The position numbers were made by a program, and so were the translations under genes. A stretch of DNA of 64,000 nt from Dipodascopsis uninucleata var. uninucleata (Eukaryota; Ascomycota; Lipomycetes; Lipomycetales; Lipomycetaceae), in NCBI GenBank assembly GCA_030568195.1, contig JAJLTO010000011.1:62001-126000 (forward strand), read 5' to 3'. The notes below the pieces were generated by a model. The model worked only from the letters and a program-made list of their open reading frames with translations. It searched no databases and had not been told where the DNA came from. Of this stretch, positions 1 through 64,000 are shown piece by piece (position 1 is the first letter of the stretch; every line of letters starts with the position of its first letter).

Positions 1-883
1 ACTATTCCCACTTTCACGAGAGTGATAGGCCAGTAATTTTTCCGGTTCCCAGAGTTTGATTGGCTTCTGACGTGTTGGCAAAATCTCCCACTAACTGCAG
101 CATAGCTAGTATTTCATCCCACATGGATCATAGAGTCCTAACTAGAGAACACCCCAGTTCAGCATATTTAGACGGCGTGGCAAACCTATTTGAAAATGGC
201 TGACAAGAATCTGGCCGGGAAAAACAAACCCCAAAGCAACAATTATTGCCGTAATATCCTAAAAGTACTCTCCTCCACGTACCTTAAGGAGCGGATGAGT
301 GGATTCGCTCTGTAAACAAATCAACGCTGTGCTCTTTCAAGTAAATGTGGCATAATTGATGGTTTAGAGCTTGTTTTAATGCTATTTTCGGGATCAAATT
401 GGGATCAAGGCTCAAAAGCTGCTATGCGTATACTTTACCAAGAAGTGCGACAACTATTTGGGCAGTTTCTGAATGGCAGATACTCGCGCTTCCGTAAGCG
501 CAAGACAGCCCAGTAAAATGAATTACAAATTTTAACTAAGGATACTGCTTAGTACATTAAAATACGGTTTGCATGTTTAGCCGTCACTGCTTCCGTGAAT
601 GGGCTATTTTGTAAAGCGTTATTGATCCTACATCAAATAATTATATTAAGTGATTGAGATCCTTCACTTTGACTCTCCAAAAGATCTTCCACCTGTGACC
701 ACAAAACCCATATAGCTCGCATCAGGAAACTGGAAAGTTGTATTTTATTTATTTATCTATATAGAATCATAGATCAGGGTACGCTATTGCTTCCTTCGAA
801 AGCCGAAACAGCTATTCAATTTCAAGTTCAAGAACCTCCACTGCATTCTCATACACAATCACAGTTACAGCACCCGCATAAAA
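1..883. other. Upstream region of the L-arabinitol dehydrogenase gene
   Basis: No coding region is supported here; stops are dense in all frames and no ORF is conserved-looking. The stretch is probably the promoter and 5' leader of the dehydrogenase that starts at 884. It contains a GGCTAAA-type motif on the minus strand (576-582, listed separately) and a pyrimidine-rich and A-rich stretch just before the start codon. A gene ending left of the window cannot be excluded. Confidence 0.6.
576..582 (-). promoter_or_regulatory. GGCTAAA motif, candidate XlnR/Xyr1 site upstream of lad
   Basis: The plus strand reads TTTAGCC, i.e. GGCTAAA on the minus strand, about 300 bp before the dehydrogenase start. 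GGCTAAA is the classical Aspergillus XlnR site, and an XlnR-like gene lies at 5143. Short motifs like this occur by chance (also at 14521 and 29560, away from any such gene), so the assignment is inference. Confidence 0.3.
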
Positions 884-2044
884 ATGACTGTCGCACAAAA
901 GCCAAACGTCGGCGTCTTTACCAACCCTTCACATGATTTATATATTGCTTCTTGCAGTCCAGATTCTGCAGCTCTCGAACCTGCTCCTGGGGAGGTAATT
1001 GTACACGTCAAGGCGACTGGTATTTGCGGGTAAGTAAAAGCTGAAGAGGAGGTGCTTCGTAGACTTTTTTATAGAACAAAAGGACTTTCTGACACGGCTG
1101 ATAGGTCCGATATTCACTTCCAGAAGCATGGCCAGATCGGGCCTACTATGGTTGTTAGAGAAGAGCACATTCTCGGACACGAGAGTGCTGGTATTGTCAT
1201 CGCTGTCCATCCTACTGTTACTAGCCTAAAGGTGGGAGATAAGGTTGCCTTGGAGCCCGGTGTTCCATGCTACAAGTGCAAACAGTGTCTCTCTGGATAC
1301 TACAATGGCTGTCCTGATGTACAGTTCAAGAGTACACCGCCAGTTCCTGGATTCTTGAGAAGATATGTCAATCACCCTGCGGAGTGGTGCCACAAGATCG
1401 AGGGCCTCACTTACGAGGAGGGTGCTTTGCTCGAGCCATTGTCAGTTGTGTTATTTGGAATTGAGACCAGCGGTCTAAAGCTTGGCGATCCTCTGGTTAT
1501 TTGTGGAGCAGGACCAATTGGCATCATTGCTGCCCTTTCGGCTAATGCTGCTGGTGCTTCGCCCATTGTCATCACTGATGTTTCAGAGTCACGACTAGAC
1601 TATATCAAGAAGCTTGTCCCAAGGGTAAACACTGTTCTCGTTTCCCGAGGGCAGACTCCAGAGGATGTTGCGTCTGAGATTATCAAGGCTGCTGGCGGAA
1701 TCAAGCCACGCGTCTGTTTGGAATGCACCGGCGTTGAGTCATCTCTCGCCTCAGGTATTTACTCGCTTGAGTTCAGAGGAGTGTGTCACTGCATTGGTGT
1801 TGGTGCCACATTTCAGAATATTCCATTCATGCATTTATCTGTTAATGAAATCGAGGTTAAATTTCAGTATCGGTATGCTAACCAGTGGCCGAAGGCTATC
1901 CGAATTATGCGAGAAGGACTCGTCAACGGCATTCAAAACATTATCACTCACAAGTTTAAGTTGGAAGATGCGGTCAAGGCATTTTCGACTTCTGCAGATC
2001 CAAAGTCAGGGTCAGTAAAGGTTATGATTGTAGATGAGGAGTAG
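884..2044 (+). CDS. lad1: L-arabinitol 4-dehydrogenase (zinc MDR family), 2 exons
   Basis: The enzyme would oxidise L-arabinitol to L-xylulose with NAD+, the second step of the fungal L-arabinose pathway, in the cytosol. Exon 1 is 884-1029 and exon 2 is 1105-2044; the 75-nt intron has a GTAAGT donor and ATAG acceptor and splits a Gly codon in the motif GICGSDIHF. The product is 361 aa, slightly shorter than characterised LADs (about 375 aa). Visible features are the catalytic-zinc ligands Cys48 and His74/Glu75 (GHESAG), four structural-zinc cysteines (104, 107, 110, 118), the NAD-binding GAGPIGIIA near residue 179, and the LAD-like segments STPPVPGFLRRYVNHPAEW and QYRYANQWPKAIR. The last one favours LAD over xylitol or sorbitol dehydrogenase. 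Codons are C-ending biased in places, consistent with good expression. A xylitol or sorbitol dehydrogenase is the main alternative. Confidence 0.85.
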
Positions 2045-5000
2045 ATTAGTCGATATGACCAGTGTTAGATAAGGGTTTCAAATTTGCTAGATAGGCATGG
2101 CATCTGGTAGGCATTTAGTTTGTGACTTTGCTGGCTGAAGTTGTTATTTTAGCATTCATCTGTAGCTGAGTAGATACTTGTAATAATGTATTTGATAGAA
2201 CTATGAGCAGCACTCCATATTTTTTTCTTTTTTTTTGTTTACGGCTGAGATTGAGATCTTGTGTTCAAATCAATGTAATGCCATTCGATTGCTGCAGTTC
2301 CAGCTAAAGCGAGCGGGGTTGATAAGAATATTTTGGATTAAGCGTAGTCGTTGAGTGCTGGCTTCAGCTGGCCGCGATTTGCTTCACAACACCTAGACGC
2401 AGCAACTTCAAGCGGTCAGTAGAGCTATGAGCATTACAGCATTATAGCAGCATTCCATGATATTCTAGGACCTTCGAGAACGTTCGAGCGTACGCTAGCA
2501 AGCCGTGTTTATTCGTGCGACGTGCACTGCAGTTATTATTTTTATCGGCACTGCTGGGGAGGCATTCCTGTCAAGTCACGCGAACTGGATTCATGCTGAG
2601 TCACGGTGTAATGACAGTGCGCACACTATGATTCTTTCTCAGAACGTGATTACCTATTCAAAGGAAGTTAGGTCAGATTTTTTCAATCTAGTTCGTGCGT
2701 CGGTCTAGCGTTTACACAAATGCAACACGCGTCGTATGCCGGATATCTGTGGAAAAACAATCACGTGGTAAAAGGATGTCGACTGTATTTAGCGTGCGAC
2801 ATTCGTCGCGCATGGCTGGGTCAAATCTCTGTGGCTCTCTGCACGATAATCGAGCTCATATTCTCCGCTCACTTGCGCGGTGCATGTTTAGAGCGCTACA
2901 TACAGCATAGTGTGGCTAGTCACTTCTCCACAAAACCTTCCCAAAAAATAAATGAGTCCTGTTTCGCGGGGTGAAACTCTATCGATATTCAGACGATATT
3001 TTTGCCTAACATGGCGTTAGATTATAGAAAGTTTAAGCTGAATCTTCCTTAGTTTACTCGTTAGAGCTTTACTGAGCAGAAAAGCGACTCTGATGCACTC
3101 GGAAGACAGCACGCCATCACCAAATTCTACAGTCAGTAAACCCTACGCTATTAGATAATGGCAACTAGCATCTTAAAATACTACTTAAGGCTAGGATTGA
3201 TGGAAGGCACTACCCATGGAGGCTAGAGCTGTAATGCTTAACATCTCTTACAGCCCTTTTGGCGTCCAGCTAGACATACATTGGTCGCGTGTGCCCGCAC
3301 TGCTCGTACGTACTGAGCGTCGTACTACAGCGTCCCCGCAGTACATGTAGATTCATTCTATACGCAGCAAAGCTATTCTGACTGTGAGAAGCAACCTGTT
3401 CCTGCTAGGATATCATTCTGTTAGTCCACTGTAGAAGCTGCGTTTAAGCTCTTCTGTGAACCAACCTAGCTGGCTTGTCCCTAATAGCCCTCTAGTCTAC
3501 TGCCCCTCCCGTCGCCCCGCTGTTCCCCATACTAGAATATCGCAGTTACATAACCTCGATGGGGATTCTTACAAATTGCCCAGTCTTGCTTGATGCTTTT
3601 CGGAACGATTGATGGCCAGACGTGCGGATGAATGATCACATTGGGGTTAGCAGTGCATATAGATTGCTTACCTGGGATATAAGAGCAAAGCCCTAAGCTT
3701 CCCCACTGTCTGAACTCTATATCGTAGAAACTCTAATTTAGACCTGGGAACTCTTGTCGCTCTCCTTCGTCCCCCCGTAAGCTTCCCTACCGCATTGCTT
3801 TTCCGCTGTCCCCTCTTTGATATTATGTCGTACTACTCGTTGCTGTCTATTCATTGCACGCTTCTCTCTAGCAAGCTCAGTTAAAATGTGAATTAGGAAT
3901 GTAGAGATGTAGAAATAGATAGAAATAAAATAGAATAGCCCGCATCTCTCTTACATGTCCAGTGAAAACCCACACCAGAATCTCCGAGTTTGCTCCAGGG
4001 ACTGCTGCCTGCATCGTCGTCATTATAAAGCACTCTTCCGTGTCGCAGTGCTAAATGTACCTCGTGATGCTCGTCACCCTTTATTGTGGTTTGAAAGTTA
4101 GTAAATTCAAATTTAGTCATCGGATGCAAGCTGCTAAACTTTAACCTGCTTCCATTATATTGTGTCGTATGCAGAGATTTTCAGTTCGTCAATGTCTGCA
4201 GTACACCTACAATAGCTATATCGTTGACAAGTTGGGCTCTTTTTTGAAGTATATTCCGTTTCATATTCGTTTTTTCATCAATTTCATACCAAAGGAGCCT
4301 ATAGTACAAATATAGCTTTTTAGATCTTTGGCTTCTGCTCGATATCTGGACGATCCGACATCGCTGCAGTCAGTTTCCCCGCACAGATATCGCCCGGTCC
4401 GCGAACGTCCATTTCACTAGAACGCCCTGTTGGCCACTTTTTGTCTCATAGAACTTCAACAGGTCCGCAAACAATTCTCTACCAGATACTGTACCAAAAC
4501 AAGTACAGCATTTAAATAAGCCGTCATAAAGTGTCGCTACGTCTAGCAGAACATATCATACATTAATAAATTCGTCGCGGGTAAATACGGCGGAAAAAAA
4601 GAGCTTCCGTCTAGGCTTGAGCCAATTGATTTGCAAGGAGAGAGAGCAATCTGTCAAAGCAAGTGAAAGTACCATTAGAACAGCATTCGCTTCGGTGGAT
4701 CTACTGTTCTCTGGAGGTAGGCAGGATCCAGTCAGACATCGTTATCTGTCTTCAATTCATATATCTAGCAAACTGTCAAAGTTAGAGCTGTGCTAACAAG
4801 AGTCTTCGTGCTATCTTTGGGCACAGATTTGCATGTAATAGATCTCAACTAATATCTTCTTCTCCTCCATCAAATATCATGGAATTTTCACCCCGAAAGT
4901 CGTCTCTATTTCAATAGCACTTTATTTTATTAAGAAAAGTGAGTTTTCTATTTGCTCTACTCGCAGGCTTGTACAATCTGCATTTTCGCCACGCCTTCTC

Positions 5001-5142
5001 TCTATCTACTCAAAATTTTACTTCTGAGGTGCACAGCCAACTAAACGGACAAATTGCGCAGCATACTTAGTTACTGCATATCTTCAGTTTCGCAGTATCT
5101 CCTTGGTCTACAAGTGCTTGCTGCTCTATTTGCCTTGCGGGT
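2045..5142. other. 3.1-kb intergenic region upstream of the XlnR-like gene
   Basis: Only short, unconvincing ORFs (at most 84 aa) occur on either strand. No tRNA, repeat family or transposon was recognised by eye. The 3' end of the dehydrogenase lies at the left, followed by a T-rich tract near 2220-2240. The rest is probably regulatory DNA for the transcription factor at 5143; long upstream regions are common for such regulators. Confidence 0.5.
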
Positions 5143-7839
5143 ATGCCAACTGCGATAGAAAATCGCCAAATGTTTGCTGATGCCCCACAATCTCTCAATT
5201 CATCCTCTATATATTCGCTAAATCCAGATCATATCTCTCCGATGACGTCTACAGTACTTGGTATTGGCAACAATAATAGCATCAACGGTAGTGCAGTCGA
5301 TAGCAGAAGTACCAACATTAATAAGAGGATGCTTGATGATATGGACGCTACTACAGTTCATTCCTTGGATGATGTCAGTGATGGAACATATCAACACCTC
5401 CCCCAAGATCAGGCGCAATACAAGCAGCAGAAATCGAATACCATACAGTCTCAGAACCAACCTCCCGCACAAAGACGTCGTATATCCCGTGCCTGTGATC
5501 AGTGTAATCAATTTCGTACTCGCTGTGATGGAAAACTACCGTGTAAACGCTGTTCAGACCTGGTTCTCAATTGTGACTATGCTAGACAAATGAAAAAGAG
5601 GGGAAAAGGATCTAATCGATATGCCTCAAACACTGCTGCACGATCCGCTGCTGCTGCAGCTGCTGTGACTACCATTAGTGGCTCATCTGGAAATGCGCAT
5701 AGTGCAAGCCAATCGCCATCTAATGTTTCCCTTCGAGAAAGTCCCGCGGATAGCCATTTGAATGGTCTTGGTCCCTCTGTTAACACAGGGACCCTTTCGA
5801 ACACACATATAGCGCGTGCATCGCAGATTCAAAATGTAACAATGCCCAGTCAACGTTCTCCTATTTACTCAAACACAGCTCATCATGTATCACCTGGATC
5901 CTCAGTTGGTTCAGAGTCGTCTGGTATTAACACTTCTGCCGACGAATATCATGATATCAGTAAGTCTACATCAGCTACTGCAGTGTCACGCTCAGCATCA
6001 ATACCAAATGGGGAGTTGAGTGAGTTTCTTATGCGTCATATAAATAATGCAAAAGCCGAGTCTGCTGCTATCAACGGTGCTTATTTGGAGAGTTTGGAAG
6101 AAATAACACCGGAGATCGGCCAGATGTTTCAGAAAACCGCTGGTGCTGCTACAGCACAAGATCAAGGACCTACTGCTTCAATTTTTGTACAGACTCCTGG
6201 GACATCTACTCCTAGATGGTTCAATATTCGCTCACCTTTCCCTGCTTCGCTTTCTGCATTTTTCGCTTCTACGCCTGTTGCCGATCATACTAGTCCATCA
6301 GCAAGTGCAGACACTGTTCCAGGAGGTGGTCTTACATCTGGAGCTAATCATCTTCAGCACAATGCATATCCTGTTTTAGCGCCTATACTTCCTTATATTG
6401 ATTTCATATCACCTTCACTTGCTGCTGATCTGATGGCTGTTTACTATTCAAACACTATTTATGGTGTTGCACATTTTACTCGTAAATCGTCGGTACTTAC
6501 TACTTCAAGGGCACCACGAACCTGCTCTAAAGCCCTTCTCTTTTCGTTTATGTACATGGCGGCGCATGTGTCGGATCACCCAGATCTTACAGTCACGCCG
6601 ACCTCTCGAACTGATATTATATCCAAACTATATGATCTGACTATACAGCATCTCCAACCACTAATCTATTCCGATAGAGCTGGCACGCTGGATGACGTGA
6701 TGACATATATTCATTTAGGAATAATATCGTCAGCGTCTGAATTCAAAGGGGCATCACTGCGTTGGTGGCATGCTGCAGTTGGTCTAGCTCGAGTTTTGAA
6801 GCTGAATGTGGAAATGAAGTCAGGAACGATCTCAGAAGAAACTCGTGAAGAACGTCGAAGAGTATGGTGGTTATTGTTTCTTGTTGATCGTCACCTAGGT
6901 CTATGTTATAACAGGCCAATTAGTGTGTTAGAGCATGAAACGTACGGCCTGTATCAGCCTTGTCGAGATGATATTTGGTTTAAGGATGTTGACCTCGTGC
7001 CTGCTGAGTTAGATCCTTCACGAGCTCGAGGAATTCCTTACACAGCTTCCGGTCCCGATATCTGGGGATATTTTCTTCCGCTAATGGCTCTACTAGGTGG
7101 AGTTGTCGAACTACATATTCTTGAAATGAGTGAAATTATTGCAGTACCACAGGAAGCTCTGGAGATGATGCGAAATAATGTACGTGTTCGCCTTAATAAC
7201 TTTATCAAGTCTGTCGACGAGTATGAACAAGACAAGAGTCTATCTGGAGATGACAAATTTATTTCCATACAGAAATCATCCTGGAAAGAGTACTGTAGAT
7301 GTCTAATACACGTGATGCACATTATCGTATCTGGATATTGTGACCCTATTGACATCTTATCCTTACCACATTCCATGGTTCTTGATAGTGATTTTGTAAA
7401 TGTCATCCAACATGCTTTAGACTTCGCTAAGACTATAAAGCGAATTCTGGAGCTAGATCCTGATCTTCGTATGATTCCTTTCTTTTTTGGAATCCATATG
7501 CTTCAGGGAAGTTTCACTCTGTTATACGTTGTTGATGTCCTCGGAGACAGAGAAGTCAGAGCTGCATGCGAAACAATCGTTAGAGCGCATGAAGTTTGCA
7601 TTGTAACATTAAACACTGAATATCAGAGAAATTTCCGACAAATTATGCGAGGTGCTCTGCAGATGATAGATGTTTTGGCCGATCGAAGACGAAAGGTGCA
7701 TGTCCCTCATAACAATCTTTATGGTGGTTCACCTCCAGAAGAAATTGTCTTAAGTGAGATCGAGGATTCTAAGAGGAGACGCAGAAACCTATTAAGTCTG
7801 TATCGATGGTCTAGAGGAGGCAATGGTTTAGCCGTATAA
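5143..7839 (+). CDS. xlnR-like: XlnR/Xyr1-like Zn2Cys6 transcription factor
   Basis: This is a nuclear regulator of the XlnR/Xyr1/CLR-1 branch, which controls xylan, arabinan and pentose genes in filamentous fungi. The single exon encodes 898 aa, within the usual XlnR range (about 875-945). The zinc cluster is canonical: Cys118-x2-Cys121-x6-Cys128-x5-Cys134-x2-Cys137-x6-Cys144, preceded by RRRISRACDQCNQ and followed by KKRGKG, both XlnR hallmarks. The middle homology (Fungal_trans) region covers roughly residues 390-650 and includes RWWHAAVGLARVLKLN and EERRRVWWLLFLVDRHLGLC, very like XlnR. The N-terminal 110 residues and the segment 160-380 are Ser/Gln/Asn-rich and probably disordered, with an Ala run at about residues 168-175. 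The second half of the zinc loop (KLPCKRCSDLVLNCDY) differs from classical XlnR, so a sister regulator such as CLR-1 type is possible. A dehydrogenase of the same pathway lies 3.1 kb upstream. Confidence 0.82.
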   Translation: MPTAIENRQMFADAPQSLNSSSIYSLNPDHISPMTSTVLGIGNNNSINGSAVDSRSTNINKRMLDDMDATTVHSLDDVSDGTYQHLPQDQAQYKQQKSNTIQSQNQPPAQRRRISRACDQCNQFRTRCDGKLPCKRCSDLVLNCDYARQMKKRGKGSNRYASNTAARSAAAAAAVTTISGSSGNAHSASQSPSNVSLRESPADSHLNGLGPSVNTGTLSNTHIARASQIQNVTMPSQRSPIYSNTAHHVSPGSSVGSESSGINTSADEYHDISKSTSATAVSRSASIPNGELSEFLMRHINNAKAESAAINGAYLESLEEITPEIGQMFQKTAGAATAQDQGPTASIFVQTPGTSTPRWFNIRSPFPASLSAFFASTPVADHTSPSASADTVPGGGLTSGANHLQHNAYPVLAPILPYIDFISPSLAADLMAVYYSNTIYGVAHFTRKSSVLTTSRAPRTCSKALLFSFMYMAAHVSDHPDLTVTPTSRTDIISKLYDLTIQHLQPLIYSDRAGTLDDVMTYIHLGIISSASEFKGASLRWWHAAVGLARVLKLNVEMKSGTISEETREERRRVWWLLFLVDRHLGLCYNRPISVLEHETYGLYQPCRDDIWFKDVDLVPAELDPSRARGIPYTASGPDIWGYFLPLMALLGGVVELHILEMSEIIAVPQEALEMMRNNVRVRLNNFIKSVDEYEQDKSLSGDDKFISIQKSSWKEYCRCLIHVMHIIVSGYCDPIDILSLPHSMVLDSDFVNVIQHALDFAKTIKRILELDPDLRMIPFFFGIHMLQGSFTLLYVVDVLGDREVRAACETIVRAHEVCIVTLNTEYQRNFRQIMRGALQMIDVLADRRRKVHVPHNNLYGGSPPEEIVLSEIEDSKRRRRNLLSLYRWSRGGNGLAV

Positions 7840-8100
7840 GCAATCAAATACTAGATTATCACATTAGTTTTATAAGCCTTTTTGCCTTGATTGGATATAT
7901 GATGAGGAATTCCCCAACGGAGCCGATATCACGAAATGTTCTATTAAATTTTTTTGGCTGTTTATGAAAAATATTCTGTAGTAGGCGTAAAGTGGGTGTT
8001 TGTCACAGTTATTATACTATTTACTCGTTTAATGCTAATATTAATATTTGCTGCTGTTATTATATTCGTATTTTTATCGTTAGTACTATTATTACTACAA

Positions 8101-8148
8101 TTATACTATTATTATACTATTATTATACTATTATTATACTATTATTAA
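8101..8148. repeat. AT-rich minisatellite, 11-bp unit
   Basis: About four tandem copies of the unit TATTATTATAC are readable directly. The stretch lies in a wider AT-rich tract 260 bp downstream of the XlnR-like stop codon. Short ORFs over it are artefacts of the simple sequence. Confidence 0.85.
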
Positions 8149-8492
8149 ACTATATTGTCACCTGTAGTATTATTTCTATCATTTTCATTCTGTTATTATT
8201 CTTAGCAACAATGCTATTTCCGATAAATTTGTTTTTGCAATTTAGCATGTATGATAAAGCTACTGGTAATTCTTCGACATCATTTCGTGCAAAACTGATT
8301 TCATCGTAGTTCATGCAAACTTGACTATTTTGTCGAGCCTAATCCTATACGTCTTACTTGAATATCTATGCCACGAAGGACTTCCAACATGGAAAGGTTA
8401 TAGCGATTTAGCTGTCGTACAGACCGACTAAATTGTAGTGATCTGCCAAATATATTACGGATCCTTTGGATCTCAAGGTCAGGGGGAGAGGC

Positions 8493-8541
8493 ACGTGCTG
8501 AGCACGTCCCTTAAGCCAGCTGCCACCATTTGACTGGCAGC
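8493..8541. repeat. Two adjacent inverted repeats
   Basis: The first is ACGTGCT-G-AGCACGT (8493-8507), containing the E-box core CACGTG at its left edge. The second has arms GCTGCCA (8519-8525) and TGGCAGC (8535-8541) with a 9-nt loop. Both are exact. They could be binding sites for dimeric factors or RNA hairpins; I cannot tell which. Confidence 0.6.
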
Positions 8542-9436
8542 ACCTCCTAGCCATATGCCGGCTGTCAAGTTTCTTTATAACTGTAAACTCTTGTATTTAT
8601 ACATTACCATAATCTATTGTGGTTATTGCTTAGTCGAAACTGACCTAACAGGAAAGACGTTGGTATTAACGCTTTACCAATATTAATGCTCGCTTGACCA
8701 GAGAGCGGTAATTCCGATTCACAGACTGCGAAAGTTGTAGCTACTTATGAAGCCTTCGGCACAAGCTATTGCTGCTAACCGAAAACTTGATTTTGGGTAC
8801 TTTAGCGTTGCGTTGTCAATATGGATAGATGGGTAGTATAACATATTATCAGTCTCTGATTGCGACATTCTATAAATAAAACATAAATCAATAATCTTCA
8901 GTCCTTTGTTCAGTTCTACTTATCTGCGGTAAAAGAAATGAGGTAGAAATTAGTTTTAAAAGGACCAACCAAATATCGTCTTTTACAAACTCTGTTTCCT
9001 GATTGCTGCAAATTACCTCGAGTTTTCAAAATTCTTTGCATCGTTTTCCACAAAAGCGTATTAAATCAAAAGACATAACCTCCTTATCTCCAAGTACTAT
9101 TACGCTACAAATTTAATTCAGCAGCATACTAAAGAAAGCTATATATGCTGTTACAGAAGCATTTTCGGATATTTCATCGTTGCTCGAAACATATCCGTCT
9201 ACCGCTGCAATCTTTGTAATAATAACGCAACAATTGGCGCAGTATTCGCGTGCGGCTCGTAGTTGTGATCTTCAGTTCTCCGGCGCATATTGACTGATTG
9301 AGAATATTTTCCCGTCCAAACTATATTCGACTGCCAATTTACATTCGCAAGGGTCTTTTTTCAATTCTCGGCATTTACAAACTGGAAATAACCCAGCTCT
9401 GGCACTATTTCAGAAATTTACGGACAGTAAGGAACA

Positions 9437-12400
9437 ATGGCAACATGCTTTGATATAGAAGGATGGGGACCATTATCTCCAGTATACTACACCTTCACGC
9501 CGTGTTTCGTGGATATTTTTCTCCCTACTGTCATCGGTTCCGGTCTCATAGTTTTCGGATACCGAGAATTCAGACAGATATATCGTTATCCTAGATCGCT
9601 GCCTGTACAGGATTTCTGGTTTTTTAGTAAATTTGCGCTGATCATACTAATCATAATTCTTGATCTGCTCTATATAGGTAATTTGCCATCTTTAAATCCT
9701 TCTGTTGATCTTAGGGGTCTTGCGCACACTATAGATTTAGCGGCCTCGTCTTTCGCTGGATTTATACAGTATAATGAACTATATCGTGTTAAGATTCCAA
9801 GCAGCCCAGTTCTCTTGTACTGGGCATTCACAGCATTCACAAACTTTGTTCGCTTTGCTGGCATGATGCAGCGCCAGTTTGCCTCTCAGCAACTATCCAC
9901 GATTGCAGGCTTAAGTGTGATTGTGTCGTTGGCAGTTTTTATTGTTTCCGTCTCTGACAATTCAACTAGGTCTCAATATAGTGCTCTGGTTGATGAGGAT
10001 GAGTTGGCACCTGAAGCGACTGCGAATATATTTTCGAGATGGACTTTCTGGTATCACTCCAAGCTCATGGAATCTGGTTCACGAGACTTTTTGACGAATG
10101 ATGATCTTCCTAGCATTCCTCAGAACGCTAAGTCAGATATCGCAATTGATAAATTTGATTGTATCTGGCAAAAAGAAGCAGCGACTTCCAAGCCTTCAAT
10201 CACGAGAGCTTTAGTCGCTCGATATGCACCCATTTATATCTTTGCTATGTCTCTTCGTCTCATTGGGGACAGTCTCAAGTTTGTGTTACCAAGACTTTTG
10301 CAGCAGCTGATTCTCTTCGTGTATCGCTACCAGAGCGACAAGAGCGGAGAGAGTGCCAAATTGTCGCAAGGAGTAGCAATAGCGTTTGCAATGTTCTGCT
10401 GCTCATTTCTCCAGACCCTTTTCACGCAGCAGTATATGACGCAAATTTTCAGTAGCTCTATGAATTTGAAGACTACTCTCACTGCACAGATCTACCGGAA
10501 AGCGCTTAAACTTTCTAATCAAGGACGATCTAATAAGACGACGGGTGATATTGTTAATCTAATGACGGTTGATACTGCAAGGTTACAGCAAGTCTTGGAA
10601 TCTGGACAATCTCTTTGGTCATCACCGTTTAATATTGTTTTGTGTCTTTATAACCTCTACGCATTAGTCGGAAATTCTATGTGGGCAGGCGTATTTATGA
10701 CCTTGGCAACCATTGGAGTGAACACTTATATTTCATATCTTCAGCGGAAACTTCAAAAGATCCAGATGAAGGTCAAGGATGAGCGTACGCGACTTACTGG
10801 TGAGATTTTAGTATCTATAAAGTCAATCAAATTTTATGCCTGGGAAGAATCATTCTTACGAAGACTCCATGAAATACGTAACAATAAAGAATTAAAAAAT
10901 GTTCGAAAACGAGGTTATTATTCAGCCGTTACGAATTTTATTGGGTCTAGTCTCTCATTTTTAGTATCTTGCTCAACGTTTGCAATGTACGTGTTAACAA
11001 ATGATAAACCTTTAACCACTGATATCGTGTTTCCGGCAATGACTCTTTTTAATCTTCTCTCAACACCACTTCAGCAGCTGCCACAGGCAATAACCATGCT
11101 GGGTGAGGCAAGTGTATCAGCAGCTCGATTGACGAACTTCATGAATGCCCCTGAACTCCAACCAGATGCGGTGAAGCGTCTGGAAGCCGCTAAAACTCGC
11201 GATCAAGTTGCAGTATCCATCGAATCTGGAACGTTTAAGTGGGATGAGAATGAAGCCAATGGTCCTGCTTTGAAAGATATCAACTTAACAGTTAAAGCTA
11301 CTCAGTTGGCATGCATAGTTGGTAGGGTTGGTAACGGAAAGTCTGCTCTTTTACAGGCTATTCTTGGAGATATGCTGAAACTATCAGGCCGAGTAACTGT
11401 TCGTGGCCACGTAGCCTATTGCTCACAAGTTCCATGGATCGTCAATACGACTTTTAAAGATAATATTTTGTTCGGAAAACGATTCGATCAAGACTTCTAT
11501 GAGAGAACTATTCGCGCTTGTGCTTTGCTTGATGATATTGCTGTTCTCCCTGATGGTGACGATACTCTCGTTGGAGAGAAAGGTATCAGTTTATCTGGTG
11601 GTCAAAAGGCGAGATTAGCTCTTGCCAGAGCTGTATATGCTCGAGCAGATGTTTACTTGCTCGATGACCCCCTCAGTGCTGTAGACCAACACGTTGGCCA
11701 GCATTTAATTGATAATGTCTTCGGACCTCGTGGTATTCTTGCATCCAAAACAAAGATCATGGCCACTAATGCTATTACGGTACTCAACCAGGCAGACATT
11801 ATCTTGATGCTAAGAAAGGGAGAGGTAGTTGAAACTGGCTGTTATAATGATGTAGTGCGTAAGAAAAACAGCGAGCTCTACAATTTGATATCAGAATTTG
11901 GACACGAACGAAATTTGGTACAAGATGAAGAAACATCAGTGAAAGACGGTAACGATACAGATATAACAGTAATTCCACCCGCTTCTGATGATTCTATTGC
12001 AGAAATCACGTCTAAAATAGACATAAACGATCCCTTGCAACGGGACGACTCCGATACAGATGATGCAACGGCATACGAAAGTGACTCTCAGCTTGTGACG
12101 GACATGAGATTTTACGACCACACTTTACGCAGAGCAAGCACCGCGAGCTTCAAGAAGCCTAGCCTGTTTGACGACGTTCCGAATAGAAGGTCCGCTCAAT
12201 CAAGAGAACATGTAGAACAGGGAAATGTCAAATTGTCGGTCTATGAGCAGTACCTCAAAGCGGGAGGTATGAAGATGTTCGCCTTTTATTTCTTGCTGAT
12301 CTTCACTGCAAATTCATTGAATGTTGGGGGAAACCTATGGCTAAAAAAATGGAGTGAGACCAATACTGAATATGGTGGTAATCCTGACAAGGAAAAGTTC

Positions 12401-13963
12401 ATCGGTGTCTATCTTGGATTTGGTCTTGGAACTGGTCTCTTCACCTTGATGAACACAGTTATGCTATTTTTGATATCAGTGCGCGCTGCTAAATATTTAC
12501 ATGATACTATGTTGTATCACGTAATTCGGTCTCCAATGTCTTTTTTCGACACCACTCCTCTAGGAAGAATAATTAACAGATTTACCGCCGATATTAATCG
12601 TATTGATGATGTAATCGCCCGTGTTCTGACTAACTTCTTCCTGCAGACTTTCAAAGTGGTGTTTTCGCTTTTTGTGATCACATCTTCGAACCCGACCTTC
12701 ATCTTATTTATTATTCCCCTTGGATATCTATATATATCCTACCAGAAGTTCTATAGAATGACATCAAGAGAACTTAAACGGTTAGAATCCATTTCCAGAT
12801 CGCCTGTTTATGCGCACTTTCAGGAAAGTCTTACTGGAGCAAGTACTATAAGGGCATACTCTCAGATCAATCGGTTCAACTATACTAGCGACTATCATGT
12901 TGATGTTAACAACCAGGCATACTACGCTTCTATGATAAGTAGACGGTGGTTGTCTATCCGACTGGAATTCTTTGGCGCCATGGTTATCTTCTTAGCAGCT
13001 CTTCTGTCTATCATTGCTGTGTCATATGGCCGGTTGTCTCCAGGATTGGTCGGTTTGACTATGACATATGCCCTGCAAATACGTGAGTCTTTAGGACTCA
13101 TCGTACGTGTGACTGTGGAAGTCGAGGTTTCAACAGTGTCTGTGGAAAGAATATTAGAATACTCTGAACTTCCAATGGAAGCACCAGAAGTGATCGAAGA
13201 GAACAGACCACCTCAGGCATGGCCAACTCAAGGTTCTGTGGAATTCCATGACTATTCCACTCGCTACAGAGAGGGTCTGGATTTAGTTCTCAAGAACATT
13301 GACCTGAGGATAAAGCCTCGTGAGAAGATTGGTGTCGTGGGGCGTACTGGTGCAGGCAAGTCGTCGCTGACGCTAGCACTATTCCGTATCATTGAACCTG
13401 TGGGAGGCTTTATTGCCATAGACAGACTTAACACAAACCGGATTGGTCTGAAAGATCTCAGAGGACGGTTGGCTATCATTCCTCAAGACTCGCAGGCATA
13501 CGAAGGTTTGGTGCGAGAGAACATAGATCCAGGCTGGAAGCACACAGACGAGGAGCTATGGAGAGTGCTCGAGCTAAGTCATTTGAAGACTCACGTTGAG
13601 CAGATGGAAGGCAAGCTGTACGCAAAGGTTCAAGAAGGAGGGTCGAATTTCAGTGTAGGTCAGAGACAATTGATGTCTCTTGCGCGAGCACTGCTGACTC
13701 CGTCGAAGATCTTGGTGTTGGACGAGGCTACAGCTGCGGTGGATGTAGAGACGGACCAGATTATTCAAGAGACAATTCGCAAGGAGTTTAAAGATAGAAC
13801 TATTCTAACCATTGCACATCGTCTGAATACAATCATAGATTCAGATCGTATTATTGTGCTCTCTCATGGTCGAGTTGCTGAGTTTGACACACCGGAGAGA
13901 CTACTTGCTGATGAGAATAGTATGTTTTACGCTCTGTGCAAGCAAGGAGGACTGACTGAGTAG
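9437..13963 (+). CDS. YCF1-like: Vacuolar ABCC transporter, Ycf1/Bpt1 type
   Basis: This full-length ABC-C (MRP) transporter probably moves glutathione conjugates, metal-thiol complexes or bile-type anions into the vacuole. The intronless ORF gives 1508 aa, close to Ycf1 (1515). Order: TMD0 with about five membrane helices (residues 1-180), TMD1 (about 270-560), NBD1 with Walker A GRVGNGKS (629-636), signature LSGGQ (719-723) and Walker B LLDDP (741-745), a regulatory linker (about 830-940), TMD2 (about 950-1210), and NBD2 with Walker A GRTGAGKS (1302-1309), signature FSVGQ (1405-1409) and Walker B LVLDEAT. NBD1 has Asp after Walker B where NBD2 has the catalytic Glu, the usual ABCC asymmetry. 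The linker motif RRASTAS (898-904) aligns with the phosphorylated RRASDAT of yeast Ycf1, with Ser901 and Ser904 matching Ser908 and Thr911. Bpt1 or Ybt1 type cannot be fully excluded. Confidence 0.9.
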   Translation: MATCFDIEGWGPLSPVYYTFTPCFVDIFLPTVIGSGLIVFGYREFRQIYRYPRSLPVQDFWFFSKFALIILIIILDLLYIGNLPSLNPSVDLRGLAHTIDLAASSFAGFIQYNELYRVKIPSSPVLLYWAFTAFTNFVRFAGMMQRQFASQQLSTIAGLSVIVSLAVFIVSVSDNSTRSQYSALVDEDELAPEATANIFSRWTFWYHSKLMESGSRDFLTNDDLPSIPQNAKSDIAIDKFDCIWQKEAATSKPSITRALVARYAPIYIFAMSLRLIGDSLKFVLPRLLQQLILFVYRYQSDKSGESAKLSQGVAIAFAMFCCSFLQTLFTQQYMTQIFSSSMNLKTTLTAQIYRKALKLSNQGRSNKTTGDIVNLMTVDTARLQQVLESGQSLWSSPFNIVLCLYNLYALVGNSMWAGVFMTLATIGVNTYISYLQRKLQKIQMKVKDERTRLTGEILVSIKSIKFYAWEESFLRRLHEIRNNKELKNVRKRGYYSAVTNFIGSSLSFLVSCSTFAMYVLTNDKPLTTDIVFPAMTLFNLLSTPLQQLPQAITMLGEASVSAARLTNFMNAPELQPDAVKRLEAAKTRDQVAVSIESGTFKWDENEANGPALKDINLTVKATQLACIVGRVGNGKSALLQAILGDMLKLSGRVTVRGHVAYCSQVPWIVNTTFKDNILFGKRFDQDFYERTIRACALLDDIAVLPDGDDTLVGEKGISLSGGQKARLALARAVYARADVYLLDDPLSAVDQHVGQHLIDNVFGPRGILASKTKIMATNAITVLNQADIILMLRKGEVVETGCYNDVVRKKNSELYNLISEFGHERNLVQDEETSVKDGNDTDITVIPPASDDSIAEITSKIDINDPLQRDDSDTDDATAYESDSQLVTDMRFYDHTLRRASTASFKKPSLFDDVPNRRSAQSREHVEQGNVKLSVYEQYLKAGGMKMFAFYFLLIFTANSLNVGGNLWLKKWSETNTEYGGNPDKEKFIGVYLGFGLGTGLFTLMNTVMLFLISVRAAKYLHDTMLYHVIRSPMSFFDTTPLGRIINRFTADINRIDDVIARVLTNFFLQTFKVVFSLFVITSSNPTFILFIIPLGYLYISYQKFYRMTSRELKRLESISRSPVYAHFQESLTGASTIRAYSQINRFNYTSDYHVDVNNQAYYASMISRRWLSIRLEFFGAMVIFLAALLSIIAVSYGRLSPGLVGLTMTYALQIRESLGLIVRVTVEVEVSTVSVERILEYSELPMEAPEVIEENRPPQAWPTQGSVEFHDYSTRYREGLDLVLKNIDLRIKPREKIGVVGRTGAGKSSLTLALFRIIEPVGGFIAIDRLNTNRIGLKDLRGRLAIIPQDSQAYEGLVRENIDPGWKHTDEELWRVLELSHLKTHVEQMEGKLYAKVQEGGSNFSVGQRQLMSLARALLTPSKILVLDEATAAVDVETDQIIQETIRKEFKDRTILTIAHRLNTIIDSDRIIVLSHGRVAEFDTPERLLADENSMFYALCKQGGLTE

Positions 13964-15890
13964 ACGCGCACTGGTAACACCCGTGGACTGCGCGAAGCTT
14001 TTACCTGGTGGGCTGATCGCATGGGCGACTTCCCGCGATGTGATGCCCCCATGTGTTTCGCAATCATGGTGCCGCCTCTACAAGGGGAAAAGCGCAGCAA
14101 GAGATGGAGAAGATGCACTGTAGATATCACAGTTTGTCGTCATGAATTTGAGATCATTTGTACTGCGACAGGAGAGTACCCGGTGAGAAGAAAAAAGAAA
14201 ACAAACAAAAAATGAGCTGTTAGTTGCATATAAGAAGAACGGAGACTAATGAATAATGCACAAAACAGAGGCAGCACCGATATAGAGTCACGAGCAGCGG
14301 TAATGTTCGCTAAGTTTGCGAAGCTGTTTTTACTACCTGAAATAAGTAAGTCGGTTGACTAGCGCTGATGGATAAGATTTTTTCCGTAATATACATAAAT
14401 AGATTGATTGAACATTTATACTGAAAGCATAGCGCTGCATTATTGGTAATTAAAACGCATGCGTACCTAAAACCATGTTGCCGTAGATCTCAGATGCGAA
14501 AAGTAAGATCCAAGTTTCAGGGCTAAATTTAGGTCACCTAAAACTAATTAGTGCCAAAGCTAGTTTGCTGTCGTTTGGAAAGTAAAACCGTGGCCTACTT
14601 ATTAGCTCGTCGCGCAGCGGAAACTAATCACTTACGCTTTATGCATGTCAAAGTAAGGTTTTCGTCTCTTTATCGGCATATGCAAATTCTGCTACCTGTA
14701 GTTACTAGTACGCGCAAAGCGTCTCCGACAAGCAGCATGGCTGCGAAAAAAAAAGCCCGGCTCGCACCAGTAGTTCACGTTGTGAATAATTTCTAGCCGC
14801 CGGCCTGTTTCTTTCACACTCGGCGACTATTAATCCGTGTACGCTCAGACTTCATACCACCGCGATCTTCTTCATGCCGAGCCGCCATACAGCTTGCGAG
14901 TACTGGTCTTAGAAACCCGCTCATCCCTAGAGGCGTGCACATATGCAACGGCAGCAGAGCGCTTCGCAGAGAGGGCGGCGCGGTTGGGTGCACAGATGCA
15001 GTTTAGAAATGTCTAGACGCATATGATTTTCTGTGGTGATTATGGACGGCACAGCAGTGCCCTACCGATAGCAGCAGTGGCAAGAGGAGTAGCAGCTTTT
15101 GGGCTACAGGAGAACAGGGACAGATGGTAACAAAGACCTGCGAATAAAGGCAAAAGAAAACAAAAAAAATTATCCTAAGCACCATCACATTTTCGCAACT
15201 CTATTCAGAAGAGATCCACAACCAACATAAAAAAACTACGTGCCTACGCTGAACTCTAATGATTGTCTTCGATCTTCAGGATCGGTAGCATAGCTTTTAC
15301 CGCTGTGCAAGTAGACCCATGCGTGTCTGTCGTCAGCAGCTGCGGGCGCTCAGAGTATTTGCTCGCCACTGCACATGCATGCCAGAGCGCGCGCAGTAAA
15401 GACAAGAAAACTAAGTACTCTAGTGGCCTGCCTATAGAGCTTATCTTTCAGGAAGAGCGTTCCGAGAGATTGTTAAGCGGCACACTCTGAGATAAAAGAA
15501 ATTTCTCTTTACTGTACTGCGCTGGATGATGGAAGTGGTAAAATTTACTTGTTCGGTATATCCACCTGAGGACTTACCGGTCTGTTGGCATTGTAGCAAA
15601 TGTAGGTAGTAGCCTAACAAACCGGCAATTGCCAATCTCCAAAACCATACCCATATTCGGTCTATTGTCCGATATCGCATCCAGGATCTTGCCGCCGACC
15701 AGTGCTGCCATGCCCATAAAAAGAGGGGACCTAACCATTGGCCCGCACCACTAATCACTTAGTCAGAATCCTATCCTACGCCCGCATCACTGCCTTTACG
15801 GGAAGCTCAGTCCTGGCAAATAGTACTACTCCACCATCCGTCCTTCCGCTAGCCAGCATATCTGTCGGCTGCTGGGAGAGGCTGCGGACT

Positions 15891-15920
15891 ATGGCGCGCC
15901 ATTGCGCGCCATTGCGCACC
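15891..15920. repeat. Three tandem 10-bp units
   Basis: Units read ATGGCGCGCC, ATTGCGCGCC and ATTGCGCACC in direct succession inside the GC-rich part of the desert. The array is short and has no obvious function. Confidence 0.7.
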
Positions 15921-18900
15921 GAATAGCTGTATTCGGGCGACCTGACATGCAAGTCATTGGGCCAAAAGGTCTTTCTTCACTAGAGACGTGGCGACTGCGC
16001 TCGTGTATAGTCCGCTATGCGCTGTCCAGCGTCGCAGCATTGCCAGACTCTCGCTCGTTTTACTCTTGTCTCGCCTGCGCGCTTTCACCAGACCGACAAA
16101 GGCGCGGTCCTCAGAGGGCCATCGGGCAGTGCCGTAGTTATCTGGCGGGCAGTAAAGCAAGTAACTTCTTCAGCGTCGTAGTAACGTCTTGTCAGGCAGC
16201 TAGCGCTAGCTTGCTTTCTGTCGTCATACAGTCTGCTTATGGCTGCACCTTCCTGTGTGCGACCTAGACGTGGGCTGCGCGTGTCTGCTGAGCATTTGCA
16301 AGGTCACATGACTGGTCCAGTTGCGAGCCTGCTCACAGAGAGCTACGCCTGAGGACCAGCTCGAGCGCGTGTTGACACGACGGCTTTGTTTACATCCTAT
16401 GCAGAGCTCCACAGCGCTGCACTACGCGTGAGATTTGGCCGAGCTCGGTGCTACGCTACTAGTGAGAAAAAAGACGCCGCCTGCGATGTGTACTACGTCG
16501 CGAGGCTGCACCGCTCCGGTACTGGTGCGAGAAGTGTGCACGGAGTCTGCGTAAAATGAACTCCCCGGTAAAAAAATTTCTTTTGGAGTAGCAAAGTGGT
16601 CCCCAGACGCGTTGTTCTAGACCCCGGTGCGCTTTACACGGTAGAGACTACTGCAAAGTTCTGGCGGCTGAGGCGCGTACGTGCTCCACACGGTACGCGC
16701 AAGTCGGTAGTACATGGAATTGACCAGGTTGGGCCAAAAAGTAAGAGCGGGCTTGACACGCCCGTGGACGCATCGTGACAGAACGACTGAGCGGAGCTAG
16801 GCGTCCACAGCCAGTAGTATAGTAAACATCGCCGCGTTAAGGGTACCGAACAGCTGGCAGTAATAGGATTTACACGTGCGTTACTCTTTTTTCAGCTGCC
16901 CTTTGTACACGGCAAAGCTGAGCTGCGCAGTTCTCCGATGCTTCCGCGCTAGTGCTAATATTATAACTACGCAATAACCGTTCAAGTTACCCTGCTATAT
17001 CCTGCACAGAACACTCGACTCCGCCCTAGGCGCAGGAAGAGCTCAGGAGGAGAAGGCAACGCGAAAGGGAAAGCAAAACTAGTGTCGCGCCGGAGCGAGA
17101 TTGAGAGATTATTTGGGCTGAATCGTCGTGAACAAGGTTATAGACCAGCATAGTAAGTGAATAGCTGTGTCCGCTAGATAACAAGAAATTAGGCGTTGTG
17201 AGCTGTGCTAACCCTATTAAGCCCGACAGAAACTGTTAAGGCTGTGAGAGCAGAAAGGGGAATTCTAAGAATTAAAGAAAACATCGTCATAATACGCCGG
17301 TCAAGGTTAAGGCAAGAATCGTATGATTTGCCATCCCTGAGTCTGACAAATATTGACGCCGCCGATGCCGGCATGACAATACCAAGCGAGACGCGTTAAT
17401 GGCAGTTGACATGTCCGTCATGATCCCTAGCAGGTCATCTGCAGCCCCTATCGGAGATCCTACGCTGTGCTGGCATTCTACACCGTGTCTATGTGCTTCG
17501 TGCGAGCGTCCTGTCCACATAGTGCTGCGCATAGCACCCATAACAATTCAAGCTAAAAATTTTAGCTGCTCCCGATCTCCGTGACTCAGACCTCACGTGG
17601 CACAGCGGCCGCGAAAGGCAAAGAAAGCAGGACAGAGCAAAAACGTTGACTGTAATACGGCGTAATCCTATTGTGCTGACTGGGCTGAGTGTAAGCATTC
17701 TCCAAGAACTATAGTAATGTTGCGAGTAAACAACAGGCGGATAAATTTAGACCCAAGGCTACCCATACCTCTACAGCCACACGTAATCACTATTCGCCGG
17801 CTCTATTCCCATCTTATGCAGAGAGCGCTGCATTTTTTCAACTGTGATGTGCATGGAACTGAAGAAAATCTTCATCTTACCTCTTGATTAGTAACTTTTT
17901 ACGGAAACTCGCAGTAAAAAATTCTCTACTTCCCGCAATTCCAGCAACTCCACGCTGCAAAGTGGGCTTCCCATACTCAGCGTTGCAGCGCTGATGCACA
18001 AATCGGCACATGCCTGCTTCTCGTAATCTTAAGTGTCGTAAAGCTGCATTGCGTTAATAGTTACGAAACACGAAGGAACACCTCCGGGATATACACTCTC
18101 CTGCGCGGTCTCCGTATGGAATAAAACTCGGAGAGCAAGAGCGTTACAGATAAATGCACTTTGCATGCACGTCGTATATTCAAGTCAAATTCACACCGAT
18201 ACGACTGAGACATTGGAGAACTCTACCAGTGAGACAGCGGCGATATTCTGGAAAGTAACTTATCGTGCGCAGAGATTACCGGACCGTTGCGCTCTGCGCG
18301 TCCGGAACGCTACGAGTAGACAGGCTCACTGTCGCCACAGGCAGCGTGTGCATCTGCTGCACACACCTAGCTAGCCAGTTTCGCAGTGTACAATGTCCAG
18401 CAGACGGCAGCCGGCAGACTACGATGGAAAGAAACCCAGTACGCGCTGAATGGCTAGATTGCTGGGTTTGTTTCCTGCTACTACCGAAATAGCCAAGTGA
18501 GCCAGCTATCTTTCGATGGGCGCTGAACGCGTGTCCCCTGTAAGCGTGGGCGTAAGTGTCTGAATTTCGGAAAAATATACTTCCTGTCCCGATAGCCCCG
18601 AATGCTAGAAATACTTTAGAAAACAGCAGCTCGGCGGCAAAAATTCTATTTGGGTAAGATTTCACAGGAGAAAAAATAAAAGACGGTTTTCAAGCTGTCA
18701 TGACCTCCTGTCAAGATGCCAACCTTTGCGCTAGCAGTTAGGCTAGCCTATTAGGGTTAGAAAAGCTGTTAATGTGCCCATGGCACTCTCAACACAGATT
18801 GCTGCAAATGACATGACACGCCATCTCCGGCCGGTTAGCGATCGGTGACTACAGAAGTAATTTTTTCCTGGGTTTACGAAGCTAATCAGCTGGACGTATT

Positions 18901-20835
18901 CCGTGGAATGACAGTCTAAGCGGCAAATGGCGACTAGGAGTTCTTTCGGTAATTGCAAACTGCTTTAAAATATGTGTGGATGGTCGGCTGATTCAGTCTG
19001 TATACTGTTTTATACTAGAGCGATGACAAGCAACGTACAAACCGAAAACAAGAGAGGAAAAGAAAAGGCAAATGAGCTCCACAGCGATAGCTGCTATGCT
19101 GGAAATTAAGCTAAATAGCAGAGAGATCGTGTATCACCACATGATTTGTTCAGTTCCAAGATTAAAGGAAATACAAATCCTGGCACCAGCAACGGCTCTT
19201 TTTAACACTGCTGTGTCCTAAATGCTGTCCAGCAGGAATGCAGATAAGCCCACCTTCTGTTCCTCTCCACAGCGACTGTTACCACTACCACCACCTGTCA
19301 GAAGAAGTATATCCACCTAATCTGGACTATGGATGTCGCTTATGGACTAGCAGCTCGTAGTGGATTTTTATGGCTGCATCGGTTCAGTCTGTGAATTGAC
19401 TTTACCTACACTTTAGTAGCAACGTTGCTCTAGCTGCTGTATATAAAAAAATTTTGATAGTCAGTTTAAGAGTATCGTTTTTGCCATATTGTTAGCCATT
19501 TTGCCTTTTGCTTGAACTTTAGATCTAACCTTGGCTGAGCTCGAAGAACGACACCTGTCATAGGGCTCTCGTCGCCGCCTCCACGCTCTCATGCTTTTGC
19601 CTATCAACCTAGCCTATTCAATCTTATCTGCATCCCTTTAACTAATAGGGGAGCACATTAAACCGGGCCGGACGATCACTACGTATATGGCATGTACAGG
19701 CGCAGAAAAAGCCTTCGTATCACTGGTCTAATGTCGGGACTACAACGCGCTCCAGTATCAGGCCATATATATACTTTTACACCGCACGTATTTTATTAGT
19801 CGTGGGCCCAACAGACTAATAGCTATAGTCGTAGGCTGACATTCAGAAACTGACTGCTCAGTTTCTCTTGTCGCGGGACAGCACGCTGTAGCTAGGATGA
19901 CTCGCTGAGATCCTGGTCGCGACAAACCGACACCCAGGCATATGTTCGAACAGAACAGAGAACAGCAAAGGGTGTGTAGGCGAGAGCTACAGAAACAGCA
20001 CGCGTGCGTGCTTCAGCCACCAGCTTGATAGATCTTGTAGCTGACTAGATTCTCGTGGCAGATCTGACGGTACCTGTTGGAGTGCTAGCCACGAGAGGCC
20101 CGCATTGCATGCCAGTTCTTCCGGATATCACCGGCGGTGGTTCGGATCAGTTGGCACGCTTTGGTCTCCTTTAATGATGCATTGTCACATTTACGGTTTG
20201 CAATGCTTAATACGCAGCTATCAACTGTGGGGATGAGAGCGCCATTTGGGTGCTGAAACTAACGGAGGGTCTGTTGCTCAAGAGAGCGTTGAAGCAAAGA
20301 GAAAAGGTAAACGAGTTCCATGTGGTTGTTGGGCACGATGCCTTAGTTAAGTGTAGTGTGTCTTCTTCTGTTTTGAGTTCTTTTCCTGGCGAAATTAATT
20401 GACAAGAAGGTTTGGGACTTGCTTCTTTTTGGCTTTTAGTTACAGCACTTTTAAGTTTACTTTATCACTTTTCAGCATACGCACCAGAAATGAATAAATG
20501 CAAACAAGAAATTTAATGCATCAAAATAAATCAAATATAGTAACATTCAAAACTATGAATCAAAAACATAAAAAAGCAATGACAAACTTAAGAGTTAGTA
20601 TCACCTGCACGTTGCTTTTGCAGTCGTTGTATCATTTTCCTGTTATTGTAACTAATGCAAGAGTATCTGAGTTTGGACCTCGCATTGTTTAGCGTGCAGG
20701 CATGTCTGTCTGTATATCATGCCCATCTTCACTTCGCGTATATGCTCTGTGTACTGCAAGCCCCTCGCTTACCGGTGCCGCACATCGTCGCTGTGCTGAT
20801 AGCAAATTTCGGGAACAAGTTGGGCCAATCCGTGA

Positions 20836-20861
20836 ATCTGAGTGCCTGCAGGCACTCAGAT
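20836..20861. repeat. Perfect 26-bp palindrome
   Basis: The left half ATCTGAGTGCCTG is followed directly by its exact reverse complement CAGGCACTCAGAT. The next base pair outward mismatches. A further smaller palindrome (TCAGATCTGA) overlaps its right end. There is no spacer, so as a hairpin it would have no loop; a dimeric protein site is more natural. It is the longest perfect palindrome I noticed in the window. Confidence 0.85.
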
Positions 20862-21691
20862 CTGAGTATTGCTCGCACTCACATGTCGGCGCAGCAAAAT
20901 AAAACGGGAGTACCAAGCATGGCTTCTCGTTCACTGAACCATAACGACCGGTTGTTCTCATCGGCTGGCGTATCCGTAACGTAGCAATCGTATCTGCTGA
21001 ATGCATGCAGCTCTTGCGTTAGCGCATTGCTGTCTAACTTTGCTGGTATGTCGATACAGTCACATCTCGAGAACCTTTCGTAGTAACTTTTTTCCATTCC
21101 GTATAAGCAGCTAGACTCTCATAGGCATGGTCGTTTGGCTGTTGAATATGCTAAAATAAAATTCAACTAGTGTGAATTTGCTTTTTCTAACACACATTCA
21201 AATTTTTTATTTTCGTTTCCAGAATTATGTCTTCCATTTCGTTACAGGACCATATTTAACTAATTGTGATTCTAATCTTCTGATCGCTTCTTGCTAGAAT
21301 TCGTCTTATTGCTTGCTGGCACTACTTTCTTTGAGCGGGAACTACATACCTATAAGAGCTCTTTCTCTTGTCCAAACGGAGCATTTTAGGCGTCGGCGAT
21401 ATATTCAAAAGCATATACTTTCCCGCTAAGGCTTTCAACCGCTTAATTGCTCCCGGCCATAATTCTGAGTCGTGATATTAACCAGCCCAGGCATATCCGT
21501 GATATATAAGACTACTCTTCAAGCGACGCCCGCGCATAGCCAACTCGTTCGTCACTCAGATCAAAGGGGCCTGCTCCATTCCGATAAACTGTCGCCATAA
21601 TTGCAATATTGTTTGTACGGACATTCGTTCTTGCAGCTGGGGGCTGTACGATTCTTTGCATCCGCGTGCGTACATATCAGTCTCAGCATAT

Positions 21692-21725
21692 CCATACACA
21701 CATACACACATACTTACTTACTTAC
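21692..21725. repeat. CA/CTTA microsatellite
   Basis: Short simple-sequence tract made of CACATA-type units followed by four ACTT units, 1.4 kb upstream of the Myb gene. Confidence 0.7.
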
Positions 21726-23025
21726 ATTGTACGTAGAGGTTCTCGTCTTTGCGTGTCTAGCAGAGTTTAAGCAAGTATATTCGTCCAATCGTTTGTCCTC
21801 TCTATGTACTTACAATAGCTGTGTGAGCATTTTGGCATTTACTCTAAGTGCTAGTAGTTTCAAGGCATCTGGGAATAGTCCTTACTACGCTTCATTCTTA
21901 TACAAGGTTATATATACGGCGTCTTTTCTGTCTACTTATCAATCAAACTAGCTAAGTTTATTACGAGTTTGCTGATCGCTTGATATATTTCGTTTCCCTA
22001 TTTGTCGTCCATAGGCTTTCATTCTTGTTAAGTGCATCTGATCAACTCTGTGTTCTGCATATTTACTCTTCCAATTGACTGTCTGATCTCCTCTTGTTTT
22101 GCAAATCGTCTTTTTCTAGCGCAACCGCTTAGGTCTTGATTGGCAGTTTGTATAGCACGAGAGTGCTGCACCGGTTTTTTAAGCGGGGAATAATATCACA
22201 TGGAGAAGCAGGCACCGTGACTAGCTCTTTTGGTGATATATTTTTTACACGCGTAGCATAATATACAGTATACAGGCTATTGGAGTAGACTTTTTTGCAA
22301 GTGACATCATTAGACGGGGATTCTACTGTGTTTGGAAATATCAAAAGAAGAAGCAATATTTGGGGATATTATTATTTTTGTTTTTGCTGCAAGTCAAATT
22401 CCATTACATCTCGACTAGAATATACACCTGCATCTAAAAGCACCTAGTTCGTTCACACTGATTAGGACAGATTAATAAGGAGAACAGTTTTTCCGGTACG
22501 TTTCATCTAGCATTGAATATAAAGCAATATATATTTCCCGTATTCAAGTATTTTGTTTCGAGTCCTCTCTTTTGGTGCGATTACTAAATATTCAGTTTTT
22601 AAATTTCGCTTAATTAAAGCGACTTCAGCTATTTCATTTGTTTGTTTTATTATATCATTCTCTTTATTTTTTTATATAGAGCTTCTTCGTCTCTCTTTGG
22701 TTTTGCACTCCGACATTGCTCTCCCTTTTTTCCTACGCATAATCTTTAATTAACAATATAAAAAAGGGATCGTGGTGCACGAACAAGACAAAGCGAAGTA
22801 TACTATCAACAAAGGACTTATTGATTGCAAACTAAGGGATCATTTACTACTTCAGCATCATACTGTAATTTGGGAAACACGTTTTATTTTACTGCGGAGT
22901 GTCATAATTGCGCTTTCGATTACTGGTATATACTCCTGGCACTATAGGCGAGCAGTCTGTTTTTCCGGATCGTATCTGTCACATATTTTTATATTCATAT
23001 ATTTATCTATTCGTTTGGTATCGAG

Positions 23026-23060
23026 CTATATCTATCTATCTATCTACTTATATATATAGT
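23026..23060. repeat. TATC/TA microsatellite upstream of the Myb gene
   Basis: A run of TATC units followed by (TA)n lies about 70 bp before the Myb start codon, probably in the 5' leader or core promoter. Confidence 0.7.
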
Positions 23061-23126
23061 GTGAGATATTCGACATCTGCTTCATGTAAGTTGCATTAGC
23101 GTATCTAGTGGCTCCTTTTTTTAACA

Positions 23127-24395
23127 ATGCAAGTTAACACCTATTTACTAGAGTCTGTCGAAATGTCTCAACATCATAGAAGAGGACCTTGGTCTGCCTC
23201 TGAAGATGCACGATTGCTCTATCTTATACAGACGCAAGGGCCCTCTAATTGGGTCAGAATATCACAGCTGCTTGGTACTCGCACTGCTAAACAATGCAGA
23301 GAGCGCTACCATCAGAACCTCAAGCCTACACTCAACCACTCACCCATTTCACCAGAGGAAGGTGAATTGATTGAGTCACTCGTTGCTGCCATTGGGAAGA
23401 AATGGGCAGAGATAGCCCGACATTTGGCAGGTAGATCTGATAATGCAGTTAAGAATTGGTGGAATGGTGGTGCGAATCGTCGAAGGCGACAGTCTGAGCC
23501 GATTCCTCACGATTCTCGTACTCCACCTGCAGATGATGGGTCCACGAACCCGTCCTCCTCAGCTGCACCTTATAGCGCTGGTCTATCTCCTGCATCTACG
23601 TCTAGATTGCAATTGATCGACAGAAGTTCACCGGGTTCTGCAACTGTTACTCCAGTGACTCCTATTAACCATTTGTCTCTTTCTTCACCAAATGCACGAG
23701 GTGGCATATACAGGTCGGCGAGCACTCGATGTAGTAGCTCTGCAGGTGCTGGAAGCACTTATATGACGCATCATTCTCTTGAATCTATTTCAAGTCAGGG
23801 TTTGCCAAGATTTACTCCTTCAATACAGCTACCACCTGCTTCCAACCTGCTGAATCCTATATCTTTTCGCAATGGTTGCAGTGGGAGTAGCAGCGCTTCC
23901 ATTACATCTGCTTCTTCTCCTTCTGAATCTACCCATTCGGTTTCGCCAACTATCACAGCCACGAGTCTTTCTAATCCCGTCACACCTGTTTCAAATCCTC
24001 GATCTCTGTACTATTCTCGATATAGCGCTCCTCCACAGACGGTACCCACCTCAACTTCGATGTCATATCCTGCAATTGATCGTTTGAGTCTTGACTCAAA
24101 CTCTCACTATCGCCATCCGTCAAATCCGTCACCACAACCACAATCATCGGATCAGCAACATAATCATCACCAGTGGAACGGTATGTGTTATTCTCATGTG
24201 GATCAACACAGCAGTCACACTCCAGTTTCAACCGAATCGTCCACTCGCTATGATCCTACAAAAGTTTCGGTGTCTACTATGACATCAATGAGCCCTGCTA
24301 CTAAAACAGTAGCAGCTACGGTGTCGGATGGCTCGCCAGTTCAAGCTAGTGGCGCTGTGGACCAGCGAATGGATATAAGAAGACTGCTGTGGTGA
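23127..24395 (+). CDS. flbD-like: Two-repeat Myb transcription factor, FlbD-like
   Basis: This nuclear DNA-binding protein has two adjacent Myb repeats at residues about 19-67 and 70-118 and a Ser/Pro/Thr-rich tail to residue 422. RRGPWS, NWVRISQLLG, KQCRERYHQNLKP, KKWAEIARHLAGRSDNAVKNWWNG and the following NRRRR are very close to Aspergillus FlbD, a regulator of conidiation. Tryptophan spacing is that of R2R3 Mybs. A second in-frame Met (codon 13, position 23163) sits just before the first repeat, as in FlbD proteins, and may be the true start. No intron is visible. Microsatellite sequence precedes the start, and the nearest gene upstream is 9 kb away. The tail has His- and Gln-rich patches. 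BAS1-type Mybs are a less likely alternative. Confidence 0.85.
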   Translation: MQVNTYLLESVEMSQHHRRGPWSASEDARLLYLIQTQGPSNWVRISQLLGTRTAKQCRERYHQNLKPTLNHSPISPEEGELIESLVAAIGKKWAEIARHLAGRSDNAVKNWWNGGANRRRRQSEPIPHDSRTPPADDGSTNPSSSAAPYSAGLSPASTSRLQLIDRSSPGSATVTPVTPINHLSLSSPNARGGIYRSASTRCSSSAGAGSTYMTHHSLESISSQGLPRFTPSIQLPPASNLLNPISFRNGCSGSSSASITSASSPSESTHSVSPTITATSLSNPVTPVSNPRSLYYSRYSAPPQTVPTSTSMSYPAIDRLSLDSNSHYRHPSNPSPQPQSSDQQHNHHQWNGMCYSHVDQHSSHTPVSTESSTRYDPTKVSVSTMTSMSPATKTVAATVSDGSPVQASGAVDQRMDIRRLLW

Positions 24396-27300
24396 TGTTT
24401 GCTACGTATGTGCTGTTACGTTTAAAATTATATTATAGTCGGTGGATTTACAGAACTGATATCTGTATTATCCATGTAAAATAAAGAGAGAGTGCTAGTT
24501 GTGATTTAATTATTTAATTGTTACTACTATTTTATATTTATATTTATTATGACCGCTTTTTTTGTTATGGCCCTTTTTTACATATATATATGAGGAGATT
24601 GGCGTTTGGAGCATTTGCTGTATCAATTAAGAATAATGATTCTTTAGTTCTTACACACTTATCTATGTTATATTATGACGTATCTTGTGTTTATGTCTTT
24701 TTATTTTGTGTTCCAGTGAGGATTTTGTTTTTGTATTGACTCGGAGATCTCTATTCAGAGACATGTATTATTTTTTGATTTCATGATGAGAAATATATGA
24801 CAACGCTACTTTATCTGTTTTATCGTTCAATGCCATAATTTGGATGCTACTTGTATATTTTGATCGTTATAGAAAGAACTGGAGATGTATATGCTGTTAA
24901 TCACATTATTATTGCTATTGTGTCATTTATGATCGATTCATCACAAGACGATTCCCATAACTTTACTTTCTCTCATGTATGAGCAACTTCAAGTCAAGAC
25001 CCCTTCCGCAGCTATAGGTAACACTGATGTTCCCATCTTACAGTTAGGAGTTCAAAAGTCATGCGTATTCCAATATATTACAAACACTTAAAAGGTCTTA
25101 GCTGTGTTGTTACTTTTTCCTTGGAGCTTTCAGTCTGCATGCAATCATGCTATGACGAGAATATGATGTCAAGCATACACTTGTCAAATGTATAATAATA
25201 TACATTGCTATAAATTATAGTGTTGATTCTTCTGTCTACTCAGCATGCATGTCAATCGCTCATGCAAGCTTTTTGGCGACTTCTGCTTTCTCTCTATCAC
25301 CATTCGTCTGTTTCGCGCCAACAAAAAGATCGGGCATAAACAATCATTTCTCTTAACGAAAGCTTAAACGAGTGTGCTGCTGCGGCTGATGGCTAGGAGA
25401 CGAGAACCTTAAAATATGTAAGCGACGTAAACAGGTAAGCTAAATAAACAGATCCGTAAAATTATAAGATCTGTAATATATATGCAAAGTTGGCGGAAAG
25501 GGGTCCACGTCAAATAAGTAAGTTTTGGGTTTTTAGGGTTCAGACTGTTAGCTGAGATATTAAAAAATCCATCTGCAGCGACAAAGTGTATCAACAATTT
25601 GCCAATATTATGCTTTGTTTCAAACTTAAATTCCATATAAGGTTTCCTGCATATTAAGGTTTGACTTATTCCTGACGGTTTCTCAATTTTACCACTGCAC
25701 TAGTTTGTACTCTGACTAAAAGCCCGGCTGTCTTAGCGGCTACGCTATTCCTGAGTCCTGGGAGTTTTGGGCTCGAAGGCCATGAACAGCCGATCGATAG
25801 GGCGTTGTTGCTGTGCATCTTGACGGATCCCGGAGGATTCTGAAGGAAAACATGCACGAGGCTGGCCGCTGGCGAATTAGTATGCGACCGCCGTAGGCTG
25901 CTTATGAAGTAGCTTCAGAAGAATCTTAAAGTTCTACAAGAATCCCTATACATTAATTCCATCAATTCAGCTTCCCGTGTCTTGGAACATGAAAACCTTT
26001 CTTTTTCTTCTTCTTTTTTTCACCTGTTCTTGTTTTTTTGTTCTACGTGATTCCGACAAAATTACTGGAATCCAGCGCACAATGATGTTGAGCTAAATTA
26101 GTCTGAACCATTACTGAAATGCACATAACAATGGTGTGTAAAGCTCTGCATACATCACTTTTAGGGCCTAGTCCCAGAGAGTCAATTCGGGCATTCGTAT
26201 CCACGTATGCCCATTTACAGGCAGGCGCAGTCTTGGGCTCTCTGGCTCTGATACAGCTGATAGCAGAGTTGTGAATTTTATGGCAATGAAACTAACGCCT
26301 GACTTGTAAAAAGGAGGATGGTTTTCTCGACGTTCATGGCGCTTACGCGTAGACTCGCCTTCTCTGCACGGCCGACAGTATGCTCATTCATACACAGTAT
26401 GGACATAGATAAACAGTTAGCAGTGCCATTGGACGTAAGCTAAGAGCTAGGCTTATCTTAGTGGTGGCTGTATACTTTAATCCCGAGCTTGCATTAGAGA
26501 GTAGGCTGGGCTTGCATTTCGTCATCTAGAATTAGATGCATAGAAGATACTTCTTTTATCTGTCGCTTTTACTTTATTTTTTCGGCATTTTTCCAATAGT
26601 TTCCATTGTTTTTGTATTCCTGTTACAATCTATGGATGCTCTCTTCTTCCCACGTCCGCCACTACTTGGATTCTTAAACGATTTTTAAGCATAATCGTAT
26701 ACTTCTGCGCATATTTTGCGAATTGCCGACTATTCGGCCCTGCATTGGCCAAGAAAATTCTGACCTAGAGCATCTTGCTAATGGGGTGGTTACCACAGGA
26801 TTGTATCTGCACAATCGGTACTAGGGCCCAGCGATAGAGCAGCATGCAGGAAATGCGGTGCCAATCGTGAGCCACGTTGAGCATATGACGTTTGTCGATC
26901 GTTCGAGTTCGAAAGTAAACACAACACCCAGTCACAGGACGATACTGGTGGAGAACTTATTAAAGCTATGCAATTGAGTACGAGACAGATAAGAGCTTAT
27001 GTATCGTAACGCAGAAGAATATAGTTAACATTCTGTATGGGAGCAATATATGCAGGGTGACGATAGTCACTCTGGAGTGTAAATACTCTGAATAGCAGCC
27101 AAATTGTACCTGCTATTATGTTACTGAAGAGCCGGCTGTTTGGAACTCTCCGTATCGTCGCGCGCTTTGAATCCCGTAGCTTGCATATACCAAGGTCGGT
27201 AGCATGTCGCTTTGACTGCTTGTAATCCTTTATGCAAATTGGCACAGAAACTTATGGTCATATGACAAGCGAAATATATAGTACACCGATTTATTAGCAG

Positions 27301-30300
27301 TCTTCATAAATACGAAAGCCTAATATAGGCAGAAATTCCCGACACATTACACGTCAGATAGGTTGCGTTCCTGGCAAAAAAGTCACGCAATATAAACATT
27401 TTTATTTGCTGCTAAGCAGCAATTAGCGGACGCTGTTTGGCAGTGGTCATCGGACCGGAAGTGTCAGCTCGGAATAACTAGAAACTCAATAGCAAGTAAT
27501 TTATGTTATATATTAATCATAATTAAGGAGGTCCGGCTTAGGCCGGATAATTATATTTCCAACCTCTCTGATGCTCCGACACTTAATATATGTTTGAAGG
27601 TACTTAATTGATTGTGTAGCATAGCGCTAAAACAAAGTATTATCTCACAGGCGCAGCAGCTCTCGTCCCCTACGCGTCTGGGAATCTATATTATCAAAAA
27701 AACACAGTAACTTACGCGACGCCCATCCCTCAGCATTCGCCATTCCAGCAAAACCTAATCTCCTTTTATGCCTATCCCTGCTATATGAATGTGCTAGGGC
27801 GCGACCTGGCGCAGGGCCAAGCAGATGAGTATTGTGCTCTAGGACTACGTATGGGCTGCATGCGGACGCTGGTGGGGCAGGAGCGACGAGGCGTATTCTT
27901 GAGCACTGCCCGCCGGCCAGCCGCAGCGGCGGTCGACTGGGCCCACTGCAGTACACGCGAGGTAGCAGCGCTGGCCAGCAAGCATGCTCTCACGTGTGAT
28001 GCTGGATTCTCGATGGCGTATGATCCCTTGTCCTCAAGATCGAGATCATGCAGCATAAAGCAGCGCGCGACGCTCAGCGTGTCTTAGGGCTAATGCAGAG
28101 CAGTCTGACTATTAGGGCTGTGCTTCAACAGACGCGACATGCATGTAGCAGCGTGTGCAGCACGCTTTACTGGACGCATCGTGTATTGCAACTTGCGTTT
28201 CTGTGTGCTTGTTGGTGCACCTCGCCTAGTGTGGCTCATGCCACACGCCTCAGTTGAAGGCGAACGCGAACCGTGTGGCATCTTTACGTGCCCTGCACTG
28301 CTGGTATGCTCTTGCGCATCGCAGTACTCCCTTGCGTGCCTAAAGCAAGCAGCTGTTTTGAGCCAGCACTACTACAAGCTAGTGATATGCGCGAAGTAAG
28401 CAAGGTAAACGAGATGCGTACCTTTAGTTTATCATGCCATATTTATCGGGTGTTCACCCACTACGACCGACTCGTATGATGACGATTCATAATGAGCTTT
28501 GTGCGAGGCTCACGCACTCGCAGAATGTGATTCTGAAAAGCAACTAGCGCTGACTTGGATATCTGTTTATGCTAGAATATATGCTATTTTGTTTACTCTT
28601 TATCTGTAGGCGAGCATATCACGCGTCTAATAGTGGATATGACATGGCTTTCTAATTCTATCAATGCTTTTGCTTTTTCTTGTTTTCCGTGCGTGCTTTC
28701 GTCAGTGACGTTCTACGTTCGAGTAGCTGTGCTAGGATTCGTGAGATGCACTGTTTGCTGTTAATCTTCCAGTGCTAGAGCCGCGTATGCACAATGAGCG
28801 TTTTGGCTGCAGCATCGTGCTATGAAATAGCACAGAAAAGTCAAAGAGCAAAACAAAATTAAAAAAAGCAACTGCTAATAAATAGCACATGGATATACGC
28901 GCATATCCACAAGCACACATACTGTGAATACAAATAGCGAGTTATAGTAGATTACGCAAAGTTACACAAAGTTACAATATGGCGCCAAAAAATCACTTTC
29001 ATGCAGACGTGGGTATAACGGTCCCAAATACCACGCAACTCGCTTATTATTCGATCGCCTCTTCTAGCCCGTAGATTTAATCGAGGTTCTAGGCTGTCTA
29101 ATTTCTAACGTAGCACGCTTCGACGTGCCCTCCTCTTGTACGCCGGTCTCTTATGAAACACACCACTACCCTCCTGACAGACCGTTGCTTATCCATCCTC
29201 CTCACACTGTCGCAGTCCCTGAGACCCTAACCTCCATATGCTATTTACTTTCTACGCACACCTGCTCTGTCTTGCTTCTTCCTCTCCCATGCGCGCCTCC
29301 TTCACGTCCCTTTCGCCCAGCAAATTATACACCCTAACCCAAACACTGAAACCCTACGTCGTGTATCAGGGTCGTGCATGAAACACGGCAACCCTAATAA
29401 ACACCTTGATGACTATACAGGTAATTATTGCGCGTGCATGTCACGGCTTATGTAATTACAGCTGCGTTACAAGGGAGAGGGTAGCAGTAGTTCAGACGTG
29501 AGGATAGGGGCAGAGCTCTCAGACTATGACGGCATGCATAAGGAGTCGAAAGAAAGCCTGGCTAAAGACTGCGAAAGCCGCGTTTCGTTAGATATGCTTA
29601 GTGCGCGTAGCGAACGTCCATGGCAAGAACGTATCAAAAACCACGACTGCCGCAGTAAGCAGTAGCGGCAATGACTGCGGGTGCGATGAAGATCTGTATG
29701 TGTGCATGCGATATACACTCGGAGAAGGTATTACTATTATTGGAGGAAATAGTAGTAACATTACTTACAGTAGTACGAAGATATACAGGTAGTGCTATAG
29801 GTTACCGTTTAAAACACGCTACATTCTTAAAAGTCCAGTGAGTGACGATTACGCGGCAGGCGATCACAGAAATAAAAAAAGGCGATCGATCACATTAAGC
29901 GCAAGCACGCCTCTCTCTACACTACCATTATACCAGCCATATAAACAGAAGTCTTAAAACATCAGCTAGCTCATTATTGTCATAATTTAAAAAAAATCGA
30001 GCAGATCAGTAATGTCGGAACACATGGAATAAAGTACATAAAATTAGAAGATTGGTGATGATATATATTACTGAGGCATTAGGATACCTAGCAGTAAAAT
30101 ATCTCCTCTTTCTCTAGAGATCGCATTTCTGGTATCCGTTTACATAAACTATTACAAACTAATCAGAAAAACTTTAAACTGCTCCTTCTCATCGTCAGTG
30201 CATTGCAGAGCTCTCACAAATTGTATAATAACTCGTAGAACTCTCTAGAAGCAAGCGCGGGGGACTCAATGCTCGGGCTTTCCGTATTGTGCGATGCCGT

Positions 30301-31315
30301 GGTCGCTCTGCTATGCTAACGTATGTTAACGTTTCTCCTCTGTATTAACATAGTGGCATATTGATTAGAAGTCGTCAACAATAACCGCTACTCTGAATAC
30401 CCTATAATACTATAATAATAGTATCTTCGGCACTGATAACCTCTTTGCTCCGCTACTCTTTGCCCAACTTATGCTTAAGATTCATGTTCCGGGTAACTTT
30501 TATTTCCCCTTTTGACAAGCATTAATCATAACAGTTCTAGTGTCTTGCACATCATAGCTCTAAGGCGTTAATTTGATAATAAACATAGACGCAAATTTTA
30601 AATCCCGTACTACGTCATAGGCGCTCTGTTTTCCACAAAGAGAGGAACAAGCCGCTGTAGTACGGACTAGCAAGACGCTAATGCAAGTCTGTTAATTTAT
30701 TTTTTTATTAACATTTCTATATTGTAGCAGGAAATTTTCTAAACCACCTTCAACAGTTTTATAGATCTGTTCCCGACTCTTTTATTGGCGATACGAAGTG
30801 CTAGGTTTTGTTACCGAAGAAGTAGCGTGGTTCAGTATTTCACAGAGAATTAACCCAAAAATATTCTTAGAAAAAACCAAAGATTGTACGGTTTTATGAC
30901 TTTTGGATTTCATCTGCTCTTGCTTTTCATTTTGGAGATCATTACATTGTAGGAGCGTTTTGTTTCTTTTTTGGGGTCCGATACCCAGTTTTGCCAAATA
31001 AGTCTGCTCGGTCTTTTTGTAAAATCGAGCGCTTCGTATACTTGCTTCTCAGTCCTTGCAAGCCAGATGATACTGATTCCTCTGAACTCTGCGACATACC
31101 GTCAATAAACACGCTCATTTATTCTCACCAACTGTTCGAAGTGGTAATGATCTGAATTTTTACGTTCTTGCTGCTTGCAATCTGTAAGAGCCATATTTCT
31201 AACGTCTTGGTTATCAGGGATCGCCGTTTACTTTATCTGCCTATTTGTTCGTCCGAGAAGTAGGAGGCGTTTACTTGGGACCTGTTAATGACAAAAAGCA
31301 ACGATATGAACAGTC
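24396..31315. other. 6.9-kb gene desert upstream of the O-GlcNAc transferase
   Basis: After the Myb stop, an AATAAA-like polyadenylation signal is visible near 24480. The rest has no credible gene. The part 24.4-25.7 kb is AT-rich, 27.7-28.4 kb is markedly GC- and CpG-rich with overlapping spurious ORFs on both strands (the largest 103 aa), and 29.1-29.4 kb is pyrimidine-rich with four ACCCTA-type motifs. No tRNA or transposon was recognised. The last 300 bp likely hold the promoter of the gene at 31316. Confidence 0.5.
29224..29400. other. Cluster of telobox-like ACCCTA motifs
   Basis: ACCCTAACC (29224-29232), ACCCTAACCC (29331-29340), ACCCTACG (29351-29358) and ACCCTAAT (29391-29398) lie on one strand within 180 bp of C/T-rich DNA. 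They are not a tandem array, so this is not a telomere tract; telobox-binding factors such as Tbf1 could be involved, but that is speculation. Confidence 0.4.
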
Positions 31316-34300
31316 ATGGCCTCCAGTACCAGTAATGTCTATGCCCGTCGTGCTGCTTTACATCTAGATGGCTCGAGTGAAGCCGGTCAACCATCTTTTG
31401 AGTCCTTACAGCAGCTTCTTTCCTTCTCACATGAGCGCTATTCTCAGTATCCTCAGTCCACGTCGCGTGAGGATCTTTGGAGGCTCTTGGCAAGTCTCGA
31501 CTCCTACACTCGTGTATTAATTGATGCTACAGGTTCTTTTACCCAGGGTCGCCTGCGTTCTGGCTACAGTAGTGCAATTTTGGAGTCCTGGCTGCTTGGA
31601 GGTTGCATGGCTTACGTATGTTTACATCTTTCTTTATATTCAGTCGCTTCCTTATAGATTCTTCTTTTTTTAATTTGTTCTCTTGCCCAGCTGCTTCTCT
31701 GGAATGTTACTAATTATGATATCTTTGCTCTATTTTTCTAGACTCTCGGCGACATGGCTCGAGCAATTGAATGGAATTACAGAATATTAAGTGTTGATCC
31801 AAAGTAAGTATTTATGCCTTATATCCTTACAGGTATTTCTACGAGAGAAAATATATTGTCACGTTCGAGTTCTAACTGGCTAGTTATGTCGAGGCTATGT
31901 CGAATCTAGCTGCTGCGTTACGCGCTTTGAAGCGTAATGGAGATGCTGAGTCTTGGTGGTCTCGTGCAGTTAATTTGCGTCCCACGTACTGGGATGCCGC
32001 AGACCACTTGTTTTCTCTCTTGTGCTCTCAGCACCGGTATGCTGACGCTGCGAATGTGTTAAGTTTCGTTGAGCGCTGTGCTGCTCCCGCTGCCACAATT
32101 TCGATCTCCTCGATACAACTTAGCACTACCCCTGTCACAAATGCTGCCAGTAGCAGAGGAGCTGACTTTTCGCGATACATTGCCATTGTACATGCTAAAG
32201 GAATGCTTCTTTATTCCATGCACGACCATGTTTCTGCAGCCGAGTCTTTTGGTCGAGTTTTATCTCTTGCAATTGGTGGATCTCTTGGTACTATTTCGCA
32301 GTTAATTCATCTTGCCCGATCTGCTTTGGAGAAAAAGCGACACAACACGCTACTTTTAACTCCAGCAGAGGCATCTACTAGCCTTCAAGATGTATTTCCT
32401 ACCGGCCTTCCTGCCCTCCAGTATGTCACAAATTCGCATCATCGCCAGTCAATTAGCCATACAGTAGCTAATGCACTTCTCACTTTGGCAAAAATTCTTC
32501 AGGACGGCATGGCGTCAGGTGCGACTAAAACCGCTGAATCACCTAAAATAGTTACTGTTGACACAATTCTTCGTATCGTTGATACTATGCCATCTCCTCT
32601 GGATATCCTGCCGTTATATTATATTTCTTTTTCGTTACATCCAAGTCCTTCAACGGCCAACAATATTGGTATCTTACTTGCCTCTATTTGCTCTGCTGCT
32701 ACCTCGCATCCAGTTGAGCAAGATCTTGCCATGCAATACTACAAATTTGGTCTGGAACTGGATCCTAGTCATCCTCATCTTTATACAAACCTCGGTTCCT
32801 TGTTGAAAGAACAGGGTAGATTGTCCGAGTCTATTGAGATGTATGAGCGTGCCGTATCTTGTGACCCTTCCTTTGATATTGCATTAGCAAACTTGGCGAA
32901 TGCTGTCAAGGACCAGGGTAGAGTAGCCGCAGCAATTCAATATCATAAGCGAGCTGTAGCTGTCAATCCCAATTTTGATGAAGCAGTTTGTGGTCTTGCA
33001 AATTCTCTCACCTCTGTTTGCGACTGGAGTGGCCGTGGGTTTGTCTCCTCAGAATCGTGCGGAGTTAATGATAATGGCGATATAACAATGACACCGACTG
33101 CTGGATGGGCTAATCGTGTAGTTGAAATCGTTAATTCGCAACTATCACTTGCTCGCGCATGGGGAGCCGGAGTGGTTTCGCAGCATCGTTCGAGTATTTT
33201 GTCTGATATTGCGACTGCATGTGGCTATTCGTCAGTAGATTCTACGGAAATGAAAATCTGGAATGATGAACTTAATCATATCTCTGGAAAGGATGATGAA
33301 GGCTCAAAGTTGGTTGAATTATTAGATAGGGCCGCTTGTAGAGCTAGATGGCGATGGTTTCATGATCTATACATCAATCAAAGATTTGATGAAAATAAGA
33401 CTGTCGATCCAAATAGCTACTGCTGGCCAATTCTACCGTCCGGTCTTGCACTTCCAGCAGCGCCAACTGTGTTACCGTTTCATACGTTCATGTTTCCGTT
33501 TTCACCGTCACAAATCAGGGAAATATGTCGTCGTACTGCTTTGAGAGTATCGGCTACAGTTTTCAAGTATCCTTGGTTGCCAAAACATGTATATCCTCCT
33601 CCCCCACCTCCAAGTCCTGCTCTCAAAGTGGGTTACGTCTCTTCAGATTTCAACAACCACCCGTTGTCACATCTTATGCAAAGTGTATTTGGCTTCCATA
33701 AATTCAGTAACTCGACTGAAAGACCAGTTCATGCTATATGCTATGCAACGACAGCATCAGATGGATCTAGTTATCGACTGAAAACGGAGGCAGAAGCACA
33801 TAAATTTGTTGATGTTTCATCTTGGTCTGTTCAACAGATTGTCGATCGTATAGTAGCTGACGGTATCCATGTGATAGTCAATTTGAATGGATTTACGCGA
33901 GGTGCTCGTAATGAGATATTTGCCTGTCGACCTGCTCCAATCTCAATTGCATTCATGGGATTCGCAGGATCGATGGGTGCGGAATGGTCAGACTACATCT
34001 TAGGTGATGAAATCACGATACCGAAAGAGACCACACGAAAATTTTCACCCGATGCAAGCTCCAGAATTCTACGTCATAGTGAAGATGTATGTAGTAATAA
34101 TGATGAGTGGGTATATTATGAAGATGTTGTATACTGCCGACATTCTTTCTTCTGTTGTGATCATCGGCAAAGTGCTCCTGACTCAAAGGAGCTGGATCCA
34201 TCTTCGCCATCTGTAAACAGAAACGAATTGTGGTTAACTGAGATTGAGCGCCGAAAGCATCTGCGCAAGTCGATCTTTCCGGATCTTGCTGAAAACGCAA

Positions 34301-34953
34301 TAATTCTTGCTAATTTCAATCAATTGTATAAGATTGATCCTTCCACCTTCGTATTATGGTTACGAATTTTGATGCGGGCGCCTAATGCCGTTCTCTGGTT
34401 GCTTAAATTTCCTGATCTTGGAGCAAATAATTTACGAATATTTGCTGAGCGATGGGCTGGAAAATCTGTTGCGGATAGGATAATATTCACGAACGTTGCA
34501 GACAAAGAAACGCATTTGCTTCGTACTAGAGTTGCCGATCTTGTATTGGATACACCAGAATGTAATGCTCACACTACGGCAACAGACGTGGTTTGGACAG
34601 GTACACCTGTTTTAACATGGCCAAAGTATCAACACAAGATGTGCAGTCGAATAGCTTCTTCGATAATGACGTCAGCTTTCCCAGATCCCAGAGAAATAGG
34701 CAAGTCGCGTCTTATCATTTCTAATGAATATGAGTATGAGGAAAGAGCAGTAGAGCTTTGCGAAAGAGCTGGCAGTGAACTTTTGCAAATACGCAAGAAG
34801 CTTTATCTTAACCGCCTTAATAGCCCAGTATTCGATACGTCTCGCTGGACCAGAGACATTGAGAATGTGTACTGGAAACTCTGGGATCGCTGGGTTGAGA
34901 AAGGTGGAAGCGTTACAATTAATGATGATCGTGATCGTAACATCTATATTTGA
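31316..34953 (+). CDS. OGT: UDP-GlcNAc:protein O-GlcNAc transferase (GT41), 3 exons
   Basis: The enzyme transfers GlcNAc (or, as in SPINDLY, a related sugar) to Ser/Thr of nuclear and cytosolic proteins. Exons are 31316-31615, 31742-31803 and 31884-34953; donors are GTATGT and GTAAGT, acceptors CTAG, and the joined frame reads DPNYVEAMSNLAAALRALK, a typical TPR. The product is 1143 aa. TPR units fill the N-terminal half, clearest at about residues 400-500 (HPHLYTNLGSLLKEQGRL and following repeats). The GT41 domain covers about residues 700-1130: KVGYVSSDFNNHPLSHLMQS with His717 matching human OGT His498, GARNEIFACRPAPI, FNQLYKIDPST with Lys937 matching human Lys842, and CNAHTTATDVVWTGTPV. UDP-binding and catalytic residues are therefore retained. 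Compared with the human enzyme it has extra sequence between TPRs and catalytic domain and inside that domain (about residues 850-910). OGT is absent from budding and fission yeasts but present in other fungi. Confidence 0.93.
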
Positions 34954-35748
34954 GAGATGTTGTATACGCCTAATTTTACCTTAATATTATGGATCGTGGC
35001 GCATATTTGTGATATATAATTTTTATGGAATACCTCGGGGATTTGAGTTATTGCTTTTTTATTCTTTATATTTATACTTCTATTTGGTCCATTCTTTATT
35101 CAGATGGCTGGGACAACTACCAAACCATCTTCACTTCGATGTATTGTAACTAAAAGTGCCATTGATCGTCTGTTGTTCCTGTATGTTATTTTGAATGGAG
35201 GATGCAGCGATGGCGTTCTTCTATCATTTTCATTCTGTTTTATAGTGTTTGAGCACTTAATTTCTGTGATTTATGTGATTTAACCGTTATGTGAGGGTTA
35301 TGAGTTAAAATGTGTCGATGTGCAATAATATTATGCCATGCGTATCGCTTGTATAAAGTGACTTATCGCGCATGTGTAGGTTAATTTTTTTCTTTGATCT
35401 GGTATCTAAGAATATGCATATATTCTTAATGGGTAAATAAAGTATTAAATGTATGGGTCTATGACGATTTATAGTGTGGGAAACTATCGGGTCTGAATTT
35501 CGAATAAAAACGCTATATATAAATAACATAAACTTGTAGGCGTTGGCGATTGCCAGTTTAAATGCAAGTAAGCATAATGAGGTAGATGAGAATACTATCA
35601 ATTTCGGCTTCTAGAACATATCACATCTATAATAGAAAAAATGCTGCGGTGAAAATGATGACATGGAGCGACTATTCCTGGACAATGTCACGAGCATAAT
35701 TAAAAAAGTTCGAATAATTTATATCATATATCTGTGATCACAAAGTAG
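34954..35748. other. Convergent 3' intergenic region
   Basis: AT-rich 0.8 kb between the 3' ends of the OGT gene (+) and the gene at 35749-37353 (-). It contains T-rich tracts after the OGT stop and presumably both polyadenylation regions. No gene is supported. Confidence 0.6.
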
Positions 35749-37353
35749 TTAGTAATTTGGGTCAATTGTCATCGGTGAGGACCAACTTACCGTCCAGTCG
35801 AAAACTGAAACTGGGTGTCCAACAAGCGATGGCGACAGCCAGGATTTCTCAACCCAGTTTTCTGGATATCTTGCGTTTTTCGTACTCTTGAACATTTTGC
35901 GTAGTTCCGTAAACTTCCTTATGTCGATACTTATAAACGATGAATCATAAGATACAACAGTTCGTACCATGGTATTCTCAGAGCCGCTGGATTGCATAGG
36001 TGATGATTCTAAAATATATCTTTTAGAACCTATAACAAATCCAACAGTTACAGGAGCAATAATCTCTACATCAATCGTATACTCAATACCAAGAGGAGGA
36101 TCCTCGCCAAATGGATCCTCTATGGTTAACAGAGGAAGCATAGTAATGTTGGAACAGAACCCAAGACTGTAAGAAAATGGGAGGTCTGGTGCAAATTGTA
36201 GTTGTTTTCGACCATGTCGAATCTGGTCCAGGCTTCTTGAAGAATATCCAATTCTTGTGTGGACGTCGATAATTCTAACGGTTGTTCGAGGATCCTCTAA
36301 TGCCCAATCGAGATATATATTCCCATGGTTGCTGGCAGCAGAGCCGACCGATTCACTCTCTGCTAGTAATTGAGACTCTGCTTTGTCCATAGCATTGACT
36401 AGACCTGGATGGCAGAGGTCTCTCCAGTCTCCTGATTCATTCGAGGCCCTATTGTTGTGAGCCTCTATAACTTTATGCATGAACTCTCGAGCAGAGAGAG
36501 CTGCACCCCGAAGAAACTCATAGCCAAAGTATTCCCTAACGCGTTCGGCCTGTTCTGTCACTTCTTTAGCCTTTTCCATAGCATCACGAATAGCATTCAT
36601 TAGCTTTTCTACTTCAGGACTCTTGCTCTCTCTGTTTCTGTCAAAATTGAGCTGTTCAGAAAATATCTCGAGTCTGTTTACTGCTGGGGGCAGGACTTTC
36701 TCGCTTCCATTGGGATCCGCATGTGCAATATCTTTCCCGGTAATAACAGAAAATATAATTTCATTCTTTCCCCGTGACAGCTTGTTCGCATACTCCACGG
36801 GTATGAATTTGGTCGACATAGCCATCAGAGCTCGCGATCTAAGGTAGTTGTACCGGCGGTTCTGCAGAAAATCGCTTAAGAAGGACCAAAATGAAAATCC
36901 TTTCGATGCCTCAAGTATTTCATACTTCGCAATACCCAGTCCCTTTGGATTGGCAACTATGAGATGAGGAGTTCGGTCACTAGGCTTGGCCCATGGCGTT
37001 AGACCAGCTAACAGTTTCGTGGTTAGCAAGAGGGTGGCCGCTAAGATCAACGATCAACTCGAGTATTTCACGGGATACTTACGCAGAACTGACAGCGGCT
37101 TCGGCATCCTGTTAATAAATTCCTCAATCTTTAGGCGCTCGGTTGAATTCACGTCGGTGGCCTGTCGTGCGCCGTCGCCTCGCTGCTCAGACGCCTTGTG
37201 GTCAATGATGTCATTTTCGTCATCAAGTTTGTTTGAGAGCCGGCCGGAAGAACTAATCTCGCGCACACAGAGCGGCGGTCCAATAGGAATCTCCGAGCGT
37301 AGGACCCTGCATGATCGAATAGCTGTTGATTGTCGTGAGAGTCTAGGGGACAT
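35749..37353 (-). CDS. Unrecognised protein, probably mitochondrial membrane protein, 2 exons
   Basis: I do not recognise the family. Exon 1 is 37353-37083 and exon 2 is 37040-35749, joined over a 42-nt intron (GTAAGT donor, CTTAG acceptor); the product is 520 aa. The N-terminus MSPRLSRQSTAIRSCRVLR is basic, Ser/Arg-rich and free of acidic residues, as in mitochondrial presequences. Right after the splice lies one hydrophobic segment (TLLLTTKLLAGL), possibly a membrane anchor. A central stretch (about residues 210-270) is charged and helical, suggesting a coiled coil, and the C-terminal 200 residues look like a folded beta-rich domain. This layout resembles single-pass inner-membrane proteins with a soluble domain. 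The intron is the shortest in the window, but it keeps a strong frame and is needed to link presequence and body. Confidence 0.65.
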
Positions 37354-38900
37354 TGCTGCAGGAGAAGCCTAATTCATACGCTCGTCAGAAGACACGTAAA
37401 TATTGCAGGCGTCATGCCATTTTTGTTCTCTACTGAAGCATGATATCATGTCCGGGTAAGTCTCGTTCTGAACGAGCGTAGTGTTTTGCTCTGGAACTGT
37501 TGTCACGGGCAGCAGTGTAGAGTCCCACGCAGCCCAGGAGCTAGAAGAACCACTGCCACTAGTGGATCTGTCTTCATATATGGTACAGTTCTGTGATATT
37601 ACTTGCACTGCAGACAGAAGCGCGCTACTGCTTGATATTCCAGTGGCTATTTAAGATGTTCTTTGGGGGCCCTCTCGCGCACTGCATCAGGCCTGTCAGC
37701 CGCAGTACAAATGCGTGACATAAGCGCACGACATGAGCGGTATTTTTGGATTAGAAAGGTGTTTGCATGTTAATATGATCTCGAGGCAGCATATGCCGGA
37801 TATTTCCTACGCTTGAGTAAGTTGTTAGTAAGCGCATAATCATTGTGAGGCGACATCGATGGTCTTGTTAGAGCCAATGGATTTTCCATTAGGGCTTTGC
37901 GGCACCATGACTTCCGCCGGATTTTTGGCCCGGTTTTCCGACTAATTTCCACTAGCCTACAGATATTTCCACGCGTACACGGACGACCCTTAGATGCAAC
38001 AACTGGGGTCCCTCCAGCTATGTCGAGGGACAGTACTAGGTTGTCTGTGGTTGCTCCCTAATTCCTAACCACTACGCAGTGCTCTCGGCGTCTCTTATTC
38101 TTTTGGTGCCCACGATACTGCGAGTACTGGCCGATTACTGCTGAGAGAACATAGAGGTACCGGAGAAACCCCAATTTCTGACCCGACTGGTACCTGACTC
38201 GTAGCCGAAGCATTTTACTGCACCGCGCGTGGAAGCTAACAATATAACCACAGCATACTTTCACTAAGGTTCAACCCTATGTACCTATCCGAACTTTAAA
38301 CTCTATTGTGTCGCTTCTCCGCACTTGTCTACTGCCATTCTCAAAGGGAACTCACTGAGGACTCTCTACATTGATTTCCCCTTCGGACATCTATTTTGCC
38401 GAAATAGACCAGAAATCTACATTCACACAGTAAAGCATTCAGCGTCTAATAAAACTACCTAGCGCAGCAACCAAGAGCTGGCAGTACGGAAATCAGTGCG
38501 CGTCACAAAAACCTAGATTTGCGTGCCACATCCTTTGGTGTGAAGGCTAAATGGCGAACCGAATACACTGACGTATCGATCGTGTCGTGATCCTTCCGCG
38601 TGCAAGAGCTATGTATTGCCTAAATATCGTAAGCTAGACGCGCTGAAATGCCCTTCTTGCTGCCTATCCGACAGATTTCATGTAAAGGGCTACGGTGGCT
38701 TTCCACTGCCTTAACATAGCGCTCTTCAATGAGATTTTTATCTCACCGCTGGCACAGTCATATTTAAAAGTATTTTCCAGAAATCTCTCAGATCCACAAC
38801 TTAAAAAGGCCAATCGATTCCGAAATTCGAGTGAGTCGTCCATACAGTCTCCACAGCTTTGTCAAAGCTCACATCAAGCACAATATAGCTAAAGATCATT
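37354..38900. other. Divergent promoter region between the mitochondrial-type gene and GH51
   Basis: This 1.5 kb separates two divergent start codons (37353, minus; 38901, plus). A 79-codon minus-strand ORF at 37369-37608 ends 15 bp before the minus-strand gene; it is Ser-rich and could at most be an upstream ORF. GGCTAA-type motifs occur at 38545-38551 (GGCTAAA) and 37952-37957 (CTAGCC, i.e. GGCTAG on the minus strand). No other gene is supported. Confidence 0.55.
38545..38551 (+). promoter_or_regulatory. GGCTAAA motif, candidate XlnR/Xyr1 site upstream of GH51
   Basis: The exact classical XlnR heptamer lies 350 bp before the arabinofuranosidase start. The link to the XlnR-like gene at 5143 is inference; the motif also occurs by chance elsewhere in the window. 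Confidence 0.35.
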
Positions 38901-40427
38901 ATGGAGTCAGCACAAACATACAACGTTACCGAGAACACGAAGGCAGTCGTGAAGATCGATCCAGACCGTGTGCTCGCCGACATCGACGACAAGGTCTACT
39001 CTGGGTTCCTAGAGCACATGGGCCGCTGTATCTACGGCGGTATCATCGACTATGACTGTCAGGTCAAGGGCCTCACCAACGAAAAGGGCTTTCGTCTGGA
39101 TGTCGCTGATGCGCTGAAAGAATTGAACATGCCAGTCGTGCGCTATCCGGGCGGAAACTTTGTTTCCTCCTACCACTGGTTGGATGCTGTTGGCCCAAAG
39201 AGCGAGCGGCCAAAGCGACCAGAGCTTGCTTGGCTCGGCGAGGAATCAAATCAGTTTGGCACTGACGAATTTATGGAGTGGTGTGAGTTCATGGGTTGTG
39301 AGCCTTATCTGTGTCTGAATATGGGAACCGGTACACTGGACGAAGCACTTGCATGGGTAGAGTACTGCAACTCTGACAAGAACACATATTACGCAAATCT
39401 GCGTCGTAAAAATGGACACGATAAGCCTTATGGTGTGAAATACTGGAGTTTAGGAAATGAGGTCTGGGGTCCATGGCAGGTTGGACAGATGACTGCTGAG
39501 GACTATGGAAAAAAAGCATTCCAGTGGGCCAAGGCACTTAAGCTCCTTGATCCAAATATTAAGCTCGTGGGCTGTGGAAGCATGGGACTTACAAACTGGG
39601 ATTACGACGTTACCCAAGCTCTTGTGTCAAAAATTGATCTTTACTCAATTCACATGTATACTTCTCATTCAGATTTTTATAAGAACGTTACCGGACCAGC
39701 AGCCGCTGAACGAGCTATTCAGATCACCGCAAAGCTCATTGATCTGGCTAGGATCACCACGAATGCTTACGACTCAGACGTCAAAGTCTGTTTTGACGAG
39801 TGGAATGTATGGGACCCAGTTAGAGCTGATGGCCAGTATGGAGCAGAAGAAAAATATACCTTATCCGACGCTTTGGCGGTTGCTTCTTGGTGCAATGTCT
39901 TTATCCGTCAAGCACGTCACGTCGGAATGGCTAATATTGCACAGTGTGTTAATGTAATTGCACCGATTATGACAACTAAGGATGGCATGTTTTTGCAGAC
40001 TATTTATCATACATTCGTGTTGTTTTGCAAGTATATGCGTGGCAAATCTCTGGGACTTCATGTAGGAGCTCCTCTGTATTCTGGAGAGACAGGCTGTTCT
40101 TCCTTTGATTTAAGTTGGATCAAGTCAATTGAACCTTCAGTTTCTTTGCTGGATGTGTCTGCCTCCATTAAAGATGATATTATCTCTATTGCTGCAGTCA
40201 ACCGAAGTTTAACTGACGACATCACTGTTAACTTTGCGTTGGAAGGTACATTTGCCGAGAAGATTACAGTCTTTACTGTCTATCATGACGATATCAATGC
40301 TACTAATACTATTGATCAGCCAGATGTTGTCACTGTTTCAGAGTCATCTGTATCTTCAAAATCTCTTTCTGCTTTCACTGTTAAGAAGCACAGCTTTGCA
40401 ATGCTGAGAGTGCCACTTGCCAATTAG
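38901..40427 (+). CDS. abf: Intracellular alpha-L-arabinofuranosidase, GH51
   Basis: This retaining glycosidase would release L-arabinose from short arabinosides. The single exon encodes 508 aa, the size of bacterial-type intracellular GH51 enzymes rather than the secreted fungal ones (over 600 aa). There is no signal peptide; the N-terminus MESAQTYNVTENTKAVVKID is hydrophilic. Visible motifs are GFLEHMGRCIYGGI, RYPGGNFVSSYHW, the acid/base Glu187 in WSLGNEVWGPW and the nucleophile Glu300 in CFDEWNVW. The fold expected is a (beta/alpha)8 barrel followed by a C-terminal beta domain (about residue 390 on). Codons in the first third are strongly C/G-ending and become more A/T-ending downstream. 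An MFS sugar transporter gene lies head-to-head at its 3' end 240 bp away, suggesting uptake of arabino-oligosaccharides followed by cytosolic cleavage. Transfer from bacteria is possible but untested. Confidence 0.92.
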   Translation: MESAQTYNVTENTKAVVKIDPDRVLADIDDKVYSGFLEHMGRCIYGGIIDYDCQVKGLTNEKGFRLDVADALKELNMPVVRYPGGNFVSSYHWLDAVGPKSERPKRPELAWLGEESNQFGTDEFMEWCEFMGCEPYLCLNMGTGTLDEALAWVEYCNSDKNTYYANLRRKNGHDKPYGVKYWSLGNEVWGPWQVGQMTAEDYGKKAFQWAKALKLLDPNIKLVGCGSMGLTNWDYDVTQALVSKIDLYSIHMYTSHSDFYKNVTGPAAAERAIQITAKLIDLARITTNAYDSDVKVCFDEWNVWDPVRADGQYGAEEKYTLSDALAVASWCNVFIRQARHVGMANIAQCVNVIAPIMTTKDGMFLQTIYHTFVLFCKYMRGKSLGLHVGAPLYSGETGCSSFDLSWIKSIEPSVSLLDVSASIKDDIISIAAVNRSLTDDITVNFALEGTFAEKITVFTVYHDDINATNTIDQPDVVTVSESSVSSKSLSAFTVKKHSFAMLRVPLAN

Positions 40428-40668
40428 AATAGTAATGACTTTGAGATATTTCCCTTTTTAATTTATGTTTCCTTGTACTACTTTAAACGATTTTAGATTC
40501 AATATCTAGTGGTATTAATAAATTTACGAATGCACTACCATTTTCAAATATACTCTGCATTAAATATGTCACGCTTTCTTAATTTCAATAAATTCCGTAC
40601 AACAGAAAGGTCAGAAACAATCGGTTTACAGGAATTAAATATAAGTAAATATTATCTGAACGACTCGC

Positions 40669-42275
40669 TTATTTTTCATTTTCAATGTGTAATGGTTCAG
40701 AGACGTCCTTCTCCATTTTTGCGTGCCTCACTTCCTCTTCAAGCTCAAGAAGATAATCTTTCTGCTTCATTCCAGGAATAAACCAAGGAGCATTCTCGAA
40801 AAGATTATTCATCGATTCCAATGGAACCTCCTTAGTCTCTGGTAGGAATGCCCAGAAAAATAAGGCATTTGTAAAGTTACAGATAATGAAGAGAAAGTAG
40901 TATTTATAGCCAACGCTCTTCATAGCTTTATCAGTTACCTGTCCAATCATGGTATTGAAAGCAAAGCATGTCATAGTAGAAATTGCGACACCCCATGATC
41001 TCGTCGCAGTGTTAAAAACTTCTGCCGGAATAATCCACGATAGTGGCCCACAGAATGCCGAGAAAGAAAAGTTATAGATCCAGGTAGACGCAATGAAACC
41101 TACTTGCGCACCACGTGGATTATTTGGTCGAGAAGGAGGATACACAGCAAGCAAAATACAGGCAGCAATAAATGTTGCGCAATTTCCGAGGTTTGCCCAA
41201 ATAAGTGGCCATCTTCTACCAGTGAGATCAATGACTAAAATGCAGATTGCTTGACCAATAAGTGCTATGATTGAGTTGATTGCTTGGAATAGAAGCGTCC
41301 TACCGGTGCTCAGTCCAATCTGAGCGAAAATAGTAGTTGAATAGTATTGGATAGCAGAGACTCCTGTCATCTGTATGCTGGCCTGAATTGCGACGGATAG
41401 AAACAATCTTCTAAAGTTTGAGCGAACGGTGAATAACTCGCGCCAGGATGCGCGATTCTCGCGCTCTTCCACAATAGAAGCTTGAATGGTCTCAAATTCA
41501 ACACGAACAAGAGCATCGTCCAAATCACCACCGGCATATAGCTTAGCTAAAGTAACAAGCCCTTGCTCGCCTTTATCAGTTTCAATTAGCCATCGAGGTG
41601 ACTCCGGAAACATAAAGATCAAAGACCCGAGGATAGCAGCAGGAACAATCTGGATACCAAGAGGTATACGCCATTGACGATTGTTTGAGAATCCCAGATA
41701 GCAGCCATATCCAATCCAACTGGCGCAGAGTGCGCCAATTCCCAGAAAGAATTGTTGAAGGGCAGTTACTCTTCCTCTGATGGAGGGATGAGAAAGTTCG
41801 GCTTGATACAACGGAATAATCATAGTCAGATTTCCGACACCCATGCCACCAATAAACCTTCCAGCAAAGAGATAACTGATATTCTGTGCTCCGCATTGTA
41901 AGCTTGAACCAAATATAAAGACAATTGTAGCGGCCATAATTGTGCCACGACGACCAAGCTTATCTGACAAGAAACCGGCAACGAAGGCACCGGCGAAGGC
42001 ACCTGCAGTAAACAATGATACTACTAGACCTGTCTGATCAGAATTTGGATTATTAAAGTAACTTATGAAGCTTTCTGAAGCAATTACTTGCGCAATGATA
42101 CCCTTTAGTAAGTTAGTCGAGTTGAGAAATCGCCAATTACACGGCCATCCTACATTATTCTCACCTACGATTGAACCAAGTCAATACATACCAAATCATA
42201 GCCATAAGTAAACGATCCTACAGAAGCAAAGCAGCATACCAGGAACTGGTACACCTTGGGAGTAAATAAGGTCAT
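40669..42275 (-). CDS. MFS sugar transporter, 2 exons
   Basis: This plasma-membrane sugar porter has 12 predicted helices. Exon 1 is 42275-42192 and exon 2 is 42102-40669; the 89-nt intron has a GTATGT donor, CTAAC branch site and CTAAAG acceptor. Joining restores FASVGSFTYGYDLGIIAQVI, a family signature, and gives 505 aa. The start MTLFTPKVYQF is the usual one for this family and a stop follows upstream in frame. Further motifs are LSDKLGRR between helices 2 and 3, PESPRWLIE before the central loop, and PETKEVPLE after helix 12; the tail NAPWFIPGMKQKDYL is typical of a fungal hexose/pentose porter clade. Substrate cannot be read from sequence. The convergent GH51 gene and a GGCTAA motif 80 bp upstream suggest arabinose or an arabinoside, which is inference. 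Confidence 0.88.
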
Positions 42276-42352
42276 ATTGAATAAGGCAAAATCTCTATTA
42301 GTTTCTCTTGTTCAACGTCTGTGAAATTCGCCCGTATTATCAGTGTATTTCA

Positions 42353-42358
42353 TTAGCC
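42353..42358 (-). promoter_or_regulatory. GGCTAA motif, candidate XlnR/Xyr1 site upstream of the transporter
   Basis: The plus strand reads TTAGCC, i.e. GGCTAA in the transporter's orientation, about 80 bp before its start codon. The motif is six bases only, so chance is a real alternative. Confidence 0.3.
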
Positions 42359-43060
42359 TTTGAACGTCAATCAGTATGGCATGTGCGTAATATTTGTCAT
42401 TGTTCAATGGCTCCTTTATATACTCTCGCTGAAAGGCTATATCTGTATCCGACAAAGCATATGTGACAGATACACGTATCTTACAGAGGTACTTAGTACT
42501 AAACTTACGGCTGAAACCTAACTACGAAGTCCAGTGATTAATAGTATTAGTAAAGTCATCAGAGCGATCCGATGGCGTCCTTAACGCGGTACTGTGATGA
42601 TGCACTTGGCTGGTAAAATGCTAAATGCTAAATGCCATGCGACATCATCTATAGTGCCTATTCAACCTCTTATTTTTATAGCATTCCCTCTTTCATATTC
42701 TATGCTACAGCTCTGTACTGTAGGCTCCTATACTAATGAATGACTTCGACCAGTCAATATGCATTCCGTTAACGAGATACCAGCGAGCCCACCGCTACGA
42801 AAGAATTTTATGACAGTTACTTGGATCATCACCTGGATGTTGATTTTTCCTTATCTATACAGCCTTTATGCACGCCTTTTTAGTTTCAGTCTATATGGTG
42901 CTTCGTCTGTTCTGGCATACGTAAACTTAACACCAGATCATGAGTAACGAATATGTCGCTTTTGTTTAGGTAGAAATGGAATTCCCCAAATTATGTTAAT
43001 TTCGCGAAATTATAGTTAGAGGCATGTGCAAGATTTCATTTGTTTAACGAAAAAGGCAAA

Positions 43061-43131
43061 TAGAGCCATTTTAACTCTAACGGTCTCTGACCCGGTCTTC
43101 ACTGAAGACCGGTATTATAAGCAGTATAATA
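43061..43131. repeat. Three consecutive inverted repeats
   Basis: Arms are TAGAG (43061-43065)/CTCTA (43075-43079), CCGGTCTTCA (43092-43101)/TGAAGACCGG (43103-43112) with a single central base, and TATTATA (43113-43119)/TATAATA (43125-43131). The second is a near-perfect 21-bp palindrome and the third begins on the next base. A structured RNA or a cluster of protein sites would both fit. Confidence 0.7.
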
Positions 43132-43838
43132 ACGTCCCCGCAATTTCCCATGTTCATTATATCTCCAAGCACCAGTTCCTTAGGATCGGCACCTATGGGG
43201 CGCCTTCATGCTTAGAGTACACCCCACATTAAGGCTCCCTTACCGGGCTATTAAGAACCCTAAAAGGTAGTGCTGCGCAGTGTCGAATCATCCAGACGAC
43301 ATTTAGGTGGGATAACGTAGTCTGTATGAGCGTAGGACAGCTTTTATGGCAAAATAAGCAGCTGCAAAGCAATATTGCATATTAATTGCTGGTCCTCGGA
43401 TATGCCTGCATTTCATATCTTATTCTGTAAGTGTCCATGAGAAAAAGACATTCTTTTTGGGCTGCCTTTGAATAGCCATACTAAAATCGCACCCATAACT
43501 CAGATAGCGACATTTCTACCTTACAGGACATCGGCCATTAATATCCGCCCTTACAGACTTGCACGTATCCAAACTAGCTTTACGCTGCCACATTGAGCTG
43601 AAATGCTTCTGAAGCGACCATGGGTATGTTCGCGCTGCAATATCCCCTGTTTTTTCTACAGGCGGTTCAAAGCCAGCTCAGTATCTCCACAGCAACCAGA
43701 TCAAAACACTGCTGCAGTTTAACCCTAATATCTGTTTAGTATGTTCACTTACATGAAATAGTGAGAATGATAGTAGAGCGAACTTCAATCTAGTAACTGG
43801 TGGCCACAGTCTACGTAAGACAACAGTTTTGACGACTG

Positions 43839-45470
43839 GTGTGCATCATTTTACTGATGGAGGATGCTCTAGCGGCACGAGAAGCTGCGCGTAAGCGTGT
43901 TCTTGAAGAAGTGGACGAAGTGTCGTTCTTTGCCAGAAGCTCATATTCAGGCAAATATTCAACATCTCCAAGAAAGAAGAAGAGCGGCAAGAGCAGCACT
44001 AAGAAAAAGAAGAAGGACGATCACAAACATAGCAGCAACATTAGCAACCTTACTGCCAGCTTTAATGGTACTGATGAGAGTGGATTAAAATATGGCAGTC
44101 AAGCTGCGAGAGATACTACGAGCTTCTCAAGCGTCATGGGCGAATCGTCTACTGTTTCTGCGAGTGATTTAGACGATGCCAACGGTACTCCTGTAAATGT
44201 AACATTCGAGTCCATTGCCTCAGCTCCACCATCCACAGTATTAGCTTCTCCCAGGAGACGTCGGATAGCAACACTTTCTCCGCCGCCTGAGTTGACTCCA
44301 GATGAGCTAGAGGAGAAATCTAACCAGTACTTGAATCGGAGCTTTCAAAGCTATCGCGGTCAAGCATCTCAACCTACCGTTAATGTTGACCTTTCCGACG
44401 ATGATGATCCTGAATACAGGGACCGGCTAGGGAAAATATATTCTAGTACTGATATTTCATCCATAAATACAAGATCGCGTCGTCGATATCCACAAAGATG
44501 CAGCGAAGAAAAAAAGATAGACGACGGATCTCAAAATTCGATTAGTCTCACGGCAAGCAGAGACACTGGACTAGGCGCTCATATTAATAATAATGAGGAT
44601 GATGATGATGATGATGAGTTTCTAAAGGACTTAGAAGTAGGAGGTGATCTGCTTCCAGAGCTTGCAGCTCGCGCAAGACGGCAGCGTCAAGAAAGTGAGT
44701 CGGGCAACGATTTATACGACAGGTTTTCGCGTTCACGTACGAGGACTGTTTCATCTGGACCACCATTCATCGTAGATGTCTTGGTTGAGACTAATATTCC
44801 TGTCTCGATAGCCTCTGTTGACAGCTCCAAACAAGTTAAACGAAAAGCCTTTAGAGTGAAGAGTAATTACGAGTTCAGAAAGGTGCGACTAGCCTGGCAA
44901 CAGAATTCTGAATTGCCAGCTGAAATTGTGAATAATATTGTATTTTTACACAAAGATAACTATATGCGAGTATATGATCATGTAACTCCTAGCATACTTG
45001 GTGTTCAAGAAGAGAATCCAGAACTTACAGTTCTAGCTGTTATAAAGGATGATGTAGAGAGATTAAGAGAAGAGTTCCGTTTGACGGGCAATGGTGATGA
45101 TATTGATGAGGGCAATGGCGAGGCAGGAAATGCAATAACTTCTGAAAAATCAGATTATCTTGGCATTTCTGATAGTAGATCTCAGACATTAGGGACAGAC
45201 AGTTTTAGTACGATAGGTACACAGGATGATACAAAGGCAAGTGATGAAGGACTACGAATATTCTTACAGGACAGGGACGGCGATAAATTCAAAGTTATCG
45301 TCAAACCAGATACCAATGTTAGTAAGATTATATCGTTCTATCGCCAAAAGAAGGGATTACCAGTTACTGCGAGTATTACTCTTGAGATGGATAACGAGAA
45401 AATTGACCCAAATGATGTAGTGTCGCAAACTGAACTAGAAGATGAAGTGACTATCGATGTTATTCGATAG
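43839..45470 (+). CDS. rad60/ESC2-like: Rad60/Esc2/NIP45-like protein with SUMO-like domains
   Basis: Members of this family act with the SMC5/6 complex and SUMO machinery in replication-fork repair and silencing. The 543-aa product starts in the annotation at 43839, but Met7 (43857, MEDALAAREAARKR) is an equally good or better start. Residues 46-66 are Lys-rich and likely a nuclear localisation signal. An acidic Asp run (about residues 252-258) is encoded by a GAT repeat. A first SUMO-like domain spans about residues 309-413 (FIVDVLVETNIPVS onward) and a second, clearer one residues 471-543 (LRIFLQDRDGDKFKVIV to TELEDEVTIDVIR). The C-terminus lacks the Gly-Gly of real SUMO, as expected for the family. 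Its 3' end is 165 bp from the convergent proteasome gene. Confidence 0.82.
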   Translation: MCIILLMEDALAAREAARKRVLEEVDEVSFFARSSYSGKYSTSPRKKKSGKSSTKKKKKDDHKHSSNISNLTASFNGTDESGLKYGSQAARDTTSFSSVMGESSTVSASDLDDANGTPVNVTFESIASAPPSTVLASPRRRRIATLSPPPELTPDELEEKSNQYLNRSFQSYRGQASQPTVNVDLSDDDDPEYRDRLGKIYSSTDISSINTRSRRRYPQRCSEEKKIDDGSQNSISLTASRDTGLGAHINNNEDDDDDDEFLKDLEVGGDLLPELAARARRQRQESESGNDLYDRFSRSRTRTVSSGPPFIVDVLVETNIPVSIASVDSSKQVKRKAFRVKSNYEFRKVRLAWQQNSELPAEIVNNIVFLHKDNYMRVYDHVTPSILGVQEENPELTVLAVIKDDVERLREEFRLTGNGDDIDEGNGEAGNAITSEKSDYLGISDSRSQTLGTDSFSTIGTQDDTKASDEGLRIFLQDRDGDKFKVIVKPDTNVSKIISFYRQKKGLPVTASITLEMDNEKIDPNDVVSQTELEDEVTIDVIR

Positions 45471-45635
45471 ATTGTAATTTATAATGTTACGTGTATGTTA
45501 TATGATATATGTTAGAGCACTAGATTTGGTTTATTGGCATTTAAGCATATGTAATACTTATATAATATCATCAGCCTCCTCTTATAAGATATATGCCAAC
45601 AAAGCACACACGCAAATACAGTGCAAATACATGAT

Positions 45636-46477
45636 TTAATCTCTCTTCAAAGCGTAGTACTCTACTTTCACACCTTCCTTAGTCACGATCTTTATCTCGA
45701 GCGCATCACCGACATGTATATGTCGTTCAGTAGCGCCACTGAATGCATCTTTCACCAGTTTAAGGGTCTGATCTAAAGTTAGATAAGTTGCATGTTTAGG
45801 CTGTCCAGTAGCAGGATCCATCTGGTTCTTAAAATTGACCTGATTATCGAGGAAGGGCATAATCAAACTAGCAGCCGCACCACCAGCACGACATTGCTCG
45901 CGCTCGTAACTACCAACCGGATCAAAAGAGTAGACGGCACCTCTACCTTCCTCATCTAATCCAGCAATAATTGTATGTACGTAATAAGGGAAAAATCGCT
46001 TGCCATAGAGCATGGTCTGGACTAGCCGTGCGCAAGAAGAAACAGCAAGTGGCTTGTTATGATTGTACTGATACCACTGCACTCTTTGGCCCAATCGTCG
46101 AACAAGAGTCTCACCATCGGCTGAAAATCCATTAGCTGAAATCACCATCGGAGAATCGCATGGTAGCGTATGAATTTTAGGTTGAAATCTCGAATTAATT
46201 GAATATCCAGTAGTATGCCGAGTATCGCCTGCAAGGACAGCAAAATCTTCACCTGCGATCGCAAGAATGGTTCCACCATTATCTATAAATCAAATCCCAT
46301 GACAGGATTTATCGCCATTAGATTTCTTATTTCCATCATTATTGGCTTTCAATATATATCCAATATGTACATATACATATATATTTCAAACATACCTGAA
46401 TATGGATTAAATTGGTGCTCTATTGGTGCTTTGGTCACATGTGAAGTTGCCGGATCGATGAACGGTTCTGAATACAT
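45636..46477 (-). CDS. PRE7: 20S proteasome subunit beta-6 (Pre7/PSMB1), 2 exons
   Basis: This is a structural, non-catalytic beta subunit of the 20S core. Exon 1 is 46477-46396 and exon 2 is 46282-45636; the 113-nt intron has a GTATGT donor and TATAG acceptor and splits the Asp codon in FNPYSDNGGT. The 242-aa product matches yeast Pre7 (241 aa) almost end to end: APIEHQFNPY, ILAIAGEDFAVLAGDTR, MVISANGFSADGETLV, LYGKRFFPYYVHTIIAGLDE, YSFDPVGSYEREQCRAGGAA and the final YYALKRD. An N-terminal active Thr is absent, as in all beta-6 subunits. The frame remains open upstream to 46705, but the Met at 46477 is the one that aligns with the yeast start. It is divergent from the HINT gene with 464 bp between start codons. 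I saw no PACE (Rpn4) element. Confidence 0.96.
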
Positions 46478-46941
46478 GTTGGTCGTACTTCTGATGGGCT
46501 TGTATATAACACCAATTTTCTTTGTCGCAATATTTTCTTCTCGTGTGCAGTCTATGTTGATATCAGATCCGTTATCGAAGCTTTCAAATATGATAATTTT
46601 TTGACGGATTCTGACACTAATATTCTGATCCACAGACTGGAGTACCGTTTCTTCTGTTGGTTTGTAGAAATGTGGAAGCCGTGTCATTTTGTCGTCTCTT
46701 TCCATGCATTTAGGGTATATTGGAACTTAGTTACCCTACCTTGCTTATACTTGTGGCTTGATGCGCATGGCTGACATCTATGGCTGAGCTTCTCCGCGCC
46801 CTATTTCGTGAGTGTTCGATGACCTAAACGTAGCCAATTGATCCTTCTTGCGAAACCATTAACGGAAATCTATTTGATATATTTCGATCTTTATTTTGCT
46901 CTACTTAATAAATTATAGTCTATGTATGGTCTACTTCAAGT
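46478..46941. promoter_or_regulatory. Shared divergent promoter of PRE7 and the HINT gene
   Basis: The 464 bp between two start codons must hold both promoters. AT-rich sequence precedes each start. A minus-strand open frame (46478-46705) continues upstream of PRE7 but has no family support. No recognised element is visible. Confidence 0.55.
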
Positions 46942-47615
46942 ATGGGTGATTCCTTACAAAGTTCCTGCGTTTTCTGTGATATCGCATGTCAGTGTCCTCC
47001 TAGAAGTTTAAGCGATAGTAGTTCATATCCAGCTTCATTTGACACTAACAATATTATTCTATCAACGGAGACTTATATTGCTTTCTTGGATATTCAACCA
47101 CTTATATCTTCAGAATGCCATGTTTTAGCTGTTCCGCGAAAGCACAGTCCTAAATTGTCGGACTTTGATCTAGCAGGTGCAGAACTATCACAGCTTGGAG
47201 AACACCTAGCACTTTTAGCGCAAGCTGTTTGTAATGTATTTAAAGTGGATGACTACAACATAATCCAGAATAATGGTACTAATTCTATGGCAGGAGATAT
47301 TCTTGAATTACTGTAACCGTCTACTAACTCCAGTTTACATGCCTCTGCATAGGTGCCGCCGCCGGTCAAGTTGTACCTCACGTCCACTTTCATATTGTTG
47401 CTCGACGATCAGAATCTACAATCAACACAGATTCACAGTTAGGATATCCTGCATCCTCAGAAAGTACTTTTGGGAATCAAATTCAGAAGTCAGCTTTGAT
47501 TTTCGGCAAAGGTCCAAGACATGATCTTGACGATGATGATGCTAAACAGAAGAGACAAGCACTGCGCAAATATTTACAAAACCAAACTTCCAGCAAGATC
47601 AGTGTAAGACTTTAA
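46942..47615 (+). CDS. HNT1-like: HIT-domain nucleotide hydrolase (HINT type), 2 exons
   Basis: The enzyme probably hydrolyses adenosine phosphoramidates or related nucleotides. Exon 1 is 46942-47275 and exon 2 is 47353-47615, giving 198 aa. The donor is GTACTA, a poor match to consensus, but the branch TACTAAC and acceptor CATAG are good, and only this splice restores the conserved NNGAAAGQVVPHVHFHIVAR. The HIT triad is His121-x-His123-x-His125, with His123 the expected nucleophile. Cys9 and Cys12 (CVFC) match the zinc pair seen in many HINT proteins, and AFLDIQPLISSECHVLAVPRKH is the expected first half of the fold. The acidic C-terminal extension (DLDDDDAKQKRQALRKYL) is typical of filamentous fungi, longer than yeast Hnt1 (158 aa). 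Confidence 0.88.
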
Positions 47616-48689
47616 GGAACTAAGCAACAAACATATCTAACTAAGCAATAACTGAAGCAATAGCTGCAGTAATATTGATCTGTATATAGTATAGTAGCGA
47701 CAGCTATCAAAGAAGACGAGATATAGGTCATAAGCAGTAATACTGAAAAAAAGCAGATCAGATAACTAAATCTTATTGATCTCAAGAGTGAAATAGAGGA
47801 AATTCAATAAGTATTAATTATATACATACGCAAAATGAATCATAAATACTGCAGAAAAACAAAGAGAAAGTTTGATATGGTGCTGGCTGAGATAGAAAGA
47901 AATAAATATATCCCCAGAAGCTCTGAGACAGAAGGATGAGCAAACAACTGAACACAAACAAATACGTACAAACATATAACTGAAAGCACTAGAACCGAAA
48001 GAGCAGAGATCAGAATAATTATATTCGAAGTTCGTTAGAACCTGTACTAGTATCGGTCGAAGGGAATATGAAATTGGCAAGTCGAATAGAAAAACCATCC
48101 TTTTACTATAAGAGCAACTAGAAGAAACAAAATACCTTCGAAACGGTATAATCGGCAAAAACTTATGCTAGATAATTATGTTTCCTTTAAATGAATAAAC
48201 GAACCATGCATCGTTCTGCAACGAACTTCTCTAAAGTTGGTCAGCGAACAAATGAAAATACAATGCCTCCTATATCCTCCTATATCAAATTATATTGATT
48301 GTCATTACCTCTTAAGACAGAAAACTGTTGATATAACCATTAAATATAAGCAAACGAAACACATTTATAACCATATTTTATGAAAAAAAATTAATGTGAT
48401 ATCCTTATTTTTTCGATTCTCTTCCAGACTTGAATTGAAAAAACAAATTGACTGAAATATCAGATCTGTTCTGCGTTCTTAAAACATTTAGCGCAGCGTA
48501 TCACATTGTTGATAAGCAAATTATACAAAACCCGGAAGAAAAACAAACGATATATAGCCTACCAACAAACTAGGGGAAAAGGATTGATTAAATCAAATAT
48601 TTCTTGAAAATGAAAATAAAACATAAAGGGTTAATGAAAATAAAAAAGTTTTCAAATTCAATTACTATCGCGTACATGCCATCGCGTCC
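47616..48689. other. Convergent intergenic region, purine-rich on the plus strand
   Basis: This 1.1 kb lies between the HINT stop and the cyclin stop. It is AT-rich, with A/G clearly favoured on the plus strand. It presumably carries both 3' UTRs. The ORFs here are not supported. Confidence 0.55.
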
Positions 48690-50452
48690 CTACTCATCGG
48701 CTTCATTCTGTTCAGAGTCGTCAAGATCATTTGGTGCAGGTGCTCCTCGAACACGCGACTTAGCCCACTGACGAGCAATAATGGATGCTTTCATAAATCT
48801 TTTACTGGCATATTTCTTGAAAAATGCCTCGTGAGTCACTGGCTTGACTAAATAGTCAATCATTAAGTTGCAAACAGGTTGTATCTTCTCCTCGGTATAG
48901 CCACCAGAATAATGAATCAAGTTCTTATCCCATGGTGATCTCTCTAGGATAACGCGTGCCAGATACATAGCAGTCGCGGCAACATGAGAAGGATAATATT
49001 TCATGAATCGATGGTCTAACAATGCAATTTCCATTAAGTACTTCGCAACTGTACGAGTCTGTATGTCATAATTGTCCGCCTTCGAGTTGCGTCGTAAAAA
49101 GTTCATAGGATTAGGATAAGAAAGATTAAAATCAAGAACTTCCAAAATGAAAGTCTCTGCCTTAAGAATCTCTTCTTCCGAGTAACCGCTGTCTGCAACA
49201 TAAACAAAGTTCTGGATGGATGGTGAGAAAACCTCCTCGTATTTAGCCGCAATAAACATTCCTGTTATTCCTACGAGCTGAAGCTTGTCCAAGGTCACTA
49301 GTCTCTCAGATAAGAATCTGTCAACTATATTAACGGCAAGGAACAGAGTTTCTGGTAACAGCCTGAATTTTAAGTGAACTTCAACGAGCCAATCGATCAG
49401 AATGTCACGCATTTTCCAGGATAAGTCACGCTGTGAATCCATATAGCGTGCGTTTGGCATGGTCCGCACCTCGAGCTCCTTCATATAATCGAAAATCTCG
49501 TTAACATATTCAGCAACCATAGTAGGATCATCCATCTCTTCCGCATCAAGATCATCCCAGTCCCGTGTCTGTACATCTTCTTGTAATACAGGATCCTCTA
49601 CTGAAGACAAAGAAGTCATCTCTTTAGATGAATTCTCGAGTTGCATAGGATCTTCATTCTCTTTATTACTGTCAGATTCTTCTTCGACTATGTCTTCGAT
49701 AATCGATTGCCTGGTCAATGATGTGGATGACGAATCTGATAATACTAATGTAGATGAAGGATGCGCAGAAGCATTTTTTACACTTGAGCTTGACTTGGCT
49801 CTTACTGGAACTGTGCTATTATTAACTGATCGCAATGGAGCACGCTTTCGACGCGTTGATGCCCCAACTTTACCATTGGAAGTAGTTGATGACCACCTTT
49901 TTGACTGCAAGCCAGTCTCTTCGTTTGTAACTTCTTCGCGTTCCTTTTCCTCGGTATTCTTTACAGTACGCGACCTTGAAGATATAGTCGTGGATGATGT
50001 TGTTTTCACAATTTTGGCGGCAGGCTTGCCACCCTTCTCCCCAGGCTCGGCATCCTTATGGAAATTGCTCACATCACCTAGAGCAGAACGCTTTCTGGTA
50101 TTTACTTGACCATTTGCTTGCTTAGAAACGAGAACATTATTATTGCCAGCCAGACCAGTTTTGGATTCAAGTGCGGCGGCTTTTGCCCGTGTTACCCGCG
50201 TACCTTCGCTGATTTTATTCTCGTCGTAGCCACTTGCAGCAGATATTCTAGCTGATCGTCTCTATGAAGAAGAAAATAATTTGTAGTTATTAGTAAAACT
50301 AATCTTTCCTGGAATTATCCTTGGTTTAATTCATTTCAACCATTTCGCGCTAACACAGCCAACTTTATATTCACTGCAGTTGACGTCTTCATTTGCGACG
50401 CGCAACCTTGTAATTTATCCTCATCCAACTTCTGACGTACCGTATTTGCCAT
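48690..50452 (-). CDS. CLB/cdc13-like: B-type mitotic cyclin, 2 exons
   Basis: It would activate the mitotic CDK. Exon 2 is 50261-48690. The frame is open upstream of the first good Met and runs into acceptor TTCATAG; the best upstream exon is only 12 nt (50452-50441, ATG GCA AAT ACG followed by GTACGT), giving MANTRRSAR, like fission yeast cdc13. The intron is 179 nt with a TACTAAT branch. The product is 527 aa. A destruction box RSALGDVSN occupies residues 62-70. The region about 75-220 is Ser/Lys-rich and acidic. The cyclin folds follow: MRDILIDWLVEVHLKFRLLPE, FLSERLVTLDKLQLVG, FIAAKYEEVFSP in the first; YYPSHVAATAMYLAR in the second. An MCB-like ACGCGT lies at 51083-51088, 630 bp upstream, compatible with cell-cycle control but possibly chance. 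Confidence 0.9.
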
Positions 50453-51532
50453 CTCAGCTATGTCCTTTTATGTTCTGAAGAAAATAGCCAGAAGAACTAC
50501 TAGATATCTGACACCGTATATGCGTTCTGCGCCTGTAAAAATTACAGAACTTCTAGTTTTCTCGGTAGATGCAATTCTATTATGACGAGCCCAGCAACTT
50601 AAAAGTGTAGGTGTAACCCTCTATCTGACCTACAGGAGAAAAATAATATGTTAATACAAACTATTTAAACACGCTCCTGTAAATAGTTGAAATGTACGCA
50701 TAGTCAAACAAGCTTCTTTATTTGCCCACTCATTGCTGTGAGCAAATCAATCAAAGTGATTCCAAGAAATGCATGAGCCGAAGAGGCATTAAAACGATGT
50801 TTAACTGCCCCGTCTCCAAACTAATTTCAGCAACTATGAAATTACAGATTCTCCGAAGTTAATCCTTCCAATACATTCATCTACTAATACCTATAGTATT
50901 CAAGTACTATTTGCTTGAAACGTGGACGAAATAACTGCTTCTCGTCACGTTCGTTTATATTCCTCCTAGGTGCACTAAATTTCACTTCGCCATCCACCTC
51001 GAAATATGCATTTAACTCACCTTAAAATATATGCCTATATCAGTCTATTGGCACTCTTGGATGGGAAAAGTTGCGGATCTGAACGCGTCCTTCATTCAAC
51101 TATTATATTATAAACATAAAAATCTGCGAATGTTGAGGTCTCCTACTTGAGTTTCTAAAATCCCCGTGAAGTACAAATAATTTTCAGTGATTTTTAACGA
51201 AAACAAGAATGTTTGTGTATTTTTGTCGCCCTGGCAATGTTAGGTTCTATTTACTAATTTCCGCTTTCATATCGATGTCAACATACCCGACTTCTACTAA
51301 GTAACTTTAGGACCACAATAAGTAAATTCTAGTACATCACGTGATAAATCCAACTCGAGATAATTTTGTCTCGATTGAATTTCTAATTTTTTTTTTTAGC
51401 AAACCAGCAATTAAAGGTAAATTTAGTAATGAAATCAAGTAGATAGGTTGATTCACGAACTATCGGGTCATAAAGTAGACTTTTTAGTGATACTGAAGCA
51501 CGAGGTATCATATAAATCTCTTCATCAATATC
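50453..51532. promoter_or_regulatory. Divergent promoter region of the cyclin and TRM11 genes
   Basis: The 1.1 kb between start codons contains ACGCGT (51083-51088) and the palindrome ATCACGTGAT (51336-51345). No gene is supported here; a minus-strand ORF at 51383-51568 overlaps the TRM11 start and is spurious. Confidence 0.5.
51336..51345. promoter_or_regulatory. ATCACGTGAT palindrome, Cbf1-type E-box
   Basis: A 10-bp perfect palindrome with the TCACGTGA core lies 188 bp upstream of TRM11. This is the preferred site of bHLH factors such as Cbf1. A real role is inference. Confidence 0.4.
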
Positions 51533-53188
51533 ATGAGGGATTATGTGATATTGTTGGCTCAAAAACATGAGTCGTTCAGAAAATCTGAGCTCGAATCACT
51601 AGCGGTGCTTTTCAACATTAATGTTGATCTGTCAAGTCATAGCGAACAGGTCAGTGATTGGCGCTTAACTTTTAATATATTTTGGGACGTTATATTTTGC
51701 TAATATTTTATCTAGAGTCCTTTGTTGTTCGTGACTTTGGAAAGTGAAATTGATGCAAAGAAACTCATTCAAAGATCTATTCTAGCCCGGTCTATTTATG
51801 AAGTATGGGGAGTTGCCTCGACTTTTGCAGATCTCCATAAAAGTGTGAAGGCAAATACTCATTATGAGTGGTACAGTATGTTATCTCATGATTATTTACT
51901 TGATTTAAAGGACTGATGTTGTCCATACTAGTACTAATACACTAAACGATCTAGATTACAAAGAATGTTCATTCAAATTTGACATTATAAGCTTTCAGCA
52001 TACACGTACAAAGGAAGAGCAAAGAGATATAATTGAGTCATTTGCATATATTAATTTTGAAGGTCCAATTCGTATGAAGAAACCAGATCAGGTTTTTACC
52101 GTTATAGAAGAGTATGAAATCAGTAAAGAATCTTCCGAGCGTTCAGAATTGAAAACAGTATGTTTTGGTCGTCTGGTAGCAGACAGTCAGCGAGATATCA
52201 TAGATAAATATGATCTGAAGAAGCGAAAGTATATTGGAACTACTTCGTTCGATGCAGGTAATTTTTTTAAGTACTCGTCTCATAGACCTCATAGTAGATA
52301 ATTAATTTTTAATATCAGAATTGGCCTTAATATCAGCAAATATTGGATTATGTGACAAAGGCAAGATTGCATACGACCCATTTGCCGGTACTGGCAGTTT
52401 TTTGGTCGCTGCTAGTCATTTTGGAGCTCTTGCTTTAGGTATGAATTCTCACTTGAGCCTTTTTGTGTGGTGTGTAGTCATACTAATGTATCGTATATTT
52501 AAAGGCTCTGATATTGATGGACGTCAGATTCGAGGCAAGAGTAAGAATAATATCACTACAAACTATGCTCAGTATTCTCTTTCCAGCTATTTCTTGGACA
52601 CCTTCATAGGTGATTTCACTCACAATCCGATCAGGCAAAATTTCTTGATCGATGCCATCGTTTGTGACCCACCATATGGAGTTCGCGAAGGACTGAAAGT
52701 TTTAGGATCCAAGAATGCAGAACGTTACGCAGATAGACTTCCCACACTTCTTCAGAATGGTGATATGTCACATCTGTAAGTATTCTCTATACAATATTAT
52801 ATTTATCTCTTATCAATGCTGACTGATTTTAAGTCGCCCGGATTATATCCCGCCCAAGAAGCCCTACCATTTTGATGCTCTATTAGATGATCTGCTATTC
52901 TTTGCAGCTCTACATTTGACTGATAATGGCAGGCTTTGCTGTTGGATGCCAACAGCTAATGAAGAATATGGTGAGCGCAATATCCCTCAGCATCCAGATC
53001 TTCTTTTGGTTTCAAATTGCGTTCAGGAGTTTAGTAAATGGTCTCGAAGGTTACTAGTTTATGTAAGGCGCCCTCGGAAAGATTTATCATCACATCACAA
53101 TGTAACAAAGATGACTCGTGTATATACTGAACAATTTAGAGACAAGTATTTCCGAGGGTTTTCGAAACTAGAGTCTAAGGCAATTTGA
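51533..53188 (+). CDS. TRM11: tRNA (guanine-10-N2)-methyltransferase Trm11, 6 exons
   Basis: Trm11, with Trm112, makes m2G at position 10 of tRNAs. Exons are 51533-51649, 51716-51875, 51955-52257, 52319-52438, 52505-52775 and 52834-53188, with introns of 58-79 nt; the product is 441 aa (yeast 433). All splices restore conserved sequence: MRDYVILLAQKHESFRKSEL, RSILARSIYEVWG, FVI-like TVIEEYEIS, DLKKRKYIGTTSFDAELAL, YDPFAGTGSFLVAASHFGAL, GSDIDGRQIRGKS and the catalytic DPPY (residues 288-291). The N-terminal THUMP-like region is followed by a Rossmann methyltransferase fold. This is the most intron-rich gene in the window. It is convergent with TRM13, 103 bp apart. The Leu in DLKKRK is encoded by CTG, supporting standard decoding. 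Confidence 0.95.
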
Positions 53189-53291
53189 TTTCTCTATTCA
53201 TTCTAGCTTCACCATTCATATGTACTATATAGATGCGTGTAATTATATAAAAAATAGAAGTAGAAGTTGTATTTTATTATACATATATAAC

Positions 53292-54911
53292 TTAAAGGGG
53301 AACCGCGACTAAGCATACATTCTCAGAAGATATTTCACGTTCAACGTACTGTATCATATTTACATCAAATCCATGATCTTCCAAGAACCGAATTCGCCCA
53401 TAATCAAGTATTTTTTGAACCTTTAAGCCTATCTCCTCTCTTTTTTCTATTGGTAGGCCAGACGGATGGCCTCCGACAGCATCTGCTTCCAGCTCTGAGT
53501 CATGAGATTCCTCATCACCTGCTTCATTGCCATCACAATCATCACCCGCTCCAACCTTCTTAGCAGATAGTCTCCGACCACATACATTCCAAGAACTCAT
53601 TTTGCAGAGAATTTTAAATCCTCGGTGATCTATATTATCTAAATAATTGGTAGGATAGGTTGAATAACTGCAGCGATGTCTGCAACATAATGCGATTTCT
53701 ATCCCTTTTAATGGCTTCAATTGATTTGAGTTCGATCGCTCATATAGACTGCGATAATTTACAAGACATTTCAAAGTTAAGTCTGTGGCAGCTCCACAAA
53801 GGTGTTTGGACACTGCAATAAATCCAGTATAGTTATTGTCACGCAATATTTCTAATTTGCTGCAATCTAAGTCTTTGATATCGCATTTGAGCCTCTCGAC
53901 ATAAGGACTTTCTTTAGAAGATCCTTCTTCTTGAGCATCTTTTATTATCTTTGAGTCTAATTTCATTCGTACTCCAGATCGATCTATCAGAACAAAAGCA
54001 GGACAGACTGGTGGATCTCGTTTGTATTTAAAGAGCAACGACTGATGTATATACTAAATTAAAAAATGCATCTAACTAAGTATACTCAAATTTCAATTAA
54101 TTGCATAGAGATAACGATTTTCAACTTACTCTAGAAAGCTCTCCTCTACCAGCACCAAACTCAATGAATATTCGATCAGATTCGAGCCCAGATATTTTTT
54201 CTAGCTGTGATATTAGCGATCCTTGCTGAATCGCATGTTTTTTGTTCGAGAGTTCATTCAATCGCCTATACAATCCATCATGGATCAATTGACTTATTGG
54301 TCTTTCCCCATATTTAATATGTCCATGATTCAAATATCTGTCGTAAATTTCATCGACATATTGAATCCATTTTAAATATTCTTCTTTCGTGATCACGCCG
54401 ACGGTTTCATCATCCAACGACTTCAGGTCAGGTCTAGTGACATTTATATCCTCTCTGAACCACTCCTCGGTTATTTGATTTGGCTTAAGAGCCGAACACT
54501 TTTTCAGGTGTTTAGAGAGCGCTGACGCTCTTACTGAATGGTTAGGATCCAATGGACAAGGTACTCTAGCGTATTTATCCTTGATCTCCGCTACATCTCC
54601 ATCACTTGATGCTTTTGCCGTCTATGCCGTGACCGCGCAAAATAGCGCCGAGGTTAGAAAAAGATTTTGTATCCCAAATCCTTGCTTTCTAAGCACGTTA
54701 CCTGTATATGCTGACAGCAAAATCGCTCGGTTACTTTTCTTGTCATGTTACACTGTCTATTGCCTTTGTGCGGAAGCAGGTATTCGCAGCGTAATCTCTC
54801 TACTTTAGGTCTTTTCGTCTCTTTCCCTGCTGCATAATCTAAATGTCTAATTTTTGTCTCTTCTGTTTTCGGTGACATTTTATCCACATTATTATTTCTG
54901 TCACTGACCAT
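53292..54911 (-). CDS. TRM13: tRNA:m4X modification enzyme Trm13, 3 exons
   Basis: Trm13 adds the 2'-O-methyl group at position 4 of some tRNAs. Exons are 54911-54702, 54621-54130 and 54053-53292; both introns (80 and 76 nt) are phase 0 with GTAACG and GTAAGT donors. The product is 487 aa (yeast 476). Residues 42-68 form the Trm13 CCCH zinc finger (CEYLLPHKGNRQC and FCCQH), and residues 92-112 the U11-48K-type CHHC finger (Cys92, His98, His108, Cys112). The methyltransferase part includes FIEFGAGRGELSRY, FVLIDRSGVRMKLDS, SKHLCGAATDLTL and IEIALCCRHRCSY, all Trm13 hallmarks. An acidic, probably disordered insert (about residues 405-435) interrupts the C-terminal part. It neighbours TRM11, another tRNA methyltransferase. 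Confidence 0.95.
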
Positions 54912-55452
54912 ATCGGATGATTTACTGGTTCACGAATGCAAAGAACAGGTAGTGGTAAGTTCATTTTGGGAGAAAAATTTGAATCAGATTTTACCTTTAT
55001 TATACAATCGTTTAATGCTTTCTAATATACACATGACTAACAAGATGGTACATAAAAATATTCGAAAGAAAATAGTAACACCATTTAAAATAACAAAACA
55101 GTAAATGCAGGAGCTTGAGTGAATATATGTGCAGAGACTTGTTTGCAGTCGAGGTAAAAGACTAACTATATGTAATATGGTGCTGTATACATCAACAAGG
55201 AATCAATACAATAATATGCAAAAGCAGTTTAGAATAAAATAACAAATGAACCAATAAAATCATAATATTTTTAAATAAATAAATAAACTACATAGTCTCT
55301 TTCAATTGTAGCACTTAGAAGCGCCCATAAAGCTCGGATGGCCCCGACAGTACATTCATTGTTGACAGAATGAGCCATTCCAAAATGAAATAATAACGGA
55401 GTATAGAGAGAACACTGGATGGTATGGTCTAAACAAACTCTGAAATCTAAAA
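54912..55452. other. Intergenic region between TRM13 and the 1472-aa gene
   Basis: The 0.5 kb holds the TRM13 promoter on the left and the 3' UTR of the next minus-strand gene on the right. It is AT-rich; AATAAA-like sequences occur. No gene is supported. Confidence 0.6.
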
Positions 55453-58400
55453 CTAACGAGAATATTGCTTCTGCATATACCGTTCAGGTACTTCTTCTTC
55501 ATGGTCGCCAACGTATAATCTGTGTAATACTCTAATGGTGTCCTTTTGCTTAGGCATAGCTGGATTTTCGATAATGGCATTACCGTACTCATCCAAGTCA
55601 TACTCGGGCATCTTAATAATCGGCTTAACTTTCTTAACTGCTCTTCCTTCCTTCCTACTATTTCTGGATTTTGTTGTGTTTTGGTTGACAACAGTAACAA
55701 GCTGAGGAGCGAACTTTATTCGTCTTTCTCTATTCAACGGACTTTCATTCTTCATCGTGCGCTGCCTTTTACGCTTGTCTGGCGGAGGTGATTCAGGACG
55801 TTTTCCACGCTTATATTGGTATTGTGGAATGACATTATTCTCATAACCGGCATTAAGTTTAGAGTTTGTTTCCGTAAGCTTTGTAAGAGGAATAGCATTT
55901 TTCACTGATGCTGGCGTAGTTGGAACAGTTGGAGTAGAAATTCCTGAAGTTGCATTTGAGCTGGATGTGACGCTCGAAGATTTCTGATGTCCAGCACTGG
56001 ATGAACGTGTACTTCTGGTAGTCCTTCCTCTTGTTGAAGCAGATTCTGTAAACATACTATGAGCTGTACTGCTACTGCCGTTTGTAGCCAATCCAGAAAT
56101 CATATCTGCCTTGCGTTTCGCACTTTGCTTCGAACTCGATTTGGATAAAGTTTGTATACCTCTACGTCGAGACTGACCTGTTTTCTTTTCAGCTGCAGAA
56201 GTTGGCATTGTAGACTTCGACGCAGACTGCGTGTTAGACTTCTCAATGGTCTGCGCATTTTCCTGGCTCTTAGATTTCGATGAATAATCCGACCGTTTAT
56301 TCATTTCTGCCCATTGATCTAGACTAATATTCCAAGGTAAAACGGAAGTAAAATCAATTTCGGTAGCAGTCGCTTCATCGCTAGCGTAATAATTACTTGA
56401 CGACAAGTTACTGTCGGTGAAAAGCTCGTCCTTTACGACTGCATCATCCGCTTCAACCGGATTGATACGAATCTCAGCATTAGAATCTTGAGTCCCCTCT
56501 TCACATTTCTCATCATCATTAGAAGAGATAGATCTTGAGCCAAAACATGTAGTTACTGCAGTAGATGTAGCAATAAGCTTATTATCTCCCTCTTTGTCAG
56601 TTGTGGTTGTCATGCTGGTAAAATCGTCACTGTTGGTGGAGACGGTAACTGCCATTTCAACAGATCTATCCATAGTTGGCTCTTCTCTCTGAAGATCATC
56701 CAAACGATCTTCCGCATCTAAAGTAGCTATGGCAATTTTACCAACCTTAACTTCTGCTGCATGAGAAGTATCGTTTTCATTTATTGTTAGTCTTTCACAA
56801 GGTGTAGACTCTAAAATATCGGATTCCAGAGTTTTACTTGAGTCACAGTCCGTGGATGAAGAGATATCACCTTCAGCAGTATCTTTAGACGCATCTATAT
56901 CTATTGTAGCCAACAATCTAGACGTAGTGGTAACTTCCTCATTTTTCCCATCTTCAGCTAATTGTGAAGTGGTCTCCAGTATCATTTTAGGCCCTTCTTT
57001 AACTTCACATCTTTCATCAGGCGACAGAATGCTCGTATTTTCTCCTTCAGCTAGATTTCCGGTATTTTCAGCTAAGGGAAGCATGTGCTCATCCGTAGAG
57101 CACTCATAGAATACTTCAGCGTCGAATTCTGAGTCTATTATATTCTTTGCATCATCTTCCAATTCCTTCGATATACCGTCTCCCTCAGGGTTCAATTCTC
57201 CGTTGTTTGCAGCTAGTGCACAGTCAATTTGCTCTTCCCGTTGCATCTCCTTAGATTGAATATCAACATCTGTTCTAGCACTCGAGGGTAACACAAGGTT
57301 CTTTAAGGGCGAACCAAACCGAACAGGTGACCAAGACTTTGCTGGAGACATACTTCTTCGCCTGGGCAAGTCAATTTTTCTAGGTAACACTGATGCACTC
57401 TTTGTTGAGGAACTGGGCGTTGATGATACAGAAACTGTCTCTTTTGGAGAGTTAGAGTTTGATCCCGTCAATAATGGCGACAGAAGTCGCCTTGGTGAAA
57501 ATCTAGAACTACGGGGTGATGTATCCATAGTCGACAAATTGTCTTTCTGTAAGATATTTCTACCAGACCAATAACCTTCATTTAATCGTTGCTCCCGTTC
57601 CCACTCGTCAATATCCTCCGGTAAGACATCACTGATCTCCGAAAACGTCTCATTGCTTTGAACTATTTGAAAATTTGCTGGCACTGATGAAGGAGAATCA
57701 AAAGTAAACGACGCTTCGTCTTCAGTTTGAAGTGTACCAGTTATTGATGCTGGCAAAACGACTAGTTGGTTTGAAGGTGTTCTGTTTGCTGAAGGTGACT
57801 TAACATCGATCACACTGTCCACACACGGTTCTGTATCCCCAAAATGTTCAAGCGACTCAAAGCTATCCATGAATTGAGATTCACTGCTATCTGATGCTGC
57901 TGGGGAGTTTGGATGAGAACAATTCACTTTGCTGCAGGGCGATAGCTTTGCTATTGGAATGTCAACCACTGACTTGCGTTTGACGGAACCTGGCGTTGAA
58001 GAACAGTCTGATTCTGAGTTGACATCAGATGAAGTGTCACTGTAGGCACGGCGGTAAAAAGCTAAAGTAGAAGGGGCACGAGGGACATGACCTATGTGGA
58101 ACATTTCTCGTAGTCTATTGTATTTATCAATTCTCTGAGAATATTCTCGATAACTTCTTAACGATGGCTGAAGGATCAGTGATTGATTATACATGTCATC
58201 TTCAATTGTTTCTCCGGTATCTATTTGGCTACTATTGTGCACAGCTTGCGTTCCACTATCAGTACTCAAAGATTCGCTTTCTTCTTCCTCAGGCGACTCC
58301 TTAATGACTTTGCCAGTGGGTAATTCCTCCACACTTGCGTTTTCCTCTGTGGTTTCGCTATCATACCTAGAGGGCACGCTCTCACTTGTCAACTCATTCA

Positions 58401-59871
58401 CGTCTACTTCATCACTGGCGATATCTTCAGGTGCTTCTTCAGCCGCTGCTGCGTTGAAGAGAATATTATCATACTCAGTGGTATCAGATCCTTCCTCTGA
58501 CTTGTTCTGCACCACCATATGTTCACTGAATTCCACTGGAGGAGAAGACATTAGCTGTGGATCAAGTATCATACCCGTTGGAGAATATTGAAAAAGTGAT
58601 TGATGAACGTTGCCAGGTTCATCCATAAACGATTGATCGCCGGCAGATGAATAAGGTGAGAATAGTGGTGGTTTGTAATGTACAGTAGATTCCGCTGTAG
58701 GCGTATTCATCAAGGTAGGGTCCTTCGTCTTCGAGGGTGAAAATCTAATAGGCGATTCATTTCGATCCAATGTCGGCATATGTTCATTCAATGATTCGCG
58801 AGATTCTTTAACTGTCATATTACTAGGCTGTGGTGAACAATCTAAAGAAAGATTTACCGGCGATTTCGAATACTTTAGATCTTCTGGAGACAGTTGATTA
58901 TCTTCAATCCTCTCCTCTCCAAGTGATATTTCTGTTGATACTTCTGTTGGTGGCCCCAGAGATTCTGTGGTATTAAACATGGCATCAGAAGTCTGAGTAA
59001 TGCCATGGCTGTTTTGTAATACACTTTGATTATCAATTAGAGTCCCTTCACTAGTGTTCACATTAATTCCGTCCTTCTTCGACGGAAATTGAAGCTTCCG
59101 CTTTGGCGAAGACAAATCAAGAACCACCGTGTTGCTAATTTCCTCTCTAGAAGGGGTAGGATTCTTATTCGAACGAAGTGATATGTCAGGGATATTATCC
59201 AGTAAAAAGCTCTTAGCAATACTTTCTACAGTAGCTTTACATTGTAGATTTACACTTTGACCTTCGTCATTGCCAGTATAATTTTCAATAGCATCAGCGT
59301 CGTCCTGACTAGGATTATTAGATTTATTGCTTACATCTATGGCGACCTCCATTAGCTCATCAGCTTCCGATGGTACAGTTATAGAAGACTTTTTAGTACC
59401 TCTTCTAGCTGGTGTGTGCTTCTTCTTTGGTGAGGCCGAAGATATACCAGAGACAAGGCTGTTTTCGAGAGCTGTGGAAGAACCTAGGGTAGAAGGTATA
59501 CGGCGAGACCCGCGTGTAGATCCAAGTGTTGAGCGACCACCGGTTGATAGTGGAGGAACAGCCAATCTAATATTTTCCTTGTCCCGATTTCTCTGCGAAA
59601 GCTGTGCTTTAGGAGTTTCCGGATTTTGTGATAGATAGGAAGACTTCGAAATATCCGCGGGTGTAGCCGACTTTATTATTATGCTCTCATCCTCATTTAA
59701 AGAGGAAATAGCTCGTGAACGTAAAATACGCCCAGTTGATTTCATCTTTGGAGTTGATATAACATTTGCATTTGAATTTGACGACGAATTCTCGACTGTC
59801 ACTTTTGTGGCGGCGTCAGCCGATTGATCGCCGTTTTCTTTCTTTTTCCTACTGCGCGTAGCAGGTGCCAT
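55453..59871 (-). CDS. Large disordered nuclear protein with many S/T-P (CDK-type) sites
   Basis: I do not recognise a family. The single exon encodes 1472 aa, rich in Ser, Thr, Glu and Asp, with almost no hydrophobic stretches, so it is mostly disordered. The start MAPATRSRKKKENG is basic and could be a nuclear localisation signal. More than thirty Ser-Pro or Thr-Pro pairs are visible, and at least nine fit the full CDK consensus (for example SPKK, TPAR, SPKR, SPIR, SPRR, SPAK, SPVR, SPLK, TPSR). The only segment that looks folded or conserved is the C-terminal about 90 residues: RRIKFAPQLVTVV, which contains a PP1-docking-like RIKF, and MPEYDLDEYGNAIIENPAMP. The layout suggests a chromosome- or spindle-associated phosphoprotein; that is inference. 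Confidence 0.75.
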   Translation of the reverse strand: MAPATRSRKKKENGDQSADAATKVTVENSSSNSNANVISTPKMKSTGRILRSRAISSLNEDESIIIKSATPADISKSSYLSQNPETPKAQLSQRNRDKENIRLAVPPLSTGGRSTLGSTRGSRRIPSTLGSSTALENSLVSGISSASPKKKHTPARRGTKKSSITVPSEADELMEVAIDVSNKSNNPSQDDADAIENYTGNDEGQSVNLQCKATVESIAKSFLLDNIPDISLRSNKNPTPSREEISNTVVLDLSSPKRKLQFPSKKDGINVNTSEGTLIDNQSVLQNSHGITQTSDAMFNTTESLGPPTEVSTEISLGEERIEDNQLSPEDLKYSKSPVNLSLDCSPQPSNMTVKESRESLNEHMPTLDRNESPIRFSPSKTKDPTLMNTPTAESTVHYKPPLFSPYSSAGDQSFMDEPGNVHQSLFQYSPTGMILDPQLMSSPPVEFSEHMVVQNKSEEGSDTTEYDNILFNAAAAEEAPEDIASDEVDVNELTSESVPSRYDSETTEENASVEELPTGKVIKESPEEEESESLSTDSGTQAVHNSSQIDTGETIEDDMYNQSLILQPSLRSYREYSQRIDKYNRLREMFHIGHVPRAPSTLAFYRRAYSDTSSDVNSESDCSSTPGSVKRKSVVDIPIAKLSPCSKVNCSHPNSPAASDSSESQFMDSFESLEHFGDTEPCVDSVIDVKSPSANRTPSNQLVVLPASITGTLQTEDEASFTFDSPSSVPANFQIVQSNETFSEISDVLPEDIDEWEREQRLNEGYWSGRNILQKDNLSTMDTSPRSSRFSPRRLLSPLLTGSNSNSPKETVSVSSTPSSSTKSASVLPRKIDLPRRRSMSPAKSWSPVRFGSPLKNLVLPSSARTDVDIQSKEMQREEQIDCALAANNGELNPEGDGISKELEDDAKNIIDSEFDAEVFYECSTDEHMLPLAENTGNLAEGENTSILSPDERCEVKEGPKMILETTSQLAEDGKNEEVTTTSRLLATIDIDASKDTAEGDISSSTDCDSSKTLESDILESTPCERLTINENDTSHAAEVKVGKIAIATLDAEDRLDDLQREEPTMDRSVEMAVTVSTNSDDFTSMTTTTDKEGDNKLIATSTAVTTCFGSRSISSNDDEKCEEGTQDSNAEIRINPVEADDAVVKDELFTDSNLSSSNYYASDEATATEIDFTSVLPWNISLDQWAEMNKRSDYSSKSKSQENAQTIEKSNTQSASKSTMPTSAAEKKTGQSRRRGIQTLSKSSSKQSAKRKADMISGLATNGSSSTAHSMFTESASTRGRTTRSTRSSSAGHQKSSSVTSSSNATSGISTPTVPTTPASVKNAIPLTKLTETNSKLNAGYENNVIPQYQYKRGKRPESPPPDKRKRQRTMKNESPLNRERRIKFAPQLVTVVNQNTTKSRNSRKEGRAVKKVKPIIKMPEYDLDEYGNAIIENPAMPKQKDTIRVLHRLYVGDHEEEVPERYMQKQYSR

Positions 59872-62855
59872 TATTGTTAATATAGTCTAGTTTATATATG
59901 AACAATTGACTTGCACTCTGCTGTATTTTCTCTCGATCTCCGAATTAAAAAGAGATATATGATAGCTAGCTCTCACTATAATCATCAAACGGATATAGAC
60001 TAGTTTAGGTAAATGAGAACCAGCCGGCCAATATAAAATGAAGAAATACTAAACTAATATCTCGTATTTTCAGACCCGTATACTATTATGTGATATTACA
60101 GTAAAAAGTTAGTAAAGCTCGCTATTTTTTTTCAATGTGGTTACACCGTGCAACATGTATGACATCGAAACTAATTTTACGAGCTCAATATGTGTAATTC
60201 CACTAATATAAAATTTAGTCCCTCCGAGTTGTTCAAAGCTTCATTGACATAAAATGCACATTGGTACAGCTACACAATTCACCTACGTTTATCACGAAAC
60301 CAACAATTCAAATGCAAAATTGATTTACTCACCAGCTCACCTGAATCAGGTAGTCTGATGTATGATTTCTGCGAGTCAAGACTGATGCGAGTGAAAAACT
60401 AAACCTATTAGACTTGCGATTTAAAGTCAATTAGTAAAATATTATATTTGCATAACACGGCTCCGTTCCGCTTTAATTCTCTAGTCCTACCAGCCAGTGC
60501 ATAAAACAAGACACCTGATTTCGTTTATACCACCAGGGCTTGTAACCATCACGATTTCATTGAAGAATGAACTATAACCACTTTAGCCACCACCATTACC
60601 ACTAGTCTGGTGGTAGTTCAGACTAAATTGCAAAGCCACCATCCTGTTTGCACCTTTATCTTTACTTCGCCATCTTTCTTCCTGACGCGTATCATTCAAC
60701 CTGCATATTCAGTATTACTTACTTTTTCAACTTTATCTTGAAATGATATTACTGTATAATAACTCTGCGTAGCGATCGATACACTAAAAATACCCTGTCG
60801 TGTTTGACTATGCTTTGATGCACTGTGTTCGTTTTACAATCCCACTGCCGTAATCCTCTTCGCACGATCTGTCTCTTCTAACATCGATATAGACAGATCA
60901 CTTGCGATTGACTTGATATAATAATTCACAAATTCTTTCGCTTCAATCGTCTTCTTGTTCTGAAGCTACCTGTGGAACGCTATATATTAGTATCTCTTTT
61001 TTGTTATGTTCCATTCGACAGCACCATGAATCCGTCAGACAAATGTGAACAATCAGAAACTGTTATATCAATCATAACTTCATTTCTGCACCTTCACTTC
61101 ATTACTCACCTCTCCCTTATCACTATCGATGACTTTAGTGCTTCTATCTGCACGCGAGGAAATCTTAAAACACTATTGCAAATTGTCGCTAGACTTGTCT
61201 TCTCTGCAAAAGAGAAACACAGCTTCTGCTGATGGATACTATTAAATTAGAAGGCTTATGACGAGATTGGCGATGAATTAGACAACAAAAGCTCAAGAAT
61301 TATAAAAAGTCAGCAAATTTTTTGTTGGTATTTCCTTTCAAGCCATGTAAAATTTGGTCTCTTCCGGTCCTATTCAGTTTCTCCCGTAAGGCGGCAAGCG
61401 TAGCGTTGTAGGTTTTTTGTGTGCTCTTGTTTATTTACAACATGACTTACGGTGCTTTTCCGTTGCCACGTCAACAAATGAAAACCGTACCCCATGAGAA
61501 AGAACAGCAGGCATATCACGTGGTTAGTTATATTCGCCAGCTTGGTGGACTTAAAATGATTGGTAGGGAAGATAGGGGATAATTGCATATAATACTACAA
61601 TAGATATGACATAAAAGTATGCATGCTGTAAAATTGCCACCAGATTCAGATGCAAACAAGCTGAACGCTTGATGCCGGCCGCTTAAACGTCACTAGGGCG
61701 ATTATTTAGAGGAATAGAAAGGTAAAAACAGCCATCGGTTAGCACAGAAGAAGGCAGCAAGCGGAAGAAAAAAAGAAGCATAAGGCTCGGCTGGAAAGGA
61801 TATTCTGAAGACACTTGAAGCCGATTAACTGGTGCATGGAATAGGCGAGAAGCGGTCTATGGGCTTTAGAGAAAAACGGAGGAACATAAGAGCTTGAATA
61901 GCTGCTTACAAGGCAGAAATCAGAGAGCGAGGAGCGGAAATCAAGGCAACGAAAAGAGAGGTCAGAAGTAAAGTAAAAGCGAGACGAAGAGTACCGAAAA
62001 CCCCAGAGACATATCACAAAGTAAAGGGTCCAGTGATATAACAAGTAGCGGACAAGCAACGGCGGGCAGTATTGTTGACATAGAATAGTCGGCAGACTAG
62101 TGGGATTGCAACAGAGTTAGCATCACATCTTGTGCTGAAGCTAATTGCGTCAAGTGGTGGTGAGTGAGCAGGAACTGATATTAAGGTATAAGCTAGAAAG
62201 AGCCAGAGGACACAGACAGGAAGGCATAAAGAGAGTTATTTACAGGCTAATGTGAGAGAGGGTGTAGAATAAAGAAGCTCTGGATTCAGCTAGTAATATA
62301 AGAATAATAGCTTAAAGTAGGAAGACAAGTAGACAAGAAAGTGGATATATAAAAAGGAAGAGGACATATTGGATTGCGACTCAAGTTCGAGAAGTGATCA
62401 AGTAGTTTCTTTTCAGTTACCCATTCACTCGTTCGCCTTTTCCTCTTGTATGGGCGGATGTCGTCTTATTTTATTTTAGCAGTCGAAATATTACTATAAC
62501 TGATATTCTTCTTATTCTTACTTTACCATATTATTTATAGTCTATTATCTATTTCTGCTCTCGTCTATTTTGGCATTTCTATTTGGTGTGGCCACGTTTG
62601 TTTGACCAGAACTGTCAATAGTACATTTGTTTGTGTCCCCCGATCTTTTGTTTTGCAAAGGAAGCTTGGTGTAAGAAGTGCAAATAGCTGCGTCTGAAGG
62701 CTGTAGAGCTATTCTGGGACAAGACTAACTTCTATTACTATTTTTTAGCTATATTCTCTTCCTCCTTTTACTTCCTTTTTCTTTACCTCCTTTCTTTATA
62801 GTCTAATTTCTTGTATGGTTAGTGAGCAAGAGTATCACGAAATCAGAGTGTCAAC
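59872..62855. other. 3.0-kb intergenic region with strand asymmetry
   Basis: No gene is supported; ORFs are at most 106 aa. From about 61.7 to 62.4 kb the plus strand is conspicuously purine-rich, and from 62.4 to 62.83 kb it switches to pyrimidine-rich. A good TATA box (TATATAA, 62346-62352) sits at the switch. The right part is probably the promoter and leader of the gene at 62856. Confidence 0.5.
62346..62352 (+). promoter_or_regulatory. TATA box candidate
   Basis: The sequence GGATATATAAAAAGG is a near-ideal TATA element. It lies 500 bp before the start codon at 62856, which implies a long pyrimidine-rich leader or an unseen 5' intron. Confidence 0.4.
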
Positions 62856-64000
62856 ATGTCTATATTAGATACAATGTCAGAGCTGCGAAACACGCTTCAT
62901 CGTATCGGTACACAGCTCATTCCTGTTTATAATGACGCTACTACGGGAGGTGAAGAGGAAGTTTTAATTTACAGGGCTACTGAAGATGACTGGAACATAT
63001 GGCTGCGTGAGCAGAAGATGTATATGAAATGGAATACCCATAAGCGAGCGGACTATCGAAAAGAAAATGTAAGTTCACTATCTACTACATTGCAACCCTG
63101 GACGTCTTGAATATATTATGGGATTGCGGGGTTCTAAATCTTAACTATTTGGGTATTCTTCCCAACTAAAATAGAATTCAGACTCTTTACCGTCAGCAGT
63201 GTAATATTGAATGGCAAGTAAGCTGACATTTTTCAAATTATGTAGAAGCGAATACAAGCGGGTGCCCTCGATTTTAAGTACGTTTATCTTTGCAATCACG
63301 CAAAAACGTATACTGCTCAGCATAATCCTAATGTCCCTCCGGAAAAACGACGAAAAGGAAAGGAAACCATCAAGGTAGGGTGCCATGCGAAGATTGTTGC
63401 AAGACAATACACAGATGCAAACCAGATTGAGATTCGTTACAGGTGGCGCCATAATGGACATATAGCACCTGCAGTATTAGATGTATTACGTGAGAAAGAT
63501 GATGTGGCGGTCAAGGAATGGCTCAACATACGTATTATTCAATTATACTCTGTGGATGCATTTATGGATTTGGTGAGATTCACACCTGAAGAAGTTGCTG
63601 CCTTCGAGCAAAGTGAGGTTAACATGGCTGATATGCCTGAAGTCTACACTGTTCTCAATGTAAAACCATCGGAGATCTATCATCTTGTTCGTCATCAGTT
63701 ACTGCAGTCTGCTTCTTGGCCTGATAGTAGTAACAGAAAACTCCAAATCTGGCACGAGCTTCTCTCAGAAAGCAATGCTGCTTTACATATGATGTATCAA
63801 AAAAATGGCTTTTTGGATGATGTTGCTCTTGTCACTTTGTGGGAACATCTTGCAGCTGTCAAGGCTCAAAATAGACGACTACGTGACATTTTATTCGGTG
63901 CTCCTCCGTCGATATTATCACCTGAGGTAGTAGCAGCTGCACCAGTATTGCATCAGCATCATCAAAGACAGCAACAGCAAGATCAACAACAGCATATACC
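62856..64000 (+). CDS. Zinc-binding protein resembling MULE transposase N-terminus, partial (runs off the window)
   Basis: Exon 1 is 62856-63068 (71 codons); a GTAAGT donor and TGTAG acceptor bound a 177-nt phase-0 intron; exon 2 starts at 63246 and stays open to the window end, so the 3' part is missing. At least 322 aa are visible. Residues 83-143 look like a WRKY-GCM1-type zinc fold: Cys87 (YVYLCNHAK), Cys117 (KVGCHAKIVARQY), His140 and His143 (RWRHNGH). Such domains begin many MULE transposases and FAR1-like regulators. The region about 215-270 (PEVYTVLNVKPSEIYHLVRH, LQIWHELLSE) also resembles the linker before the transposase domain in fungal MULE-like proteins. Residue 310 onward is Gln/His-rich. 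Whether a transposase core follows, and whether it is intact or domesticated, lies outside the window. Confidence 0.65.

Follow-up and report, generated by a model that had tools for sequence, protein, structure and literature searches.

A possible subtelomeric sugar-use region with two separate small gene units in Dipodascopsis uninucleata

The window analysed here is a stretch of 64,000 nucleotides (C11:62001-126000) from the Dipodascopsis uninucleata genome, which comprises 16.2 Mb in 25 contigs. It may be part of a subtelomeric sugar-use region with two separate small units, one consisting of a short-chain dehydrogenase (SDR), an L-arabinitol 4-dehydrogenase (LAD) and a regulator, and the other of a GH51 alpha-L-arabinofuranosidase and a sugar porter. 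We give this reading, made from sequence comparisons, an even chance. A first-pass annotation had placed LAD, regulator, GH51 and porter in one loose module of 42 kb. All four genes lie where it had put them, and each was confirmed by domain and/or PDB matches. The single module itself was rejected, since the chance of finding GH51 and LAD this close together is not small near contig ends and since unrelated families intervene. The two halves of this module are joined only by their common region, about 60-105 kb from the telomere. The features concerned are the following (positions without a contig name are those of the window).

C11:60136-61003, minus strand, outside the window: SDR, 257 aa, two exons, candidate L-xylulose reductase
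C11:61004-62883, no strand: divergent upstream region of SDR and LAD, 1.88 kb, of which 1..883 falls in the window
884..2044, plus strand: LAD, L-arabinitol 4-dehydrogenase by family, exons 884-1029 and 1105-2044, ATG at 884, 361 aa
5143..7839, plus strand: Zn2Cys6 regulator of the XlnR family, 898 aa, with Zn_clus and Fungal_trans domains
38901..40427, plus strand: GH51 alpha-L-arabinofuranosidase by family, 508 aa, GGCTAAA at -356
40669..42275, minus strand: MFS sugar porter, 505 aa, one intron (two exons), Sugar_tr E 5.6e-93, GGCTAA at -83
C3:48573-51110: better candidate for the XlnR orthologue, on the basis of a zinc-cluster comparison

The first unit, of 10 kb, would be made up of the divergent SDR/LAD pair and the XlnR-family regulator downstream of LAD. 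To judge from its family, LAD would convert L-arabinitol into L-xylulose, the SDR would probably convert L-xylulose into xylitol, and the regulator probably activates both genes. In the second unit, the porter would import arabinosides and a presumably cytosolic GH51 enzyme would cleave them. It could be imagined that both units share a control by the XlnR family through GGCTAA-type sites. Even so, their common location would be due to the accumulation of sugar genes in subtelomeres and not to a module that evolved as one. Provided that the SDR-LAD-regulator unit exists, it represents a compact fungal arabinose gene set with its own regulator, which would be useful for pentose-using yeasts, and it offers a test of the repeated evolution of arabinose control from XlnR.

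The dehydrogenase pair and the adjoining regulator

LAD matches the zinc MDR domains ADH_N and ADH_zinc_N. When its second exon (312 aa) is used as query, the top PDB match is the L-arabinitol 4-dehydrogenase 3m6i (403.6 bits), which we take to originate from N. crassa, as compared to 247.5 bits for sorbitol dehydrogenase and 181.6 bits for the xylitol dehydrogenase 7y9p. The genome contains 14 LAD matches, the gene itself included, and the runner-up, on C21, is 49% identical. For this LAD-like gene, the only paralogue that was compared with solved structures, the L-arabinitol enzyme and sorbitol dehydrogenase score 287.2 and 237.8 bits, a margin of 49 bits vs 156 bits for the window gene. By family, the latter is assigned as an L-arabinitol 4-dehydrogenase, and it is presumably active on L-arabinitol.

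The SDR gene is hidden beyond the window edge, and its start and that of LAD are divergent and 1.88 kb apart. Among the 60 of 626 PDB matches listed, the best are carbonyl reductase (270.5 bits) and mannitol dehydrogenase (198.7 bits). At a threshold of 1e-5, the genome contains 28 matches to the SDR (a count in which the gene itself and some split ones are included), the nearest of which, on C5, is 56% identical. Because L-xylulose reductases of fungi also belong to the SDRs, this gene is a candidate for the next pathway step, and it probably reduces L-xylulose to xylitol; this role is made less sure by the closeness of carbonyl and mannitol reductases and by the C5 paralogue. The same resemblance to carbonyl and mannitol reductases, together with the fact that polyol dehydrogenases of fungi are broad, would also suit an SDR-LAD pair devoted to another polyol, such as sorbitol, galactitol or D-arabinitol, with a regulator responsive to that polyol. 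However, LAD is far closer to the solved L-arabinitol enzyme than to sorbitol dehydrogenase, and we hold this alternative to be distinctly improbable.

Returning to an arabinitol-directed unit, LAD and the regulator are separated by a gap of 3.1 kb, with a single frame of 100 codons inside (2672-2974). According to the ORF lists, which could miss small spliced genes, the SDR, LAD and regulator genes adjoin one another on a stretch of 10 kb. The Fungal_trans family, to which the regulator belongs, has 72 matches in the genome, and these, along with the spliced genes, mark the genome as fungal, probably that of a yeast-like ascomycete. Out of fifteen stretches that match the window regulator, strong matches are confined to the gene itself, a C3 gene (in two pieces) and a C1 gene, the rest being much weaker. 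The first-pass label "XlnR/Xyr1-like" is appropriate at the level of the family, but as a statement of orthology it is weakened, since the C3 gene fits XlnR better. Over the zinc-cluster stretch of A. niger XlnR, for which the reference letters were assumed, 44 of 55 residues are identical in the C3 gene and 33 of 55 in the window gene. The zinc cluster is split by an intron in the C3 gene and unsplit in the window regulator, and the two share 45% identity over an alignment of 498 columns. The window regulator is probably a paralogue of XlnR, and C3:48573-51110 appears to be the likelier orthologue. Some 2 kb away from the third XlnR-family gene, C1:1658667-1660073, there is a match to the aldo-keto reductases (C1:1662131).

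In Aspergillus, pentose genes are controlled by the pair XlnR and AraR, to which the window regulator, as a Zn2Cys6 paralogue of the XlnR family, can be likened. The accessible parts of the relevant papers (PMC5468973, PMC6486530, PMC12538316) list ladA and lxrA in an A. niger regulon table and, unlike what is found in the window, do not mention a linkage of araR and ladA. AraR arose from XlnR by duplication and is reported only in Trichocomaceae, and the M. oryzae regulator ARA1 is without significant similarity to AraR, as stated in the available text of PMC5468973. Furthermore, L-arabitol is named as the inducer of A. niger AraR in the available portion of PMC12538316, and diagnostic residues for AraR and XlnR are given in that of PMC6486530. 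Since AraR, too, arose by duplication of XlnR, and since its inducer is the substrate of LAD, the boldest reading of this locus is that of a separate XlnR duplicate next to LAD. The window regulator would then be an arabinose-type XlnR duplicate that arose outside Aspergillus and its relatives, and with the adjoining LAD and L-xylulose reductase it would make up an arabinitol unit of three genes that is self-contained. As a whole, this appears rather unlikely to us.

The GH51 and porter pair

The GH51 protein matches Alpha-L-AF_C (E 1.9e-39) and PDB entry 8i0a (447 bits), and with 425.8 it does not reach the 625 required by the NCBIfam equivalog ArfA. Its translation contains GNE and DEWN, motifs that presumably have a role in GH51 enzymes. 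Its N-terminus, inspected by eye, displays no signal peptide. The porter passes TIGR00879 with 280.4 bits against a cut-off of 237.8. The two genes are convergent neighbours, as already noticed in the first pass, with 241 bp between them (245 bp by match coordinates). A recent bacterial origin of the GH51 gene was considered and rejected on the basis of sequence identity, which gives no sign of such a transfer, the top identity in the best segment being 43% among the best 80 of 345 confirmed prokaryote relatives.

Two GH51 matches exist in the genome. The second, C17:233384-234913, is 75.6% identical to the window gene and is also accompanied by a porter, at a distance of 2.1 kb. As this porter is just 33% identical to the window porter, a duplication of the pair as a block was rejected. 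Close to contig ends, the chance that a random gene has a porter nearby is 0.0048 within 245 bp and 0.039 within 2.1 kb; the C17 case carries less weight because C17 is rich in porters. The stretch C17:225273-250050 holds, besides the second GH51 gene, two full porters, pieces of further ones, a gene for a GH78 rhamnosidase and a GH13 frame that a single in-frame TGA interrupts.

HGT1 of Saccharomycopsis fibuligera is presumably a sugar transporter. Like the window pair, a signal-less GH51 of this species (ABF51, 517 aa) and HGT1 share one subtelomeric cluster, composed of SAP6, ABF51, HGT1, RTA1 and YRF1-2; in contrast to the window, no LAD, SDR or XlnR-type gene is named for this cluster in the accessible part of the source (PMC9705838). 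The GH51-porter pairing, as far as gene families and positions go, looks functional, but it is already known from Saccharomycopsis, and the present case extends that pattern.

A similar logic has been described for Trichomonascus vanleenenianus. When this species is grown on xylan, a cytosolic GH51_1, an aldose reductase, LAD, LXR and transporters are up, and it has been proposed that substituted oligosaccharides are taken up and then cleaved in the cytosol (available part of PMC13130702). The combination of GH51, LAD and transporter in the window matches this response. The route that the first pass had envisaged, with uptake of arabinosides, cytosolic cleavage and catabolism through arabinitol, would be of the same kind and retains its plausibility, although as a mechanism it is, to the extent that this partial source goes, already published for T. 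vanleenenianus. Unlike the situation in the window, a linkage of LAD, LXR and regulator is not mentioned in the accessible text of that report, and a secreted GH51_2 is present there as well. Among the titles and abstract openings of the open-licence literature matches listed, there is no report of linked LAD, LXR and XlnR-type genes, and the SDR-LAD-regulator arrangement may be new.

Location, linkage and chance

Telomere-like repeats with the ten-base unit TGTAACCCTA run at the left end of C11, which places LAD about 63 kb from the telomere. The unit is found at the start of C11, the start of C18 and the end of C21. In a sample of 20 contig ends, two carry the repeat, in addition to the C11 start, so that not every contig end is a telomere. 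The literature matches listed for this unit include no yeast-telomere paper. Sugar porters are strongly concentrated towards contig ends: of 60 loci, 42 are no more than 100 kb away from an end, where 26.8% would be expected (p 4e-12), and with a limit of 50 kb the count is 25, against an expectation of 14%. The 60 loci result from the merging of 69 matched pieces, some with internal stops.

The genes between the two halves of the rejected module include those of an ABC transporter, a Myb protein and a GT41 protein, besides one ORF with no Pfam match, in agreement with the first-pass remark that the halves are parted by unrelated genes. The GT41 gene, at 31897-34953, encodes a TPR protein with a domain of the O-GlcNAc transferase type (PF13844, E 4e-104).

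For an estimate of chance, gene positions were randomised either genome-wide or only within 100 kb of contig ends, a restriction that matters because of the crowding of porters there. All values were obtained post hoc, for a pathway that had been chosen once the genes had been seen. The chance that LAD has one of the three XlnR-family genes at a distance of up to 3.1 kb is 0.0017 genome-wide and 0.0072 near contig ends; that for one of five SDRs (the SDR beside the window and its four nearest relatives) within 1.9 kb is 0.0018 and 0.0064, that for any of the 28 SDR matches within the same distance 0.0096 and 0.036, and that for a GH51 gene within 36.9 kb 0.0091 and 0.033. The linkage of LAD to its two neighbours is probably beyond chance, and the proximity of GH51 to LAD is so weakly.

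A subtelomere with dense sugar and transport genes might also have brought members of one pathway together by mere coincidence, with no functional linkage. The enrichment of porters near contig ends would favour this, as would the near-end values for GH51 and for any SDR match, the choice of the pathway after the genes had been seen, the occurrence of xylose-reductase-like (XR-like) matches and of the best FGGY-kinase match on other contigs, and a motif enrichment that is non-significant with uncorrected starts (see below). Coincidence accounts less well, however, for an SDR and an XlnR-family gene as two independent neighbours of LAD, each with a low chance even near contig ends, or for the presence of a porter near both GH51 genes, the more so as ABF51 and HGT1 share one cluster in S. 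fibuligera (accessible part of PMC9705838). On the whole, we consider coincidence a possible but doubtful explanation.

GGCTAA-type sites and the remaining pathway genes

The XlnR site is GGCTAAA (PMC9703631), and a CGGNTAAW site, with CGGDTAAW as the form preferred by AraR, is given in the available part of PMC6486530. Two GGCTAAA sites lie in the divergent region between SDR and LAD; one of them, at -307 from LAD, has the sequence CGGCTAAA. GGCTAA is present within 400 bp upstream of 10 out of 57 ORF-based starts, among them those of both GH51 genes and of a GH43 gene, and corrected starts add LAD (-307) and the window porter (-83) as carriers. Within the same 400 bp, none occurs at the SDR, at the regulator or at the porters C17:225273 and C17:229959 near the second GH51 gene. 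For seven pentose genes, which were picked after inspection, the count is 5/7 vs 7/50 for other starts (Fisher p 0.003, with the LAD and porter starts corrected and the 50 controls uncorrected); it becomes 3/7 vs 7/50 when these corrections are left out, with p about 0.09 by hand. Because significance depends on the two start corrections, the motif lends weak support. CGGDTAAW was found nowhere upstream of SDR/LAD, the window GH51 or the window porter; the gap between LAD and regulator has one copy, and the upstream region of the C17 GH51 gene has two. These data, weak as they are, do not favour an AraR-like control of LAD.

The GH43 gene just mentioned, C11:20294-21346, is the sole GH43 match in the genome. 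It resembles xylosidase and xylosidase/arabinofuranosidase enzymes (436 bits to 5glk), and GGCTAA occurs twice in the 400 bp upstream of it. It could mark the start (C11:20294) of a single, wide arabinose module that is held together by selection, covers about 84 kb and ends with GH51 and porter after taking in SDR, LAD and regulator. With just one GH43 and two GH51 matches genome-wide, it is suggestive that the GH43 and one GH51 gene fall within the first 105 kb of C11, and that GGCTAA is found upstream of GH43, LAD, GH51 and porter alike. Nevertheless, OPT, GH2, GH76 and multicopper oxidase genes lie between GH43 and SDR, the ABC, Myb and GT41 families intervene further on, the spacing is not tight, and the other GH51 and an XR-like gene are situated elsewhere. 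We regard a module of this size as very improbable.

At C21:77417-82355, a porter, an XR-like gene and the second LAD-like gene are found within 5 kb, and this trio makes a more compact cluster for pentoses or polyols that rivals the one on C11. As the XR-like gene adjoins the LAD-like gene there, the main flux does not necessarily pass through the window LAD. Another XR-like gene is located on C1 and the top FGGY-kinase match on C15, so that the pathway is spread over several contigs. The top-scoring Aldo_ket_red match, on C14, was set aside, as by eye it did not resemble a xylose reductase. Finally, C11:156248-165998 contains long frames, NRPS-like by eye, that are broken by in-frame TAA and TAG stops.
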